From Spirosoma profusum (GTDB lineage: Bacteria; Bacteroidota; Bacteroidia; Cytophagales; Spirosomataceae): a stretch of DNA of 64,000 nucleotides. Of the stretch, positions 1 to 64,000 are shown piece after piece. The stretch covers positions 558,001-622,000 of the forward strand of contig NZ_JACWZY010000001.1 of assembly GCF_014699005.1 (NCBI RefSeq). Direction: 5' to 3'. Within the stretch, counting starts at the first letter, position 1. Each line of letters opens with the position of its first letter. The notes under the pieces are model-generated. The model was not told the origin of the DNA, did no database searches, and saw only the letters and a program-made list of their open reading frames with translations. The position numbers and the translations under genes are program-made.

Positions 1-279
1 CGTGCTGCTTGGGTAAAACTAAACGGAACCATTAACGGCGAAGCACTGACCCTGGTTTTGTCAGATGATCCGAAGAATCCGGGCTATCCAACGTACTGGC
101 ACGCACGTGGCTACGGATTGTTTGCTGCTAACCCGCTGGCCCCTTCCGTATTTAGTAACAACAAGGAAAAACCAATGAATTTTACGCTTCAGCCCGGTAA
201 GGACGTTACGTTCCATTATCGGCTCCTGATTCAGTCGGGCAACGTTTCAGATGCTGCACTTACTACATTGATTAAGTAA
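1..279 (+). CDS. DUF6807 (PmoA-family) protein, C-terminal fragment
   Basis: The reading frame is open from the first base, so the gene starts outside the window and only about 92 C-terminal residues are visible. The segment YPTYWHARGYGLFAANPL followed by a strand-rich stretch with FTLQPGKDVTF matches the conserved C-terminal block of the DUF6807 or PmoA-like family. These are beta-sandwich proteins common in Bacteroidota and Planctomycetota, often secreted and found near sugar oxidoreductases. Their biochemical role is not firmly known. A strong terminator follows at 305-358. The family call rests on motif recognition. Confidence 0.8.
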   Translation, partial: RAAWVKLNGTINGEALTLVLSDDPKNPGYPTYWHARGYGLFAANPLAPSVFSNNKEKPMNFTLQPGKDVTFHYRLLIQSGNVSDAALTTLIK

Positions 280-304
280 CTGACTGATAATTAAGTTAAT
301 ATTT

Positions 305-358
305 ATACGAGCCTACGCGGGGTTTTTACCTATTTGCGTAGGCTCGTATGTTTTTTTA
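305..358 (+). terminator. Intrinsic terminator after the DUF6807 gene
   Basis: A perfect 14-bp stem pairs 305-318 with 336-349, around a 17-nt loop, and is followed by a run of T. It lies 25 bases after the stop codon at 279. Confidence 0.9.
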
Positions 359-646
359 TGACTTGTAGGCAGTATATTAGCTACTTCGTACGTAGCGCTT
401 AAAGGCACCGGACTGATTTTATGATCCTCTTTTAGTTGACCAAAAATAAAACTATACGTCAAAAGAAGATAGGTAACAGGTCTGCTTTAGCAAAAATGCG
501 CTTTAGTCAACTAATAAGGTTTCAAGTAACTAACTCCCATTCTTGATAATAGAATTAAGTTGAAAAATAGTAACAATAAGGCTTCATTTTTTTGGCATGT
601 TATTTGTGAGACGGCTTTATTAGTGCATCTAAACGCACTAGTGCTT
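359..646. other. Non-coding spacer upstream of the secreted protein gene
   Basis: This AT-rich stretch separates a terminator from the likely start at 647. I see no exact TAnnTTTG promoter, no RNA gene and no convincing ORF. An in-frame TTG at 560 would extend the following gene by 29 residues, but the signal peptide fits better with the ATG at 647. Confidence 0.5.
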
Positions 647-2212
647 ATGCCTTATTTCCCATATCGTAAACAATTTTCTCGGTTTGGTGCCATTGTGATT
701 GCCCTGATGATGGTGCAGGAAATAATGATTGCTCAGCCCAGATTCTCTACTAACCCCCGTAATATTTCACCTGCCGCCCGCCAGGGTGCGCCGACCGATG
801 AAACCACTATTGAAAATGGGCAGATTAAGGTTGGAGTTAGTACGGCATACGGTGGTTCTATTACGTACATGGCTTTTCTCGACAGTAAAGGAGGAAAGGT
901 GCAAACGACCAATATGGTTAATAATCCAGACCTCGGTCGTCAGATACAGATTGCCATTTATGGAGGCCCTAAAGATTATTCTAAAAATGGAGATCCAGGA
1001 TGGGTGGGCTTAGGCTGGAATCCGATACAGGCAGGCGATGTTTACGGCAACCCTTCGCAGGTGGTTTCAATTCAGAAGCAATCGAACCAGATTTACGTTA
1101 AAACTATACCCAAACAATTTGCCTATAATAACGAGCCTGGAGAAAGTACCATTGAGCATTGGATTCGGCTGGAAGGTAACGTAATAAAGGTTCATGCCAA
1201 GGTGGTTCTGTCACGTACTGATAAAACACAGTATGCGGCCAGGCAGCAGGAAATGCCTTGTATGTATCTGAATTCAGACTATAAGACAACGTGGTATTAC
1301 AAAGGTAATACCCCGTTTACCAATGCCCCTCTTGATGCTTTAAAGCCTACATTTCCAAATAATTACGTATACGGAGAGGCATCTCCAACAGAACCCTGGA
1401 TGGCTTCGGTGAATGATAATGGATATGGCGTCGGCCTGTACGTACCTAATAACTATGAGTGGAAATGGGGCTATTTTGGTGACTCAGGCAACAACTCTGA
1501 ATTCAGTACGTCGTCGTCATACGTAGCGGCTACTAATTTCGTTCTGCTCGATCATAACATCACCCACGAGTGGGATTATGAGTTTGTATTGGGGCACTAT
1601 AACGAGATTCGGCAGTACGTTTATACCCAGCCGCGCCCGACCTCCGGTCCAAATTATAAGTTCAGTTCAACTCGTAATGGCTGGTATTATTACACAGCTA
1701 GAGACAGCGGATGGCCTATTAACAATAAATTGCACATTCTCTTGGAAGATCCTGAGAATGATCATATTAAATCCCCCTATTTTTTCTGGAAAGGTCGTGA
1801 TACGCCAAAAATGTATATTCGGGGGGCTTTCAAGACGCAAAGCAGCAGCTTTAGATTAAGTTGGCGCCGGATAGAGGATAAGGTATTAGACCGTGACCCT
1901 AATCGGTATACGGAATTTCCAGTAATTAACGACGGTCAGATGCGGACCTATGTGGTTGACTTGAGTCAAAATTCGAACTGGTTGAATTATAACATCGGCC
2001 AACTAGAATTACGTTCTGTATCGACAGCAAAAGGCCCTGACGACTGGGTTGAACTTGAATGGATTGCCCAAAGCGCTAACGGGCCAAGCGATACACCTGA
2101 TGTAAAACCGCCTGATCCACCAGATCCAAACCCACCGCTTGTTTGTCAGCCGGGTTGTATTCCCATCGTGGTGAAGAAAACCCGATATATTATGGCAAAT
2201 CGGAAGCGTTAA
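647..2212 (+). CDS. Secreted protein of unknown function, beta-rich
   Basis: I do not recognise this 521-residue family. The ATG at 647 is chosen because it opens a signal peptide: basic YRKQFSR, then GAIVIALMMVQ, ending near AQP. An in-frame TTG at 560 is an alternative. The body is rich in Tyr, Trp, Asn and Gly, as in beta-sandwich carbohydrate-active proteins, and the region around residues 50-330 could be a mutarotase-like sandwich (a guess). The C-terminus has a proline linker (PPDPPDPNPP) and a short tail with CQPGCIPIVV and basic residues. That tail is unlike a classical T9SS sorting domain but could be an anchoring signal. A hairpin terminator follows. Confidence 0.75.
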   Translation: MPYFPYRKQFSRFGAIVIALMMVQEIMIAQPRFSTNPRNISPAARQGAPTDETTIENGQIKVGVSTAYGGSITYMAFLDSKGGKVQTTNMVNNPDLGRQIQIAIYGGPKDYSKNGDPGWVGLGWNPIQAGDVYGNPSQVVSIQKQSNQIYVKTIPKQFAYNNEPGESTIEHWIRLEGNVIKVHAKVVLSRTDKTQYAARQQEMPCMYLNSDYKTTWYYKGNTPFTNAPLDALKPTFPNNYVYGEASPTEPWMASVNDNGYGVGLYVPNNYEWKWGYFGDSGNNSEFSTSSSYVAATNFVLLDHNITHEWDYEFVLGHYNEIRQYVYTQPRPTSGPNYKFSSTRNGWYYYTARDSGWPINNKLHILLEDPENDHIKSPYFFWKGRDTPKMYIRGAFKTQSSSFRLSWRRIEDKVLDRDPNRYTEFPVINDGQMRTYVVDLSQNSNWLNYNIGQLELRSVSTAKGPDDWVELEWIAQSANGPSDTPDVKPPDPPDPNPPLVCQPGCIPIVVKKTRYIMANRKR

Positions 2213-2224
2213 AGCCGGCTATTA

Positions 2225-2264
2225 CAAAAAAAGAGACATGATACGTATCATGTCTCTTTTTTTG
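2225..2264. terminator. 40-bp perfect palindrome, likely bidirectional terminator
   Basis: The 40 bases are exactly self-complementary. They have A-rich and T-rich ends, GAGACATG/CATGTCTC inner arms and GATACGTATC at the centre. It sits between convergent genes ending at 2212 and 2334, so it can terminate both. The centre is also the extended form of the TACGT word enriched in this window. Confidence 0.85.
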
Positions 2265-2333
2265 TGTGATGATAAATAAGCTATCCGGCGTAAGCTGAAT
2301 TTTTGGCCTTCCTGACTTTGACGACAGCGTCTG

Positions 2334-2723
2334 TTAATTCAAATGAAGTAACCCTGACCGATAAACGCGCCCCTGAAGTGATGCCATCCAGGAGCGTAAC
2401 GAATCATTTTCGGTAGTGGCGCGGTTAAGTTCGGTATCGATTTGACGTAGCAGAAAAAATAACTGATGTATGTGCATCCATTGGTTGGATAATCGGTTGC
2501 TGGAAACGGGAGGCTGCTGACGGGCCTCCTGCGTGAGCTGGCGCAGACTCATTTTGAGGTGGTAACGTAGCATAATCAGCCGTCCTGCCATCGGAAGATC
2601 TCCGGGCTTCCGTTCCATATGCGATATACTTTTGGCTAATACGTTGTTACGTTGCTGAAGTTGATCTGAGACAATCATCCAGGCATGTTCAGCCTGTAGC
2701 GATTCGTAAGAGATTGTTTGCAT
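2334..2723 (-). CDS. Small hypothetical helical protein
   Basis: A predicted 129-residue cytoplasmic protein starting at MQTISYESLQ. The frame is open 17 codons further upstream, but the extra residues look like translated leader. The sequence is rich in Gln, Leu, Arg and His with amphipathic helix character, and has no signal peptide, membrane segment or enzyme motif. I do not recognise the family. It stands alone between convergent and divergent neighbours and shares the palindromic terminator at 2225-2264. Confidence 0.6.
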   Translation of the reverse strand: MQTISYESLQAEHAWMIVSDQLQQRNNVLAKSISHMERKPGDLPMAGRLIMLRYHLKMSLRQLTQEARQQPPVSSNRLSNQWMHIHQLFFLLRQIDTELNRATTENDSLRSWMASLQGRVYRSGLLHLN

Positions 2724-3051
2724 GGTGGCTAGTACAATACGGTTTGCAAACAAATATACCCAAAAGAACCACATAAAAAAGCGGTTGACAGCCTGTTTTG
2801 AAAAATTATTGTTGGGTAATTAATTGGTTCGCCAACTAATCAGTAGGTTCAGTAGATTTTGGCCTAAAATTGTCGAAACGTAGTAAAGAGTTTACTATAA
2901 GATTCCGTTAAGCAGATTATGTTATCAATAGCTGGTTATAATGGTAACCTTCGGAATGGAAGCCAATTATTCTACATGTGAACAATGTATCGGAAGATTT
3001 GAAGTTTAAATTTTTACATCGAACTTCAAACCTTGAATCCAAAACTTGCTC
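2724..3051. other. Divergent intergenic region
   Basis: This holds the promoters of the small hypothetical gene (minus) and the DJ-1/PfpI gene (plus). It is AT-rich. A small hairpin TTGG-TTCG-CCAA lies at 2824-2835, and TAGATTTTG at about 2853 resembles a -7 box with one extra base. I see no RNA gene or ORF. Confidence 0.4.
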
Positions 3052-3744
3052 ATGGACCCTATTTATCGTGCGCTAATCGTTTGCACAAATCACACTGATT
3101 ATCCGGGTAAATCTCAGAAAACGGGCCTATGGTTAAGTGAGGCTACTCATTTTTATGATGAAATAGCCGATAGGAATCTTCCTTACGATGTTGCTAGTCC
3201 ACTAGGTGGTTCGATACCAATTGACGAACGTAGCATCGATAGACGCGATACAATTAACGAAAAGTGGTATAATAATCCTGAGTTCCGTGCGAAACTGGAT
3301 AATTCGTTACGTTTGGATACTGTCGATCCAACAAAATACCAGATCGTTTACCTGACAGGTGGCCACGGCACCATGTGGGATTTTCCGGATAACAAAGACC
3401 TTCAATCTATTGTCCGACAGATTTATGAAAATGGCGGTATGGTTTCCGCCGTGTGTCATGGTGTGAGTGGCCTGCTGAACGTTACGTTATCAGACGGGGC
3501 GCCACTCATTGCCGACCGACAGCTAACGGGTTTCTCCAACATGGAAGAGAAACTGGTTCGGCTGGATACAGAGGTGCCGTTTCTGCTTGAAGATGCGTTA
3601 CGTGAGCGAAAAGCACTCTACAGCAAAAATTTAATCCCGTTTCTGCCTTACATCGAAGTCGATGAGAGAATGGTAACTGGACAAAACCCCCTGTCGGCCA
3701 GGAAGGTAGCCCGAAAAATTCTTGAAGAAATGTATGAGAAGTAA
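3052..3744 (+). CDS. DJ-1/PfpI (Hsp31-like) class I glutamine amidotransferase-fold protein
   Basis: A 230-residue cytoplasmic protein of the DJ-1/ThiJ/PfpI superfamily, in the larger Hsp31-like branch that includes glyoxalase III and protein deglycase-like enzymes. The nucleophile elbow is AVCHG with Cys135 followed by His136. Glu30 in WLSEATHFYDE and the GGHGTMWDF loop near 103-111 complete the expected pocket. The ATG at 3052 is preferred to an in-frame TTG two codons upstream. The gene is monocistronic and is followed by a GTCATTAGTCG inverted repeat. The exact substrate (methylglyoxal or other) cannot be told from sequence. Confidence 0.88.
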   Translation: MDPIYRALIVCTNHTDYPGKSQKTGLWLSEATHFYDEIADRNLPYDVASPLGGSIPIDERSIDRRDTINEKWYNNPEFRAKLDNSLRLDTVDPTKYQIVYLTGGHGTMWDFPDNKDLQSIVRQIYENGGMVSAVCHGVSGLLNVTLSDGAPLIADRQLTGFSNMEEKLVRLDTEVPFLLEDALRERKALYSKNLIPFLPYIEVDERMVTGQNPLSARKVARKILEEMYEK

Positions 3745-3769
3745 GAATGATGGAAATAGGTCCTAAGTT

Positions 3770-3836
3770 GTCATTAGTCGACATACATATTGATACTTGG
3801 TTATCAGCGGTAAACCAATAAATGGCGACTAATGAC
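3770..3836. repeat. Inverted repeat between convergent genes
   Basis: Arms GTCATTAGTCG (3770-3780) and CGACTAATGAC (3826-3836) are exact complements 45 bases apart, between the convergent 3' ends of the DJ-1/PfpI gene and rfbC. The words resemble those in the repeat at 55938-55977. Confidence 0.75.
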
Positions 3837-3843
3837 GAGCTAT

Positions 3844-4389
3844 TTAAACAACAGCCTCTGGAAATACTTCCCGAAGTGACTTCAGTTCCTGATCTTTTGC
3901 AGACACAATTGGGTCGTTAACACCCCAGTCGATATTCAGGTCTGGATCGTTCCAGATGATGCCCGACTCAGAAGCTTTGTTGTACACGTTGGTGCATTTG
4001 TAACTGAAAATGCTGTCTTCCAGGGCAACGAAACCATGCGCGAAGCCTTCAGGAATATAAGCCATATTGGCCAGTTTCGCATCGAGTAGAAACGTTTCGT
4101 ATTGCCCAAAAGTAGGGGAGTCGGGGCGTAGATCGACGGCGATATCCAGTACCTGTCCGGTAATTACACGTACTAATTTGCCCTGAGCAAAGGGTTCGGT
4201 CTGCATATGTAATCCACGCAGAACACCTTTGACGGAAAATGACTGATTGTCCTGGACGAAATCCATCGGCAACCCCAGCGAAGCAAAAAGCGGCTTGTTG
4301 TACGATTCGAAAAAATGACCGCGCTCATCTTCAAATACTCTCGGAATCAGTTCAATAAGGCCCTCAATCGCTGTCTGGCGCACTTGCAT
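3844..4389 (-). CDS. rfbC: dTDP-4-dehydrorhamnose 3,5-epimerase
   Basis: RmlC/RfbC converts dTDP-4-keto-6-deoxyglucose to dTDP-4-keto-rhamnose in dTDP-L-rhamnose synthesis for surface polysaccharide. At 181 residues it is family length. Diagnostic features are VFEDERGHFFESYN near 19-31, GVLRGLHMQ with the catalytic-base His61, the AVDLR strand and the YKCTNVYNK segment. The cupin fold needs no cofactor. The other rml genes are not in the window, so this copy is isolated. It diverges from pyrF, with both promoters in 4390-4501. Confidence 0.95.
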   Translation of the reverse strand: MQVRQTAIEGLIELIPRVFEDERGHFFESYNKPLFASLGLPMDFVQDNQSFSVKGVLRGLHMQTEPFAQGKLVRVITGQVLDIAVDLRPDSPTFGQYETFLLDAKLANMAYIPEGFAHGFVALEDSIFSYKCTNVYNKASESGIIWNDPDLNIDWGVNDPIVSAKDQELKSLREVFPEAVV

Positions 4390-4456
4390 AAAAATAGTGG
4401 CTATGTATTCTGAGTTGGTTTTCTGGACAAATTTATGAAACCGCCGTCGTAAGTTG

Positions 4457-4464
4457 TACTTTTG
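4457..4464 (+). promoter_or_regulatory. Candidate Bacteroidota -7 box for pyrF
   Basis: TACTTTTG fits TAnnTTTG and lies 45 bases before the ATG at 4502. I see no clear -33 TTTG at the usual distance, so support is moderate. Confidence 0.45.
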
Positions 4465-4501
4465 ATGGGCATCATTTTAGTTTATGGTGCCGAGAGATGG
4501 C

Positions 4502-5332
4502 ATGACGTATTCAGAATTGAGTGAGCAGATAGTTCAAAAACAGTCGTATTTGTGTGTTGGCCTCGACACCGACCCCCGCAAAATTCCTAAATATCTGCTC
4601 ACTGAACCCGACCCGGTTTTTACGTTTAACAAAGCCATTATCGACGCCACGGCTGAATTTGCGGTAGCTTACAAACCGAATATAGCGTTCTACGAAGCCC
4701 AGGGGCCGCGTGGCTGGGAAAGTCTGCAAAAAACGCTGGATTACATTCCGGATGCCTGTTTTTCCATAGCCGACGCCAAACGGGGCGATATTGGCAATAC
4801 GTCGGATTTGTACGCGCGGACCTTTTTCGATGCAGAGGCAGCCGGTTTATCCTTCGATTCTATTACGGTTGCGCCTTATATGGGTCATGATTCGGTAATG
4901 CCTTTTCTGGCTTATGATGGTAAATGGGTTATTCTACTTGCCTTAACTTCTAACGTTGGTAGTGCTGATTTTCAACGCCAATCCATCGGCGAACAGGAGC
5001 TTTTCGAAAAAGTGATAGAAACAGCGCAAACATGGGCAGGCCCGGATCGGCTGATGTTTGTAGTTGGAGCGACGCAGGCCGATGAATTGAGCCGTATCAG
5101 AGAAATAGCTCCCGATAATTTTCTGCTGGTGCCTGGGGTAGGGGCGCAGGGAGGTAGCCTGGAGGACGTATCACGTCGAGGACTGACGGCGGCTGGCGGA
5201 TTACTGGTTAATGCATCAAGAAGCATTCTATACGCTTCTGACGGAACGGACTTCGCCGACAAGGCCCGACACGAAGCAAAAATCCTACAACGAGAAATGG
5301 CTCAATATTTGGCTGACTACCAGAAAAAGTAA
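4502..5332 (+). CDS. pyrF: Orotidine 5'-phosphate decarboxylase, type 2
   Basis: Catalyses the last step of UMP synthesis, decarboxylating OMP. The 276-residue protein has the long-form (type 2) architecture: LCVGLDTD near 17-24, [20 protein letters not shown] near 57-75 and the catalytic [14 protein letters not shown] block with Asp91, Lys93 and Asp96. VPGVGAQGG near the C-terminus binds phosphate. The ATG at 4502 is chosen because [10 protein letters not shown] aligns with the normal N-terminus. An upstream ATG at 4484 would add six residues. It is transcribed alone, divergent from rfbC. Confidence 0.95.
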
Positions 5333-5465
5333 CAATCTGGGTATCTATGTGCATTTTAATGCGTCCGTTCTGATTATAGATCAGTTAAGGTTTCGAAAAG
5401 AATTAAAGAAGCAGTGCTTTGCCATTTTGAAAGAATTTTAGTGCATTCTTTCCTGCGAGTGATGA

Positions 5466-5504
5466 TACTTTAAGGTTCTTCCTTCGTCAGAATGACAAAA
5501 TCGC
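5466..5504. repeat. Diverged solo copy of an intergenic repeat
   Basis: The stretch from TACTTTAAGG through ATGACAAAATCGCT closely resembles the right arm of the inverted repeat at 52962-53051 (TACTTTAAGATG to ATGACAAAACCGCT). I do not find a good second arm here. It lies between pyrF and the DUF2851 gene. Confidence 0.55.
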
Positions 5505-5534
5505 TCATTCGCTACGTTTACCGATACCCGCGCT

Positions 5535-6830
5535 GTGCCCGAATCATTACTGTATTTCATCTGGCAGTTTCAATACTTCACAAAAACCGAATTACTTACT
5601 ATCGATGGCGAATCGGTACAGGTGCTACACCCCGGATTCCAGAATCATAACGCTGGCCCTGATTTTACGCACGCCCGCTTGCTTATCAACGACGTCGAAT
5701 GGGTGGGTAACGTGGAAATGCATACGCGCACGTCGGACTGGCTGGCTCATGGGCACCAGCATGACCGTGCATACGATAATGTCATTCTGCACGTAGTATG
5801 GCAGGACGATAGTGCCGAAAAAGGGAGTTTGGTGAAACGTACGAACGGAACAGCGTTACCTACGCTTGAGTTATATCTGCGCACTGAGCCATCATTACTT
5901 TCGCGCTATCAGCTTTTTATTGATTCTCAGGAAGCAATACCGTGCGCAAATCTGTTTCGCTCGGTGTCGCCCTTGCGTGTTACGTCAATGCTTGATAAAG
6001 CCATGATGCAACGACTTGAACGTAAAGCAACAGCTGTTCTGGCTATTAATGAGCAAACGAACGGTGACTGGGAGGAAACAACGTATCGACTGTTAGCCAC
6101 AAGCATGGGATTTCGCATAAATGGTGAACCAATGGCACAGTTAAGTCGAGCTGTATCACTCAAGGCAATACGTAAACACCGCGATGTTTTGCCGCAGGTT
6201 GAGGCCATGCTTTTTGGGACGGCAGGATTATTAGGTGATGATGAAACAGACGAATACGTAGCATTACTACGTCGGGAATACCAATTCCTGTCTGCTAAAT
6301 ATGATTTGTCTGGCCAGCAGTTAGAAACACATAGCTGGAAATGGGGTCGGTTACGTCCGGCAAACTTCCCGACACTACGTATCGCTCAACTGGCTCGGTT
6401 ACTAACGTATCATACCAGTTTGTTCTCGCTTTTTATCGAAACCAGCGACGTTGCTACGTTGCTCAATGGACTTCAGATTAAGCCATCAACATACTGGCAG
6501 TCGCATTATCGGTTCGGGAAATTGGCGGAGAGAACAGTTGCTACGTTGGGAGAGCAGTCAGCCGCAGCTATTGTTATAAATGCAGTGGCTCCTTTATTGG
6601 CTGCTTATGCACAGCATCGGGGAGAACCCGCTTATATTGATCGGGCCATTAATCTGCTGGAGCAACTACCGGCAGAAAAAAACCACCTGACCGAAGCCTG
6701 GAACGAACTCGGACTGAGCGTACGTACAGCTTTTGATTCGCAGGCGGCTATTGAACTGTATAATGAGTTTTGCTCCGTCAAAAAATGTCTGAGTTGCCAG
6801 ATCGGAGCAGCGCTTATTAAAAATGTATGA
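5535..6830 (+). CDS. DUF2851 family protein
   Basis: A 431-residue cytoplasmic protein of the Bacteroidota-specific family DUF2851. Recognition rests on the N-terminal block with ESLLYFIWQFQYF, VLHPGFQNHNAGPDFTHARL and WVGNVEMHTRTSDWL (about residues 4-80), and the terminal KKCLSCQIG region. Its molecular function is unknown. The start is GTG at 5535, since MPESLLYFIWQ is the conserved N-terminus and no ATG is nearby. The stop codon overlaps the left arm of a convergent inverted-repeat terminator. Confidence 0.9.
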   Translation: MPESLLYFIWQFQYFTKTELLTIDGESVQVLHPGFQNHNAGPDFTHARLLINDVEWVGNVEMHTRTSDWLAHGHQHDRAYDNVILHVVWQDDSAEKGSLVKRTNGTALPTLELYLRTEPSLLSRYQLFIDSQEAIPCANLFRSVSPLRVTSMLDKAMMQRLERKATAVLAINEQTNGDWEETTYRLLATSMGFRINGEPMAQLSRAVSLKAIRKHRDVLPQVEAMLFGTAGLLGDDETDEYVALLRREYQFLSAKYDLSGQQLETHSWKWGRLRPANFPTLRIAQLARLLTYHTSLFSLFIETSDVATLLNGLQIKPSTYWQSHYRFGKLAERTVATLGEQSAAAIVINAVAPLLAAYAQHRGEPAYIDRAINLLEQLPAEKNHLTEAWNELGLSVRTAFDSQAAIELYNEFCSVKKCLSCQIGAALIKNV

Positions 6831-6886
6831 AGTAGGGTGTATGATGCATTAAATAAGCCGAAAAATACATCATACATCCTACTTCA
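6828..6886. terminator. Inverted repeat acting as bidirectional terminator
   Basis: Two 19-base arms, 6828-6846 and 6868-6886, are complementary apart from one G-T type mismatch. They separate the convergent 3' ends of the DUF2851 and oxidoreductase genes. The left arm includes the TGA of the DUF2851 gene, and the right side runs into an A-rich tract (T-rich for the minus strand). Confidence 0.8.
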
Positions 6887-6897
6887 CACAAAAAAAC

Positions 6898-8223
6898 CTA
6901 ACTCACAATCACGTCCTGCTTCGTTGCGTCCCAAGTTACGCGCTTGCCAGTATGAAGCGCCATTGTCGCCATGATGTTGGCAACGGAGTGATTGAAACCG
7001 ACGCGGGCAGGAGCATTTGGCTCCTTGCGACTGCGAACGCACTCCATCCAGTTCAGCATATGCAGTGAGGTCATGGGATCACCACCAGTATTGGCCGATG
7101 TTTCCATTTTAGCGGCTTCACCAAGCGACATGGTGGGCAGAAGATTTGCCTGCATATTCATATCTTTGGCGTATTTTGCTTCCAGCCCACCCTCTGGTGA
7201 AATCTTGTTGGTATCAAGATTAATCATGCCTCCGTTTGAGTAATAATATTCTTTTACACCACCCGCTTCGTTATTCATTCGTGACGAATAAAGAACCTGG
7301 AAACCTTTGGTTTTGTCGTTATCCGGACCGTAATCAAATACGGCGGTGAACGTATCGGCGTTGGTACGTCCATCTTTCCAACTGTAGATACCTCCATTGG
7401 CAACTACCGAACGTGGGTGATCTAAACCGCTGAACCAGTGTACTGTATCAATCTGGTGCGACATCCATTGTCCGGGAATGCCTGATGAGTAGGGATAAAA
7501 TAAACGGAACTCAAGATACTTGCGTGGGTCCCATTCTACTTTTGGGCGATTCATCAGATAGCGGGTCCAGTCGGTATCTTCTTTCTTGATTTCGGAAACG
7601 AGCTTCGCCCGACGCCAGCGACCCGGCTGATTTACATTCCAGGTCATTTCTACCATCGTAATGTCGCCGAATTTACCTGATCTGATAAAGTCGTTAGCTG
7701 CGTGGTAGTTAGGTGCCGAGCGCCGTTGCGAGCCAATCTGTACAATGCGCTTCGAATTCTCAACGGCTTTCAGCGTCTTACGAGCGTCATCAAGCGCTTC
7801 GGCGAAGGGTTTTTCGCAGTAAACATCGCGGCCGGATTCAACGGCTGCTGCGCAGTGAAGCGCATGCTGGAAATCGGCTGTGCTAATGATAACAGCATCT
7901 ACATCTTTACGATCGAGAAGTTCGTCGTTATTACGTGCCTTGAAGAACGAACTGTCGTTTAAGCCTTTGCCTTTCAGGAAAGCATCGGCCTCATCTCGAC
8001 GACGATTCCAGATGTCGGATACACCCACAAAGGCGAAATTCTGGGCTTTAGCGTGTTCGGCAAAGGCGGGGGCCAGCGACTGCCGGAAACGGTCTGAGAA
8101 ACCGATGATGCCGACCCGAACGCGTTCGTTTGAGCCGATAATACGTGCGTAGCTACTGGCAGAGAAGCTCATGCCGAGCCCCGCCAATGCTGATTTTTTT
8201 ATGAATTCGCGACGATTTTCCAT
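6898..8223 (-). CDS. Secreted Gfo/Idh/MocA family oxidoreductase
   Basis: A 441-residue NAD(P)-dependent sugar oxidoreductase with an exported leader: ENRREFIKKSALAGLGM resembles a twin-arginine type signal (RRxFIK). The Rossmann segment VRVGIIGFSDR follows at about 35-45, and the family EKPFAEALDDA block carries the catalytic-pocket lysine. C-terminal features (DYGPDN, GGMINLD, LHMLNWMECVRS) are typical of the periplasmic Bacteroidota branch. The start at 8223 is preferred over an ATG three codons upstream. It is the last gene of an isomerase-DUF1080-oxidoreductase set and probably oxidises or reduces the C3 position of a sugar; the substrate is inferred. Confidence 0.9.
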   Translation of the reverse strand: MENRREFIKKSALAGLGMSFSASSYARIIGSNERVRVGIIGFSDRFRQSLAPAFAEHAKAQNFAFVGVSDIWNRRRDEADAFLKGKGLNDSSFFKARNNDELLDRKDVDAVIISTADFQHALHCAAAVESGRDVYCEKPFAEALDDARKTLKAVENSKRIVQIGSQRRSAPNYHAANDFIRSGKFGDITMVEMTWNVNQPGRWRRAKLVSEIKKEDTDWTRYLMNRPKVEWDPRKYLEFRLFYPYSSGIPGQWMSHQIDTVHWFSGLDHPRSVVANGGIYSWKDGRTNADTFTAVFDYGPDNDKTKGFQVLYSSRMNNEAGGVKEYYYSNGGMINLDTNKISPEGGLEAKYAKDMNMQANLLPTMSLGEAAKMETSANTGGDPMTSLHMLNWMECVRSRKEPNAPARVGFNHSVANIMATMALHTGKRVTWDATKQDVIVS

Positions 8224-8308
8224 AATGTACAAATGTTAAGAAGCAGATGACAGATACAAATGAAAGGCGATTTTCTATAAAGTCTAACGCCTGATAATCA
8301 GTTTACTT

Positions 8309-9052
8309 TTAAAGAACTTTGATTTTCATGTTTCGAAAATACACTCGATTGCCGTGGTCCTGAAGCAAAATATGCCCTTTGGGTGCTTCGCCAAATCGCC
8401 CATTACTGTTATAGTCAGGAGCTTTGTACTTACTTAGGGCTACCAATTCCCGGAATTTCTCGCTTCCCCGCTCGTATTCAACCACTTTTGTGCCATTGAG
8501 CCAATGCTCAACATGTTGACCTTTCGAAATTACCCGTCCCGTGTTCCATTCGCCAATTGGGTTTGCCTTTTTGTTACTAGCCGGAATCAGATCATACAAT
8601 GAGCCAACGGTGCGATTGCCGTTACGTCCCATTTTTGCATCGGGATGTTTTTCATCGTCTAACACCTGAAATTCTAAGCCAAACGCTGATCCTTTTGGTT
8701 TAGGAGTTTGCTCGGCCACAAAATACTTCAGACCACTATTAGCGCCTTCGGTTAGTTTAAAATCAAACATGAGGTCGAAATTGCTATACTCGCCATCGGT
8801 AACAATATCACCAAAATTCGCGGATTCTTTCCCATCTGATTGTTGAATGGTCAGCGAGCCATCCGTTATGCTCCAGCCTTTTTCGGGAAACTTGTCTTTA
8901 TAAGCACCACGCCACCCATTGGTGGTTCTGCCATCGAAAAGCAGCTTCCAGCCGTCTTTCTTTTCCTGTGCAGTCAATGTATTAGGCGCTTGCGGGACTT
9001 CGGCAGCAATCAAGCTCAGAAGTACTAGCCCGGAAATTAATAATTGTTTCAT
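8309..9052 (-). CDS. DUF1080 (3-keto-disaccharide hydrolase-like) secreted protein
   Basis: A 247-residue exported protein of the DUF1080 family, a concanavalin-like beta sandwich. Members have been described as hydrolases or lyases acting on 3-keto-glycosides. The signal peptide is [20 protein letters not shown]. Family blocks are [15 protein letters not shown] (about 35-49), [15 protein letters not shown] and [15 protein letters not shown], plus the C-terminal [19 protein letters not shown] motif. It lies between the isomerase and oxidoreductase genes on the same strand, which supports a role in cleaving an oxidised glycoside in the periplasm. Confidence 0.92.
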
Positions 9053-9061
9053 GATTAATGG

Positions 9062-9150
9062 CTCTGTGAATTTCTATGCACTTGGTACATCTCTGTGACC
9101 CAAAAAAGTAAGATATAAGGTTGCACCAAGACGCATAGAGATTCACAGAG
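9062..9150. repeat. Imperfect inverted repeat at the isomerase 3' end
   Basis: The left arm 9062-9086 and right arm 9125-9150 are about 25 bases each and complementary with a few mismatches and one indel. The right arm contains the isomerase stop codon (TGA at 9143-9145). The word ATTCACAGAG and its complement recur in modified form in the repeat at 47728-47832. Confidence 0.75.
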
Positions 9151-10078
9151 GAATTTTTAGTGTTTTTGTGATGTACTCTTTATTGATTTCAGCGCATTGG
9201 GCGGGCGTTTTGTCTTTTTCCGGAACACCATCTAACTCGACAACTCCCCATCCGCTGAACTTAATTTCCTCCAGGGCTTTCATTACCGCCGGTACGTTGA
9301 CATTTCCGCGACCAAGCTCTACAAATTTGTACGCTTTGGGATCCTCCGGTTTATCAGGCCGGGGCGACATGGTGTCTTTTAGATGCAGGGTGTGGATGAT
9401 GTCCTTATATTGCTTTACAGCTTTCTCGGGTTCACCACCGCCTTGCTTATAATGAGCAATATCGAGGAGAAGTTTGCAGTATTTCGGATTCAACGCCTGC
9501 ACAATCACGTCCACTTCTTCGGGCGTTTCGCCCAGTTGATTCATGTGGTTGTGATACGTTGCCTGAACACCTAAATCGGCCGTTTGCTTTCCAATTTCAT
9601 TCATCACGGCTGCCAGCTGCTTTAATTCTTCGGTGGTTGGTAACCGATCTTTTGGGCGTAGACTATTCGTCATTTGAAAAGCTGACCCGCCCAGTGCTTT
9701 CACGAAACTGGCATGTGCTACGTGGGTATCAATCGTGCTTTGTTTTTTTGCAGGATCAATCTCTACGTTGCCGCTCGAAAACATCGCCAAAGTAAGCTTA
9801 TGCTGGTCAAGCATCGTTTTTAATTCAGATGGCTTGGCTTTGTAAGGACCAAACGTATTGGCACGTAACTGAATGCCTCGGTAACCAAGTGTCGATAGGT
9901 CAGTAATGGCCTGAACGGTTTGTGCATCAGAATTTCCCCAGGTAATGGCCGAGTAACCGATTTTTAAACCTTTGGGAATGGCGGTTCCGGCGAACAGCCG
10001 TTGCGAACCTACTAGTAGCGATAATGCTGATAGGCCGGTTGTTGTGAGAAACTGTCGTCGGTTTACAGTCTCCTGCAT
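9143..10078 (-). CDS. Secreted sugar phosphate isomerase/epimerase-like TIM-barrel protein
   Basis: A 311-residue xylose-isomerase-like TIM barrel (AP endonuclease 2 superfamily) with an exported leader, VNRRQFLTTTGLSALSLLVG, resembling a Tat signal. Metal-ligand type segments are visible: YHNHMNQLGE, LLDIAHYKQGG, IHTLHLKDTM, ELGRGNVNVP and GVVELDG. Such proteins accompany DUF1080 and Gfo/Idh/MocA genes and may epimerise or cleave keto-sugars. The last codons, including the stop, lie within an inverted repeat arm (9125-9150), so the C-terminal PL may be repeat-derived. A terminator upstream (10196-10235) suggests separate transcription from susD. Confidence 0.9.
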   Translation of the reverse strand: MQETVNRRQFLTTTGLSALSLLVGSQRLFAGTAIPKGLKIGYSAITWGNSDAQTVQAITDLSTLGYRGIQLRANTFGPYKAKPSELKTMLDQHKLTLAMFSSGNVEIDPAKKQSTIDTHVAHASFVKALGGSAFQMTNSLRPKDRLPTTEELKQLAAVMNEIGKQTADLGVQATYHNHMNQLGETPEEVDVIVQALNPKYCKLLLDIAHYKQGGGEPEKAVKQYKDIIHTLHLKDTMSPRPDKPEDPKAYKFVELGRGNVNVPAVMKALEEIKFSGWGVVELDGVPEKDKTPAQCAEINKEYITKTLKIPL

Positions 10079-10195
10079 AACGTAGAGGGATAATGAGCAA
10101 TCGCGAATGATGCGATTCCTGAAGGTGAAACGAATTATTTTGATATAATAACCAGGTAAAACAAGCCTGGGAGCCGGGAGTTCTACTCGTATAAA

Positions 10196-10235
10196 AACAG
10201 CAAAAGAGCGACTAAATAATCGCTCTTTTGCTGTT
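10196..10235 (-). terminator. Intrinsic terminator after susD
   Basis: A perfect 16-bp stem pairs 10196-10211 with 10220-10235 around an 8-nt loop. Read on the minus strand it ends in a T run. It follows the susD-like stop at 10241 and separates susCD from the isomerase gene. Confidence 0.88.
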
Positions 10236-10240
10236 CATTT

Positions 10241-11938
10241 TTAGAATCCATCATTTTGTTTAAACCCTCCATTCTCTGTTCGGTCGATCTGAGTTTGCGG
10301 AATGGGGCGAAGGTTGTGCGTCTCTTTTACGTTTGCCGCTCCATCCGGGTTGTATTTTTTAACCCGGTCCACTAGAAGTCCCCAGCGTTTTAGATCCATC
10401 CAACGGGTTTGCTCACCGGCAAGTTCGCGGGCGCGCTCTTCGTAGATCGTTTCCATCGTTACGTCGGCGGCTTTGAGTTCCATTGCGGTTTCTTTGCCGG
10501 GATTAGCTGCCCGCCGACGTACTACGTTGATAGCAGCAGTGGCTTCGGTCGTTTTACCCTGACGTAGTTGCGCTTCGGCCAGAATCAGATACGTTTCGGC
10601 TAATCGGAAGGCAATGAAATCGCGGCTGCCTTGTTCGTAGGTCAGGTCAGGACGGTTCGGATCAAGGAATTTCTGCAACGTCGGGAATAACGCTGCCGAA
10701 TAAGCGCTCGGCACTAAGACTTGATAAGGCTTGGCAGCCCGCTGCGCCTTTGTCCACTCAACCCCTGGAATGTAAATAGCCGTGTCACCCGCTTTCAAGG
10801 TTATCTTAGCCTTACTGTCGTCAAAAGACGTATTCAAACCTGTACCTGGGTTATTGCTCAGCCATGTATCCTTGAACGTTTTCTTATAGCGAGAATCATT
10901 CACACGATCTTTGAAAACAGTTTCAAGCAGGTAAGTTGTTGGGCGTAGCCGTTTAAAGGGACGGCCATTGGCAATATCGCGTTTCATACCGGGCTGCACG
11001 TCATACTGCATACCAAAGTACAAGTGCAGCTTATCACCGTCACCATTATTCGTATTGGCCGAATTAATGTTGGTAAGCGGATCAGTTGTGTATTGTACCG
11101 AGAAAACAACCTCGTCGTTGATTTCACCGGCACCTTGAGCGAATACGCTGGCAAAATCTGGTAACAACTTCAGGCTGTAATTGCTAATTACGTTCTGTGC
11201 GTAGGTTGCTGCTTTTGAGTAATCATCAGCGGCTTTGGCTGATGAAGTGGCTTTGGTCAGATAAACCTTGGCCAGCAAGTGCTCAGCAGCCGATTTGGTA
11301 GCCCGTCCATAATCACTGGCACCCTGTGCTGCTGCTCTAACGGCAGGCAGATCGGCGAGGGAAGCTTCCAGGTCAGCCGTAATTTGTTTATAAATATCGG
11401 CTTCCGATGCCCGGCTAGTTGCTTTCGTTGGTCCCAGCGTTTCTTTCAACCGCAGGTCAACTGCTCCGAACTGTTGTACCAGAATAAAGTAGTAGTGCGC
11501 CCGCAGAAACTTCATCTCTGCAACCCGCAGTTTTCGTATAGCGTCCGAAACGGAAGCTGCCGGAGCACGCTCAATAACTGCGTTGGTGGTGTTGATACCT
11601 TTATATATCTCCTCCCACATCTGCTGAATAATATCGACGAAGCTATTCATCTGGGTGTCATAGAAGTGAAACCCTTTATAGCTACCATCGGCACCGGCCT
11701 GATAGATATCTGTACCATATTCGGTCATGGTCAAACCGCGTTCCGAACCATAAAAATTCCGCATGGATGAATAAGCGGCTTTACTGGCATCTTCGAAGCC
11801 CTTTGGCGTGTTGATGTAATCGTTCCCAATCAGGGAGATTACTTTTTCATCCAATATATCCTTACAGGCCTGACCGCTCAACATCAGAGCAGAAAGCGCG
11901 AGGATGCGGAATGATTTTGGCGAAAATAATGAGTTCAT
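10241..11938 (-). CDS. SusD/RagB family nutrient-binding outer membrane lipoprotein
   Basis: The extracellular glycan-binding lid that works with the SusC transporter encoded just upstream. The 565-residue protein has a lipoprotein signal ending LMLSGQAC with lipidated Cys25. SusD_N signatures include the region around KGINTTNAVIERA and EMKFLRAHYYFILVQQFGAVDL (about 135-160). SusD C-terminal features include FIAFRLAETYLILAEAQLRQGKT, INVVRRRAA, ERARELAGEQTRWMDLKRW and a final LRPIPQTQID near 545. The ligand is unknown. It is 96 bases after the susC-like gene, with AATGG-word inverted repeats in the gap. Confidence 0.96.
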   Translation of the reverse strand: MNSLFSPKSFRILALSALMLSGQACKDILDEKVISLIGNDYINTPKGFEDASKAAYSSMRNFYGSERGLTMTEYGTDIYQAGADGSYKGFHFYDTQMNSFVDIIQQMWEEIYKGINTTNAVIERAPAASVSDAIRKLRVAEMKFLRAHYYFILVQQFGAVDLRLKETLGPTKATSRASEADIYKQITADLEASLADLPAVRAAAQGASDYGRATKSAAEHLLAKVYLTKATSSAKAADDYSKAATYAQNVISNYSLKLLPDFASVFAQGAGEINDEVVFSVQYTTDPLTNINSANTNNGDGDKLHLYFGMQYDVQPGMKRDIANGRPFKRLRPTTYLLETVFKDRVNDSRYKKTFKDTWLSNNPGTGLNTSFDDSKAKITLKAGDTAIYIPGVEWTKAQRAAKPYQVLVPSAYSAALFPTLQKFLDPNRPDLTYEQGSRDFIAFRLAETYLILAEAQLRQGKTTEATAAINVVRRRAANPGKETAMELKAADVTMETIYEERARELAGEQTRWMDLKRWGLLVDRVKKYNPDGAANVKETHNLRPIPQTQIDRTENGGFKQNDGF

Positions 11939-11954
11939 ATTTTTTAAGATCTAT

Positions 11955-12034
11955 AATGGTTAATGGATAATGAGAGATGGATAAAGTTGGTCTGCTGACG
12001 GATTAGCCATAATTCATTGCCCATTCTTCATTGA
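11955..12034. repeat. Word-like inverted repeat between susC and susD
   Basis: The left part (AATGGTTAATGGATAATGAG) is roughly complementary to the right part (ATTCATTGCCCATTCTTCAT). The match is imperfect. The same AATGG-TTAATG words appear in the repeat at 17383-17449. Confidence 0.5.
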
Positions 12035-15000
12035 TTAAAATTTAACGTTTAAACCGAAAGTAGTAACCCGGGTAGCTGGCACAACACCGTTGCTCACTAC
12101 ACCATCGCTTGCACTTGTCTCTGGGTCAACGCCGTTATACTTCGACCGGTAGCTCGAAAAGATGAATGGCTGCTGAATGCTGGCAAACAAACGGAGCGAT
12201 TGCAGACGGAGTTTCGACGTAATGCTAGCCGGGAACGTATACCCAAAGTTGATATTCCGCACTTTCACAAACGTACCGTCGTAGTAGAGAATAGCTCCGT
12301 TATAGACCGGAAATTCCTGGCTTGAGTTGGGCCGTGGGAATTCATTCGTTGGGTTATTAGGAGTCCAGTAATCAACCTTGATTTGCTGATAACGGCCCGC
12401 CAACTGGTTGTTATCCCGGTGGAAGCCACTCAGGATCATCTGACCAACCCGGGCATAGATAAAGAAGTTCAGGTCAAATCCTTTGAAGCTGAACCGGTTC
12501 GTGATACCACCGCTCCAGGTTGGAATATCGGAGCCTAAGAACACGCGGTCATCGGCGGTTATTTTGCCATCGTTGTTGGTGTCTTGCACTTTAATCTGAC
12601 CAACTGCGCTTTGGTATGATTTAGCCAGATCGGCTTCGCTAGTTTGCCAAATACCGGCTTTCTTGTAATCAAAAAAGGCGGTTAGTGGCTTACCGATGAA
12701 GCGTTTGTTACCTACGTCATCAATTGGTCCGTTAAAGAGTGAGATAATGGCTTCCGTATTTTTGGTAAACACGATATCGGAAGTCCATTTAAAGCCGCTC
12801 TTCGTATTTACGTTCACTGTCGATATACTAGCTTCTATCCCTTTATTTTGTGTTTCGCCAATGTTTTTGGTTACAGCGTTAAACCCAATTGATGTAGGCA
12901 GCAGATCAGATAGCAACAGATCGGTCGTCCGGGTGTTGTATAGTTCAATAGAACCCGCTACCCGACCCCGCCAGAGGCTGAAGTCGACACCAACGTTGGT
13001 GGTTGTAGATGTTTCCCACCGCAAATCAGCGTTACCGATGGTTTCGGGACGATACCCAAAAGCGGCTGTACTACCAAACGCGTATACAGTACGTCCAAGC
13101 AACCCTTGGGTTTGATAGGGAGCCACCCCCTGGTTACCAACCGACCCCCGGCTTACTCGAAGTTTCAACAGGTCAACCCAGGAAGATCCTTTCAGGAAAT
13201 CTTCATTACTGATGTTCCAGCCCAGTGCAACGCCAGGGAAGTTACCATACTTGGTGTTTTCCCCGAACCGGCTCGATCCATCCCGACGGATGGTGGCCGT
13301 CAATAAGTATTTGTCTTTGTAGTCATAGTTGACCCGACCCATATATGAGTTGATCGTCCATTGAACCAGACCACTGCCCACACCCAGCACCGAACTGGCA
13401 TTGCCTACATTGTAGAAGGACTGCGTTTCGGCAGGAACACCCTGCACGTTAATGTTGTTAAACTCGGTGTTATCGCGCTGAATAGATTGAAGAGCGGTTA
13501 TACCGAAATTATGATCACCATACTTCTTATTATAGGTCACTACGTTCTCAAGCGTATAATCGAAGTTAAAGGCGGCAGCGTTAGAAGCCTGTGGATCGCC
13601 AAATTTCCGGGCGTTTGTCTGAGCACCAATAAAACGGCCAAATCGGTTGATGGTGAAATCAGGGCCGAAATTAACCCGATATTTTAGTCCGTCAATAATA
13701 TTTACCTCTGCATAAACACTATTGAAAATCCGGTACTTTTTCCGTTCTTCAATCTGGGCACCTGGAATAACCTCAGCAAGCGGGTTAGTAAGCAGCGCAT
13801 CGTTCGTTGGCGAGAAAATCAGGTTTCCGTTGTCGTCGTAAGGCCTTCCGAGCGGATTTTGCTGAAGGGTAAAATTGTACGGATTCAGTGTTTCGCCATT
13901 ACGCAGGCTGTACATCATATAAGATGAAAGCCCCACTCTAAGAACCTTATTGATCTGGTGATCAATATTGGCACGTAGTGAATAACGGGTGAAGTCCAGT
14001 CCTGGCATGATGCCTTTATCCTGAAAATACCCCGCTGAAATATAGAACTGCGTTTTTTCGCTACCTCCCTGAACACCAATTGTATGGTTCTGCTGAATAC
14101 CTTGCTTAAGAAGCATCGATTGCCAGTCGGTATTTCGATTAGCCGCTAAGCCAGCCGCTACGTTCGGGTCGCCACCTAACACTGCCACTTTCGAGTCGGC
14201 ATAAGCATCGGCTACACCCGTAGGAACCGGATTCCCGTTAACATCTTTGTAGTTGTTTGTAGTCCGATAGGCTTCCCGGACAAATTCGGCAAATTCGGAG
14301 CCGCTGAATAGGTGAACTTTATCAAGCGCATCGGTAACGCCAACGTAGTTATCGTACGTGATGCTCGTTTTACCATTTGCATTACCCCGTTTGGTTGTTA
14401 CCAGCACAACGCCATTAGCACCCCGTGCACCATAGATAGCTGTTGCTGTAGCATCCTTCAGGATTTCCATTGAGGCCACATCGTTCGGGTTGATGTCTTC
14501 GTATTCCCTCGCCAGCGGAATTCCATCTACTACGTATAACGGATCGTTACCAGCGTTGAATGAACGACGACCCCGAATCCGAATCGTTGGTACAGAACCG
14601 GGACGGCTACCCGATTGCGCTACGTCAACACCTGCTACCCGGCCTTGCATAGCTTGGCCAATATTGGTAACAGGCTGTTCCGTGATTTGCTTGGGTGTAA
14701 TCGACGAAATAGCACCGGTGGTCTGGCTTTTCTTCTGTGTACCGTAACCGACTACCACTACTTCGTTTAGCGAACGGGTGTCAGTCTGAATCGTAATATT
14801 AACCGAAGAGCGATTGCCAACGGCTACTTCCTGCGACAAAAAACCGACTGATGAGAAGACCAGTACAGCCTGATCGTTTGGTACGTTGATTCGATACGTA
14901 CCATTGGCATCGGTGGTGGTACCGCGCGACGTGCCTTTTACCGTTACGGTAACGCCTGGCAAGGCATTGTTGTCGTCGGACGAAAGAACTTTCCCGGAAA

Positions 15001-15145
15001 CAGCTCTTTCCTGAGCAAGGTTAGTCTGTTTCGGCGGACTACTTGGAACGGCGCTAAACGCCGGTTGGCCGATGAGCGCCAGTGCGGTCAGGCCAAGCAT
15101 AGGAAGCCACGTTTTACGTAGCAGATGAGTAGTAGTTGTACGCAT
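12035..15145 (-). CDS. SusC/RagA-type TonB-linked outer membrane transporter
   Basis: A 1036-residue TonB-dependent transporter. It has a signal peptide (LLRKTWLPMLGLTALALIGQPAFSA), a carboxypeptidase-like regulatory domain from VSGKVLSSDDNNALPGVTV, the LNEVVVVGYGTQKK TonB-box region near 130-143, a plug with LYVVDGIPL and IYGARGANGVVLVTTKRG, and a long beta-barrel ending in the aromatic-rich TTFGLNVKF. There is no N-terminal STN (secretin/TonB) domain, so it does not look like a classic sigma/anti-sigma transducer although a FecR gene precedes it by 43 bases. With the SusD partner it imports a glycan or glycoside of unknown identity. Confidence 0.96.
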   Translation of the reverse strand: MRTTTTHLLRKTWLPMLGLTALALIGQPAFSAVPSSPPKQTNLAQERAVSGKVLSSDDNNALPGVTVTVKGTSRGTTTDANGTYRINVPNDQAVLVFSSVGFLSQEVAVGNRSSVNITIQTDTRSLNEVVVVGYGTQKKSQTTGAISSITPKQITEQPVTNIGQAMQGRVAGVDVAQSGSRPGSVPTIRIRGRRSFNAGNDPLYVVDGIPLAREYEDINPNDVASMEILKDATATAIYGARGANGVVLVTTKRGNANGKTSITYDNYVGVTDALDKVHLFSGSEFAEFVREAYRTTNNYKDVNGNPVPTGVADAYADSKVAVLGGDPNVAAGLAANRNTDWQSMLLKQGIQQNHTIGVQGGSEKTQFYISAGYFQDKGIMPGLDFTRYSLRANIDHQINKVLRVGLSSYMMYSLRNGETLNPYNFTLQQNPLGRPYDDNGNLIFSPTNDALLTNPLAEVIPGAQIEERKKYRIFNSVYAEVNIIDGLKYRVNFGPDFTINRFGRFIGAQTNARKFGDPQASNAAAFNFDYTLENVVTYNKKYGDHNFGITALQSIQRDNTEFNNINVQGVPAETQSFYNVGNASSVLGVGSGLVQWTINSYMGRVNYDYKDKYLLTATIRRDGSSRFGENTKYGNFPGVALGWNISNEDFLKGSSWVDLLKLRVSRGSVGNQGVAPYQTQGLLGRTVYAFGSTAAFGYRPETIGNADLRWETSTTTNVGVDFSLWRGRVAGSIELYNTRTTDLLLSDLLPTSIGFNAVTKNIGETQNKGIEASISTVNVNTKSGFKWTSDIVFTKNTEAIISLFNGPIDDVGNKRFIGKPLTAFFDYKKAGIWQTSEADLAKSYQSAVGQIKVQDTNNDGKITADDRVFLGSDIPTWSGGITNRFSFKGFDLNFFIYARVGQMILSGFHRDNNQLAGRYQQIKVDYWTPNNPTNEFPRPNSSQEFPVYNGAILYYDGTFVKVRNINFGYTFPASITSKLRLQSLRLFASIQQPFIFSSYRSKYNGVDPETSASDGVVSNGVVPATRVTTFGLNVKF

Positions 15146-15188
15146 TATAGGTTGGAGTAAGAATTAATAGAAATTGATTAAAAGCAGG

Positions 15189-16001
15189 TTACGGTAAAGA
15201 TTTTGTTGGACTGGTCGGTATTTCAATCCATTCGCCTGGTTGGAGTCTTACGGGATTATGATGCTTGACCAGCAAGTTTACACTCCCGGATGTTAGTGCC
15301 ACTGAAGTGCTACGTGGCTGTTGACGTACCCGAAATGCTGTACCCAATGCTTCAATGGTTAGATCACCAGTATGCACTCGGAATAGCCGGGCCGATGACG
15401 TATCGTTTCGATGTTTCACAAAAAACTCAGCTTCTCCATGCAACCAGACAGCTCGTGGTGTTTCGTCGTTCCATTGGCGGGCGTACCGCACCGAGCTGTT
15501 CGGATAAAGCGTCATTATTGAATTATCGGGTAGCTTGAGTTCCCGGGTTTGGTTATCCAGTGTACTAATAGTCGAAAGTCCCTGATTCGGGCCGTATTGC
15601 ATCCAGAGCGCCCAGCCGATCAACAAGACAACGCCCATTGCGGCTGCTACCGTCCGTATAAAATACCACCATCCTACCACAATCCGTACGTCGGGCAAAA
15701 GAGGACGAACGTCTTCCATTGTTTGCAGCGATACGCGGATACGTCCCCAAACTGATGAAATTTCCTCCGTCGATAGCGGAGTACCGGGCGGCTGGCTGCA
15801 GGTGAGGATAATCTTACGAGCCGTTTCAACCTTTTCGATACAGTCGGGATTCTGAGTAAGCCATATCTGCCAGTAGGCTGCTACCTCATCGTCATCAGGA
15901 TGCTGCACCCAACGAACGAACAGGTCGTCGAGTGTAAGCTCCTCAATGGTGTAGTCAGCGTATGGCTTGTTCACGGCATTGTATTGTTTCGTGTAGGCCA
16001 A
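15189..16001 (-). CDS. FecR family protein, short form without DUF4974
   Basis: A 270-residue single-pass membrane protein. The N-terminal cytoplasmic part (about 1-105, with LFVRWVQHPDDDEVAAYWQIW) is followed by a membrane segment at about 110-133 (FIRTVAAAMGVVLLIGWALW) and a periplasmic FecR domain (RELKLPDNSIMTLYPNSSVRY, HGEAEFFVKH, TGDLTIEALGTAFRVR). It ends right after the FecR domain; the usual C-terminal DUF4974 domain is absent. The start is TTG at 15999-16001; an in-frame stop lies 9 codons upstream and no ATG precedes the conserved part. No ECF sigma gene is adjacent. FecR proteins normally act as anti-sigma sensors, so its target here is unknown. Confidence 0.88.
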   Translation of the reverse strand: MAYTKQYNAVNKPYADYTIEELTLDDLFVRWVQHPDDDEVAAYWQIWLTQNPDCIEKVETARKIILTCSQPPGTPLSTEEISSVWGRIRVSLQTMEDVRPLLPDVRIVVGWWYFIRTVAAAMGVVLLIGWALWMQYGPNQGLSTISTLDNQTRELKLPDNSIMTLYPNSSVRYARQWNDETPRAVWLHGEAEFFVKHRNDTSSARLFRVHTGDLTIEALGTAFRVRQQPRSTSVALTSGSVNLLVKHHNPVRLQPGEWIEIPTSPTKSLP

Positions 16002-16144
16002 AGCGTTTGAACTGAGGGTTTCTACTTATGGAGCAGCGGACATACAGGCTAGTTTATGATTGTATTATGAAGTTTAGTTTATGGATTATTTTTTGTTTAC
16101 TGTTCTCCCAATCTACTTATTTTTTGAGTAAAACTTCTCATAAT

Positions 16145-16172
16145 ATTTAGAATAAAAATAGATATTCTAAAT
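16145..16172. promoter_or_regulatory. AT-rich inverted repeat, possible operator
   Basis: ATTTAGAATA (16145-16154) and TATTCTAAAT (16163-16172) are exact complements with an 8-base spacer, 25 bases from the GC-rich palindrome. It could be a transcription factor site; no binding protein is encoded nearby. Confidence 0.5.
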
Positions 16173-16196
16173 AAAAAATCTGATTTTTTTTATGCA

Positions 16197-16226
16197 AGCG
16201 TTACCGGGAACGTTCCCGGTAACGCT
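16197..16226. promoter_or_regulatory. 30-bp perfect palindrome, LacI-family-like operator
   Basis: The 30 bases are exactly self-complementary with core ACCGGGAACGTTCCCGGT. A palindrome centred on AACGTT with GC-rich half sites is typical of LacI-family regulator operators. It lies about 200 bases upstream of the fecR start in otherwise AT-rich DNA and has no T tract, so it is not an intrinsic terminator. It probably controls the fecR-susCD locus. The regulator gene is not in the window. Confidence 0.7.
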
Positions 16227-16518
16227 CTATCAGTTAATTGGATATAAATTACTATCGAATTTCAGGAGAGTAGTATGAGACTACAAATAGATTACTGATC
16301 TTGAAGTTTAGGTATAGAAATTGTACTTATTTAAGATAGCTCATTTAACCGACTATATACCTTTAAATAGAATTAAATAGAGTGTGTTCGTCAGATAGTT
16401 GAAAGCCTGGAGGATCAAGCAACCTTAAATAGGTATTAGGTATAAAAAAATCTACTTTTTACCAATCAGGCTAGGTGACTAGACTTAGCTGTAGGTTATC
16501 AGTAAAGTCAGAACCATT

Positions 16519-17379
16519 ATGTCCATCCGTCGTTATATCGGTATCAACGTTCTGAAAACTATGCGTTTATTTATTAGTCTAGGCTTACTTTTTACGATAT
16601 ACTTTCTGGTTAGTGAAGTCGCTTCAGGACAAGCCAAAGTGTCGGTCAAAGAAACGACCCAACTGAGTACTTCGCCATCTGCTGACAACCAGCCTGATAC
16701 TACATCAGCCACACAGCCCAAATCATTAACCTTTACGGCCTCAACCGACCAACGCTTTTTCTTTTTCAACGATACACGTACCGAAGATAATCGGCGGGTG
16801 CCAGTTAGTGTGTACGGGCTGCGGGCGGGATTCCTATTTCCCCCCCGCCATCGGAGACCTAATTTAATGAGTGGCCGATCTGCCAGTTTTAAGGCGGGAG
16901 TCGGTTTTTATTTTGTTAATCAGCAACTAGATAAACCCGGTTTGTTGCCCAATACGTCAGAATCAATCACACGTCGATTACGGATGGCAACGGTTTATTA
17001 TGAGCGGTATCTGCTACGTAAGGGAGCATTCGAAGTGAGTTTACCGCTCGAATTTGGGTACGGACATTCGCGCTATGAACGTAACGACGACAGTGCCGAA
17101 CGGCATGAATTGGCCAGAGGAGTTTTTCTGCCCCTAGGGGTGGGTGTTTCAGCAGCATATCAGTTTCCAATGATAAAATGGTTCCGTCCATTTCATTGGT
17201 TCGGCCTTAACATACTGACGGGCTATCGTTTTATTCTTAAAAAAGATATTCCGGAAAGTCAGATTAATTACACAGGTTTCTATATATCGGTAGGTCCATC
17301 CTTTTTCCTGGAAAATCTGACCGCCGATATTAAATACTGGCGTCAGAAGCACAAGCAGAAAAAGAAAAACGCAAAATGA
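16519..17379 (+). CDS. Predicted outer membrane beta-barrel protein, unknown function
   Basis: A 286-residue exported protein. The signal peptide is the hydrophobic run FISLGLLFTIYFLVSEV ending ASGQA, reached from the ATG at 16519 or a second ATG at 16561. After a Ser/Thr-rich linker, alternating strand segments (FKAGVGFYFVNQQ, ATVYYERYLLRKGAFEVSLPLEFGYG, LPLGVGVSAAYQF, FYISVGPSFFLENL) suggest a small beta-barrel. I do not recognise a named family. It diverges from the fecR-susCD locus but shares no operon with it. Confidence 0.7.
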   Translation: MSIRRYIGINVLKTMRLFISLGLLFTIYFLVSEVASGQAKVSVKETTQLSTSPSADNQPDTTSATQPKSLTFTASTDQRFFFFNDTRTEDNRRVPVSVYGLRAGFLFPPRHRRPNLMSGRSASFKAGVGFYFVNQQLDKPGLLPNTSESITRRLRMATVYYERYLLRKGAFEVSLPLEFGYGHSRYERNDDSAERHELARGVFLPLGVGVSAAYQFPMIKWFRPFHWFGLNILTGYRFILKKDIPESQINYTGFYISVGPSFFLENLTADIKYWRQKHKQKKKNAK

Positions 17380-17382
17380 GCA

Positions 17383-17449
17383 ATGGTCGATGAAAAATGG
17401 AAGAGTACTAACGTATCAGCATCCTACATTTTACATTAACCATTATTCA
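17383..17449. repeat. Word-like inverted repeat between convergent genes
   Basis: ATGG-tcg-ATGAAAAATG on the left and CATTTTACATtaaCCAT on the right are near complements. It lies between convergent stops at 17379 and 17458 and shares its AATGG/TTAATG words with 11955-12034. Confidence 0.6.
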
Positions 17450-17457
17450 GTACGTAC

Positions 17458-17901
17458 TTAAACATTCACGCCGGCTTCCCACCGGATACTGACGGCTTGC
17501 TCCAGGTCTGGGTGGAGGCTAATGGCGACTGGACAGGTGTGCGCAATTTTTTCGAGTCGGGCCCGGGTTTCATCGTCCGGTAAAAAAGGCTCTCCATCAC
17601 GATTGGCACGTAGCACCAGGTCAATTTCAATGCGAGCGATACGTCGGGGCGGTTCGCTGCTCATGACTTTCGTTACGTCGAGCGCACTACTCGTGAGGTC
17701 AATGCCATCGCGCCGTGCGAAAATGGCCATAGTGGTAATAATGCAAGAGCCCAGAGCGTTGGCTACTAAATCGGTTGGAGAGAACGCTTCACCCCGCCCC
17801 TGATTATCGGTCGGTGCGTCGGTGTTGATGTGCGTTCCTGATTGCATATGTTCACAATCGGTACGTAAATTGCCCTGATAGTCAATGTGAATCGTTGCCA
17901 T
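17458..17901 (-). CDS. OsmC family peroxiredoxin-like protein
   Basis: A 147-residue cytoplasmic protein of the OsmC/YhfA-like branch. The two conserved redox cysteines are present: Cys53 in NALGSCIITTMAI and Cys123 in AHTCPVAISLHP. The family glutamate region EAFSPTDLVANALGSC is also clear. OsmC-type proteins reduce organic hydroperoxides with thiol donors; this subgroup may have other thiol chemistry. It is transcribed alone. A perfect 9-bp inverted repeat at 17928-17953 lies just upstream and may be an operator. Confidence 0.92.
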   Translation of the reverse strand: MATIHIDYQGNLRTDCEHMQSGTHINTDAPTDNQGRGEAFSPTDLVANALGSCIITTMAIFARRDGIDLTSSALDVTKVMSSEPPRRIARIEIDLVLRANRDGEPFLPDDETRARLEKIAHTCPVAISLHPDLEQAVSIRWEAGVNV

Positions 17902-17927
17902 TTGCTAAAAATAATGAGTCAACAGCA

Positions 17928-17953
17928 GTAAGTTAGACCGCTGACTAACTTAC
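17928..17953. promoter_or_regulatory. Inverted repeat upstream of the osmC-like gene
   Basis: GTAAGTTAG (17928-17936) and CTAACTTAC (17945-17953) are exact complements with an 8-base spacer, 27 bases upstream of the start at 17901. It may be an operator or another member of the word-like repeat class. Confidence 0.5.
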
Positions 17954-18059
17954 CAATTGACCTTAAACATAAAATAATTGGTGTTGTTACGCTAATACTT
18001 GTAGATGATTTTGTGAAGCAGCCTAAAAATTTGTAGCTTTAATTCAGGATTTTACGAAA

Positions 18060-18845
18060 ATGCGAACACTTTACGGATTACTTGCGCTTACGTTAGGCTG
18101 CCTGATGCTATCGACTCAGGTTGCCCAGGCACAAAATACAGATGCCGACGACGAAATATATCCAACCGAAACCACATTCGGCATCACAACCAATACAAAC
18201 GCTGGTGTCATTGGTGGCGTTTCGTTCCGGCAGTCGAAGCTGTTATCTGGTACGTTGTTTGGATTGCCGCAATATCGGTACCTGAGCATCGAACTGGTGA
18301 ACGTGAAGCATCCTAAGGAGCTTCAGTCGTCGGTTAACTCTATTGGCTCCCGATATATCGATGGGAAAGAAAATTACCTCTTTGTGCTACGTCCGCAGTA
18401 TGGCCGTGAAGTAAAGTTATTTCAGCGAAAAGCCGACGAGGGTATTGCCGTGAGTGGTATTCTGGCGGCTGGGCCATCGCTGGGTATTATCAAGCCATAC
18501 TATCTGGAAGTCGCTTATGGCAACAATAGCCGCACTGTGCCAGCATCGCAGGTCAATGGGTTTACAACGCCTACTGGTGAAACCGTCATTGGCTCGGGTG
18601 GTTTTCTGGAAGGACTTGGCCAGTCGAAATTAACGGTCGGACTTAACGTAAAAGCAGCCCTCAGCTTCGAACTGAGCGCTTTCCGGGCTAATACAACCGG
18701 CGTCGAAATTGGCTTCCTGGCCGAAGCATTTCCCAATACCATCGTCATTATCCCCAACACCAATCCGGCTGGCAAACGCGAAGACGGCAACCGGAGTTTC
18801 TTCACATCAGCGTATATTACCCTATTTTTTGGGAGTAAGAAATAA
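18060..18845 (+). CDS. Conserved exported protein, predicted beta-barrel
   Basis: A 261-residue exported protein with signal peptide MRTLYGLLALTLGCLMLSTQVAQAQ. The mature part has repeated beta-strand patterns (TFGITTNTNAGVIGGVSFRQS, YRYLSIELVNV, YLFVLRPQYGRE, TSAYITLFFG) and a C-terminal aromatic strand, consistent with a small outer membrane barrel. I know no function. It precedes lipA by 151 bases with an inverted repeat between, so they are probably separate units. A TAGCTTTA box (one mismatch from TAnnTTTG), with TTTG 20 bases earlier, lies upstream at about 18012-18043. Confidence 0.72.
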   Translation: MRTLYGLLALTLGCLMLSTQVAQAQNTDADDEIYPTETTFGITTNTNAGVIGGVSFRQSKLLSGTLFGLPQYRYLSIELVNVKHPKELQSSVNSIGSRYIDGKENYLFVLRPQYGREVKLFQRKADEGIAVSGILAAGPSLGIIKPYYLEVAYGNNSRTVPASQVNGFTTPTGETVIGSGGFLEGLGQSKLTVGLNVKAALSFELSAFRANTTGVEIGFLAEAFPNTIVIIPNTNPAGKREDGNRSFFTSAYITLFFGSKK

Positions 18846-18849
18846 CGTA

Positions 18850-18939
18850 GCAAAGGGAATAGGGGTAAGAGCATAGAGTGAAAACTCTAGCTTTTGCCCC
18901 TTTCTTTTTCACCCTGTGCCCATACCCTATACCCTTTGC
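18850..18939. repeat. Imperfect inverted repeat before lipA
   Basis: GCAAAGGGAATAGGGGTA (18850-18867) is complementary with few mismatches to TACCCTATACCCTTTGC (18923-18939), and a smaller GAGT-GAAA-ACTC hairpin sits inside. It probably ends transcription of the upstream gene. Confidence 0.65.
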
Positions 18940-18996
18940 CACTACCGTGAACTTTACGGCTGAAAAACGGATTCTGAGAGAAAGTATTGAGGAGTT

Positions 18997-19878
18997 ATGA
19001 TTGAATTACCAGTAATACCTTCCGAACAACAACGTAGCAGAAAACGCCCCGACTGGCTGCGGGTTAAATTGCCCATCGGTCCAGAATATGCAAAAGTGCG
19101 CAAACTGGTCGACGAGCATAAATTACATACCATCTGCGAAAGCGGCAATTGTCCTAATATGGGCGAATGCTGGGGCGCAGGAACGGCAACGTTCATGATT
19201 TTGGGCAATGTTTGTACCCGAAGCTGTACGTTCTGTGCAGTAGCGACAGGCCGCCCGAACGAATACGATACTGACGAACCTCGTCGGGTTGCTGAGGCAA
19301 TCGTTTTGATGAAAGTGAAACACGCCGTCATTACGTCGGTGAATCGCGACGAACTGAAAGACCGTGGCGCCGAAATCTGGTATCAGACCGTGCGCCTTAT
19401 TAAAGAAGCGTCGCCATCTACAACCATCGAAACCCTGATTCCAGATACCAAAGGCAATTGGGATGCCCTCGAACGAATGATTTCGGCAGGTCAGGAAGTA
19501 GTGTCGCATAATATGGAAACCATTGAGCGGCTTTATCGCCGGGTACGTCCGCAGGCACGTTACGAACGCAGTCTGGAGCAAATTCGCCGGACGAAAGAAT
19601 ACGGGAAACGTACCAAATCAGGCATCATGCTCGGGTTGGGCGAAACCCACGATGAAGTATTTAAAGCTATGGATGATCTGGCGGTTAATGGCCTGGACGT
19701 ATTGACGTTGGGGCAATATCTGCAACCCACTAAAATGCACCACGAAGTCATTGAGTGGATTCATCCTGATACGTTTGCCATGTACCGGGAAGAAGGTCTG
19801 AAACGCGGTCTGAAATACGTTGAATCAGGGCCATTGGTCCGTTCCAGCTACCATGCCGAGAAACACGTAAACGTTTAA
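18997..19878 (+). CDS. lipA: Lipoyl synthase
   Basis: A radical SAM enzyme that inserts two sulfurs into octanoyl groups on lipoyl domains of 2-oxoacid dehydrogenases and the glycine cleavage system. The 293-residue protein has both cluster sets: auxiliary Cys47, Cys52 and Cys58 ([12 protein letters not shown]) and radical SAM Cys73, Cys77 and Cys80 (CTRSCTFC). The terminal [13 protein letters not shown] supplies the serine ligand (RSSY). Length and motif order are canonical. A UUCG-loop terminator follows at 19960-19986. lipB is not nearby. Confidence 0.98.
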
Positions 19879-19959
19879 TACGTTTTATAGGCAGTTAGTT
19901 AATACGTAGTGAATACCAATTATTATAAACAATTGAGCAAATTCAAGGCTTAATAAGAA

Positions 19960-19986
19960 GAGTCTGGACTTCGGTTCAGACTTTTT
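19960..19986 (+). terminator. Intrinsic terminator with TTCG tetraloop, abutting crtY
   Basis: AGTCTGGAC (19961-19969) pairs with GTTCAGACT (19974-19982, one G-T pair) around loop TTCG, followed by TTTTT. It ends lipA transcription and stops only about 10 bases before the lycopene cyclase ATG at 19996. Confidence 0.9.
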
Positions 19987-19995
19987 CTTTGCTCC

Positions 19996-21147
19996 ATGAA
20001 AAAATACGACTTCATCATCGCGGGGGGAGGAATGGCCGGACTTAGTCTGGCGTATTACCTAACGCAGTCTCCACTTCGCGACCGAAGTATTCTGATTATT
20101 GACCGGGAACAAAAAGACCGGAACGACCGAACCTGGTGTTTCTGGGAGCGTGATCCTGGTCCGTTTGAATCTATTTTATTTCGTACGTGGAAAACAGTTT
20201 GTTTTCACGGTACTACGTATACCGGTCCCGTCGATATGGGCGACTATACGTATAAGATGCTACGTGGTATCGATTTTTACGAGTTTGTGCAGAACGAACT
20301 AGCCAAACATCCGACTATAGAATTTAAGCAGGCAATCATCAATCGAATCAAGGAAACACCGCAGGGTGGCTTTCTGATTGCTGACGATGAGCCTTTCATC
20401 GCTGATTATATTTTCGACAGTACGTTCGCGCTAAAGCTAAATCAGCCTGAAAATCACAATCTCCTTCAGCACTTTAAAGGTTGGGTCATTACGGCTGAAA
20501 AGCCCTGTTTTAATCCCGAAAAACCACAAATTATGGATTTTCGGATTGAGCAGCATGGCGATTGCCGGTTCGTTTACGTGTTACCGTTCGATGAAAAAAC
20601 GGCGCTTGTTGAGTTTACGTTATTTAATGAAAAATTGCTCGAAAAGAGTGAATACGACGATCAGCTACGTCAATACATCGACCGATTTCTTGACACAGGT
20701 ACGTATCAAATTGCTGACACTGAATACGGCGTCATTCCCATGTCGGACGAACTGACTCAGGAATACCCTTCCGAACACATTGTACGAATTGGTACGTCGG
20801 GCGGGTACACAAAAGCATCGACGGGATATACATTCCAGCGAACACAACGCTACCTGAGTGCTATTGTTAAGAATCTGGTAGAGACTGGGAAGCCAATTCG
20901 CCCTGAATCGTGGTTTCGTCGACGCTTTAAAGTGTACGATAGTGTATTTCTAAACGTATTGGAAAATAATCGGCACCCTGCTGATGATATTTTTACCAGA
21001 GTCTACACGGGTAATCCTCGGCGTGTTTTTACGTTTCTGGACGAGGACACTCACGTTCTGGATGAACTTCGCCTGTTTGCAACCATGCCGTTCTGGCCAT
21101 TTCTGACTGCCTTTTTCGCGGTGATCCGTCGAAAAATCGCAGGTTAG
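19996..21147 (+). CDS. crtY: Lycopene beta-cyclase (CrtY family)
   Basis: An FAD-dependent cyclase that converts lycopene ends to beta-ionone rings, giving beta-carotene in the membrane pigment pathway. The 383-residue protein starts with a dinucleotide-binding fold (YDFIIAGGGMAGLSLAYYL, residues 4-22), followed by DRTWCFWE near 44-51 and the family segments IFDSTF, YVLPFDEKTALVEFTLF and IGTSGGYTKASTGYTF. Length and order match bacterial CrtY/CrtL-type cyclases. Other carotenoid genes are absent, although a P450 that might modify carotenoids lies about 2 kb downstream. The gene begins directly after a strong terminator, so its promoter is unclear. Confidence 0.93.
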   Translation: MKKYDFIIAGGGMAGLSLAYYLTQSPLRDRSILIIDREQKDRNDRTWCFWERDPGPFESILFRTWKTVCFHGTTYTGPVDMGDYTYKMLRGIDFYEFVQNELAKHPTIEFKQAIINRIKETPQGGFLIADDEPFIADYIFDSTFALKLNQPENHNLLQHFKGWVITAEKPCFNPEKPQIMDFRIEQHGDCRFVYVLPFDEKTALVEFTLFNEKLLEKSEYDDQLRQYIDRFLDTGTYQIADTEYGVIPMSDELTQEYPSEHIVRIGTSGGYTKASTGYTFQRTQRYLSAIVKNLVETGKPIRPESWFRRRFKVYDSVFLNVLENNRHPADDIFTRVYTGNPRRVFTFLDEDTHVLDELRLFATMPFWPFLTAFFAVIRRKIAG

Positions 21148-21170
21148 ATTTTTACTTCATCCTTTAATTA

Positions 21171-21201
21171 TTTGCCGCCTGTTGAGAAACTTGTAGATTT
21201 G
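21171..21201 (+). promoter_or_regulatory. Bacteroidota-type promoter for metK
   Basis: A -33 TTTG (21171-21174) and -7 TAGATTTG (21194-21201, exact TAnnTTTG) are separated by 19 bases. Expected transcription start is near 21208, 24 bases before the metK ATG at 21232. This spacing also argues for that start. Confidence 0.75.
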
Positions 21202-21231
21202 TGGTTGGAACCAAGCCATATAGATAGCGTA

Positions 21232-22515
21232 ATGCCGTATCTTTTCACATCTGAATCAGTTTCTGAGGGACATCCTGATAAAGTCGCTGACCAAATCTCT
21301 GACGCCTTGATAGATAATTTTCTGGCGTATGACCCATCGAGTAAAGTTGCCTGTGAAACCCTGGTAACCACCGGTCAGGTTGTGCTGGCGGGTGAAATAA
21401 AAACCGAAACGTATCTGGACGTTCAGAAAATTACGCGTGAGGTTATCCGTAAAATTGGTTATACCAAAAGCGAATATATGTTCGAAGCCAATTCGTGTGG
21501 TATATTCTCAGCTCTGCACGAACAGTCGGCTGACATCAACATGGGCGTTGATCGAGAGGTAGCCAACGAAGACTTCGAAACAAAAGCCAATGCACAGGGT
21601 GCTGGTGATCAGGGTATGATGTTTGGCTACGCGACCAACGAAACGGATAACTACATGCCGTTGCCGCTCGATTTAGCCCACGCCATCCTGCGCGAAATGT
21701 CGCACATTCGTAACAATGAAATCCAACTGATGCCGTATCTGCGCCCGGATGCGAAGTCGCAGGTTACGATTGAGTATTCAGATGACCACCAGCCGATACG
21801 TATCGACACGATCGTGGTTTCGACGCAGCACGATGATTTCGCCGATGATGAGATCATGTTGGCGAAAATCAAGGAAGATATCATCAAAATCGTGATTCCT
21901 CGTGTTAAGGCTGCTCAGAAAGCAGAACTGCACACGTTGTTCACCGACGATATTAAGTATCACATTAACCCAACCGGCAAATTCGTGATTGGTGGCCCAC
22001 ACGGCGATACGGGTCTGACGGGGCGTAAGATTATTGTTGATACGTATGGCGGTAAAGGTGCTCACGGCGGTGGCGCCTTCTCGGGTAAAGATCCCTCGAA
22101 AGTGGACCGTTCGGCGGCTTATGCTACGCGCCACATTGCTAAGAATCTGGTAGCTGCCGGCCTCTGCGATCAGGTATTGGTGCAGGTTTCCTACGCGATC
22201 GGTGTAGCTGAACCCTGTGGATTGTACGTAAACACCTACGGTACGTCGAAAGTGGATTTGCCCGATGGTGAAATTGCTAAGAAAGTAGGTCAGATTTTCG
22301 ATATGCGCCCGTATGCCATCGAACAACGACTAAAACTACGTAATCCGATTTATTCGGAGACAGCCGCTTATGGCCACATGGGACGTAAAAATGAAATTGT
22401 AAAGAAAAAGTTTGGCTCGAACGGCCAGACGAAAGAAGTTGAAGTTGAGGTTGAGTTGTTTACATGGGAAAAACTTGATTCCATTGATAAAATCAAAGAA
22501 TCGTTTTCGCTGTAA
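21232..22515 (+). CDS. metK: S-adenosylmethionine synthetase
   Basis: Makes SAM from methionine and ATP. The 427-residue cytoplasmic protein has the full signature set: [54 protein letters not shown] and the P-loop-like [19 protein letters not shown]. The start at 21232 is conserved. An upstream in-frame ATG is unlikely because the promoter -7 box lies between them. A long rho-independent terminator follows at 22542-22580. The short leader leaves no room for a SAM riboswitch. Confidence 0.98.
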
Positions 22516-22541
22516 TTCGGTCTTCGCTCAGCAATTATATA

Positions 22542-22580
22542 AAAGCCAAAAGCCACTCCGAACGGGTGGCTTTTGGCTTT
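22542..22580. terminator. Bidirectional terminator between metK and hpf
   Basis: A 15-bp perfect stem pairs AAAGCCAAAAGCCAC (22542-22556) with GTGGCTTTTGGCTTT (22566-22580), with a 9-nt loop. It is flanked by T-rich sequence and lies between convergent genes. Confidence 0.92.
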
Positions 22581-22598
22581 CTTGGATTAGCAAATTGG

Positions 22599-22970
22599 TT
22601 ATAACTCGTCGGTTTCAACGACCTCTTCTTCCTGCATGAATTTGGCCTGGGTTATGGCCGGACTGGAAATGTCATTTCGTTTTTGCTTGCACCGAACGAG
22701 TTTGTCTTTCAGGACATCCATCACGCGGTCGGTGGCGCTTTCGAAACTTTTGTCGTGTTCTTTCACGAACAACTCTTTACCCGGAATCAACAATCGAACT
22801 TCGACTATTTTTTCCTTAACCTTGTTGGAATCGGCTCCTTCGAGCCTTAAAAATACCTCTCCGCTAACAATCCGGTCGTAAAAGGTATCCAACTTGTCGA
22901 GTTTAGCCTGGATGAAATCTAACAGGCTCTGATCGGCTGTGAATCGCACAGCATGAATTTGTAGTCTCAT
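22599..22970 (-). CDS. hpf: Ribosome hibernation promoting factor (HPF/RaiA, short form)
   Basis: A small (123-residue) ribosome-associated protein of the HPF/YfiA (sigma-54 modulation) family. It binds in the 30S decoding region and promotes dormant ribosomes in starvation. The N-terminal MRLQIHAVRFTADQSLLDFI and DKLDTFYDRI, the LRLEG strand and FESATDRVMDVLKDKLVRCKQK match the S30AE domain. It lacks the extra C-terminal domain of long HPF. It is convergent with metK and shares its terminator. Confidence 0.94.
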   Translation of the reverse strand: MRLQIHAVRFTADQSLLDFIQAKLDKLDTFYDRIVSGEVFLRLEGADSNKVKEKIVEVRLLIPGKELFVKEHDKSFESATDRVMDVLKDKLVRCKQKRNDISSPAITQAKFMQEEEVVETDEL

Positions 22971-23181
22971 TGTGTCGCCTTTAAGGTGAATAAACTAAGA
23001 ACATCAATGGACTATCTAAGTTTGAGGATACATACCAGAATGTCAAGTGCTCCTAAGAAAGATGCAAATCTGTTTCACGAGTCTGACACTGGATAAAAGG
23101 TAAGGGGTTGATTGATTCACTTTTTACTTAATTCGTGGAACGGCTTAAAACAAAGATTCTTCGAAAAGTATAATTGCAGTA

Positions 23182-24552
23182 TTACGTAAATTGTGCGTAA
23201 ATAGGCCGATTTGGACGTAACGTTATCAATGGTTTAGGATTTATGACCTGACTGCTTACCTGACTAAACCTGAATTTCCGAACGAGCATTGCCAGCAGAA
23301 TCTGCATTTCCATAAGCGCAAACTGATTGCCGATGCACAGGCGTGGTCCACCGCCAAACGGTACGTAAGCATAGGCATGAGCCTGGTCTTTTTCACCACC
23401 CGGCGCGAATCGATCCGGGTTGAATCGCTCAGGATCAGACCAGGACGCCGGGTTGCGATGGAGAATATACGGGCTGACAAGAGCCGTTGATCCCGCCGGA
23501 ATAATATATGGACCAATATGGTCATTTTGATGAGCCAATCGACTCATGATCCAGGCAGGTGGATACAAACGTAGTGACTCCTGGATGACTTGTAACGTAT
23601 AAGGCAGCGCCCGAAAAACATCTGACGGTGGCACACGAGAATCGCCCAGCACCGATTGAACTTCTGTTTGCAGACGTAACAGTATGTCGGGATGCTGTGT
23701 CAGTAGGTAAATTGTCCATGCCATCGACACGGCCGTGGTTTCGTGGCCTGCCGAAAACAACGTAACACATTCATCACGCAATTGCTTGTCTGACATGCGC
23801 TCGCCGGTTTCTTCGTCTTCAGCGCTGAGCAGCATACCGAGCAGATCGCTACGTTGCTCATTTTCGGTCAACGGATTTTTACGTCGAGCATTTATTACCT
23901 CGTAAATGAACATATCGACAAGTTGACCGGCCTGCCGAAAACGATTATTCGAAGGGGTCTTCCAGTGCATTGGCACCCGAATCGGCGACAAGAGACGTCG
24001 GTTAGCCATGTAATTCAGCGTATCGAGCGCCTGCGATAAACCAGTCAGTTTCCCGGCTGTATCAGAGCCAAACAGTGTTTTGCAAACAATACGCATCGTA
24101 ACGTCCATAAACGCCTGAGACATGTTAATGGGTTTATGGGGAGGGAGTTGCTGGAGTTCGTCAATCCAGTCGGCGGTTTCCGAAATCATGGTTTCGGCCA
24201 GAGCCGCCAGTTTTTGCCGATGAAAAGCGGGTTGAGCCAATCGCCGTTGGCGACGCCAGAAATCGCCATCACTGGTTAGCAGGCCATTTCCCAGAAAAAT
24301 TCGGAGCACTTCAAACGCGGGCGACCGGCCGTAGTTCCGATGATTTTCCTGCAAAATATGCTTGGCATCTTCGGGGTTGAACACCAGATATTGATTACGA
24401 CCGCCAATCTGAAGATGCACGATACGTTCGTATTCCTGCCGAAGTGAACGTAACGCTTTTAACGGATTATATAGAAAAGCGAGCGTGTTACCCAAAATTG
24501 GTAAACCTGCCCGTCGGGGAACCGGAAGTGGAGACGTAGCAACAGTTTCCAT
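23182..24552 (-). CDS. Cytochrome P450
   Basis: A 456-residue soluble-type P450 monooxygenase. It has a proline-rich N-terminus (PLPVPRRAGLPILGN), the I-helix AGHETTAVSMAW oxygen-binding motif, the K-helix ESLRLYPP (ExxR) and the heme loop FGGGPRLCIGNQFA with the Cys406 thiolate ligand. No redox partner is adjacent. The GLLTSDGDFWRRQRRLAQPAFH segment is common to bacterial P450s related to CYP102/CYP4-like clans. Proximity to crtY raises the idea of carotenoid ring hydroxylation, as for CYP175, but this is speculation. The substrate is unknown. Confidence 0.95.
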   Translation of the reverse strand: METVATSPLPVPRRAGLPILGNTLAFLYNPLKALRSLRQEYERIVHLQIGGRNQYLVFNPEDAKHILQENHRNYGRSPAFEVLRIFLGNGLLTSDGDFWRRQRRLAQPAFHRQKLAALAETMISETADWIDELQQLPPHKPINMSQAFMDVTMRIVCKTLFGSDTAGKLTGLSQALDTLNYMANRRLLSPIRVPMHWKTPSNNRFRQAGQLVDMFIYEVINARRKNPLTENEQRSDLLGMLLSAEDEETGERMSDKQLRDECVTLFSAGHETTAVSMAWTIYLLTQHPDILLRLQTEVQSVLGDSRVPPSDVFRALPYTLQVIQESLRLYPPAWIMSRLAHQNDHIGPYIIPAGSTALVSPYILHRNPASWSDPERFNPDRFAPGGEKDQAHAYAYVPFGGGPRLCIGNQFALMEMQILLAMLVRKFRFSQVSSQVINPKPLITLRPNRPIYAQFT

Positions 24553-24620
24553 ATAAATTAGCCCAGTGTTTGCTAGAATGGCTGTAAAGTTAGGCTATTT
24601 CGATTTTGTAAGTGACTTCC

Positions 24621-26819
24621 CTAAGCGTAATCAATAGCCATTTGCGCCACTTCAGACAGTACGTCATCGACAGTTTCTTTTAACTCTGAGCCCATCCGCA
24701 AGTAATCAGTTGGATATTCATCTTTTAAGAAATGCAACGTAGCGTAATAAAGGGGCTTGAAGCGGTCTTTCAACTGCCATTCTTCCTGCTGGAAATAGTT
24801 GTATGCGGTGTGGTATTGTTTTTTAGCGAGGAGGAGCTCTAAAAACTCTTTTGTTAAGCGGTTAAGAGGATCATTGAAAATAGAGTTTTTATTATTTAAG
24901 TGTGAAAGGATACCATCTATATATTTATTTAATGTATAGCTAGTTAAGTAGTAATCATTCCATAGGTTAATTATATCATAGACGAAAAAAGCCCTTATAT
25001 CCTTCACGGTATTTACCGCTTTTTGAATGAATTTTTCAACAATGGAAAAACTGATATTTTTCCTATTTGCTAATTTATTTGTGAAGTATTGAATTGCTAT
25101 TTCCGCAGCAATTCTTGATTTATCAGTACTGAATAAGTTCTTCTTGACTTCACCATTAATTTCTATGTCAATTTTAACCCCATTTACTAAGCCAATTACA
25201 GCTGCTAAACTAACCGATTGATGGTCATTTATATCATTTATTAAATACTCTTTTTTATCTGTAAATGATTTAATTAAGTTCTCTTCAGCTAATAACGTTT
25301 CATCATTCATTAAATAGCAAGCTGATAAGTCTAATAAAATTGCTTCGTTTTTATTATTAAAACTCGATAAAAATTTAATTGCTTCTGCGTATTTGCCTGA
25401 ATGGATTATCTCAGTTACTTGCTCTTGTTTGGAATAGGTTATATTGGCTGCCAGTGAGTTATATCCCTTTGTTATCAAATATATTCTCGTTGTTTTTTTT
25501 AATTTATCTTCTATTTCTTCATCTTTAATAATAGTGCTAAATGCTGTCGTTAAATACAGAGCTGCTTCGGGATCCAAAGTACCAACTTCCATTGCTTTTA
25601 AATGTCCATCAATACGTTCTTGCATCCATTCTTCATCACCTGCAAACATCGTTTCAAAAAAACGTATCAGCCATAAGACACGCTGGTCTGTTTTCCGGCC
25701 GAAACGCATTAAATACCAGATGTTGAAAAAGCGTTCATCGAGTCGATAAAGGTGGTTTTTGGTTTTTGTTTCTACTTTCTCTACTACGTTATTATCAATC
25801 AGCTGCTTCAATTGCGCCGATACTACTTTACTTTCCAGACGTACTACTTGGGCTAATTCTTTAGCGCTGGCAGCATCCCATGCCTGAGCGAGTGCGGCTA
25901 CAATTTTCTGTTGTTGAGCAGGTAAGTCGTCCAGGCGGTGTTTGTAGAGAGGTGTTACACGGTCGAGTAGTATGTTCAGATCGCGGAAAACTGAGCCGGA
26001 ACCATTTTCAACCAAGATTTCAAATAATAACACCATCGTTCGTATGACTCCACCTGTGAGTCGGCGGATGGCTTCGATACGTCCCGGTTGGCGTTCAATC
26101 AATTGCTGGACAGCTTCGGTGTGATACGTCTCACCCAGTTTCAGAAAGAGTTCAATAGCTTCCTGTTTGGCAAGTCCTTCTAAATGAATCATTTTGAAGA
26201 ACTCATAGAACGGTTTGGTGTAATCATGTACCTGTTCAATGGCTACCGACGTAGCACCAATGAGTCGCAATTCGGACGTAGTAAGTAGTATCTCACGCAA
26301 TCGTTTCTCTTCCTGCGTATCTAACTTTTTCAGTACGTCTCCTATGTTGTCAATCAGCAACAGCAATTTTTTATTCTGCTTCTGTAATGCGTCAATAATT
26401 GCCTGGAAAGCCCTCTGTTCGTAATCATCCTGCCCATACAGCTTTGTTACGTTGTCATACAAATCGGCGAATGCTATGTCGGCTTCTCCAAGATATTGAG
26501 CGGTACGTTCCCACACATCGGCCAGCGAGCCAATTCCATATTCTTCTTCGTTGAATACAATTGGAATTAGACGCTGGCGCAGTTCGGGCGTGTTTTCGAT
26601 TTCGTAAGCGATACGAAGTAACAGCGTCGTTTTGCCCATGCCCCGAATCCCCTGAATTAGATAATGCTGCTCGGGTTTAGTCATTGTCGAGTCGCGTATA
26701 TCCCGGAAAATTCGCTCGAATTTCTGTTTACGGGCAATGAACCCGGCAATCAGGGCTTCTTTGCTCTGGTTGTGCGGATTATAGATGGTCGCAATGAGCG
26801 GTTGTGAATTAGCAGACAT
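24621..26819 (-). CDS. STAND-like P-loop ATPase with helical repeat C-terminus
   Basis: A 732-residue protein starting at MSANSQPLIA; the frame is open further upstream but that overlaps the preceding gene. The P-loop GIRGMGKTT is at residues 57-65 and Walker B KLLLLIDNIG at 151-160 (Asp157). A winged-helix-like part follows (AQVVRLESKVVSAQLKQLIDNNVVEK), then YRLDERFFNIWYLMRFG, typical of archaeal-ATPase/MNS-type STAND NTPases. The C-terminal ~330 residues are helical, TPR-like. DNA for residues about 404-693 is AT-rich (25-33 percent GC on counted lines) and lacks the TACGT word. It overlaps the upstream ATPase gene by 11 bases. Function unknown; perhaps signalling or defence. Confidence 0.82.
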   Translation of the reverse strand: MSANSQPLIATIYNPHNQSKEALIAGFIARKQKFERIFRDIRDSTMTKPEQHYLIQGIRGMGKTTLLLRIAYEIENTPELRQRLIPIVFNEEEYGIGSLADVWERTAQYLGEADIAFADLYDNVTKLYGQDDYEQRAFQAIIDALQKQNKKLLLLIDNIGDVLKKLDTQEEKRLREILLTTSELRLIGATSVAIEQVHDYTKPFYEFFKMIHLEGLAKQEAIELFLKLGETYHTEAVQQLIERQPGRIEAIRRLTGGVIRTMVLLFEILVENGSGSVFRDLNILLDRVTPLYKHRLDDLPAQQQKIVAALAQAWDAASAKELAQVVRLESKVVSAQLKQLIDNNVVEKVETKTKNHLYRLDERFFNIWYLMRFGRKTDQRVLWLIRFFETMFAGDEEWMQERIDGHLKAMEVGTLDPEAALYLTTAFSTIIKDEEIEDKLKKTTRIYLITKGYNSLAANITYSKQEQVTEIIHSGKYAEAIKFLSSFNNKNEAILLDLSACYLMNDETLLAEENLIKSFTDKKEYLINDINDHQSVSLAAVIGLVNGVKIDIEINGEVKKNLFSTDKSRIAAEIAIQYFTNKLANRKNISFSIVEKFIQKAVNTVKDIRAFFVYDIINLWNDYYLTSYTLNKYIDGILSHLNNKNSIFNDPLNRLTKEFLELLLAKKQYHTAYNYFQQEEWQLKDRFKPLYYATLHFLKDEYPTDYLRMGSELKETVDDVLSEVAQMAIDYA

Positions 26820-27993
26820 ATTTTTTCCACCAGTTTTTGAGAATAGACGAATTGAAACGATATGCTGTTCCATCGGCTGTTTGATGCAGATAACCCTCAT
26901 ATTCCAGTGATTCGACGGTAGCCTTATAATTGTCGGTGATGCCGTACTTAACTGCCAAGTCATGGACGACGGATTTTTCCAATGGTGATTCCTCAGTAGC
27001 CCGATTCAATACGTCATGCACAAATTGATATTCAGCTCCGGGTTCAAGTCGCTTTTTCAGCCGTTCGTAATACTGTTCGAAATAGATTTTGTTTCGCTGA
27101 TGAAAAATCTGCTGGTATGCCTGTTCTGCTTTGGCTTGATCAATTGGATTACCACTACTTTCAAATACGTCGATAATCTCCTGTACTAATAATTGAACAT
27201 GAAAAGGCATTAACCAGTCAATTTTCTGTAGAGTGAAACGAATCGTATCCTCATCAATTTGAATATCCTCCGGCCCAATAAGTTGACGGAAAAGTGAGCA
27301 GGCTTCGTCTTCAGTCAGCGAAGGAACGTCGATGTACTGTAACTGATTGACAAGGTCGCTAACTTCAAGTTTCTTGACTAATGGTTGCAGGCAAATAGAA
27401 CCCGTCAGCAGAAACTGCACTTTACTAGTCAGTTTGCGATTGTGGGTTAATTCACGGAAAAGCTGTAGAAATCGCCGAGCTTCCTGTTTTCCATGTTTCA
27501 GCATAATATTATCAATGGTCTCAGTAAACTCATCGACCATAATAATTAGTTTGCCACCGTCGAGATCCAATTCTTCCAGCATTTTTTCAAAATCGGTCTG
27601 AAAGTTTATTGGCTCTCCTTTATCTAGTGAAAGATCCAAGAACGGTACAGAAACTTTCAGGTTTATGCGTTGAAGTAGCGCACTGGCGACCTTCTTTAAC
27701 GTATCGGTTACTTTCAACATCGTGCGAAAAGCGGGGCTATCAATAACCTGCTTTGCCAGTTCTTTATAGAAGCCATCTACCGAATCAATTGACTGAGTAA
27801 TAGCATAAACGTACTGTTGGTCAGCTTCAGGGTTTTCCTGAAGGTGGTTCATGATAGACGTTTTACCAACACGTCTTGGGGCAGATAGATATACCCAATT
27901 AAATGCTCGCAAAGCCCGACGAATCTTCCGTACGATCTGTGGCCGCTCAAAAAAGTCGTTTCCTGAAACCGCCTGTCCAATAATATTTCTCAT
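26809..27993 (-). CDS. AAA/archaeal-ATPase-type P-loop ATPase
   Basis: A 394-residue protein with P-loop APRRVGKTS (38-46), Walker B GKLIIMVDEF (147-156, Asp154-Glu155), a sensor-type segment FLLTGS near 210 and a C-terminal winged helix ending FNSSILKNWWKKYV, typical of archaeal ATPase-like STAND proteins. It is the first gene of a two-ATPase operon: its stop at 26809-26811 overlaps the next start at 26819, so translation is probably coupled. Three regularly spaced repeats lie directly upstream. I see no effector domain. The function is not known. Confidence 0.85.
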   Translation of the reverse strand: MRNIIGQAVSGNDFFERPQIVRKIRRALRAFNWVYLSAPRRVGKTSIMNHLQENPEADQQYVYAITQSIDSVDGFYKELAKQVIDSPAFRTMLKVTDTLKKVASALLQRINLKVSVPFLDLSLDKGEPINFQTDFEKMLEELDLDGGKLIIMVDEFTETIDNIMLKHGKQEARRFLQLFRELTHNRKLTSKVQFLLTGSICLQPLVKKLEVSDLVNQLQYIDVPSLTEDEACSLFRQLIGPEDIQIDEDTIRFTLQKIDWLMPFHVQLLVQEIIDVFESSGNPIDQAKAEQAYQQIFHQRNKIYFEQYYERLKKRLEPGAEYQFVHDVLNRATEESPLEKSVVHDLAVKYGITDNYKATVESLEYEGYLHQTADGTAYRFNSSILKNWWKKYVC

Positions 27994-27997
27994 TTAG

Positions 27998-28070
27998 CAA
28001 TAATTTTATTGTCAAAAGTAATGGCAATAGAATTATTGTCAAATTTTTTAACAAAAAATATATTGTCAAA
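27998..28070. repeat. Three direct repeats with exact 27-bp period upstream of the ATPase operon
   Basis: Three 19-base copies start at 27998, 28025 and 28052. Each ends in TATTGTCAAA or ATTGTCAAA, and the first two also contain CAATA-N4-TATTG palindromes. Spacers are 8 unrelated bases. They fill most of the 116-base gap between divergent genes, so they probably form an operator array for the ATPase operon and possibly the GMC gene. Confidence 0.85.
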
Positions 28071-28109
28071 CGGTTTTCTTATATTCACTTTCTAAACCCA
28101 CTAGTCTAC

Positions 28110-29822
28110 ATGAATATCAACGGCGATGCAAAAGCCGCCCTTACCTACGATGCCATTGTAATTGGTTCGGGAATTAGCGGAGGTTGGGCAGCTAAAGAGT
28201 TGTGCGAAAAAGGGTTACGAACGCTCGTGCTGGAACGCGGGCGCGATGTTCGGCATATTACAGATTACCCAACGGCGCAGCTGAACCCCTGGGATTTCCC
28301 CCACCGAAATCGAATGCCCGACGAATTCGATAAAGCCAACCCGATTGCAACCAAATGTTATGCTTTAGATGAGAGCACACAGCAGTTTTTTGTGAAAGAC
28401 GCCGAGCATCCTTATGTACAGGAAAAACCTTTTGATTGGATCCGTGGGTATCAGGTAGGCGGGAAGTCGTTGATTTGGGCGCGTCAGACACAGCGGTGGA
28501 GCAAATTCGATTTTGAAGCCAACGCTCGTGACGGTGCGGCTATCGACTGGCCGATACGTTATGAAGATTTAGCGCCCTGGTATAGCCACGTTGAAAAATT
28601 CGTAGGTATCAGTGGTAATAAAGATGGATTGGAAACGCTGCCTGATGGCGAATTTCTGAAGCCCTGGGAGTTGAACTGCGTCGAGAAACACATCCAGAAG
28701 CGCGTTGCCGAACGGTATAAAGATCGCTACGTTATTGTTGGTCGCTGCGCCCACCTGACTGAGCCTAAGCAAATTCACTTCGATCAGGGGCGGGGGCAGT
28801 GTCAGGCTCGACATTTGTGCTATAGAGGATGCCCGTATGGAGGCTATTTTAGTTCGAACTCTGCTACGTTGCCCTGGGCTGCCAAAACTGGGAAGTTAAC
28901 GCTACGTCCTGATTCAGTAGTTCATTCCATTATTTACGATGACACAAAGGGGAAAGCGACGGGCGTTCGGGTGATTGATGCACACTCGAAGACAATGACG
29001 GAGTATTTTGCCCGAATTATTTTCGTGAATGCTGCCTGTCTGAACACTAATTTGCTGTTGCTCAATTCAACCTCTCGTCGTTTCCCAAAAGGATTAGGTA
29101 ATGACAACGGTTTGCTGGGTCACTACGTAGCATTTCACAATTATCGAGGAAGCATTACGGCTGATTATGAGGGTTTCGAGGATGGGTATTATCACGGTCG
29201 GCGGCCAACTACGGCGTTTATGCCTAATTTTCGGAATGTTCGCAAGCAGGAAATGGATTTCCAGCGGGGGTATATGGTCGCTTTTAGCGCTTCCCGGACA
29301 AACTGGGGTAGGGGAAACGCTCAGGCCGGTTTTGGAGCTGAGTTCAAGGAAAAACTAACCCGACCGGGTGCCTGGAATGTATACATGATGATTCAGGCTG
29401 AGACGGTTCCTCGCTACGAAAACCACGTTCGACTGAGTTCTGACCAGAAAGATGCCTGGGGAATACCTCAACTCGTTACGTCCGTTGACTACACTGACAA
29501 TGACCAGAAAATTTCCAAAGATTTTCTGGAACAGGGAGCCGATATGCTCGAACAATCAGGTTGCGTGCGGATTTCGCCTTATCTCGATAACCGCAATCCC
29601 GGCCTTGATATTCATGAAATGGGTGGAGTACGTATGGGTCGCGACCCGAAAACGTCGTTGCTGAATGCTCATAATCAACTTCATGCAGTAAAAAACGTAT
29701 TCGTTACTGACGGTGCGGCCATGACATCAACCGGTTCTCAGAATCCATCCATTACGTTTATGGCGTTGACAGCGCGGGCTGCTACGTTTGCGGTAAACGA
29801 GTTAAAAAAGAAAAATCTATAA
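28110..29822 (+). CDS. GMC-type FAD oxidoreductase with Fe-S cysteine motif
   Basis: A 570-residue glucose-methanol-choline oxidoreductase. The FAD fold is YDAIVIGSGISGGWAAKEL (13-31) with the family GGKSLIWARQ. C-terminal HEMGGVRMG and TGSQNPSITFMALTARAA carry the catalytic His/Asn. Cysteines 231, 237 and 241 (C-x5-C-x3-C) match the spacing of three 3Fe-4S ligands in FAD glucose dehydrogenase alpha subunits. This suggests a sugar dehydrogenase, perhaps a glycoside 3-dehydrogenase, passing electrons to a membrane carrier. The small gamma subunit that usually accompanies such enzymes is not adjacent. The substrate is inferred. Confidence 0.9.
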   Translation: MNINGDAKAALTYDAIVIGSGISGGWAAKELCEKGLRTLVLERGRDVRHITDYPTAQLNPWDFPHRNRMPDEFDKANPIATKCYALDESTQQFFVKDAEHPYVQEKPFDWIRGYQVGGKSLIWARQTQRWSKFDFEANARDGAAIDWPIRYEDLAPWYSHVEKFVGISGNKDGLETLPDGEFLKPWELNCVEKHIQKRVAERYKDRYVIVGRCAHLTEPKQIHFDQGRGQCQARHLCYRGCPYGGYFSSNSATLPWAAKTGKLTLRPDSVVHSIIYDDTKGKATGVRVIDAHSKTMTEYFARIIFVNAACLNTNLLLLNSTSRRFPKGLGNDNGLLGHYVAFHNYRGSITADYEGFEDGYYHGRRPTTAFMPNFRNVRKQEMDFQRGYMVAFSASRTNWGRGNAQAGFGAEFKEKLTRPGAWNVYMMIQAETVPRYENHVRLSSDQKDAWGIPQLVTSVDYTDNDQKISKDFLEQGADMLEQSGCVRISPYLDNRNPGLDIHEMGGVRMGRDPKTSLLNAHNQLHAVKNVFVTDGAAMTSTGSQNPSITFMALTARAATFAVNELKKKNL

Positions 29823-29823
29823 C

Positions 29824-30288
29824 GTGACCGATACGTATCAAGAAACGAAAATTGCGCTTTTGGGCTTATGTGAAGCTTATGTCCAGCAACGTATCGATAC
29901 CGCGCGAATTGCTATGGAAGCAGCTCAGGAAGCCGCTAATTCAGAATCCAAAAGTAGTGCTGGCGACAAATATGAGACGGGACGAGCGATGGCGCAACTC
30001 GAACGCGACCGCCACGCCCAACTGCTGGCCGAGGCCTTAAAACTACAGCAGGACGTAAACCGACTCATTGTAGAGAAACATTACGAAACGGTGCAGCCCG
30101 GAAGTTTAGTGATAACCAATCGCGGTACGTTTTTTATCAGCATCAGCGCTGGGAAAATGCTGCTGGCGGGAAAGGATTACTTCGCCGTTTCACCCGCATC
30201 GCCGATTGCTACGTCGTTATCAGGTAAAAAAATGGGTGATACCGTTACGTTTAACAAACTAACGTATCAGATTCAGGCCGTGAATTAA
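29824..30288 (+). CDS. GreA/GreB-like C-terminal domain protein
   Basis: A 154-residue cytoplasmic protein with GTG start at 29824, one base after the GMC stop codon, so co-transcribed. The N-terminal half is a charged helix (about 5-85, ARIAMEAAQEAA, RDRHAQLLAEALKLQQDVNRL) resembling the GreA coiled coil. The C-terminal half (SLVITNRGTFFISISAG, SPIATSLSGKKMGDTVTFN, YQIQAV) resembles the FKBP-like GreA domain. Relatives are often annotated as 3-oxoacyl-ACP synthase in Bacteroidota databases, which has no support in this sequence. It may bind RNA polymerase. Its 3' end overlaps the convergent amidohydrolase gene by 4 bases. Confidence 0.72.
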   Translation: MTDTYQETKIALLGLCEAYVQQRIDTARIAMEAAQEAANSESKSSAGDKYETGRAMAQLERDRHAQLLAEALKLQQDVNRLIVEKHYETVQPGSLVITNRGTFFISISAGKMLLAGKDYFAVSPASPIATSLSGKKMGDTVTFNKLTYQIQAVN

Positions 30289-31916
30289 AACACCCGCTCA
30301 CCACCAATCCAGGTCTGTTTTACACTGGTCTGACGTAACTGTTCGTTAGGAGCGGTCATAATGTCGCGGTCGAGAACTACAAAATCGGCTTGTTTGCCGG
30401 GTGCGATGCAGCCGCGCAGATGGTCTTCGAAACAGGCGTAAGCAGCCCAGCGAGTCATGGCTAGTAGGGCTGATTTACGGTCGATGGAGTTTTCAATCTG
30501 GTAGCCGCCAGCCGGATAATTTTTTGCATCCTGCCGGGCTACGGCTGCGTGAAAACCAAAAATAGGGTTAACAGCTTCGACCGGGAAATCGCTGCCGAAC
30601 GCAATCAGGCCATTTTGTTTCATCAAATCATTAAAGGCGTAAGCTCCTTTCACGCGCTCAGGCCCCAGCCGGTCGCCCGCCCAGTACATATCCGACGTAG
30701 CGTGGGTAGGTTGAACTGAAGGAATGATCGAAAATTGACCAAATTTTCTAACGTCTTCAGGCGATACCACTTGCGCGTGTTCAATACGCCACCGACGATC
30801 GTTTTTCTCCTTAAGCAGTTTGCCGTATAAATCGAGCATCAGATGATTGGCCGAATCGCCGATGCAGTGCGTATTTGCCTGAAATTTAGATTTAATGAGA
30901 AGCGTAGTGATACGTTCCAATTCGGAAGGGCTTAGCAGCAGAAACCCACCCGTTTCGGTACGATCACTGTAGGGCTGGCGTAAGCAGGCTCCACGCGAAC
31001 CAAGCGCTCCATCGGCATAAAGTTTGAACGAACGTACCGTGAGCCGGTCTGTCTGGAAGGGGCCGCGTTGAAGGAAGTAATTCAAATTTGGTTCGCCCAG
31101 GCTAATCATAGCGTAATCCCGAATTTTGAGCTTTCCGGTACGTTGCAGGCTATCAATCAGGTTGATTTCGTCCGGGTTTATTCCTGCGTCAGATACAGTT
31201 GTCAAACCCAAAGCAACGCAGGCTTTCTGCGCATTAAGAAACATTCGAGCTTTGTCGGCAACATCGGGGCGGGGAATCACTCGTCTTATGAATTGCATCG
31301 CATTATCAACCAAAACTCCCGTTGGCTGGTTGTTTTGTAATACAACTTCGCCACCTGGTGTCTTTGACCCTTCCGTTACGTTGGCCATCTTGAGGGCTTT
31401 TGAATTGACAAGCAATGCATGCCCATCAACACGTATCAACGCCACTGGAACATGCGGGAAAGCAGCATCCAGTTTTTCTTTTGTCGGAAAGGCTTTCTCG
31501 GGCCAGTCATTCTGGTCCCAACCTCGACCCATGAGCCAGGAAACATTGGGATGAGCCTGATAAAACGTTTTTAGTCGTTCGATGACTTCATCATACGACT
31601 CCGCACCCACCAGATCGGCCTGATCAAGCACTTGCCCAAGCCCCAGAAAATGAGAATGAGGGTCATAAAAACCGGGGTAAACAGGCAGGCCACCGAGATC
31701 GGCTTGGGTAACCGCTTCATATTCGTCGGCGAGCGCCTTGGCTGTGCCGACCGCCAGAAATTTTCCGTCTTTAACAACGAACGCGTCGGCCATCGAAAAA
31801 CTCGAATCGGCCGTGTAGATACGGGCGTTCGTGACGAGTAAATCCGCCTTTTTTTTGAAGGAACAACTGGAAATAAGCAGCGAAAGAGTAGAAAGCAGCA
31901 GGAAAATACGTTTCAT
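30285..31916 (-). CDS. Amidohydrolase, YtcJ-like, predicted lipoprotein
   Basis: A 543-residue metal-dependent hydrolase (Amidohydrolase_3 family). The ATG at 31916 gives a lipoprotein signal MKRIFLLLSTLSLLISSC with Cys18 as lipid site, so the enzyme probably sits in the periplasm or outer membrane. Metal-binding His87 and His89 are in GFYDPHSHF. The IEHAQVV and GSDFPVEAVNP segments supply further ligands, and RGCIAPGKQADFVVLDRD is the family C-terminus. YtcJ-like enzymes act on amides or formamides; the substrate is not predictable. Convergent 4-base overlap with the GreA-like gene. Confidence 0.92.
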   Translation of the reverse strand: MKRIFLLLSTLSLLISSCSFKKKADLLVTNARIYTADSSFSMADAFVVKDGKFLAVGTAKALADEYEAVTQADLGGLPVYPGFYDPHSHFLGLGQVLDQADLVGAESYDEVIERLKTFYQAHPNVSWLMGRGWDQNDWPEKAFPTKEKLDAAFPHVPVALIRVDGHALLVNSKALKMANVTEGSKTPGGEVVLQNNQPTGVLVDNAMQFIRRVIPRPDVADKARMFLNAQKACVALGLTTVSDAGINPDEINLIDSLQRTGKLKIRDYAMISLGEPNLNYFLQRGPFQTDRLTVRSFKLYADGALGSRGACLRQPYSDRTETGGFLLLSPSELERITTLLIKSKFQANTHCIGDSANHLMLDLYGKLLKEKNDRRWRIEHAQVVSPEDVRKFGQFSIIPSVQPTHATSDMYWAGDRLGPERVKGAYAFNDLMKQNGLIAFGSDFPVEAVNPIFGFHAAVARQDAKNYPAGGYQIENSIDRKSALLAMTRWAAYACFEDHLRGCIAPGKQADFVVLDRDIMTAPNEQLRQTSVKQTWIGGERVF

Positions 31917-31986
31917 GGTGTTTGGGAACAAAGGCTGCAAGATAAACGAAAGGCCGATAAACTGACGGGCCAATCGCAGATTCCCT

Positions 31987-31994
31987 TACTTTTG
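31987..31994 (+). promoter_or_regulatory. Candidate -7 box for the tolC-like gene
   Basis: TACTTTTG fits TAnnTTTG exactly and lies 28 bases before the ATG at 32023. No clear -33 element is seen. Confidence 0.45.
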
Positions 31995-32022
31995 TTGTAT
32001 TGTTTTTGCTAACATTAATTCA

Positions 32023-33411
32023 ATGAAACTCAGCCACTGGCTTTTTTTTGCTTGCCTCCCTCTTTCGGTCTCTGCTCAACAAACACCAAACGCCATCCAA
32101 CGTGCTCAGCAACGGAGTTTTACCGTGGCTACGATTCCACAACCGGGCGAAGTACTTACTTTGCAACAGGCTGTACAACAGGCAATTGACAAAGATTATC
32201 AGATACGTATCAATCGCTCGCAGGAAGAAATTGCCCGAAACAATTACACAAAAGGCAATGCTGGCTATTTGCCTGTACTGACCGGCAACGCGAACTCGAA
32301 CGGAAGTCTGCAAAGTTTTCGGCAAACTACGATTGGTAACCTTCAGCCCGAACGTATTGGCTCTGGCGTTTTCAACCGGGCCTCCAACGTGGGTATAAAC
32401 CTGAATTATACTGTTTTTAATGGCTATGCCCGCCGAACTTTTTATACACAGCTCAAACAGTTGCTTCAGATAAGTACGGTTAATACCCGAGCCAATGTTG
32501 AGGCTACCGTTGCCAATATCGCCACCGGTTATTATAACGTAGTACGGCATCTCCAGCGGCTGATTGCCTTTACGCAGGCACTTGATATTTCGCGGGAACG
32601 GCTCGAACTGGCCCGGGCCAATTATGAAGTAGGAACACGCTCGAAAGTTGATTTCCTGAGCGCTCAGGTCGATTATAACACCGACAGTGCGGCCTTACTT
32701 TCGCAGGAGCAGGCGTTACGTAACGCCAAAATCATTCTGAACACACTGCTGATACGTGACCCGCAAACTGAATTCGCCATTCGTGACACCATTATTGCCC
32801 GGACAGATTTGCAGTTAGAGGCTTTGCAACAATCGCTGTCAACCAATAATCCACAATTGGCGGCTGCCATATTGAATCGAAGCGTTTCCGACCTGAACGT
32901 TGAAATCGCAAAGGCTCAGCAATTACCACTCGTTACGGCCCAGACGGGATATAACTATCAATTTATTGACAACCAGGGTGGCTTTGGTGTTGCTACCGGA
33001 CGTACCAGTGCAGTAACCTACAACGTAGTAGCGTCTATACCGATTTTTAACGGGTATAACCTGAAGCGTCAGATTCAGAATGCCCGGGTTAACACCATTA
33101 TTGCGCAAGATCAGATAGACACCCAGAAATTACAGTTGCAGTCGGCTGTAGCTCAAACATATCATAATTATCAGAATAGCCTGAAACTGCTTAATCTGGA
33201 AGTTCAGAATAATCAACTGGCCAACCAGAACGTCGATATTGCATATGACCGGTACCGAATTGGTAACTCTACGTTCGTGGAATTTCGAAACGTACAACGT
33301 ACCGCTATCGATGGTCAAACGCGTCTGATTGAAGCAGAATACAATGCAAAAGCCGCTGAAATAGAACTACTTCGGCTCAGTAGTACGATCTCCCAGGAAT
33401 TAGGTTTGTAA
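32023..33411 (+). CDS. TolC family outer membrane efflux protein
   Basis: A 462-residue outer membrane channel protein. It has signal peptide LFFACLPLSVSAQ, then two OEP repeats with long helices: LTLQQAVQQAIDKDYQIRINRSQEEIARNNY near 47-75, LELARANYEVGTRSKVDFLSAQVDYN near 195-220, and the second-repeat counterpart VDIAYDRYRIGNSTFVEFRNVQ near 408-430. It would form the trimeric exit duct of a tripartite pump or type I exporter. No membrane fusion or RND/ABC gene is adjacent, so the partner pump is elsewhere. A hairpin with a TACGT-containing loop follows at 33429-33459. Confidence 0.95.
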   Translation: MKLSHWLFFACLPLSVSAQQTPNAIQRAQQRSFTVATIPQPGEVLTLQQAVQQAIDKDYQIRINRSQEEIARNNYTKGNAGYLPVLTGNANSNGSLQSFRQTTIGNLQPERIGSGVFNRASNVGINLNYTVFNGYARRTFYTQLKQLLQISTVNTRANVEATVANIATGYYNVVRHLQRLIAFTQALDISRERLELARANYEVGTRSKVDFLSAQVDYNTDSAALLSQEQALRNAKIILNTLLIRDPQTEFAIRDTIIARTDLQLEALQQSLSTNNPQLAAAILNRSVSDLNVEIAKAQQLPLVTAQTGYNYQFIDNQGGFGVATGRTSAVTYNVVASIPIFNGYNLKRQIQNARVNTIIAQDQIDTQKLQLQSAVAQTYHNYQNSLKLLNLEVQNNQLANQNVDIAYDRYRIGNSTFVEFRNVQRTAIDGQTRLIEAEYNAKAAEIELLRLSSTISQELGL

Positions 33412-33428
33412 AACACTTGGTGGTTGTC

Positions 33429-33459
33429 TGAGTTATTGATGATACGTATCAATAACTCA
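33429..33459. repeat. Perfect 12-bp hairpin with TACGT loop
   Basis: TGAGTTATTGAT (33429-33440) and ATCAATAACTCA (33448-33459) are exact complements around loop GATACGT. No T tract follows, and the next ATG is only 7 bases away (33466), so it may control that gene's translation rather than terminate tolC. Confidence 0.75.
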
Positions 33460-33465
33460 ACAGCT

Positions 33466-33672
33466 ATGCCCTGGTCGAAAAAAGAATATCCAAACTCATT
33501 GAAGAATTTCATGGCTCCCGTTCGAAACAAAGCCATCGAAATCGCGAATGCGCTGCTCACGGAAGGCGCTCCCGAAGATCGGGCGATTGCCATTGCTACG
33601 TCAAAAGCCGAGGAATGGGCAGAAAACCGGAGCATGAAGATTCGGAAAGACAGTGCGCCAGAGCGGAAATAA
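33466..33672 (+). CDS. Small YdaT-like conserved protein
   Basis: A 68-residue soluble protein. PWSKKEYPNSLKN, then APVRNKAIEIANALLTEG and RAIAIATSKAEEWAEN, match a small conserved family that includes Bacillus YdaT. The function is unknown. The ATG at 33466 begins the conserved part; upstream in-frame codons fall in a hairpin and are probably leader. It sits 54 bases after tolC and 103 before the DUF421 gene. Confidence 0.75.
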   Translation: MPWSKKEYPNSLKNFMAPVRNKAIEIANALLTEGAPEDRAIAIATSKAEEWAENRSMKIRKDSAPERK

Positions 33673-33775
33673 ACTGGCTTTTGTCACGCTTTACACTCAA
33701 ACAAATCATCTCCTTTTGCCGCCAGAAACCTTGCAGCCGTGGAGTACTACGTAAAATCTATCCTGAATTAGTATC

Positions 33776-34465
33776 ATGAAAGAACCGGTCAAACCTTTCG
33801 ACTGGGAGCGAATGTTGCTCGACGATTTTCCCTGGTTATATCTGGGCGAGGTCGCTCTTCGGACGCTCTGCATGTTTCTGATTCTGTTGATCGCCCTTAA
33901 AGTTTCTGGGAAGCGTCAGATTAAGCAACTATCTGTATTTGAGCTTGTTTTGGTAATTGGTTTGGGGTCGGCTGCGGGTGACCCTATGTTTTATCATGAC
34001 GTACCGATGGCATCTGCCATCGTGGTGTTTGTTGTGATGATGATTTGCTATAAACTAGTTACACTACTATCCGACAAAAATCGCCGAGTGCGGGAAACAT
34101 TGGAAGGCAAGCCTGTCTACGTCATTGAAAATGGCTGTATTCTGATTAATAATTTCAAAGACGAAGACCTAACGCAGGACGAATTGTTTATCGAGCTGCG
34201 TCTGGCTGGAATTCGGCAACTGGGCGAAGTAGAATACGCTATTCGTGAACCTACCGGTGAGGTCAGCATATTTCAATTTGATGGTCCCGGCAAACGATCT
34301 GGACTACCCATTTTACCAAATGATCTGAAAAAGGCTGTTGAAACCATTAGTGAACCGGGTGTTTATGGATGTTGCTTGTGCGGTAACGTACAAACGTTCG
34401 GCCTCGACAGTCATCCCGTATGCGTTAACTGCGAGAATGACCGTTGGGTGAAAGCCACGCAGTAA
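33776..34465 (+). CDS. DUF421/YetF-like membrane protein with C-terminal CxxC pairs
   Basis: A 229-residue inner membrane protein. Three hydrophobic segments lie near 20-42, 50-68 and 76-94, followed by the DUF421 soluble domain (GKPVYVIENGCILINNFKDEDLT, ELFIELRLAGI, VEYAIREPTGEVSIFQF). The family is related to YetF/YcaP, of unclear role. The C-terminus has a Cys199-x2-Cys202 pair and a Cys216-x2-Cys219 pair, which looks like a small zinc ribbon added to the normal DUF421 architecture. It is convergent with topoisomerase IB, 4 bases apart. Confidence 0.88.
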   Translation: MKEPVKPFDWERMLLDDFPWLYLGEVALRTLCMFLILLIALKVSGKRQIKQLSVFELVLVIGLGSAAGDPMFYHDVPMASAIVVFVVMMICYKLVTLLSDKNRRVRETLEGKPVYVIENGCILINNFKDEDLTQDELFIELRLAGIRQLGEVEYAIREPTGEVSIFQFDGPGKRSGLPILPNDLKKAVETISEPGVYGCCLCGNVQTFGLDSHPVCVNCENDRWVKATQ

Positions 34466-34469
34466 AGCA

Positions 34470-35558
34470 CTACGTTGCCTGAACCGGTTTTTTTACAACC
34501 TTTTTAACGTGATCTTTTAGAAACGTCAGCAGTAATTTCTCCACGCCGTCGAGACCGTGCGGGCTGGTTTTGCGGAACCGGCTGCTACGTTGGATATACG
34601 GATTCAAATCCTGACATTCGTAAGCTTCCAGAATCTGTGGGTGAACGTAGTGTTTTCGGCAAACGGTACGTGTATTTCCTAATTTGCTGGCTACTTCATC
34701 GAGCACGGTATTCACGTTTTTCTTCAGTTCTTTTTCACTTTCGCAGGGTTCCAACTCAACCAGGAGACGTAGCGCGTTGACTGTGCCGGCCCAGGTGCGA
34801 AAATCTTTAGCCGAAAAATCGTCGCCCATTGTTTCCCGCAAATAATCATTGACCATGCCCGAATCGATTGGATGACGGTTTCCAGCCTCGTCGATGTATT
34901 GAAACAATTCTTTACCGGGAATATCGCGGCAGGCTTTAACCAGTTTGGCCAGTCTGCGGTCTTGGAGCGCGATGTCGTGGTAAATTCCTTTCTTACCCTT
35001 AAAACTAAACCGAAGCTCTGTGCCGTTCAGGTGCACATGGCGGTTTTTCAGCGTTGTTAAACCATATGAACCATAATCTTTTTCGTAGGCCGCATTACCA
35101 ATTCGAATCAGCGTCTGCTCCATCACACTTAGCGCAATGGCAATGACCTTCTCGCGTGATAAAGATTTCTGGTTTAGGTCTTTATGAATTCGCTCTCGAA
35201 GTTGTGGTAGCGCTTTTCCAAAAGCAGCCATCCGAAAGAATTTAGTTTCGCTTCGAATGGCGTTCCATTTGGGATGATAGCGATACTGCTTTCGGTGGCG
35301 GTCGTCAATCCCCGTTGCCTGTAAATGGCTATTATGCTTAGGACTTATCCATACATTTTGCCAGGCAGGAGGGAGGGCAAGGCTACGAATCCGGGCTAAT
35401 ATTTCGTCGTCGTGAACTTTGTTTCCCTTGGTGTCGAGGTATGAAAACGTATCGCCGTTACGTTGCCGACGAATACCAGGCATGGTATCATTGCTGTAGA
35501 CCAGTCGGGCGGCCCGCGCCGTCTCAACCGGGTCGTGTGCTAATTCCAGTAAATTCAC
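34470..35558 (-). CDS. DNA topoisomerase IB (poxvirus-type)
   Basis: A 362-residue type IB topoisomerase that relaxes supercoils through a 3'-phosphotyrosine intermediate. The N-terminal DNA-binding part has IRRQRNGDTFSYLD and ALPPAWQNVWISP. The catalytic domain has IRIGNAAYEKDYGSYGLTTL (first Arg region), the RTWAGTVNALRLL helix with the second Arg, and CRKHYVHPQILEAY with the nucleophile Tyr304. Such short enzymes are common in soil and plant-associated bacteria including Spirosoma-like genomes. It is transcribed alone. Confidence 0.95.
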   Translation of the reverse strand: MNLLELAHDPVETARAARLVYSNDTMPGIRRQRNGDTFSYLDTKGNKVHDDEILARIRSLALPPAWQNVWISPKHNSHLQATGIDDRHRKQYRYHPKWNAIRSETKFFRMAAFGKALPQLRERIHKDLNQKSLSREKVIAIALSVMEQTLIRIGNAAYEKDYGSYGLTTLKNRHVHLNGTELRFSFKGKKGIYHDIALQDRRLAKLVKACRDIPGKELFQYIDEAGNRHPIDSGMVNDYLRETMGDDFSAKDFRTWAGTVNALRLLVELEPCESEKELKKNVNTVLDEVASKLGNTRTVCRKHYVHPQILEAYECQDLNPYIQRSSRFRKTSPHGLDGVEKLLLTFLKDHVKKVVKKPVQAT

Positions 35559-35665
35559 AGTCGTTGAGTCTCAAAAAATTAATGCAGGAGGATAACCACC
35601 TGAGCAGGGAATTGGTTAGGCGTTACGTGAAATTTCTAGTGAAGGTATTGCTACGTATTGGCAAG

Positions 35666-36256
35666 CTACCGAATTCCGGCCCGCCATTGGGCCGCTTTGC
35701 CAAAGAACCACAGCGTTAACGTAGTGGCATAATGATAAAAATCGGTGGGGTGGATTACACTTCTGAAAGCGTCAGCTTTAGTGGCCAGGCCCATTGCCAT
35801 AGCCGCCATAACAACCCATAAACCTCGTTTGTTACGTTGCAGCAGCGCAAACACAGCCAGCAGCATCAGTACCAGAATTCCCATCGATGGCACAATTGGT
35901 GTAAAAACGCGTGCGTCGGGCAGCAAAAGACTGATAAATAGGAAAAGACCAAACAGGATCGTTGCAATAAACGTCAGCAATGATAGCGTGCGCTGATTGA
36001 GCAGCGCGTACACTGCCGTTACTACACAAACTACTCCCAACGTATCAGATAATACAATCATGGAGTGATGAAGTGTTTCAAGCGACTCATTCCCCGCAAA
36101 AAGTAGCACACTAATGATAGCGGCCAGAGAGGTTGTCAGCAAAAAAAAGCCCCACAGCAACCGGTTAAATAGGGAAATGCGACCGAAAAAGTGCCAAAAC
36201 ACGCCAAAGCCTGCTCCAGCCAAAATGGAGCCGGAAAGGATGTGTGAAAAAATCAT
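35666..36256 (-). CDS. Hypothetical multi-pass membrane protein
   Basis: A predicted 196-residue integral membrane protein with about six hydrophobic segments (for example ISVLLFAG, FGLFLFISLLLP, MGILVLMLLAVFALL, GLWVVMAAMAMGLA). The ATG at 36256 (MIFSHILSGS) is preferred to an in-frame TTG 12 codons upstream. Conserved-looking polar positions include SHILSGSILAG, LHHSMIVLSD and the C-terminal HPTDFYHYA, with histidines that could bind metal or lipid. I do not recognise the family. It is divergent from sucD. Confidence 0.7.
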   Translation of the reverse strand: MIFSHILSGSILAGAGFGVFWHFFGRISLFNRLLWGFFLLTTSLAAIISVLLFAGNESLETLHHSMIVLSDTLGVVCVVTAVYALLNQRTLSLLTFIATILFGLFLFISLLLPDARVFTPIVPSMGILVLMLLAVFALLQRNKRGLWVVMAAMAMGLATKADAFRSVIHPTDFYHYATTLTLWFFGKAAQWRAGIR

Positions 36257-36351
36257 CACGTAATTTACGAAGTTTCGGCTACTTTTGCCCAACTTTTTAC
36301 AAGACGTAAATCGGTTCGGTAAACGAAAAGACAGTAGCTTTTCAGAAAGGC

Positions 36352-36359
36352 TAATTTTG
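36352..36359 (+). promoter_or_regulatory. Candidate -7 box for sucD
   Basis: TAATTTTG fits TAnnTTTG and lies 60 bases upstream of the sucD start. The -33 region is weak. Confidence 0.4.
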
Positions 36360-36418
36360 TTTACCGTTTAGTTTTTTCTCATTAAAAAACCGTATCGCCA
36401 ACGATTTCAAAAACCGTC

Positions 36419-37294
36419 ATGAGTGTTTTAGTAAACAAAGACTCCAAAGTTATCGTCCAGGGCTTTACCGGCTCGGAAGGCAGTTTTCATGCCAATCAGA
36501 TGATTGAATATGGCACCAACGTAGTTGGAGGTGTTACACCTGGCAAGGGAGGGCAAACGCACCTGGGTCGGCCCGTGTTTAACACGGTTCAGCAAGCTGT
36601 AGACCAGGCCGGTGCTAACGTATCGATCATTTTTGTGCCGCCCGCTTTTGCTGCCGATGCCATTATGGAAGCCGCTGAGGCCGGTATCAAGGTCATTATT
36701 TGCATCACTGAAGGAATTCCGACGGAAGATATGGTCAGTGTGAAAAAATACATTTCCGACAAAGATGTGCGCCTGATTGGACCTAACTGCCCCGGCGTTA
36801 TGACGGCCGGTGAATGTAAAGTAGGTATCATGCCTGCTTTTATTTTCAAGCCAGGTAAGATTGGTATCGTTTCAAAATCAGGTACATTGACCTACGAAGC
36901 GGTTGACCAGTTGACCAAAGCTGGACTGGGTCAGTCGACGGCTATCGGTATTGGGGGCGATCCAATTATTGGGACGACCACCAAACAGGCCGTTGAGTTA
37001 CTGATGAATGACCCCGATACTGAAGCCATCGTCATGATTGGGGAAATTGGTGGTGGCATGGAAGCCGAAGCAGCCCGTTGGATCAAGGCCGACGGAAATC
37101 GGAAGCCAGTAGTCGGCTTCATTGCTGGTCAAACCGCTCCTAAAGGTCGTCGGATGGGCCATGCTGGAGCTATTGTGGGTGGTGCCGACGATACGGCTGC
37201 CGCTAAAATGGCCATCATGCGCGAATGCGGTATCCACGTAGTAGAATCGCCAGCACTGATCGGCGATACGATGCTGAAAGCTTTAGGAAAATAA
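36419..37294 (+). CDS. sucD: Succinyl-CoA ligase (ADP/GDP-forming) alpha subunit
   Basis: Catalyses the substrate-level phosphorylation step of the TCA cycle with the SucC beta subunit. The 291-residue protein has the CoA-binding Rossmann start ([24 protein letters not shown] compressed near 8-32), [34 protein letters not shown] and the phospho-histidine loop [10 protein letters not shown] with His248. Length and motif order are canonical. sucC is not adjacent, which is common in Bacteroidota. A 43-bp perfect inverted repeat begins 8 bases after the stop. Confidence 0.98.
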
Positions 37295-37301
37295 AAGAGC
37301 G

Positions 37302-37428
37302 AAAGAGTGCCGCAACGGATGTTGAAAGAGCGAAAGAGCGAAAGTGTGCAGATGGACGGTGGTATTACCGTTTCACACTTCCGCTCTTTCGCTCTTTCGC
37401 TCTTTCAACATCCGTTGCGGCACTCTTT
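37302..37428. repeat. 43-bp perfect inverted repeat of GAAAGAGC words
   Basis: The left arm 37302-37344 and right arm 37386-37428 are exact reverse complements with a 41-base spacer. Each arm contains reiterated GAGCGAAA words plus a unique CGCAACGGATG core. Related words continue to about 37470. The right arm and the tail are inside the DUF4271 reading frame, and the ATG at 37352 is in the loop. The same word family forms the repeat at 54488-54566. Confidence 0.95.
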
Positions 37429-38593
37429 GTCACCGCTCTTTCTCTCTTTCACACTTTCGCTCTTTCTTTTTTCTATCTCCACGGCCCAAACTCGAAACTC
37501 GGGTATTGGGCCGGAAGGACGCTATTATCCCGTTCATGACTTTCGAGATGATTTTCAGGTTTATGATGAAGGAGCCAAGGCTTACATTCCGTATATCGTT
37601 GAACAGCACGCCAATCAGATTGCATTGAGTGCTTACGTTGATCTCGAAAGCAATCGGCATTATAGTTTACTGATTTCGACAAAGGAGGACGGCTATCTGT
37701 TCATCAATGCGGCTCTTAAACGAAAACTCCGCGCTAACCAATGGCAGGTACTACGTATCGATAGTCTGTTTCGCGTGTATCGCCAGCCGGAGATTTTCCT
37801 GACTATTTATGGACCGCCGGGTATCGAAGGCAAGCAGGTATTCATCGGTTACCCAAAATCAGCCACGCAGAAACAGGTTGTGCTACGTGACGATAACCTG
37901 AGCGTTCGTCCCCGTCCGCAGAAGTATTACACTAACTTTTTAGGTCTGGGTTTATTATTTCTGCTGGCTACACACGCCTTCCTTTTTTCGTTCTACCACC
38001 GTGCGTTTCTACGGTTTTATAGTTTGCGCGATTTAGTATCGCTACGTGCTCAAGAGGAATCCTTCCTGATCAATCGCCCACTTAGTGGCACCAATACGTT
38101 GTTTGTGCTCAATTTAAGTTTTATCCTCGCCTACCTGATCATTTTCGTACAAAGCCATAACCTGGACGTATTTGCGTCGCGACGGTTATTGTTGGGCGAA
38201 CAACATCTTGGATGGGTCGCGGGTGAGTTTTTCCTGCTAAGTGCCGCTGCTTTCTTAAGCCTGATAGGTAAATACGTAAGCCTGGAAATTATTGGCGGAT
38301 TATATAAATTACAGGGGATCGTCAATGTTCACTTTTTTAAGGTAATCCAGTCATCATTACTTTTTTTCGCCTACTTCACGATTCTACTAACTATTATTGC
38401 TTACAACTTACCAACCGTTGAATGGTCGCCGAGTGTATTGATTCCAATACTCACTATTTTCTACACAGCACGTCTGGCGCTGCTCTACGTGGTCATACGT
38501 AGCCAGGAGGCTATCAAGAATCTCTATTTATTTTCGTACCTTTGTATTGTCGAATTGATCCCACTCATCATCGGTTTACGTTTTGCACTGTGA
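37352..38593 (+). CDS. DUF4271 domain membrane protein
   Basis: A predicted 413-residue protein of the Bacteroidota family DUF4271, normally found beside hemD as here. An N-terminal leader ends STAQT (signal-peptide like). An extracytoplasmic beta-rich part (about 40-190) is followed by seven or so membrane segments (for example FLGLGLLFLLATHAFLF, LNLSFILAYLIIFV, LLFFAYFTILLTIIAY) and the terminal VELIPLIIGLRF. The start is uncertain: ATG 37352 lies in the loop of an inverted repeat, and TTG at 37415 or GTG at 37307 are alternatives. In every case the hydrophobic leader is encoded by repeat DNA. Function unknown. Confidence 0.85.
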   Translation: MDGGITVSHFRSFALSLFQHPLRHSLSPLFLSFTLSLFLFSISTAQTRNSGIGPEGRYYPVHDFRDDFQVYDEGAKAYIPYIVEQHANQIALSAYVDLESNRHYSLLISTKEDGYLFINAALKRKLRANQWQVLRIDSLFRVYRQPEIFLTIYGPPGIEGKQVFIGYPKSATQKQVVLRDDNLSVRPRPQKYYTNFLGLGLLFLLATHAFLFSFYHRAFLRFYSLRDLVSLRAQEESFLINRPLSGTNTLFVLNLSFILAYLIIFVQSHNLDVFASRRLLLGEQHLGWVAGEFFLLSAAAFLSLIGKYVSLEIIGGLYKLQGIVNVHFFKVIQSSLLFFAYFTILLTIIAYNLPTVEWSPSVLIPILTIFYTARLALLYVVIRSQEAIKNLYLFSYLCIVELIPLIIGLRFAL

Positions 38594-38712
38594 TGAGAAG
38601 TTGATGGTTTGCAACAGACCTTGCACGGTAACAAACTAACTGTATTGTAAGTTTTGCTGTACAGGTCAACGCAAAAAACCACAAACTAACGAATGACCCG
38701 AGTAGAGATTCA

Positions 38713-39495
38713 ATGAACGAGACCAGCATCCATCCTTCCGAAAATCGGCTCAGTAGTGTGAGCCGGTTGTTAGTGACCCAATCCAGACCCGCCGACGAAA
38801 AATCTCCGTACTTTGACTTAGCTAATAAGTATAAACTCCAGATCGATTTCCGGCCCTTTATCCAGATCCAAGGTGTATCGTTTAAAGACTTTCGTCGCCA
38901 GAAAATAAACATTCTGGGGCATACGGCTATTATTTTCACCAGTCGGAATGCTATCGACCACTTCTTCCGGATTTGCCAGGAAGGACGTGTCGAGGTGCCT
39001 GCCGACATGAAGTATTTCTGTATATCTGAACAGACGGCTAATTACCTCCAGAAATACATCGTTATTCGGAAGCGGAAAATCTTCAGCGGTACGAAAACGG
39101 CTACTGAACTTTTTGATCTGATCAAAAAACACAAGACCGAGAAGTTTCTCTTTCCCTGCTCAAACATCCGTCGCAATGATATTCCGGAGTTTATGGATAC
39201 GAGCGGACTGCACTTCACAGAAGCAGTCATGTATGAAACTGTACCGACCGATTTGTCAGATCTGGATATTCACAGCTACGATATTATTGCTTTTTTTAGC
39301 CCATCGGGGGTTAGTTCATTACTGAGCAATTTTCCGGAATTTAATCAGAATGGTACACGTCTGGCCGCTTTCGGTCCGACAACCGCCAAGGCCATTATTG
39401 ATGCCGGATTGACACTTGATATTGAGGCTCCTTTACCGAATGCTCCGTCAATGACGGGCGCGCTGGAGCTTTATATTAAAAAAGCGAATAACTGA
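38713..39495 (+). CDS. hemD: Uroporphyrinogen-III synthase
   Basis: Cyclises hydroxymethylbilane to uroporphyrinogen III in heme synthesis. A 260-residue cytoplasmic protein with the HEM4 fold: RLLVTQSRPADEKSPYFDLANKY near the start, AIIFTSRNAIDHFF, YFCISEQTANYL, FLFPCSNIRRNDIPEF, IIAFFSPSGVSSLLSNF and LAAFGPTTAKAIIDAGL. The family conserves structure more than sequence, so the call rests on this order of strand-turn motifs and the DUF4271 neighbour. A composite hairpin terminator follows. Confidence 0.93.
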   Translation: MNETSIHPSENRLSSVSRLLVTQSRPADEKSPYFDLANKYKLQIDFRPFIQIQGVSFKDFRRQKINILGHTAIIFTSRNAIDHFFRICQEGRVEVPADMKYFCISEQTANYLQKYIVIRKRKIFSGTKTATELFDLIKKHKTEKFLFPCSNIRRNDIPEFMDTSGLHFTEAVMYETVPTDLSDLDIHSYDIIAFFSPSGVSSLLSNFPEFNQNGTRLAAFGPTTAKAIIDAGLTLDIEAPLPNAPSMTGALELYIKKANN

Positions 39496-39519
39496 TACGT
39501 AGTGAATAATACGTATAGG

Positions 39520-39563
39520 CTGAATGCCAGCTATGAGTGTTCAAACTCATTTCTGGCATTCAG
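39520..39563 (+). terminator. Composite hairpin terminator after hemD
   Basis: CTGAATGCCAG (39520-39530) pairs with CTGGCATTCAG (39553-39563), with an inner ATGAGT/ACTCAT stem, followed by TCTTTATTT. Confidence 0.85.
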
Positions 39564-39679
39564 TCTTTATTTATACACCAATAATTTGGCCTTATCAGCG
39601 TTAACTTGTAAACTGTGACCCTAAAGTAAAAAGCGTTGTCTAATTGATAACCAGCGACTCCGAATCCTGTTTTAGTAGT

Positions 39680-40633
39680 ATGATTCGCACACTCTACGTT
39701 TACGCTTTCCTGCTTATTGTAGTTGTTCCGACAGCTATAGCTCAGCAGGATCCACAATTTAGTTTATACATGTATAACCCACTCTATTATAATCCGGCCG
39801 CTGCCGGATCGGAGGGGGTTTCACGAATACAGCTTACCCACCGAACGCAGTATCTGGGTTATCAGGCTATTGGGAGCAATGATAATGGGGCACAAAGCAC
39901 CCAGCTTATATCCTACAATATGCCGCTGGATAACATCAAGTCAGGTATAGGTATATATGCGCTTAATGATAAGCTGGGTGCGGTCAGGAATCAGGCTGTA
40001 CAGCTTTCGTATGCCTATCGGATGACACTCAAAAACGGTACGTTGGCCATTGGTGTGCAGGCTGGTTTATTTAGTAAAGGATATAATTATGGCGAGTTGC
40101 GGCCCGGTGAAGTAGGTGATCCTTTAATTCCAACCGGTACGATCAGTCAGGCCCGTCCCGATTTTGGCGCTGGTATCTACTACAATACAACTGATTATTG
40201 GGTTGGCGTGAGTATGAATCACATCAACGAAGCCACATATAACGTCGGTACTGATCGATCAACTAATCCGTTGAATCGAAATATGTATCTGACAGCGGGA
40301 TACCGACTTGGTCTGGGATACAATATTGATGTACAGCCGTCTATATTGGTTCAATATACGACCCCTAGTCAGGGTAACGTAACGTTTAATCTGACTGGTA
40401 CGTATGATAATCGAATCTGGGCGGGCGTTGGCTATCGTTATCAGGACGCTATTATGGCCACAGTAGGCATAAACCTCATGCGGAACAATGCGTTACGTGT
40501 AGGGTATTGCCTGGATATTGTGACGGGCCGAGTCAAAAGCCCTACGTCACATGAACTCCTGGTGTCTTATGCCTTACCAACTATAGATGCTCGTAAGAAA
40601 CCGCTTATACGTACCCCCCGTTTTCGGTATTAA
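39680..40633 (+). CDS. PorP/SprF family type IX secretion outer membrane protein
   Basis: A 317-residue outer membrane beta-barrel of the PorP/SprF family, which takes part in T9SS substrate anchoring or gliding. The signal peptide is IRTLYVYAFLLIVVVPTAIAQ from the ATG at 39680; an in-frame ATG 12 codons earlier gives a poorer leader. The diagnostic N-terminal block QDPQFSLYMYNPLYYNPAAAGSEG follows directly, and later strands (LSYAYRMTLKNGTLAIGVQAG, LRVGYCLDIVTG) fit the barrel. It lies 266 bases upstream of gldK. Confidence 0.93.
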   Translation: MIRTLYVYAFLLIVVVPTAIAQQDPQFSLYMYNPLYYNPAAAGSEGVSRIQLTHRTQYLGYQAIGSNDNGAQSTQLISYNMPLDNIKSGIGIYALNDKLGAVRNQAVQLSYAYRMTLKNGTLAIGVQAGLFSKGYNYGELRPGEVGDPLIPTGTISQARPDFGAGIYYNTTDYWVGVSMNHINEATYNVGTDRSTNPLNRNMYLTAGYRLGLGYNIDVQPSILVQYTTPSQGNVTFNLTGTYDNRIWAGVGYRYQDAIMATVGINLMRNNALRVGYCLDIVTGRVKSPTSHELLVSYALPTIDARKKPLIRTPRFRY

Positions 40634-40899
40634 AAGAATAAAAAATTGCATAGTTCTGCGAAGCAGTAGCTACCGTTAGATATTTTGGCAATATTGTTGT
40701 TAGAGTGTTTAATGCGCGACTGTTAATTTTGTCAGATGGCCTATTGCTAAGGCTGTTTATCAAGTCCGATCAGTTTAAAAAAGGACGTAAAAAGAATATC
40801 GGACAGAAAATAAATTGGTACGGGTAAATACATACAATAACCAAACAGATTTTCGTTTTTAGTCTGATCTCGCACAAGAAGTAGGTAAAAGTTCTCACA

Positions 40900-42033
40900 A
40901 TGATGAAGTATAACTGGTTAATAGTCAACGCAACCCGGGTAGTGATGGTCGCTGCAGTGGTGCTGCTTATGCAAGGTTGCGGCTTTCTAAAGTCAAAGTT
41001 TGGCGGTAATGGAGGCAAAAATGGCGAAGTTGGCGTTACGAATGGTGAAATCACCGCCACCAAACGTAAAGGATACTCGCAAACAACGCCATACGGTATG
41101 GTGCTGATTCCGTCGGGTTCATTTATCATGGGGCAGGCTGATGAAGACGTAGCAGCTACCCAGATCAACATGAACCGACAGGTAACGATCAGCTCGTTCT
41201 ATATGGACGATGCCGAAATCTCGAACCACGAATACCGCCAATACGTCAATGCTCTGTTGGCCGACTCTGTTTCGACGCTTGGTGAAGAAGAAATCATGTC
41301 GAAATACTACCCCGACACAACCGTCTGGAAAAACGACTTTACCTATCACAATGGCGACCCAATGCTGGAGTATTATTTCTCACACCCGGCGTTCGATACG
41401 TACCCGGTTGTGGGTGTGAGTTGGAAAGGGGCACAACACTTCAGCCAGTGGCGTACAAACCTTTATAACGATTATCGCTCCAAAGAAGGCCAGTTTAATT
41501 CGCCCCGCTTCCGATTACCTTCGGAAGCTGAGTGGGAATGGGCAGCTCGTGGTGGCAAAAACGGAGCTAAATACCCTTGGGGTAACCCATACGTAGCGAA
41601 TGGCAAAGGTTGCTATCTGGCTAACTTTAAACCACAACGTGGCAATTTTGACGCCGATGGTTATCCATATACAGCTCCAGCAACAGCCTATAGCCCAAAT
41701 GATTACGGCTTATATAATATGGCTGGTAACGCAGCTGAGTGGTGCCGCGACGCCTACGCCGATAACTCCAACGCCATTGTTTGGGATATGAATCCCGACA
41801 ACCAGAATGCCGACGAGCCTCGTAAAGTAGTACGTGGTGGTTCCTGGAAAGATATTGCTTACTACCTCGAAACAGGTACGCGCTATTACGAATATGAAGA
41901 TCAGAAGCGTTCGTACATTGGGTTCCGTTGTGTAATGGATAATCTTGATGGACGTACTGCCACAGCACGTGGCGGTAAGGTTGGTGGTAGCAGCAAGAGC
42001 AAAAGCAGCAAAAAATCAGCTAAGAAAGTATAA
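40900..42033 (+). CDS. gldK: Gliding motility / T9SS lipoprotein GldK
   Basis: An outer-membrane-associated lipoprotein that forms the periplasmic T9SS ring with GldN (PorK/PorN). At 377 residues it has a lipoprotein signal with VVLLMQGC and Cys27. The FGE-sulfatase/SUMF1-like fold begins at GMVLIPSGSFIMGQADED, then FYMDDAEISNHEYRQYV, RLPSEAEWEWAARGG, YNMAGNAAEWCRDAY and KVVRGGSWKD, and ends YIGFRCVM. The Lys/Ser-rich C-terminal tail is low complexity. It is the first gene of gldKLMN, and a hairpin between gldK and gldL may tune expression. Confidence 0.97.
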   Translation: MMKYNWLIVNATRVVMVAAVVLLMQGCGFLKSKFGGNGGKNGEVGVTNGEITATKRKGYSQTTPYGMVLIPSGSFIMGQADEDVAATQINMNRQVTISSFYMDDAEISNHEYRQYVNALLADSVSTLGEEEIMSKYYPDTTVWKNDFTYHNGDPMLEYYFSHPAFDTYPVVGVSWKGAQHFSQWRTNLYNDYRSKEGQFNSPRFRLPSEAEWEWAARGGKNGAKYPWGNPYVANGKGCYLANFKPQRGNFDADGYPYTAPATAYSPNDYGLYNMAGNAAEWCRDAYADNSNAIVWDMNPDNQNADEPRKVVRGGSWKDIAYYLETGTRYYEYEDQKRSYIGFRCVMDNLDGRTATARGGKVGGSSKSKSSKKSAKKV

Positions 42034-42034
42034 T

Positions 42035-42084
42035 AAATAGGCACAGATAAATCGTTTCTTCTGGAAAGGGTCTGTGCCTATTTT
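42035..42084 (+). terminator. Hairpin between gldK and gldL
   Basis: AAATAGGCACAGA (42035-42047) pairs with TCTGTGCCTATTT (42071-42083), followed by TTTCAAAT. It begins right after the gldK stop. In an otherwise co-directional operon it probably attenuates transcription or stabilises the gldK mRNA end. Confidence 0.8.
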
Positions 42085-42135
42085 CAAATATTAACCTATA
42101 CAAAAGTTCCCTATTCCAACCAACAATCGCTTATC

Positions 42136-42948
42136 ATGGCAGCAAAACAGTCAGAAAGTTTCTTTTGGGATCGTCTGGTTCCAACCATTTATAGTGCTGG
42201 TGCGGCCGTCGTTATCTTCGGCGCATGGGCAAAAATTACGCACAACGAACAATTTGGTTTTATGTTGACGGTAGGTCTGCTGACCGAGGTAGTTATTTTC
42301 GCCTTATATGCTGTTCAGAGTTTTACGAACCCAACAACAGCTGCTACAGATTACGCCTGGGAACGGGTTTATCCAGAATTAGCCGATGAGTTTAAAGGTG
42401 AAGCACGCAAACCAGCTCCTCAAGCCAACGGCCTGACCGCTAATATGGATCAGATGCTGGCACAGGCCAAAGTGACCCCTGATGTATTTGAAAAACTGGG
42501 ATCTGGTTTCCGTAATTTGAATGATACTGTATCAAGACTCGGCGACCTAACCGACGCTACAGTAGCTACCAACGATTATGCTCGTAACGTAAAAGCCGCA
42601 TCGAGTTCACTGACCGAAATGAACAAGTCGTACAACACGGCCATTACGGCGGTTAGTTCAATGGCTGATGCTACGGCCGATACGAAAGAACTTCGTGATC
42701 AGACGCAGAAAGTAACCAAAAATATGGGTGCTTTGAATGCCGTTTATGAGCTGGAGCTGCAGGACACGAATAAGCACCTCAAAGCAATGAACGCATTCTA
42801 TGGTAGTCTGACGGCTGCTATGGAAAACATGAGCGACGCCAGTCGCGATACACAACAGTTCAAAAATGAGCTGGCTAAACTGACAGGTAATCTGGCTTCG
42901 CTTAACACCGTTTATGGCAGCATGCTTACTGCCATGCGTGGAAACTAA
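42136..42948 (+). CDS. gldL: Gliding motility / T9SS motor protein GldL
   Basis: The inner membrane T9SS motor component that works with GldM to convert proton motive force to movement. The 270-residue protein has two membrane helices near 15-32 and 38-60 (IYSAGAAVVIFGAWAKI and FGFMLTVGLLTEVVIFALYAV). The second helix carries the conserved intramembrane Glu in LLTEV. The cytoplasmic part has coiled-coil repeats (LNDTVSRLGDLT, MGALNAVYELELQDTNKHL). It matches GldL/PorL in length and order. An inverted repeat of AAAGAGTTA words separates it from gldM. Confidence 0.97.
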   Translation: MAAKQSESFFWDRLVPTIYSAGAAVVIFGAWAKITHNEQFGFMLTVGLLTEVVIFALYAVQSFTNPTTAATDYAWERVYPELADEFKGEARKPAPQANGLTANMDQMLAQAKVTPDVFEKLGSGFRNLNDTVSRLGDLTDATVATNDYARNVKAASSSLTEMNKSYNTAITAVSSMADATADTKELRDQTQKVTKNMGALNAVYELELQDTNKHLKAMNAFYGSLTAAMENMSDASRDTQQFKNELAKLTGNLASLNTVYGSMLTAMRGN

Positions 42949-42953
42949 AATCA

Positions 42954-43027
42954 GTTAAAGAGTTACAAAGTTGTAAAGTTCCTAGTTGGGAACTCTAACT
43001 ATATACACAACTTTATAACTCTTTAAC
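42954..43027. repeat. Word-like inverted repeat between gldL and gldM
   Basis: GTTAAAGAGTTACAAAGTT (42954-42972) and AACTTTATAACTCTTTAAC (43009-43027) are complementary with one mismatch. An inner AGTTCC/GGAACT pair lies between. The words AAGTTGTA and GAGTTA recur on both sides up to 43046. Confidence 0.85.
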
Positions 43028-43069
43028 CCTACAACTTCATAACTCCTTTTATTCATACTACCATAATTT

Positions 43070-44656
43070 ATGGCAGGTTCAAAAGAGTCACCCCGTCAGA
43101 AGATGATCGGGATGATGTATCTGGTATTAACCGCAATGTTGGCTCTCCAAGTCACATCGGCCATTCTGGAAAAGTTTGTACTTATTAACAATAGCTTAGA
43201 GCAGTCAACTGGGGCGGTTAGTAAAGTCAATCAGGCAACGGTTGATAATATCCGCGCTACGGTAGAGAAATCGGGTAACCGAGCTACTGACTTAGCTATT
43301 GTTAAACAGGCAGACGAAGTGCGGAAAATAACGTCCGATATTGTTGCTGAGGTCGATAAACTAAAAGAACAGGTTGTTGAGGCTGGTGGTGGCCGTGATG
43401 AGTCTGGTAATATCAAAAACTTGAGTGAAGAAGAAAAAGTAGCTCAATTAATGATAGGAACCTCTCGTAATGGGGCTGCTTTTAAGTTGAAGGACCAGTT
43501 GAACGGATATATTGATAATGTATCTAAATACTCAAGTAATAAATACGCACCACTGGCGCTAGACGGCAAGGATGATCCTATCGCAAACCGGTCCCCGGAT
43601 CAACGTCGGAAAGATTTTGCTGAATTGAATTTTGCTCAGACACCAGTACCCGCTGCCTTGGCAGTATTGAGCCAAAAACAAGCGGATATTCGTCGGATTG
43701 AAGGTGAAGTTCTTGACCTGTTAGCTAGCAAAGTTGGCGCACAGGATGTTAAGTTCGACAAAATTATTGCCATGCTTAGCATGGATTCGAAAGTCGTTGT
43801 AGCGGGCACGAAGTTTAAAGGTCAGATGTTCCTTGCTGCTTCTTCATCGGGTATTCAGCCACGTATGAGTCTGAATGGTGGTTCTGTACGTATGCAGGAT
43901 GGACAAGGTATTGTTGAATTTACGGCTCAGGGTGGTACCTACGATAAAAGTGGGCTGTCTCGCCGGGTTCTCACGGGTTCAATCGCCTATCAGACACCAG
44001 CTGGTTTGAAAACAGTACCTCTTTCAGCTGAGTATTTTGTAGCGAAACCATCTTATCAGATTGAAACCGGAACCATGCCACCTTTATATTTGGGTTGTGC
44101 TAATAAGTTAAGCATTCAGAGTCCTCAATTAGGTGCACTCTGGAATCCAAACTTTTCAGCTGATGGTGCGTCTGTTGTTTCATCTGGCGAAAAGGGGAAA
44201 ATTACTGTAGTGCCAAGCGCCGCTAGCGTAGCATTAAATATTAGTAATGCGGGTAGTCTGTTAGGAACAGAACGTTTTAAAGTTAATAAAGTACCTCGCC
44301 CAACCTTGCAAATTTCGGTAGGTGGAACGCCAGCGAACGATCCTCGTGGTGTACCCGTGTCATCGGCACGTAGCGTGAAAATTCAGGCTGTAGCTGATCC
44401 TAGTTTTGCCGCTTATTCACCAGACGATGCGAACTTCCGTACAACAGGTGCCACTGTTTCGCTGGTACGTGGCGTAAAGCGTGTTACGTTCGTAACTGTA
44501 CCGGCTGGTGGTGGTTCTATAGCCGCTATTGCTCAGGAAGCTCAACCAGGAGACCGTATTGTCATTCAAGTTGAGGGTGTACAACGCCGGAATTTCCGTG
44601 GTGAAATTAGCGACGTACCGATGGGGGCTCCACTTGCACAAGTTTCGCTCTATTAA
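43070..44656 (+). CDS. gldM: Gliding motility / T9SS protein GldM
   Basis: An inner membrane protein whose single N-terminal helix (about 12-31, IGMMYLVLTAMLALQVTSAI) pairs with GldL in the motor and whose long periplasmic domain spans towards the GldK/GldN ring. At 528 residues it is family size. The N-terminal ESPRQKMIGMMYLVLTAMLALQ block is diagnostic. The periplasmic part contains the GldM N-terminal helical region, then Ig-like domains (VVAGTKFKGQMFLAAS; YFVAKPSYQIETG; LYLGCANKLSIQSP; GGTPANDPRGVPVSSARSVK). It is co-directional with gldL and gldN. Confidence 0.97.
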   Translation: MAGSKESPRQKMIGMMYLVLTAMLALQVTSAILEKFVLINNSLEQSTGAVSKVNQATVDNIRATVEKSGNRATDLAIVKQADEVRKITSDIVAEVDKLKEQVVEAGGGRDESGNIKNLSEEEKVAQLMIGTSRNGAAFKLKDQLNGYIDNVSKYSSNKYAPLALDGKDDPIANRSPDQRRKDFAELNFAQTPVPAALAVLSQKQADIRRIEGEVLDLLASKVGAQDVKFDKIIAMLSMDSKVVVAGTKFKGQMFLAASSSGIQPRMSLNGGSVRMQDGQGIVEFTAQGGTYDKSGLSRRVLTGSIAYQTPAGLKTVPLSAEYFVAKPSYQIETGTMPPLYLGCANKLSIQSPQLGALWNPNFSADGASVVSSGEKGKITVVPSAASVALNISNAGSLLGTERFKVNKVPRPTLQISVGGTPANDPRGVPVSSARSVKIQAVADPSFAAYSPDDANFRTTGATVSLVRGVKRVTFVTVPAGGGSIAAIAQEAQPGDRIVIQVEGVQRRNFRGEISDVPMGAPLAQVSLY

Positions 44657-44713
44657 CGTACTAAAGCGGTTTATTTACCGTTAACAACTAAGAATTGACA
44701 ACAAATAGCAGCC

Positions 44714-45775
44714 ATGAAACAAAAGAGAATGGTGGGATACGCTGGTGGTTTGGCTGTTGCCATCCTGGCACTGGCAGGTAGTGACGTACTGGCTCAGGAA
44801 AAAGCTACCAACGGTACTAATCCGAATTCAGTTCGCGGCATCAACGAGAACGACATCATGATGAAGAAAACTCTTTGGCGTCGGGTCGACCTCAAGGAGA
44901 AACAGAATCAGTCGATGTTCTCTAAAAATAATGAGATTTCAAAATATCTCATGGAGGCCGTGAAAGCAGGCTTGATCGAAGCGTATACATCTGATTCGTG
45001 CACGACGAAACTTACCCCTGATAAATTTCATGAAAACCTGTTAGTTCCTAACACAGGTGGTGGTCTGTCTAAAGAAGAGATTGCTGCTGGTTTTACTGAA
45101 GATAATAAGAACGGTGCAGCCGATGATGGTTGGGGCGCCAAAAAAGACGATAAAAAGAAAACGGCTGACGATGGCTGGGGAGCACCTAAAAAAGCCGCTA
45201 CCGCAGCGGCTGAGCCCGCTGATGATGGCTGGGGAACGCCTAAGAAAAAAACAGCCAAAAATGCGAAAGGTAAAAAAGGGAAAGCTCCCGTAGCTGCCCC
45301 TGTTGAAGAACCGAAAAAAGATTCGGTTGCTGTTGCTAAGGCTGCTCCCGCTTTCTCTGGTGATGAGTATTTCGCGAAAGAGTTGAATATTCTTGAAATC
45401 AAAGAAGACTGGATTTTCGACCGGAAGCGTTCTCGTTTGTACTATGACATTCAGACAGTGACGATTCTATTACCTGCTGACAAAAACACGGCTGGTTACG
45501 AAAAACCAATCGCGTCGTTCAAATACAAGGACTTGGACAAGCTCTTCCGTAGTGATCCAAAGAAATTTATCTGGTACAACCCGCAAAATCAGGCCCAGCA
45601 CAAAAATCTGGCCGACGCTTTCGACTTACGTTTGTTCTATGGTCGGATTACGAAAGTAGCTAACCCGAACGATTCTGATCTGGTTGGTATGTATGGCGAC
45701 CGTGAAGGTCTGCTTAAATCCTATCAGACCGAATATGAACTGATGGAAACTGAACACGGTCTTTGGGAATACTAA
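44714..45775 (+). CDS. gldN: Gliding motility / T9SS ring protein GldN with an internal repeat insert
   Basis: The periplasmic partner of GldK in the T9SS ring (PorN). The 353-residue protein has signal peptide VGYAGGLAVAILALAGSDVLAQ, then the GldN segments NENDIMMKKTLWRRVDLKEKQN and EISKYLMEAVKAGLIEAY. The conserved C-terminal half includes IKEDWIFDRKRSRLYYDIQTVTIL and KDLDKLF. Between them is a low-complexity insert with three DDGWG repeats at residues 137, 152 and 170, followed by Lys/Ala-rich sequence. Such an insert is unusual for GldN as I know it and may be a flexible linker. It is last in the operon, with a strong terminator. Confidence 0.96.
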   Translation: MKQKRMVGYAGGLAVAILALAGSDVLAQEKATNGTNPNSVRGINENDIMMKKTLWRRVDLKEKQNQSMFSKNNEISKYLMEAVKAGLIEAYTSDSCTTKLTPDKFHENLLVPNTGGGLSKEEIAAGFTEDNKNGAADDGWGAKKDDKKKTADDGWGAPKKAATAAAEPADDGWGTPKKKTAKNAKGKKGKAPVAAPVEEPKKDSVAVAKAAPAFSGDEYFAKELNILEIKEDWIFDRKRSRLYYDIQTVTILLPADKNTAGYEKPIASFKYKDLDKLFRSDPKKFIWYNPQNQAQHKNLADAFDLRLFYGRITKVANPNDSDLVGMYGDREGLLKSYQTEYELMETEHGLWEY

Positions 45776-45776
45776 T

Positions 45777-45808
45777 AAAAAAGCGGCTTTCGAGCCGCTT
45801 TTTTTATA
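45777..45808 (+). terminator. Intrinsic terminator after gldN
   Basis: AAAAAAGCGGCT (45777-45788) pairs with AGCCGCTTTTTT around loop TTCG, followed by more T. It ends the gldKLMN operon. Confidence 0.93.
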
Positions 45809-45851
45809 CTTTAAGATTTCTTGAATCGACTCACAAACTGGGTCGATTTTT

Positions 45852-47660
45852 TTATTGCTCAAGCATAGAAAAATACGATTTTAGCTTACTTGCCCGATCC
45901 TGACCGACTACTTCAGCAATTTCCTCGAACGTAGCATCGCGTATTTTTTTCACACCTTTAAAATGTTTCAGGAGTTTAGCTGCTGTCTTTTTACCAATCC
46001 CCTCCACATTTTCCAGTTCACTGATGAGGCTGTTTCTGCTACGTTTATCGCGGTGATACGTAATGGCGAAATGGTGCGCTTCATCACGAATACGCTGAAT
46101 AAGTTTGAGTGATTCAGACTTTTTATCAATATAAAGTGGCAGATTATCCTCTGGAAAATAGATTTCCTCCAGCCGTTTGGCTATACCAATAATGGGAACT
46201 TTTCCGTATAAATCTAAAGCTTTCAATGCGTCGCAGGCCGCACTAAGCTGTCCTTTACCACCGTCGATGACGATTAAATCGGGCATGTCGGTTCCTTCGG
46301 TGAGCACGCGTGAATATCGGCGCGTAACGACTTCATACATACTAGCGAAATCGTTTGGCCCAACAACCGTTTTAATAGAAAAATGTCGATACTCGCGATT
46401 TGCGGGCTTGCCACCAATAAAGCAAACCATAGCTGATACTGGATTCGTACCCTGAATGTTCGAGTTATCGAAACATTCAATCCGTACGGGCAGATTTTTC
46501 AACTGTAAATCCTGCTTAAGTCGAATCAGCACTCGGTCTTTTTTGCTGGCATTAGCCGTTGCTTCGGCGGCTGCTCGTTCCTGACGTTCGCGCCGGAAGT
46601 ACAGGACGTTTTTCAGCGACATATCCAGCAATTTTTTCTTATCGCCAATTTGCGGAACAGTAATTTCTGCCTTTAAATCAATGTCCAACGGAATGTTGGT
46701 TATAATCTCTTTCGCCTGGCTACCATACTGTTCACGAATTTCAACGATAATCATGGCCAGCAAATCAGCATCTGTTTCGTCAAGTTTTTTCTTGATCTCT
46801 ATAGTATGCGTCTGAACAATGGTACCATTCACAACCCGCATAAAATTGATATAGGCTGCTGATTCGTCAGAAGCGATCGAGAAAACATCTGCGTCCGCAA
46901 TTTTCGGATTAACTACCGTCGATTTGCTCTGAAACCGCTGTAGTACGTCTAACTTCTCTTTATAACCTTGTGCCTGTTCAAAAGCCAGTTCACCTGCGGC
47001 CTCAATCATCCGGCCTTTAAAATATTCTTGAGCCGGTTTCAGATTACCTTTCAGAATATGATGAATCTGCTCAATGTCTTTATTATAATCAGGCTCTGAC
47101 TGCTTTGCTTCACACGGTCCTTTGCAGTTTCCAATATGGTATTCAAGGCAAACTTTATATTTTCCAGCAGCGATATTATCAGGAGCCAGATTATAATTGC
47201 AGGTACGTATCGTAAACAGTTGACTGAACATATCCAGCACTGTATACATGGGCTTTAGATTGGCAAATGGCCCGTAGAACGTACCGAGTTTACGATCGAC
47301 TTGACGAGTCGTCAATACGCGGGGAAAATGTTCATTCGTGACGCAGACAAACGGGTAGGTTTTGTCATCACGTAGCAGAATGTTGTACTTAGGCTGGTAT
47401 CGCTTAATTAACTGATTTTCCAACAGGAGTGCATCAAACTCAGTATGAACGATAGTGAATTCAATCTTACGAATTTGACTGACAAGACGTAACGTTTTTC
47501 GGTCATGATTTTTCGTATTCGTGAAATAACTGCTAACACGGTTCCTGAGGTCTTTGGCTTTGCCAACGTAAATCACTTCTCCCGTAAGATCGAAATACCG
47601 ATAAACGCCGGGTTCATGCGGCACTTTGGATAACTCATGTTTGTAGTCAAACTCAGCCAT
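45852..47660 (-). CDS. uvrC: Excinuclease ABC subunit C
   Basis: Makes the dual incisions in UvrABC nucleotide excision repair. The 602-residue protein has the N-terminal GIY-YIG domain (HEPGVYRYFDLTGEVIYVGK near 16-35, AKDLRNRVSSYF), a UvrB-binding UVR region near 200-235, the RNase H-like endonuclease domain (RIECFDNSNIQGTNPVSAMV, MPDLIVIDGGKGQL, DEAHHFAITYHR) and two C-terminal helix-hairpin-helix motifs (VEGIGKKTAAKLLKHF). Full length with all catalytic blocks. It follows the PBP gene on the same strand but a 45-bp inverted repeat lies between. Confidence 0.97.
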   Translation of the reverse strand: MAEFDYKHELSKVPHEPGVYRYFDLTGEVIYVGKAKDLRNRVSSYFTNTKNHDRKTLRLVSQIRKIEFTIVHTEFDALLLENQLIKRYQPKYNILLRDDKTYPFVCVTNEHFPRVLTTRQVDRKLGTFYGPFANLKPMYTVLDMFSQLFTIRTCNYNLAPDNIAAGKYKVCLEYHIGNCKGPCEAKQSEPDYNKDIEQIHHILKGNLKPAQEYFKGRMIEAAGELAFEQAQGYKEKLDVLQRFQSKSTVVNPKIADADVFSIASDESAAYINFMRVVNGTIVQTHTIEIKKKLDETDADLLAMIIVEIREQYGSQAKEIITNIPLDIDLKAEITVPQIGDKKKLLDMSLKNVLYFRRERQERAAAEATANASKKDRVLIRLKQDLQLKNLPVRIECFDNSNIQGTNPVSAMVCFIGGKPANREYRHFSIKTVVGPNDFASMYEVVTRRYSRVLTEGTDMPDLIVIDGGKGQLSAACDALKALDLYGKVPIIGIAKRLEEIYFPEDNLPLYIDKKSESLKLIQRIRDEAHHFAITYHRDKRSRNSLISELENVEGIGKKTAAKLLKHFKGVKKIRDATFEEIAEVVGQDRASKLKSYFSMLEQ

Positions 47661-47727
47661 AGAAGCCCGATTTGAAGAGGGTGAGGGCTTATTAGTAACA
47701 AGATATTTGCCCCAAAGGTTGCTGATA

Positions 47728-47832
47728 AATAGTTTGTAACACAGAGATACGCGGAGAGTAAAAGAGATTCACAAAGAGTAATCCTCAGTGAATCTCTTTT
47801 ACTCTCCGCGTATCTCTGTGTTACAAACTATT
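47728..47832. repeat. 45-bp perfect inverted repeat between PBP and uvrC genes
   Basis: Left arm 47728-47772 and right arm 47788-47832 are exact reverse complements with a 15-base spacer. Words include CACAGAGATACGCGGAGAG and GAGATTCAC. The right arm covers the first two bases of the PBP stop codon (minus strand, 47831-47833). Its words resemble those of the repeat at 9062-9150. It probably acts as a terminator or mRNA 3' end structure. Confidence 0.95.
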
Positions 47833-50206
47833 ATTGCAAAATTTCGTCCTCGTCCTCTGGTACCACCTTCGGCGGAATGTAGCGCTGTGAAGAATCAATG
47901 TGATAACCGCCACAATCAATCTTGAAATCATTTGGCTTCCGGAAAGGCTCCGGACGATAATTAGTTAACGTTTTATCGGCGTAGATTTTCTGCATATATG
48001 TGGCCCAGGCAGGCATAGCGATACGTCCTCCCTGACCATATTCAATAGAACGGAAGTGGATAGAGCGGTCGTCGCCACCCACCCAGAGTCCCGAAACCAA
48101 ATGCTGTGTCATTCCCATGAACCAGCCATCCGAATAGTTGGACGTAGTACCCGTTTTAGCAGCAATTTCGTTACCACCTTCCAGTAACTTATACTGGGTA
48201 CGCAGTCGCTGGGCTGTACCGCTTGGTTCTTCTACAGCACCACGCATTAAATGCAGCATTTCGTAAGCTCGATTCGCGCTAATCACCTGATTGCCATTCG
48301 GGCTAAATTGGGCTAAAACATTCCCGTTTTTGTCGGTAATTCGCCAGATCATGACTGGTTTAACCCGGATACCTCCGTTGGCAAACGCGCAATAAGCCGC
48401 TACCATTTCAAAAACCGATACGTCGCTTGTTCCCAGGCAAAGGGTTGGATCTTCTCGCAAATCTTTACTTTCGATGCCCATTTCGTGCGCGTATTTGATC
48501 ACCTCGGCGGCACGTGTTTTCTTAATCAACTGGGCGCTAACAGTGTTAATCGATTGACCTAGCGCTTCACGTAACGATAAACTTTGGTAACTGTATCGAC
48601 CCGTTGAATTTTTAGGTGTCCAGGCCGGGCCGTTATTGTTATCCTCGCCGTGGGCAAACGTAGTGGGTTGGTCAACGAGGTGGCTGCACGGCGTTACAAA
48701 GCCCTGATCCATAGCTGTCAGGTACACAAATGGTTTGAACGTAGAACCTGGCTGCCGGCGTCCTTGCCGCACGTGGTCGAATTTCATGTGCTTGAAATTA
48801 ATACCGCCCACCCATGCTTTTACGTAACCATTACGTGGATCTATCGACGCGAAACCTGTGTTTAGCAGGCGTTTATAGTAACGGATGGAATCCAGCGAAC
48901 TTAAGGTTGTATCTTTTTCATTACGTTTCCCACCATAGACAAACACTTTCATCTTGATTGGCTTTCGCATTTCGCGCCAAATGGCTTGTTCATCGGCCCC
49001 AAACTCGGCTTTCAGTTGTTTATAGCGTGTGGTCCGACGGGCTACGTTTTCAATGAAGCCCGGAATCTCTACGTATCGTTCGTTACGCTTGCCTTTACCT
49101 CTGACTTTGTCCCGCTGTACCCAAGGATTTCGACCGCGCCAGTGTTCGTAAAACTTCCGTTGCTGATCACGCATGTTGGCCATCACCGCTTCTTCTGCGT
49201 AGGTCTGCATCCGCGAGTCGATGGTCGTATAAATCTTCAGGCCGCTGGTATAGAGATCGAGGTCGGCGTCGGGGTTTTCCTCGTTATATTTCTTTATCCA
49301 TTGCCGAAGGTCAGCGCTAATCACCGACCGGAAATAAGCCCCCATTCCGGTGTTCGAGTTTTCGACACTGAAATCGAGTTTTAAGGGCTTACGCTTATAG
49401 GTAAAAAACTGTTCCTGGCTCAGAAACTTGTATTTTTTCATCTGCGACAGCACTACGTTCCGGCGTTCTTTAGTACGTTGCTCAAACAGACGCGGGTTAT
49501 AGAGCGTCGGATTTTTGAGCATACCGACCAGCATCGCAGCTTCTTCTACGTTTAACTGCCAAGGTTCTTTCGCGAAATACGTTTTGGCGGCTGTTTTGAT
49601 CCCATACGTATTGTTACCGAACGAAACCGTGTTCAGGTACATCATCATGATTTCCTGCTTGGTGTAGTTTCGTTCCAGACGTACCGCCAGAATCCATTCT
49701 TTGGTTTTGGCAATGACAAGGCCAATAATCGGGATACTGCCCAAAGCCCCACGAAGTTCTTCCTGGCGCGTATCGAACAGGTTTTTGGCCGTTTGCTGGG
49801 TTAACGTACTGCCGCCACCCGAACTCGACGCATTACGGAAGGTCAGAAAACCACCCACCGCCCGGAAAAGCGAGCGCGGATCAATACCAGAGTGTTTAAT
49901 AAATCGGGCATCTTCGGTAGCCAGCAGTGCCGACGTAACGTTTGGCGACACCTGCGAAATTTCGATAGGTGTGCGGTTTTCAATGTAGTATTTTCCCAGC
50001 AGTTGCTGGTCATAGGTATAAATTTCTGACGCTTCTTCGCTTTTCGGGTTCTCCAGCGCTTTCAGACTGGGCATACCGCCAAAGAGCCACAGGAAATTGT
50101 AACTGACTGCAATAACGTATAATATCAATAACGCAATGCCAATCAGGGAATATCGCCAGAGATTTCGGATAATTGTCCGATAGGGGCCGGACGCAAATTC
50201 AACCAT
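47831..50206 (-). CDS. Class A penicillin-binding protein (PBP1A)
   Basis: A bifunctional peptidoglycan synthase with an N-terminal transmembrane segment (about 18-42), GT51 transglycosylase and transpeptidase domains. The 791-residue protein has the GT51 motifs LLATEDARFIKHSG (catalytic Glu98) and GGSTLTQQTAKNLF, plus RNYTKQEIMMMYLN. The transpeptidase motifs are GSTFKPF (Ser488-x2-Lys491), SINT (SxN) and AAKTGT (KTG). It resembles PBP1A/MrcA of Bacteroidota. It is flanked upstream by sprE with a GGTTTGTTGTTCC inverted repeat. Confidence 0.96.
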   Translation of the reverse strand: MVEFASGPYRTIIRNLWRYSLIGIALLILYVIAVSYNFLWLFGGMPSLKALENPKSEEASEIYTYDQQLLGKYYIENRTPIEISQVSPNVTSALLATEDARFIKHSGIDPRSLFRAVGGFLTFRNASSSGGGSTLTQQTAKNLFDTRQEELRGALGSIPIIGLVIAKTKEWILAVRLERNYTKQEIMMMYLNTVSFGNNTYGIKTAAKTYFAKEPWQLNVEEAAMLVGMLKNPTLYNPRLFEQRTKERRNVVLSQMKKYKFLSQEQFFTYKRKPLKLDFSVENSNTGMGAYFRSVISADLRQWIKKYNEENPDADLDLYTSGLKIYTTIDSRMQTYAEEAVMANMRDQQRKFYEHWRGRNPWVQRDKVRGKGKRNERYVEIPGFIENVARRTTRYKQLKAEFGADEQAIWREMRKPIKMKVFVYGGKRNEKDTTLSSLDSIRYYKRLLNTGFASIDPRNGYVKAWVGGINFKHMKFDHVRQGRRQPGSTFKPFVYLTAMDQGFVTPCSHLVDQPTTFAHGEDNNNGPAWTPKNSTGRYSYQSLSLREALGQSINTVSAQLIKKTRAAEVIKYAHEMGIESKDLREDPTLCLGTSDVSVFEMVAAYCAFANGGIRVKPVMIWRITDKNGNVLAQFSPNGNQVISANRAYEMLHLMRGAVEEPSGTAQRLRTQYKLLEGGNEIAAKTGTTSNYSDGWFMGMTQHLVSGLWVGGDDRSIHFRSIEYGQGGRIAMPAWATYMQKIYADKTLTNYRPEPFRKPNDFKIDCGGYHIDSSQRYIPPKVVPEDEDEILQ

Positions 50207-50225
50207 TCTAGAGTTTGGGTTTCAA

Positions 50226-50287
50226 GTTCTGGTTTGTTGTTCCAGTTTATAAATTCGTCAGCTAATCCGGAACAACAAACCTGGAAC
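50226..50287. repeat. Inverted repeat between sprE and PBP genes
   Basis: GGTTTGTTGTTCC (50231-50243) is exactly complementary to GGAACAACAAACC (50269-50281). Flanking GTTC/GAAC bases extend the pairing with a one-base bulge. Confidence 0.8.
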
Positions 50288-50296
50288 AGCAGGAGT

Positions 50297-52552
50297 TTAC
50301 TTTCGTTTTGCGGTTGCCTGTTCAGCGGCCGTCTGCATTTCCTTCACGCGGGGAAGGAGCTGGCTCGCCGGGTAGTCGCGTACAAATTCGTTGAGAGCCT
50401 GCCGGTAAGCGTCTACAGTTTGCATTTTACCGACCAGCATAACACGTAGCAGGGCCAATTTATCTTCTAATTGTGTACCGGCAAACGTACGTAGTGCATT
50501 TTCGGCCTGCGCCAATGCTTCGGTATTATTGTTGGCTTTATAAAGTTCATAAATAGCCGTATACTTTTTCAAGGCCTGCGCTTCGGCATCCGTTGTTTGC
50601 CCGGCGCTACGTCCGCTTAAACGGGCGTAGGACGTATTCGGAAATTCGGCCAGTAATTTATCTTTCCAGGGGGATGCTTTACCCAACTGCTCGTTCGATA
50701 GATGCAACAAGTAATATACTTCGGGTTTTTGCAGCGTATTGGGGTATCGGGTTAGTAGCTGTTCGAACGTAGTGATCGCATCCGTCGGTTGATTAAGTTG
50801 AAGTTTATAGAGCTTCCCTAATCGATAAAGCGCATTTTCGATACGTTGGTTAGACGCTGCCTGAGCTTCTTTCGTAAACGGGATCTGACTCTTCATAACA
50901 GTTTTCTGCGCCATTCTCGCTTGCGCTGGACTCGTTGGGCCAGCACCCGCAACTGGTGGAGTGTCAGACAATTGTACTGGCAAGTTTGGATTAATCGAGT
51001 TAGCGGGCGAATTCCCTGAAACAGGGCTATTCAATCCGGCAACCGATGCAGAAGCTTCCTTATTACTACGTCGCCAGTTGTCTTCAAGGGTGCGATTTCC
51101 CCAGCGAGTCGTAAATTCCTGTCGCCCCTGACTCAGTGTCACCGGATTATAAAGTGCCCAGCGTTCGGCGGGCTGGAGGTTTGAGTTGGTGGCTCCGGGC
51201 ACTACGCTCGTATTACCATTTGTAGCACGATCAACAATCTGTTTGGCTAAATCGGCCTGCGCTTTATCTTCTTTTTCGCGCTGATCAATTACTTTGTCGA
51301 GTAGTTTATTGAGCGCAGCCGAATCGAGCTGCGCCAGGTGGAGCAGACTGTCTTCAGTACGTATCGTTGATTTATACTGCACGAATTCGTCAAGCGTTTT
51401 TTTGCGGGCAGCCAACGTAGCGTAATCGAGCGATTGTTTAGGCATCAAGGCCAAAGCGCTGTCATAGTATACTTTAGCCCGGTCGTAATTGCCTTTCTTT
51501 TCGTAATACAACTTTCCAATTTCCAGATACGTATACGGAACCTGCGTGGTGTTTGAACCCGCTGCCTGAATTGACTGCGTATATAACTGAATGGCCTTAT
51601 CGACCCGGCCGCTACGTGCTTCGAGCAACCCCATCGTAAAATAAATCTTGTCTTTCAAATCCTCATTTTTACGATCCTTGAGCATCCGCTCAAACGTTTC
51701 GTTCGATTGGGCGAGCCGCTTCTGATCGCCAGTCAGGCCGTTACTTTGGATGGCATAGAGGTTGGCGTAGAAAGATTGGTCGTAAGTTGGTCGCGATTGT
51801 AGTACCTGCCGATACTGGTCGACCGCTTTGGCTGGCTGACCAATAACGTCGTAAAGCTGACCGGCAATCAGGTGAAGGCGAGCTGTTGCTTCTCCTTTCT
51901 TCAGAACTGGAAACGTAGCTTCCAGAATGCCTACCGACGTAGCATATTCGCCTTGTCGCTCATGGAGATAGGCTTTAGTCAGGTAAAAATCGCGCGTGTT
52001 GACTTTGTTCAGTGGCTGATTGCGGAGGTATTCTGCTACGTTCAGCGCGTTGGTATAATCGCTGGCTTCGATATACGCCCGCATAAGGCCAACCAACGCC
52101 GTATGTTTATCATTTTCGTTGGTGCCTTTGGTGTTGACGTACTTGAACACTTCAATGGCATTGGGCAAATCCTGTTTCAGCAATCGCGCCCGACCAATGA
52201 GATTATAGGCATCGTCGAGCCATTTGCTGTTCTGATGGCGTTCGGGGATGAGCGAGGCTTTTTTTATGGCATCGTCAATCTGTGGTTTCACCGCCGAAAT
52301 AGAATTGGAATCGACGGGAAGCAGAATAGGCAGTACCTGGTTGTAATTCTCCTGGCGTGCTTTAAACAGAATCTGCTCAGCCTCGTTTATCTGATCGCGG
52401 GCAATAACATAAGCGTTGTAATGCGCCGTCAGGTTATGATAGCCTTTGCTGATCGGTTTGGTACTGTACTGAGAACACGACACCAGTCCGTCGGCCAGTA
52501 GAACAAAGACCGCAAGGAATAAAAATGGATGATTAAAAAAACAGCGGGACAT
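50297..52552 (-). CDS. sprE: Type IX secretion lipoprotein SprE/PorW (TPR protein)
   Basis: A 751-residue outer-membrane lipoprotein required for T9SS secretion and gliding in relatives. The lipoprotein signal ends LLADGLVSC with Cys26. The SprE/PorW-type mature N-terminus KGYHNLTAHYNAYVIARDQI follows near 35-54. TPR-like helices fill about 60-430 (AYLHERQGEYATSVGILEATF, YTYLEIGKLYYEKKGNYDRAKVYYD) and 575-735, with a low-complexity Ser/Pro/Asn linker near 450-560. Placement next to gldKLMN on the chromosome supports the call, although it reads on the opposite strand. Confidence 0.88.
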   Translation of the reverse strand: MSRCFFNHPFLFLAVFVLLADGLVSCSQYSTKPISKGYHNLTAHYNAYVIARDQINEAEQILFKARQENYNQVLPILLPVDSNSISAVKPQIDDAIKKASLIPERHQNSKWLDDAYNLIGRARLLKQDLPNAIEVFKYVNTKGTNENDKHTALVGLMRAYIEASDYTNALNVAEYLRNQPLNKVNTRDFYLTKAYLHERQGEYATSVGILEATFPVLKKGEATARLHLIAGQLYDVIGQPAKAVDQYRQVLQSRPTYDQSFYANLYAIQSNGLTGDQKRLAQSNETFERMLKDRKNEDLKDKIYFTMGLLEARSGRVDKAIQLYTQSIQAAGSNTTQVPYTYLEIGKLYYEKKGNYDRAKVYYDSALALMPKQSLDYATLAARKKTLDEFVQYKSTIRTEDSLLHLAQLDSAALNKLLDKVIDQREKEDKAQADLAKQIVDRATNGNTSVVPGATNSNLQPAERWALYNPVTLSQGRQEFTTRWGNRTLEDNWRRSNKEASASVAGLNSPVSGNSPANSINPNLPVQLSDTPPVAGAGPTSPAQARMAQKTVMKSQIPFTKEAQAASNQRIENALYRLGKLYKLQLNQPTDAITTFEQLLTRYPNTLQKPEVYYLLHLSNEQLGKASPWKDKLLAEFPNTSYARLSGRSAGQTTDAEAQALKKYTAIYELYKANNNTEALAQAENALRTFAGTQLEDKLALLRVMLVGKMQTVDAYRQALNEFVRDYPASQLLPRVKEMQTAAEQATAKRK

Positions 52553-52668
52553 TCGGAGATAACGCGTGGTCGCTCGTATTAAAACGTCTCAGGCCGCTCT
52601 GGCAATATGGAACGTCAGCCCAAATTAACGAATTTTATAAGCCAACTAGTACTTAATGCCTGATTTCT

Positions 52669-52932
52669 ATGGAAAATAGCCCAGAAACCCCTAAACCTGA
52701 CGATAATAAAAAAGACGTAATGAAGACAACTACCGAACGTACTACGTCGATTGTGCAATATAGCGGCATCGCTTTTCAGATGCTGGGCACGATTGGGTTA
52801 GGGGTATGGGCGGGTCACAAACTCGATGAATGGCAACAAAACAAAACACCCGTCTGGACAATTGTGCTGTCGCTCACGGCCATTGGGGCATCGTTATACC
52901 TATTTATTCGGCAGCTTACCAAGAATAGCTGA
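52669..52932 (+). CDS. AtpZ/AtpI-like small membrane protein
   Basis: An 87-residue protein with a charged N-terminus (about 1-28) and two membrane helices near 30-50 (YSGIAFQMLGTIGLGVWAG) and 60-80 (TIVLSLTAIGASLYLFI). The GLGVWAGHKLDEW turn is typical of the AtpZ/AtpI family encoded near F-ATPase operons, which may help assemble the c-ring or carry Mg. The other ATP synthase genes are not in the window; they might lie elsewhere. It diverges from sprE and is followed by a repeat at 52962-53051. Confidence 0.85.
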   Translation: MENSPETPKPDDNKKDVMKTTTERTTSIVQYSGIAFQMLGTIGLGVWAGHKLDEWQQNKTPVWTIVLSLTAIGASLYLFIRQLTKNS

Positions 52933-52961
52933 GTGTTACGTTGAATAAGTTGCTTCGTAAT

Positions 52962-53051
52962 TTTTGTCATGCTGAGGTACGAAGCATCTTACAATGTCTT
53001 CTTCCCCAAGTTAGGGTACTTTAAGATGTTTCGTACCTCAGCATGACAAAA
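52962..53051. repeat. 30-bp inverted repeat with TGCTGAGGTACGAA words
   Basis: Left arm 52962-52991 and right arm 53022-53051 are complementary except one G-T type mismatch, with a 30-base spacer. The key part is TTTGTCATGCTGAGGTACG. A diverged copy of the right arm and adjacent spacer is at 5466-5504. Repeats of similar wording are scattered in Bacteroidota intergenic DNA as far as I recall. Confidence 0.9.
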
Positions 53052-53110
53052 CCGCTACCTACTTAAACAGTTTTACGAATGCTATTACTTGGAGTAATGG
53101 CATTCGTTGA

Positions 53111-54118
53111 TCACCACTTCAGCAGCGCCGACGCCCAGGTGAAGCCGCTGCCGAAAGCGGCCAGACAAATTAAATCACCCGGCTGTACGCGGCCCTTTTC
53201 ATAGGCTTCAGTTAGCGCAATCGGAATAGAGGCCGCAGTTGTGTTGCCGTAGTTCTGAATATTGTTATAAACTTTTTCTTCAGGCAGATTCATCTGCTGG
53301 CGAACATACTCCGAAATGCGAATATTGGCCTGATGGGGTACAAGTAATGATAAGTCTTCAGGCTTATAGCCGTTCGCTTGCAGGCTCTCGTTGATCACTT
53401 CCATGAACCGAACAACGGCGTGTTTAAAAACCGTGTTGCCGTTCATCGTTACGTTGTAATTACCTTCGGCTAACGTAGCGTCGGAAAGCCAACGACCTTC
53501 GCGGCTACTTCCCGGATCGCGCACATACAGCTCTTCGGCAAAACGACCATCGGCATGAAGGTGAGTCGATAAAATACGGTGTTCAGGATCGGTGGTCGCC
53601 TGTACAACCGCTGCACCAGCTCCATCGCCGAAAATAACGGCCACTCCACGCCCCTCGTTGCTTTTGTTTAGGAACGTCGACTGAATTTCAGACCCCACCA
53701 CCAGAATGGTTTTATACATTCCTGTCTTGATGAACTGGTCGGCAATCGACAGGGCGTATACAAAACCCGAGCACTGATTTCGGATGTCAATGACGCCAAT
53801 ATTTTCCATACCCAGTTCGCGCTGCATCAGAAACGCGGAACCGGGGAAAAAATAATCGGGTGTGATCGTGGCGTAAACAATTAAATCTACCTCAGCAGGT
53901 GCTACGTTGGCCCGATCGAGAGCCATCCAGGAAGCTGCCGTAGCCATGCTGGCATTGGTATCTTTTCCATAGGTGAAATAACGCCGTTGTTTAATACCCG
54001 TTCGCTCCTGAATCCAGGCATCGGAGGTATCCATATATTGGGTCAGGTCGTCATTTGTCACTACGTTATCAGGAACGTAGAAGCCCAACCCTTTTATGCT
54101 TGAGTAAACCGTGCTCAT
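53111..54118 (-). CDS. fabH: 3-oxoacyl-ACP synthase III (KAS III)
   Basis: Starts fatty acid synthesis by condensing acyl-CoA with malonyl-ACP. The 335-residue protein has the triad Cys116 in IDIRNQCSGFVYAL, His in LLVPHQANIRI and Asn in IQNYGNTTAASIP, and the final GSGFTWASALLKW. The N-terminus MSTVYSSIKGLGFYVPDNVV is canonical. A -7 box, TATTTTTG on the minus strand at 54140-54147, lies 22 bases upstream. It is monocistronic or followed by a weak terminator. Confidence 0.96.
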   Translation of the reverse strand: MSTVYSSIKGLGFYVPDNVVTNDDLTQYMDTSDAWIQERTGIKQRRYFTYGKDTNASMATAASWMALDRANVAPAEVDLIVYATITPDYFFPGSAFLMQRELGMENIGVIDIRNQCSGFVYALSIADQFIKTGMYKTILVVGSEIQSTFLNKSNEGRGVAVIFGDGAGAAVVQATTDPEHRILSTHLHADGRFAEELYVRDPGSSREGRWLSDATLAEGNYNVTMNGNTVFKHAVVRFMEVINESLQANGYKPEDLSLLVPHQANIRISEYVRQQMNLPEEKVYNNIQNYGNTTAASIPIALTEAYEKGRVQPGDLICLAAFGSGFTWASALLKW

Positions 54119-54139
54119 TCGTTATAGGAAAAAAGTAAG

Positions 54140-54147
54140 CAAAAATA
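54140..54147 (-). promoter_or_regulatory. Candidate -7 box for fabH
   Basis: TATTTTTG on the minus strand fits TAnnTTTG, 22 bases before the fabH ATG at 54118. No clear -33 element is present. Confidence 0.5.
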
Positions 54148-54210
54148 GGAAACTTCCGTAGTTGATACGTAAAATAGATGTTTCAGTTTTCGCCTATTAC
54201 GTAACCTTGT

Positions 54211-54462
54211 TTAGGCTGCGTGCAACTCAAACGAATATTCTTCCATGATAAGATTCGCCAGCAGTTGCGTGCAAGCTGAATCGACCGTCGACCGGGCTTG
54301 TTCCTCACTGTCGGCATCAACTTCAAGTCGGATGTGCTTGCCAATGCGAACGTTATCGATGTTGTCCATCTGAAGGTTATGCAATCCAAGCTTAACGGCT
54401 TTGCCCTGCGGGTCCAGAATTTCCGAACGGGTCATAATGTTGATCTCAGCGATGTATTTCAT
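54211..54462 (-). CDS. purS: Phosphoribosylformylglycinamidine synthase subunit PurS
   Basis: The small subunit of the three-part FGAM synthase (PurSQL) in purine synthesis, which bridges PurL and PurQ. At 83 residues it has the PurS pattern YIAEINIMTRSEILDPQGKAV, the LGLHNLQMDNIDNVRIGKHI segment and a C-terminal MEEYSFEL strand. The start is ATG at 54462. The frame is open upstream to 54537 but those codons are GAAAGAGC-repeat DNA and not part of PurS. purQ and purL are not adjacent. It follows pssA by 71 bases, all repeat. Confidence 0.92.
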   Translation of the reverse strand: MKYIAEINIMTRSEILDPQGKAVKLGLHNLQMDNIDNVRIGKHIRLEVDADSEEQARSTVDSACTQLLANLIMEEYSFELHAA

Positions 54463-54487
54463 TGTAAATGAGTGAAAGAGCAATTTC

Positions 54488-54566
54488 AAAGAGCGAAAGA
54501 GCGAAAGCGTGAAAGAGCGAAAATTCAGCGCTCTCACTCTTTCACGCTTTCGCTCTTTCGCTCTTT
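54488..54566. repeat. 30-bp perfect inverted repeat of GAAAGAGC words at pssA/purS
   Basis: Left arm 54488-54517 and right arm 54537-54566 are exact reverse complements with a 19-base spacer. The arms consist of AAAGAGC and GAGCGAAAG words, as at 37302-37428. The right arm encodes the last residues of PssA. Confidence 0.95.
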
Positions 54567-55226
54567 AGAAAATAGTGAAACAAGAATATATAGCAGGATG
54601 ATGATTGGGATGGCTGCGAACTGCAAAAATAACAGGAGCAGCACAGAAGCCAGCAGAAAACTGTATTTAATACGATTTTCGGCCCAACCGAACGATTTGA
54701 ATTTGAGCGCAAATAAGGGAATCTCAGCAACCAGCATAAACGAAAAGGCGATGAGCATGCCCAGTACCGTATCGTTTTTCCAGAGTGCGTCAAATTGAGG
54801 CTGGTAGCGTTCCATAAGCGGAAAAGCAGCAATCAATAGCGTATTGGCCGGCGTGGGTACACCTATAAACTGATCACTTTGCCGTGTATCAATATTGAAT
54901 TTTGCCAGACGTAACGCCGATAAAACGGCAATCAGAAACGCGCCGTACGAAATGGCTTCTAATCCCTGGAACCAGCAAAGCTGGAAGACAATCATGGCGG
55001 GCAACACACCGAACGTAACAACGTCGGCCAGCGAATCGAGTTCTTTCCCGAAAGGCCCCGAAACTTTTACTAAACGAGCTACAAAGCCATCGCCAAAATC
55101 AAGAATTGCGGCTACGAAAATCAGCCAGGCAGCCGTATCCAGGTGGCCGCGTAGCGTCATAACTATACCAATGCACCCGCATAGCAAATTGCCGCAGGTC
55201 ATGGCATTCGGAATGTGTTTTAACAT
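54534..55226 (-). CDS. pssA: CDP-diacylglycerol-serine O-phosphatidyltransferase
   Basis: An integral inner membrane enzyme that makes phosphatidylserine, the precursor of phosphatidylethanolamine. The 230-residue protein has the CDP-alcohol phosphotransferase motif in full: DG-x2-AR-x8-G-x3-D-x3-D from DGFVARLVKVSGPFG to LDSLAD near residues 47-69. Six or so hydrophobic segments surround it. The last ~10 residues (FSKERKSESVKE) are encoded by the GAAAGAGC inverted repeat rather than by ancestral sequence; the natural end is probably near ILVSL. purS follows. Confidence 0.93.
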   Translation of the reverse strand: MLKHIPNAMTCGNLLCGCIGIVMTLRGHLDTAAWLIFVAAILDFGDGFVARLVKVSGPFGKELDSLADVVTFGVLPAMIVFQLCWFQGLEAISYGAFLIAVLSALRLAKFNIDTRQSDQFIGVPTPANTLLIAAFPLMERYQPQFDALWKNDTVLGMLIAFSFMLVAEIPLFALKFKSFGWAENRIKYSFLLASVLLLLFLQFAAIPIIILLYILVSLFSKERKSESVKE

Positions 55227-55285
55227 ATAAGTAATGCGGACAACATGTCCGCAGTGAAATTAACTGTGCGGATATCTTGCCCGCG

Positions 55286-55924
55286 TTACCCCCTCACAAA
55301 CGGATTGGTTCGTTTTTCGTGCCCGATTGTTGTAGAGTCCATGTGGCCTGGGTATACAACGTAATCGTCGGGCAAGGTATACATTTTTGTTCGAATGCTG
55401 TTGAGTAGGTCGGCATGGTTACAGTATGGAAAATCCGTGCGGCCAACGCTTCCCCGAAACAGTACATCGCCACCTACTACGTATCGTTCGGCATGATTCA
55501 CAAACGCTACGTGTCCGGGAGCATGGCCCGGTACAAACAGTACGTCCAGTACCGTATCCCCAAACTTAAATTGATCGCCTTCCTGCAGATAAGCATCAAT
55601 TTCGGATGGCTCGTACCCTCGCAAGCCATAAACCATGCAGCGTGTTGGTACGTCGTTAAAGATAACCATATCGCGCTCGTGCAGATAAGCCTTAACCCCA
55701 AACTTGCGCTTCACGTAGGCAACGCCAAACACATGGTCCAGATGAGAATGTGTCAATAATAAATACTTTACCGTAAGATTCTTCGATTCAATAAACTGGC
55801 CTAGAGCCTCTTTCTCCGCTTGATCGTAACAACCCGGATCAATGATAACCGATTCATTTGTCGCTTCATCGACAATCACATAGGTATTTTCCTGAAACGG
55901 CGAAAACTCAAAAGAGTGAACCAT
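55286..55924 (-). CDS. Metallo-beta-lactamase fold hydrolase (glyoxalase II-like)
   Basis: A 212-residue cytoplasmic MBL-fold hydrolase. The zinc motif is THSHLDHVFG (His59, His61, Asp63, His64), with later FVPGHAPGHVAFV and YPGHMDSTTIGHE supplying His ligands. FRGSVGRTDFPYCNH is typical of the small glyoxalase II-like group. Likely substrates are thioesters such as S-lactoylglutathione analogues or bacillithiol-like adducts, but this is inference. It is followed by pssA 59 bases later. Confidence 0.9.
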   Translation of the reverse strand: MVHSFEFSPFQENTYVIVDEATNESVIIDPGCYDQAEKEALGQFIESKNLTVKYLLLTHSHLDHVFGVAYVKRKFGVKAYLHERDMVIFNDVPTRCMVYGLRGYEPSEIDAYLQEGDQFKFGDTVLDVLFVPGHAPGHVAFVNHAERYVVGGDVLFRGSVGRTDFPYCNHADLLNSIRTKMYTLPDDYVVYPGHMDSTTIGHEKRTNPFVRG

Positions 55925-55937
55925 AGATTAGTTGTCA

Positions 55938-55977
55938 GTCGCTAGTCGTCAGTGACTATAGACTGACAACTAGCGAC
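55938..55977. repeat. Inverted repeat with GTCGCTAGT words
   Basis: Left 16-base arm 55938-55953 and right arm 55962-55977 are complementary with one mismatch and an 8-base spacer. The surrounding bases repeat GTCAGTC and TAGCGAC words. Similar words occur at 3770-3836. Confidence 0.85.
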
Positions 55978-55990
55978 TATCGACTTTTAT

Positions 55991-56692
55991 TTACAAAAGT
56001 AGAAAGACCGTTGGCTTTTTGCGTAAATCAGGCACCTGCGTTTTCCATTCCCGGATAGTCAGCGTTCGCACAAATGCATCGGGAGCCGTCAGGTTACAGG
56101 CGACGCACAGGCGCGTGTTGGCCTGACAGCTTGCGAGTATGTCTGTAAAAAGGGCGTCGTTACGGTAGGGCGTTTCCATGAAAATCTGCGTTTGCTGCCG
56201 TTGCTGGGCTTCTTTTTCCAGATAACGTAGCGTTCTGATACGTTCCTGTTTGTCGATAGGTAGGTAACCGTGAAACACGAACGACTGGCCACTCAAGCCC
56301 GATGCCATTAGTGCCAGTAAAATAGCCGATGGTCCCACCAGCGGCTCGACTCGCCAGCCCAAGGTATGCGCCATACCTACCAACGTAGCACCGGGGTCGG
56401 CTACACCAGGGCAACCCGCTTCGGAAAGAACACCCGCGTTACGTTTGCGTTCGGTCAACTCCTGAATCTGTCGGCGCGTATCGGCGGGTGGCGTGTCTTT
56501 GTCGAGGTCGAAAAAAGTGGTTTCGTCGATTACTCGACTGGTTTTCAGGCCACTAATAAACCGCCTTGCCGACCGGGTATTTTCGACAAAATACGTATCA
56601 GTATCCTCAATTACGTCCCGGATGCGGGGCGGCAAAACCTGATGAAACGTATCGTCGGCAAGCAACGTAGGAATAAGAAAGAGCGTTGGCAT
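55991..56692 (-). CDS. SAM-dependent methyltransferase, tetrapyrrole methylase/RsmI-like
   Basis: A 233-residue protein of the tetrapyrrole methylase fold, in the Bacteroidota group related to RsmI (16S rRNA C1402 2'-O-methyltransferase). Features are DVIEDTDTYFVENTRSARRFI near 26-46, LSEAGCPGVADPGATLV and VGPSAILLALMASGLSGQSFVFHGYLP, plus IFMETPYRNDALF. These match RsmI-like motifs in order, but the protein is shorter than canonical RsmI, which carries an extra C-terminal domain. It overlaps nothing and is 15 bases from the hydrolase gene upstream, so the two are probably co-transcribed. Confidence 0.85.
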   Translation of the reverse strand: MPTLFLIPTLLADDTFHQVLPPRIRDVIEDTDTYFVENTRSARRFISGLKTSRVIDETTFFDLDKDTPPADTRRQIQELTERKRNAGVLSEAGCPGVADPGATLVGMAHTLGWRVEPLVGPSAILLALMASGLSGQSFVFHGYLPIDKQERIRTLRYLEKEAQQRQQTQIFMETPYRNDALFTDILASCQANTRLCVACNLTAPDAFVRTLTIREWKTQVPDLRKKPTVFLLL

Positions 56693-56707
56693 AGGCTGGC
56701 CTTTACA

Positions 56708-57475
56708 TCAGGCAATAAATTTCATCAGGACTTCAACAAATTCTGCCGGTTTTTCAGCCTGTACCCAATGGCCAGCTCCCTCAATTGTTTCGATCTGAAC
56801 ATTGGGGAAAATACTTTTGATAGTGGGAATATCCTTGTCGAGAACGTAGTGCGATTCGCTGCCCCGGATAAACAATGTAGGATCGGTAACGATACGTTGA
56901 TTAGTCAATTCCTGGCCAACAACATCCAGTTCTCGTTCAATAACCGGAAGATTCAGTCGCCAGGCAAATTCGCCCTGTTCAGTTCTGTACAGATTTTTGA
57001 GCAGAAATTGACGTACCGTCAGAATAGGCTCGTATTGGCTCAAAACAGCATCGGCTTCACTACGACTTTTGATACGCATCAGGTCGATAGCCTTCATTCC
57101 CCGGACAAGGTCGGCATGATGAACCGGATAATATTTGGGCGCTATATCAACAATCACTAACTTTTGGTACGTATCAGGCTGAAGCATAGCGTATTGCATC
57201 ACAACCTTACCGCCCATTGAGTGACCAACGAGAATAGGTTTATCTAACTGATGATCGGTGAGAAACTCACGTAAATCGGCGGCCATCGACGGATAATTGT
57301 GTTCATCGGCGCGTGGCGATTGCCCGTGGTTACGTTGATCGACTAAAAAGACCCGATATCCTCGACTTGCAATCACTTTACTAATGGTCAGCCAATTGTC
57401 GGAAGATCCGAAAATGCCATGCAGAATAACAATGGCTGGTCCGGAATCACCAACCTGACGAAAGAAGAGTGTCAT
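56708..57475 (-). CDS. Alpha/beta hydrolase (YbfF-like)
   Basis: A 255-residue cytoplasmic esterase-type hydrolase. The oxyanion segment VILHGIFGSSDNW is near 17-29, the nucleophile elbow LVGHSMGGKV has Ser86 and the late GAGHWVQAEKP has the catalytic His near 240. The DQRNHGQSP segment (45-55) is typical of the YbfF group of acyl-CoA/thioesterase-like hydrolases. The substrate is unknown. It is the first gene of a pair with the downstream methyltransferase. Confidence 0.9.
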   Translation of the reverse strand: MTLFFRQVGDSGPAIVILHGIFGSSDNWLTISKVIASRGYRVFLVDQRNHGQSPRADEHNYPSMAADLREFLTDHQLDKPILVGHSMGGKVVMQYAMLQPDTYQKLVIVDIAPKYYPVHHADLVRGMKAIDLMRIKSRSEADAVLSQYEPILTVRQFLLKNLYRTEQGEFAWRLNLPVIERELDVVGQELTNQRIVTDPTLFIRGSESHYVLDKDIPTIKSIFPNVQIETIEGAGHWVQAEKPAEFVEVLMKFIA

Positions 57476-57906
57476 GGTAAAAAACGTAATACTAGCCAGC
57501 GCCTGTAACTGGTTGTCTTAAAATTCAAGTTAACCGCGTGACCAATTTGAACAACCTGGAAAAGTTTTTTTATGAAAAGTTGACGCGACAAAACTAAGTC
57601 AGAAAATAAGGATTAAAGTGCCTGTGCGGTGACTAAATATTCAGTTAAACAAGGAAAACTGATTGTTAGGCCGCAAAATCACTGATTGACTCAAATTGAG
57701 TTAATAATATAGTAATGTCACTTTATAGAACCTAAACATTCTAAAATAGGGTTATTTATAGAATTTTGTCTGTGTATGTGCATATAGTGGTACTTTTTTA
57801 AGATGAAGCGTTTTTGTAGATCAAAAAAATAAAGCATATTTGTTCTTGATATTCTTTGAGAATCAAACGATAGTCCGTAAGACTACTAACCAAATCAAAC
57901 ACTTCT
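57476..57906. other. Divergent intergenic region before the TonB receptor
   Basis: A 431-base AT-rich region between the divergent hydrolase and receptor genes. I see no exact TAnnTTTG box; TATTCTTTG near 57851 is close, with one extra base. A small ATTCT-TTG-AGAAT inverted repeat overlaps it. There is no ORF, RNA gene or long repeat. Confidence 0.4.
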
Positions 57907-60900
57907 ATGTCTAGAAAACTACTGCAATTTCGAGTGGCTTTTTTGCTGATCGGCAGTATGCTATTGACTCCGTTTCTTGGAAGCGTAGCGGTAGCGCAGG
58001 TAACAACCTCGGTTATTGTAGGGCAGGTTACCGATGACAAAGGTGGCCCATTACCGGGAGCTACCGTCATCGCTATCCACGAACCATCTGGAAGCCGCTA
58101 TGGTACCACTACAAACGCATCGGGGCGGTACACGCTTCCTGGAGTCCGGGTCGGTGGACCGTTCAAAATCACTGCTACGTATGTCGGCTTTAAAGATCAG
58201 GTCGTTGATGGCATATCTACCAACTTAGGTACGTCTTCCGACGTAAATTTTAAGATGGTAGATAATAGCACCGCTCTATCGGAGGTTATTGTTACCAGCA
58301 ACCGTAACGGTATCATCAGTTCGAACCGCACGGGGGCTGCTACGTCTTACGGTCGTGAAACGATTAATACGGTTCCAACACTGGGCCGTACAATTTCTGA
58401 TATCACCAAGTATAACGCCTACGGTAACGGGCAGTCGTTTGGTGGGCAGGATGCCCGTTTTAATAACATTACTATTGACGGTGCCGTATTTAATAACGGA
58501 TTTGGATTAGGCTCGTCGGCTATCGCTGGTGGACGTACCGGTACGACAGCGGTTTCGCTGGACGCTCTGGACGAAATCCAGTTGAACGTAGCACCGTTCG
58601 ATGTTCGTCAGACAGGTTTTACGGGAGCCGGTATCAACGCGGTAACTCGGTCTGGAACGAACGATTTCTCGGGTTCGGTTTACTACCTTTTCAGAAACAA
58701 TAGTCTGGCCGGTAAAACAGCCGATGGCAGAAGCTTGCCACCGGTTACTATCGATCAAAAAACACAGGGTGTTCGGATTGGTGGTCCGATCATTAAAAAC
58801 AAGCTGTTCTTCTTTGCAAACGTAGAACAGTATCAGAGCAGCGTTCCGGCATTGGATTATTCGGCCGACCGGGTATCTGGAAATACGGGTAACGTATCGC
58901 GTGTATTGGCCGCCGATCTGGAAGATATAAGCTCGTTCATGAAAACGAACTTTAACCGGGATCTGGGCGCTATCGATAACTATAACAACCAGATTAAGAG
59001 CATAAAAGGATTGCTGCGACTCGACTGGAATATCAACGACAACCATAAACTGTCTCTTCGGTATTCGCACCACGATTCTCAGTCCGATCAGTCAATCAGC
59101 AATAGTAATAGTAGTGGTACTGCTGGGTTTGGTAACCGCGCTGGTTATTCTTCGGCGGGTTATGCCGGTAACCTGGCTTTGTCGCCACGTAACACGGGTT
59201 ATATCATTGCCGACAACACCCGTTCGTTTGCGGCTGAATTGAACTCGACCTTTGGCGGGAAATTCGCTAATAAACTGGTTGTTACGTATAACAAACAGAT
59301 TGAAGACAGAACGTACCTGACCGACGTATTCCCGACGATCGATATTCTGAAGGACAATACGACGTATATGTCGGTTGGTTTTGATCCGTTTACGCCGAAT
59401 AACAAGTTGAATTATTCGACGCTGAATCTTACGAACAACTTTAGCGTATTTGCCGGAAATCATACCCTGACATTTGGTGTATCGTATGAGAAATATACGT
59501 CGAACAACGTTTTCTTCCCTGCGTCGAACGGTGTATATGTATACAACTCAATCGCTGATTTTAAAACAGCAGCTCTAGCTTCTATCAGCAACCCAACCGC
59601 TACTACGTCGCCAGTTACGGTACGTCAGTACAACTTGCGTTACTCGCTGTTGCCCGGTGGAATTGAGCCATTACAGACCCTGAACAGAAGTACCTATAGC
59701 GCTTATGCTCAGGACGAATTTCAGGCTAGCCCGAATTTCAAGTTGACGATGGGCTTACGGGCTGAGATTTTTGCTTATGACAATTCAACGGCTAAAGATT
59801 TTAACAACCCTGTTGTAGCCCGTCAGACGTATAAAGATGAGAATAACGCCGACTATAAACTGAATACAGGTGCTTTCCCTAAGGCTCGTTTGCTGATTTC
59901 GCCCCGTGTTGGTTTCAACTGGGATGTGAAAGGGGATAAGATGACTCAGGTGCGTGGTGGTAGTGGTATTTTCGTATCTCGTATTCCTGAAGTATTAGTG
60001 TCTAACCAGTTAGGAAATAACGGTGTTAATACGGCTCTTCTGAGCTTCCAGAACACAACAGCTTACCCATTTGTGACCGATCCAAGCAAACTGCCAGCAG
60101 CTGTAAGACCTGTTGTTTCTAATGTGGAAAGCATCACGGGTTATGCCGTTAATGCTACGGATCAGGAACTACGGTATCCAATGGTTTGGAAAACTAACGT
60201 GGCTATAGATCAACGGTTACCATGGGGCTTAATTGGAACAGTTGAAGTTATCTATAACAAAACGCTCCAGAATCTTCGTTACATCGACGCCAACCTGAAA
60301 GCGCCAACTCGCCAGCTGACAGCTACTGGCGACAACCGTAATCTGTTCCCTGCCGCAGGTGTAACAGGAACCGCAGCGATCAACACCGCTCGATTTATCA
60401 ATTATCCATTCAATACGAACGCATTTGTGCTGAAAAACACAAATGAAGGTAACTCGTATACGTTCACTGGAAAACTTGAAAAACCAGCCGCCAATGGCTT
60501 CGGTGGTATGCTGGCTTATACATACGGTCTGGCAAGAGATCTTCAGTCGGTAGGTAGCACAGTTGTTGGTAATGCTCCAACGGTGAACGGACAAAACTAT
60601 TTGACCCTGTCTTACGGTGACAATGACCTGCGCCACCGGATTATCGGTTATGTGAACTACCGCCTGAATTACGGTGGTAAGTTCGGCGGCTCAACTACCT
60701 TTACGTTGGGTATGCAATCGACCAGTGGATACAAAGTGTCGTATACGGTTGGTGGTGATTTGAACGCCGACGGTCAGACTACCAATGATCTGTTATACGT
60801 ACCAGCCAATGCTTCACAAACAACATTCGCTTCGTTGACGGTTGGTTCGGGTGCATCGGCAGTTGTTTACACGCCAGAACAGCAACAGGCTGCCTTCAAT

Positions 60901-61308
60901 GCCTATATTGAAAATAACGAATACCTGAAAACCCGTCGTGGACAGTATGCAGAACGTAATGGTGGTTTTGCACCATGGCTTACTCGCTTTGACCTTACGG
61001 CCATTCAAGAGTTCTATATACGAGTGGGTGCTAAAGGAACCAGACACACGCTTCAATTCCGGGCAGATATCCTAAACGTAGGGAACTTTCTCAATGATAA
61101 ATGGGGTGTAGGTTGGGCAAGTACGGCTGCTAGTCCGCTGGCTTTAGTAAGTGTTAATGCGGCAGGCTCACCAACGTATCGTCTGGGCACTCAGTCAGTT
61201 ATTGAAAATGGTGCCAGCCGAACCATTCTCTTAAGAGATTCTTTTGTGAAGAGTGTCACGATCGATAACGTTTGGCAGGCTCAGCTTGGCGTTCGTTATT
61301 CGTTCTAA
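57907..61308 (+). CDS. Oar-like TonB-dependent outer membrane receptor
   Basis: A 1133-residue outer membrane protein. The signal peptide ends SVAVAQ near residue 28 and is followed by a carboxypeptidase-like regulatory domain ([20 protein letters not shown]), a TonB plug (TDGAVFNN-type segment with [17 protein letters not shown]) and a large barrel. The [20 protein letters not shown] block and the later [20 protein letters not shown] match the Oar group of TonB receptors, often found with T9SS or oligosaccharide-related genes. It is not paired with SusD. The substrate is unknown. A terminator follows. Confidence 0.9.
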
Positions 61309-61332
61309 ACAGAATTGTAAGTTTTGCACAAA

Positions 61333-61359
61333 AATCCCCGCATCATCTGTGTGGGGATT
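61333..61359 (+). terminator. Terminator after the Oar-like gene
   Basis: AATCCCC (61333-61339) pairs with GGGGATT (61353-61359), extended by CA/TG, followed by CTTGTTTT. Confidence 0.8.
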
Positions 61360-61380
61360 CTTGTTTTATAGGCTTGTAGC

Positions 61381-62247
61381 ATGAAAAAGTCGGTTTTTGT
61401 TTGTCTTTTATGCTTAGTTGTGCAGCAAAGTTTAGCACAGCAAATAGATCGTTTTCGTGATATACAGGCACTGGATGAGCATTTTCAGCCTAAGCCAGAC
61501 CGGAAGCATCCACTTATTCTCGCCCATCGGGGTGGACCGGGGCAGGGTGACACAGAAAACTCGATCACTACGTTCGATAAGACGGCCATAGCGTTGCCAG
61601 ACGCTATTATTGAAATGGATGTACGAATGACCCAGGACAGTACGCTCGTTCTGCTCCACGACGCTACGTTAAATCGAGAATCAGATGCGAAAGGGAACGT
61701 AGCAGAATGGACATTCAACAACCTGAAGAAGATTCGGCTTAAAACGCTGGCCGGAGAACTAACTAACGAACGCATTCCTACGTTCGCCGACGTATTAAAC
61801 TGGAATCAGAATCGCTACGTACTGGCATTGGACGTAAAACCTGGAACCGATCTGCTACGTACCATGAAGGAAGTTCAGAAATATGGTGCCGAACATTCAG
61901 TTTTCGTGATTTGCTATTCTCCAGCCGACGCCCAGCGAATGCGCAAACTCTACCCGAATCTTTGGCTGGCTTTAGGTGTAAGTGGCATGTCTGACGTAGA
62001 AAAATGGGAAATTAATCTGCCCGTTTCAGGCCGATTAATTGCGTTAACACCCCAAAAATTACAAGAATCCGCCTTTTATGAACGATTGCATAAACTGGGT
62101 ATCCTTTGCTCAGTGGGTACGTATGGCGCGGGCCAGCTCGATGAAATGCCCATCAAAGACGCTGCTTCTGGTTATCGTAATACGTTTCGGCAAGGCGGTG
62201 ATATTTTGACAACGGACCGTCCAAAAGAAGTGGCTGATTTATTTTAA
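61381..62247 (+). CDS. Secreted glycerophosphodiester phosphodiesterase
   Basis: A 288-residue exported GDPD that hydrolyses glycerophosphodiesters to glycerol 3-phosphate. The signal peptide is VFVCLLCLVVQQSLAQQ. The TIM-barrel GDPD motifs are LILAHRGGPGQGDTENS (His49, Arg50, Glu59), EMDVRMTQDSTLVLLHDATLN and LALDVKPGTD. Length is standard. It is followed 5 bases later by an MBL hydrolase gene, so the two form an operon, possibly for phosphate scavenging from lipids. Confidence 0.95.
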   Translation: MKKSVFVCLLCLVVQQSLAQQIDRFRDIQALDEHFQPKPDRKHPLILAHRGGPGQGDTENSITTFDKTAIALPDAIIEMDVRMTQDSTLVLLHDATLNRESDAKGNVAEWTFNNLKKIRLKTLAGELTNERIPTFADVLNWNQNRYVLALDVKPGTDLLRTMKEVQKYGAEHSVFVICYSPADAQRMRKLYPNLWLALGVSGMSDVEKWEINLPVSGRLIALTPQKLQESAFYERLHKLGILCSVGTYGAGQLDEMPIKDAASGYRNTFRQGGDILTTDRPKEVADLF

Positions 62248-62252
62248 TAACT

Positions 62253-63506
62253 ATGCTACGTCACTATCTGCTCGTTTTTTCGCTACTCATTTATTCGGTT
62301 GGGAGCAACGCCCAGCAGACCGGACAGCCGTTACCTGACTGGCAACAGGGTCAGCTTGATATTCACCATATCAACACCGGTCAGGGAAATGCTACGTTCG
62401 CCATTCTTCCCGACGGTACTACGTTGTTAATCGACGCCGGAGCCATCAACTCCCTCGACTGGCGGACTAATAAACCGCGAAATATTCCAACAAAGCCTGA
62501 TAACTCTCGTCAGGCTGGTGAATGGATTGCCCGTTACGTCCGCAAAGTGCTGAATTTTCAGCCAAAGCCAGTCATTGATTATGCCATCATTACCCATTTT
62601 CACGACGATCACATGGGAATGTCGCTGAACGTAACGAAACGCTCAGCCGGTGGCTACGTAGCAACCGGAATTACAGAAGTCAATGACTTTATTCCAATAC
62701 ACAAAATTATAGATCGCGGCTGGCCCGATTATTCGTATCCTCGCTCGTTTGTCAGCGATTCTATGGTGAGCAATTACCGACAATACCTGAACTGGCAGGT
62801 GAAGCACAATAAACTGGCTGTTGAACGATTTCAGGCCGGACGTAGCGATCAGATTAAGCTGTTATATAAACCAGCAACGTATCGGGACAACTTTGAGATT
62901 AAAAATCTGATGGTAAATGGCGAAATGTGGACAGGGCAGGGGAGTACTACCCGGTCGCTATTTCCTGACCTGAGTACACTGAAACCGGCAAATTATCCCA
63001 ATGAAAATATGTGTAGCGTTGTCTTTCTGCTACGTTACGGCAACTTCGACTATTTTTCCGGGGGCGACATTCAGGGCGTACTTCAGTTTGGCGCGCCGGC
63101 CTGGCACGATGTAGAAACACCGTTAGCTAACGTAGCGGGGCCGGTTGATGTACACTTACTTAATCACCACGGCTATCCTGATTCCGAAAACGGTACGTTG
63201 CTGGCCAGTTTGCGACCACGCGTTCTGGTGATTCCTGCCTGGGCGTCTTCACATCCGGGACACGACGTATTGGAACGTATTTATTCAGAGCAAACGTACC
63301 AGGAACCTCGCGATGTGTTTGCAACAAATTTGCTCAGTGAGGCTAAAACTGCCATTCAGGATTTTCTACCCCGACTCAAAAGCGAATCCGGGCACGTAGT
63401 GATACGTGTGGCTAAAGGCGGTAATACGTATCAGGTGCTAGTGCTGGATGATACAAGTGAGTCGTTCAGAATTAAGGCCGTACATGGGCCCTACCAGGCG
63501 CAGTAA
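62253..63506 (+). CDS. Secreted metallo-beta-lactamase fold hydrolase (ComEC/Rec2-like group)
   Basis: A 417-residue exported protein with signal peptide LLVFSLLIYSVGSNAQQ. The MBL motifs are INTGQGNATFAILPDGTTLLIDAG near 40-63 and THFHDDHMGM with His115, His117, Asp119 and His120. LLNHHGYPDSENGTLLASLRP resembles the late-domain His region of ComEC/Rec2-type MBL proteins. It has no ComEC membrane domain. It is co-transcribed with the GDPD gene (5-base gap), so it may act on a phosphodiester or nucleotide substrate in the periplasm. Confidence 0.88.
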   Translation: MLRHYLLVFSLLIYSVGSNAQQTGQPLPDWQQGQLDIHHINTGQGNATFAILPDGTTLLIDAGAINSLDWRTNKPRNIPTKPDNSRQAGEWIARYVRKVLNFQPKPVIDYAIITHFHDDHMGMSLNVTKRSAGGYVATGITEVNDFIPIHKIIDRGWPDYSYPRSFVSDSMVSNYRQYLNWQVKHNKLAVERFQAGRSDQIKLLYKPATYRDNFEIKNLMVNGEMWTGQGSTTRSLFPDLSTLKPANYPNENMCSVVFLLRYGNFDYFSGGDIQGVLQFGAPAWHDVETPLANVAGPVDVHLLNHHGYPDSENGTLLASLRPRVLVIPAWASSHPGHDVLERIYSEQTYQEPRDVFATNLLSEAKTAIQDFLPRLKSESGHVVIRVAKGGNTYQVLVLDDTSESFRIKAVHGPYQAQ

Positions 63507-63512
63507 TCGAAA

Positions 63513-64000
63513 TCAGGCAGACTTAGGTACTTCTTTTCGCTTTGTCTTCAGCAAGTCGGTACCGGCTTGATAACCCATCACAATAAGGCGGCCAATATCG
63601 TCCGAATTAAACTTCATCAGATTAAGGAACAAAGGTTCTGTAGGCCGGACGACAGTCAGATTCAGATTGCGACCGTGTAATTTTTCGCGTTCAGCGAAAC
63701 GTTCCGCCCAGGCAATGTCATTGTTTACCAATTGGTTAACCGTAATGTCTTTCACCCGATCCATCAAATTCAACAGGTTGCGGTAGTTGAATTTTTCGTT
63801 GTAAATTTTTCGGGCATGGCAAGCCACACAGGCAATGTCGGTCGCTCCATCCTCGATTGCGACACGTAGCGGAGCCACTTCCCGCAATCCACCGTCCAGA
63901 AACGCCCGGCGGTGATCGCCACCAATCTGTACGGCAGGCATCAGAAAAGGCAGCGAACTGCTCGCAAATACGTAATCCAGAAAATTAGGGTCGTGGACAT
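63513..64000 (-). CDS. Patatin-like phospholipase, C-terminal part
   Basis: The gene enters from beyond base 64000 on the minus strand; about 162 C-terminal residues are visible. The frame is open to the window edge. SSSLPFLMPAVQIGG followed by FLDGGLREVAPL carries the patatin Asp of the Ser-Asp dyad (DGG). The N-terminal GxSxG is not in the window. Unusual for a patatin is a CVACHARKIYNEKFNY segment (CxxCH, c-type heme-like in form), so a c-heme site is possible but not proven. It is convergent with the MBL gene. Confidence 0.8.
   Translation of the reverse strand, partial: VHDPNFLDYVFASSSLPFLMPAVQIGGDHRRAFLDGGLREVAPLRVAIEDGATDIACVACHARKIYNEKFNYRNLLNLMDRVKDITVNQLVNNDIAWAERFAEREKLHGRNLNLTVVRPTEPLFLNLMKFNSDDIGRLIVMGYQAGTDLLKTKRKEVPKSA

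Follow-up and report, generated by a model that had tools for sequence, protein, structure and literature searches.

The 64,000-nucleotide stretch of Spirosoma profusum DNA analysed here (the window) is crowded with one short word, TACGT or its complement ACGTA, and raises the question of what exactly is being repeated and which process has multiplied it. On the forward strand, 229 TACGT and 223 ACGTA were counted (452 in all, with 66 TACGTA copies scored under both), 3.4 times the 133 expected from base composition; 200 first-order Markov simulations of the window gave a mean of 126 (sd 12, maximum 153). The over-representation on both strands, in coding and non-coding DNA, which an earlier note had described from the letters alone, is therefore borne out and is stronger than described, and its hand counts of about 29, 8 and 9 words in 61381-63506, 10241-11240 and 51000-52130 compare with 33 (28 distinct places), 8 and 10 (8 distinct). 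The note had allowed that counts might turn out close to Markov expectation, or that all CG-containing words might be in equal excess; neither proved to be so. The third-order Markov expectation is 317, giving a ratio of 1.42, an underestimate because the word itself inflates TACG and ACGT, and the Markov z of TACGT/ACGTA is the highest among all 5-mers of the window. By composition ratio, TACGT is first among the CG-containing 5-mers of the window, with the runner-up at 2.2x.

A 464-kb sample, consisting of the window and 400 kb more, represents 5% of the draft genome (8.73 Mb, 81 contigs). In this sample, TACGT is first among all 5-mers by composition ratio (3.8x; second 2.5x) and TACGT/ACGTA stands at 4.5x the low-word Spirosoma set, which comprises ten named low-word loci plus 80 kb of genome G001 and, having been picked for being low, is a baseline and no random sample. 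Relative to low-word Spirosoma, seven of the 16 NACGTN words, those with a 5' T or a 3' A, are at 3.3-5.9x, and the nine with neither are at 0.36-1.12x. Genome-wide, GCTACGT occurs 10552 times (reversed control 1191) and AACGTAGC 4503 times (reversed control 259). The word also shows in codon choice: threonine in the NNT-ACN-T context is encoded by ACG in 80% of cases (28% in low genomes), arginine following NTA by CGT in 75% (20%), and leucine preceding CGT by CTA in 59% (4%), with values in matched control contexts close to the usual ones. The intergenic excess is 3.0x (0.85x in low genomes). Features of the window are collected in Table 1. The two genes of the 61381-63506 stretch use 22/26 and 32/35 of their TACGT opportunities, and the entire TPR-repeat gene uses 35/41; the species marker has relatives 87-88% identical in Spirosoma.

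Table 1. Features of the window and their content of core words and full motifs.
Feature	Position	Strand	Content
Whole window	1..64000	both	296 YRNTACGT/ACGTANYR, 452 core TACGT/ACGTA, in genes and spacers
Dense stretch of two genes	61381..63506	+	33 core words, 26 full motifs
GDPD gene	61381-62247	+	within the 61381..63506 stretch
Metallo-beta-lactamase match, sub-threshold	62253-63506	+	within the 61381..63506 stretch
SusD-like gene (10241-11938), part	10241..11240	-	8 core words, 3 full motifs
TPR-repeat gene (50297-52552), part	51000..52130	-	10 core words, 7 full motifs
Transglycosylase/transpeptidase gene, species marker	47831..50206	-	39/51 TACGT opportunities used

The contexts listed in the earlier note, GCTACGT, AACGTAGC and GATACGTATC, are real, but TACGT is not the unit; all three are instances of an asymmetric 8-bp motif, YRNTACGT, of which TACGT is the core. 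Flanks were scored using only synonymous openings for TACGT, divided by their fixed neighbours, and codon effects were dropped as an explanation of the flanks after this scoring. A pyrimidine is required at position -3, where C and T have log odds of 2.4 and A and G of 0.4, and a purine at -2, with log odds of 2.74 for G, 1.86 for A, 0.55 for T and -0.04 for C; minor preferences exist at +1, +2 and -1, the last favouring C, and other positions out to nine bases on each side have log odds of 1.5 to 2.0. In low genomes, every flank log odds value lies within -0.5 to +0.5. Spacers have the same preference at -2 (G 235, A 169, T 51, C 29; in low-genome spacers G 22, A 27, T 28, C 11). The form in Fibrisoma is looser, RNTACGT, and depends on the purine at -2 but little on a pyrimidine at -3.

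The window holds 156 copies of the full motif on the plus strand and 140 on the minus strand, versus 33.3 expected by composition, and the 464-kb sample holds 2381 versus 234 (10.2x), or one per 195 bp, on both strands and in genes and spacers alike; extrapolation gives about 45,000 copies in the genome. The remaining three flank classes of TACGT in the 464 kb are at 1.25-2.0x. Elsewhere, YRNTACGT is at 0.98x in low genomes, 6.65x in S. terrae and S. validum together, and 3.36x in Fibrisoma. The motif is close to saturation in the genome of the window: 5564/6028 synonymous openings (92%) are used, 94% for YGNTACGT and 90% for YANTACGT, while RC, RT and YC flanks use 29-37% of opportunities with a preference of about zero. 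The median use per gene is 0.94 (range 0.55-1.0; 216 genes with at least 10 openings).

Comparison with related genomes, proposed in the earlier note, revealed that the trait is patchy. Taking as high a genome with GCTACGT at 2.3x its reversed control or more (our own threshold), eight of 36 genomes of the genus are high, at 2.4-8.9x (G000, which is that of the window, G033, G006, G035, G023, G019, G028 and G024), and the other 28 are at 0.7-2.0x. By equivalences that we infer, G033 is S. terrae, G035 S. validum, G028 RYN_304, G006 S. endophyticum and the low-word G034 S. utsteinense. Two Fibrisoma genomes, F. limi and F. montanum, are high too, bringing the number of high genomes to ten. On a one-gene tree with 32 rows, four of whose forks are weakly supported, the high state lies on six separate branches (Fibrisoma; S. 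terrae; MAG LF-bin-320; the window; MAG RYN_304; and S. endophyticum with S. validum), and several gains or several losses fit this tree equally well. Near the marker gene, low species have a TACGT index of about zero and most Dyadobacter a negative one. In an order-wide survey of 291 genomes, ten of them from the genus, the highest density reached outside the genus was about 231 GCTACGT per Mb, in G253, and the eight high genomes have 283-1209; densities are given because ratios to the reversed word mislead where that word is rare (162 versus 7 in G157). A scan of six low genomes for other driven words (80 kb per genome, 3+3 letters, gaps of 0-8) returned nothing notable but TTAnnnnnnnTAA in G004 (2.1x), with limited power because it missed TACGT in Fibrisoma, G019 and G023.

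DNA with foreign marks is without the word excess. A transposase gene uses 0/7 openings and a reverse-transcriptase gene has no openings, and in ten 3-kb stretches, some overlapping, around surviving GMGGCG sites, 45 TACGT were found versus 61.7 expected. As a separate observation, GMGGCG is almost missing from Spirosoma and Fibrisoma DNA (5 versus 987 expected).

The direction of change was followed in two ways. Among single-step synonymous classes, 15/15 were shifted towards TACGT (5 transitions and 10 transversions, S 1.5-3.05), and 19/19 testable classes were shifted towards YRNTACGT (S 1.6-4.5 in this genome, 1.6-3.5 in S. terrae and S. validum), the latter table holding only classes with enough counts, with position -2 too sparse. 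Synonymously convertible near-misses are depleted at core positions 2-5 (0.38-0.46x), but not at the first T or at positions -3 and -2. Non-convertible near-misses are at 1.03-1.25x of low genomes at core positions 2-5 (0.79-1.40x in S. terrae and S. validum) and are raised at the other three positions. Since convertible near-misses are depleted at the four core positions and non-convertible ones are not, the motif itself is favoured and near-misses are harmless; avoidance of near-misses was thus ruled out as the cause. Together with the shift of every testable step, this makes a single mutation bias, restriction of near-sites or codon preference insufficient.

The second approach used 122 kb of alignment from 111 ortholog pairs of F. 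limi and F. montanum, which differ at 36% of four-fold sites, with gain and loss rates taken relative to identical codon changes elsewhere. TACGT was gained at 2.26x the control (CI 1.70-3.16) and lost at 0.74x (0.53-1.07), ranking first among 487 5-mers both by odds and by gain. RNTACGT was gained at 3.59x (2.51-5.39) and lost at 0.82x (0.56-1.40), and YNTACGT was gained at 1.73x (0.99-2.69). Five low-word pairs had no RNTACGT preference (odds ratio 0.70, 71 informative sites; gain 1.33x, 0.58-2.88; loss 1.90x, 0.79-6.99), so that relative to them the Fibrisoma gain is about 2.7x and the loss about 0.43x. The raised gain means that motifs are being made in Fibrisoma and not merely kept, which rules out protection from mutation alone. 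Directed mutation was dropped as the source of the excess turnover in Fibrisoma, because low pairs have raised turnover in such contexts too.

Geometry and strand were also analysed. There was no signal at 10-11.5 bp, as for helical or nucleosome-like spacing, and no regular spacing. Use on the plus and minus strands was 0.559/0.545 in F. montanum and 0.522/0.515 in F. limi (two 200-kb one-skew stretches) and 0.768/0.754 in this genome, and by this comparison there is no replichore orientation bias of the Chi/KOPS kind. Sense use in this genome is 78.4% and antisense use 73.2%, with no such gap in Fibrisoma. The preference for the motif is 2.0-2.1 with another motif 5-11 bp away and about 3.1 at distances above 15 bp, stays level up to 200 bp, and at greater distances falls to 2.5 and then 1.3, a fall that we attribute to foreign or little-affected genes. 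The close-range drop is unclear in S. terrae and S. validum, where data are few; for TACGT alone, with flanks disregarded, it occurs in four data sets, and codon context may be its cause.

In behaviour, YRNTACGT is closest to HIP1 of cyanobacteria (GCGATCGC) and the alternate HIPs, and the likeness to HIP1 and uptake words with another core, suggested by the earlier note, holds for it as a genome-wide iterated word. It shares with HIPs a huge copy number, presence in coding and intergenic DNA, patchy occurrence and gain by substitution bias; the strong genome-wide over-representation expected of a HIP is present, and density and filling of synonymous openings reach the values given above. It differs in its core and in not being palindromic and GC-rich (no matching preference is found on the 3' side, and TACGT has 2/5 GC), and no shared methyltransferase was found in five families. 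Because it is not palindromic and the search of these families gave no such enzyme, we do not file YRNTACGT as a HIP. Chi/KOPS-type words are likewise short, over-represented and non-palindromic, but YRNTACGT has no strand preference over the 200-kb Fibrisoma stretches. It has the sharp, recognition-like form of words subject to restriction-site avoidance, but is enriched, with non-convertible near-misses undepleted. Nothing on a YRNTACGT or TACGT motif was found in the open-licence PMC literature.

We consider it likely that a drive towards a sharply defined 8-bp word, real and strong, operates in Spirosoma and Fibrisoma as a class of mechanism. A DNA-binding-protein site fits best of the three functions offered by the earlier note. 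The reading that we tentatively prefer, at somewhat less than an even chance, is that YRNTACGT is the recognition motif of such a protein and is driven site by site through biased repair or gene conversion. A sequence-specific protein, active in only part of the Spirosoma and Fibrisoma lineages, would read YRNTACGT. Single-base variants creating the motif would be favoured over those destroying it, site by site, wherever the encoded protein is unharmed, and this favouring would have filled the free positions of the window's genome to the extent observed. The favour would most likely arise within the cell, as a molecular drive through repair or conversion rather than from usefulness of the sites, in a ratchet like the one suggested for HIP1 but not involving a shared methyltransferase. 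The weaker preference beside another motif is as expected of a bound protein. More specifically, and rather doubtfully, a mobile or easily lost protein may have biased repair or conversion towards its own motif, independently of methylation, several independent times within the two genera. Several points count against the drive. No candidate protein was found among the searched families; selection and conversion predict equal gain and loss rates, so that the Fibrisoma values suit either; a strand-blind process does not predict the slight sense excess in this genome; and some ordinary genes use few sites (among ten low-use genes examined, six, each with few openings, are of common chromosomal kinds, HemD, a LytTR regulator and a PorP/SprF protein among them).

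The alternative that survives best is additive selection, in which YRNTACGT would be bound by an abundant protein of the nucleoid type and every bound site would bring a tiny benefit, raising the fixation rate of alleles that make the motif. It is possible, though not probable. With S of about 1.8, a fixation bias would give a gain of 2.2 and a loss of 0.35 (our own arithmetic, presuming a steady state that may not hold), close to the Fibrisoma values, so the rates suit a two-sided fixation bias; the graded preference, with G over A at -2 and C best at -1, resembles binding affinity, and the preference in this genome is lower close to another motif. Each of the extrapolated 45,000 or so sites would, however, need similar selection, and the preference, level from 15 to 200 bp, gives no hint that returns diminish as coverage rises.

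Methylation could couple to the drive instead. In the HIP1 precedent, Elhai (PMC4390886) links HIP words to matching methyltransferases, HIPs accompanying GATC/CGATCG or matching enzymes, and proposes a ratchet in which mismatch repair relies on the strand that a methyltransferase has marked at the motif. N6_Mtase (PF02384), searched in 16 chosen genomes, gave matches at E < 1e-20 in 10/10 high and 2/6 low genomes. The six PF02384 proteins compared are not orthologous, however (one pair 56% identical, the others 21-29%), and on grouping at 35% identity or more the largest group held at most 3 of 21 stretches. Type I sites are bipartite, unlike an asymmetric motif with one N. The C5, N6_N4 and D12 families do not separate the eight high genomes from the 28 others (3/8 versus 20/28, 5/8 versus 22/28 and 2/8 versus 11/28), with G006 and G019 having none of the three, and each was rejected as the driver. 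Eco57I was rejected because it is present in 25/28 others as well as, sometimes weakly, in 8/8 high genomes, and DndC, for a phosphorothioate (Dnd) target, because it is above cut-off in 1/8 high and 7/28 other genomes. No methyltransferase common to the high genomes as one ortholog was thus found in five families, and no driver gene among C5, N6_N4, D12, Eco57I, PF02384, Vsr and DndC. The methyltransferase target offered by the earlier note is therefore unsupported as far as these five families go, and we regard the methylation-coupled ratchet as improbable.

Still less probable is a DNA uptake sequence, whereby competent cells would preferentially take up motif-bearing fragments and the motif would spread by recombination. 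Uptake words have reportedly been treated in one study on DUS dialects and one on Neisseria. Like the USS/DUS of Pasteurellaceae and Neisseriaceae, for which molecular drive has been described (PMC1939737), YRNTACGT is asymmetric, lies on both strands, has a strict core with a softer flank and a looser dialect in Fibrisoma, and is patchy among relatives. Unlike them, it is shorter and far denser, one motif per 195 bp hardly discriminating between fragments, and past about 15 bp its preference is not weakened by a higher local density of motifs.

Vsr, surveyed in 15 genome entries of which five are apparently duplicates, is intact in G000 (where it occurs together with an MvaI/BcnI-type restriction system), G024 and G028, broken in G033 and G035, and absent from G006, G019, G023, F. 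limi and F. montanum; being absent or broken in 7/10 high genomes and present in low-word S. utsteinense, it was rejected as the driver. Mutation bias, which the earlier note had raised and under which TACGT would arise from a single process of damage or repair (deamination, Vsr-type T:G repair or polymerase error), is very improbable even with Vsr intact in three high genomes, because all testable transversions are shifted as strongly as transitions and the Vsr signature consists of T:G to C:G changes only.

What leads some genomes to accumulate a single short word has long been asked, chiefly for HIP1 and uptake sequences. For YRNTACGT, the motif, its boundaries and its strength can be resolved to single bases, close relatives either have the trait or lack it, and statistical power is high owing to near-saturation. 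Experiments in harmless, culturable species could therefore tell selection, biased repair and uptake apart. A word at the DNA level largely sets the choice of codons in such genomes, with consequences for codon-usage, phylogenetic and binning methods.

The degenerate hexamer GMGGCG (GAGGCG plus GCGGCG, both strands) is nearly absent from a 1.59-Mb sample of Spirosoma and Fibrisoma, with five occurrences observed versus 987 expected under the Markov model, while all single-base neighbours of GAGGCG, GCGGCG apart, occur in the same sample at normal frequency. In the window's own genome, G000, 66 copies of GAGGCG were counted versus 2486 of its reverse, GCGGAG, and the window contains a single CGCCGC, at 44218. 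GMGGCG is also near-absent from Larkinella (1 observed versus 56 expected); no such near-absence was seen in Dyadobacter or Fibrella. The near-absence spans the whole of the genus Spirosoma.

In the survey of the order, GCGGAG was near-absent from genus g32 of family f2 (5-19 copies versus 303-585 of GAGGCG; genomes G056, G071, G086, G113, G140, G154, and G179). We conclude that g32 is a further genus with a near-banned 6-mer of its own, the reverse of GAGGCG. GCTACGT was near-absent from three members of genus g53, family f9 (G132, G146, and G171; 3-7 copies versus 256-327 of the reversed word), and TGCATCG from G157 (7 copies versus 162 of GCTACGT).

When Spirosoma and Fibrisoma sequences are pooled, CTAG has the lowest Markov ratio of any 4-mer, yet in Runella loci L040 and L047 it was about four times the median of compared loci. 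In Fibrisoma loci L212-L231, GCCGGC, CCGCGG, and CCCGGG reached 2.2-3.1 times the median of compared genomes, and their avoidance there is therefore weaker.

Several other features were located (table below). The 780-aa protein is possibly a defence gene product; its gene has a low GC content (0.39), yet, despite this possible role, TACGT use in it is normal (28/40 openings). The Vsr genes of two other high-word Spirosoma genomes are damaged by split frames and an internal stop. Four copies of AACGTAGC at exact 216-bp spacing (G000 contig C1, 164078-164733) suggest a tandem repeat.

Coordinates of a possible defence gene, a restriction system and Vsr genes
Feature	Location	Strand	Remark
780-aa protein gene	window 24621-26963	-	sub-threshold STAND/NACHT ATPase matches
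MvaI/BcnI-type restriction enzyme, C5 methyltransferase and Vsr genes, adjoining	G000 contig C22, L094 180-3252
Vsr gene, broken	G033 contig C61, 191634-191844		high-word genome
Vsr gene, broken	G035 contig C11, 882053-882259		high-word genome

At the MvaI/BcnI-type system, the chromosome's TACGT excess is missing (7 observed versus 8.5 expected). The GAGGCG copies surviving in G000 are partly clustered and lie on contigs other than C1, C11, and C22, which have none. The TACGT excess is likewise missing from ten stretches surrounding GMGGCG survivors. From the clusters and these stretches, we therefore conclude that, for acquired DNA, the GMGGCG ban is not lethal.
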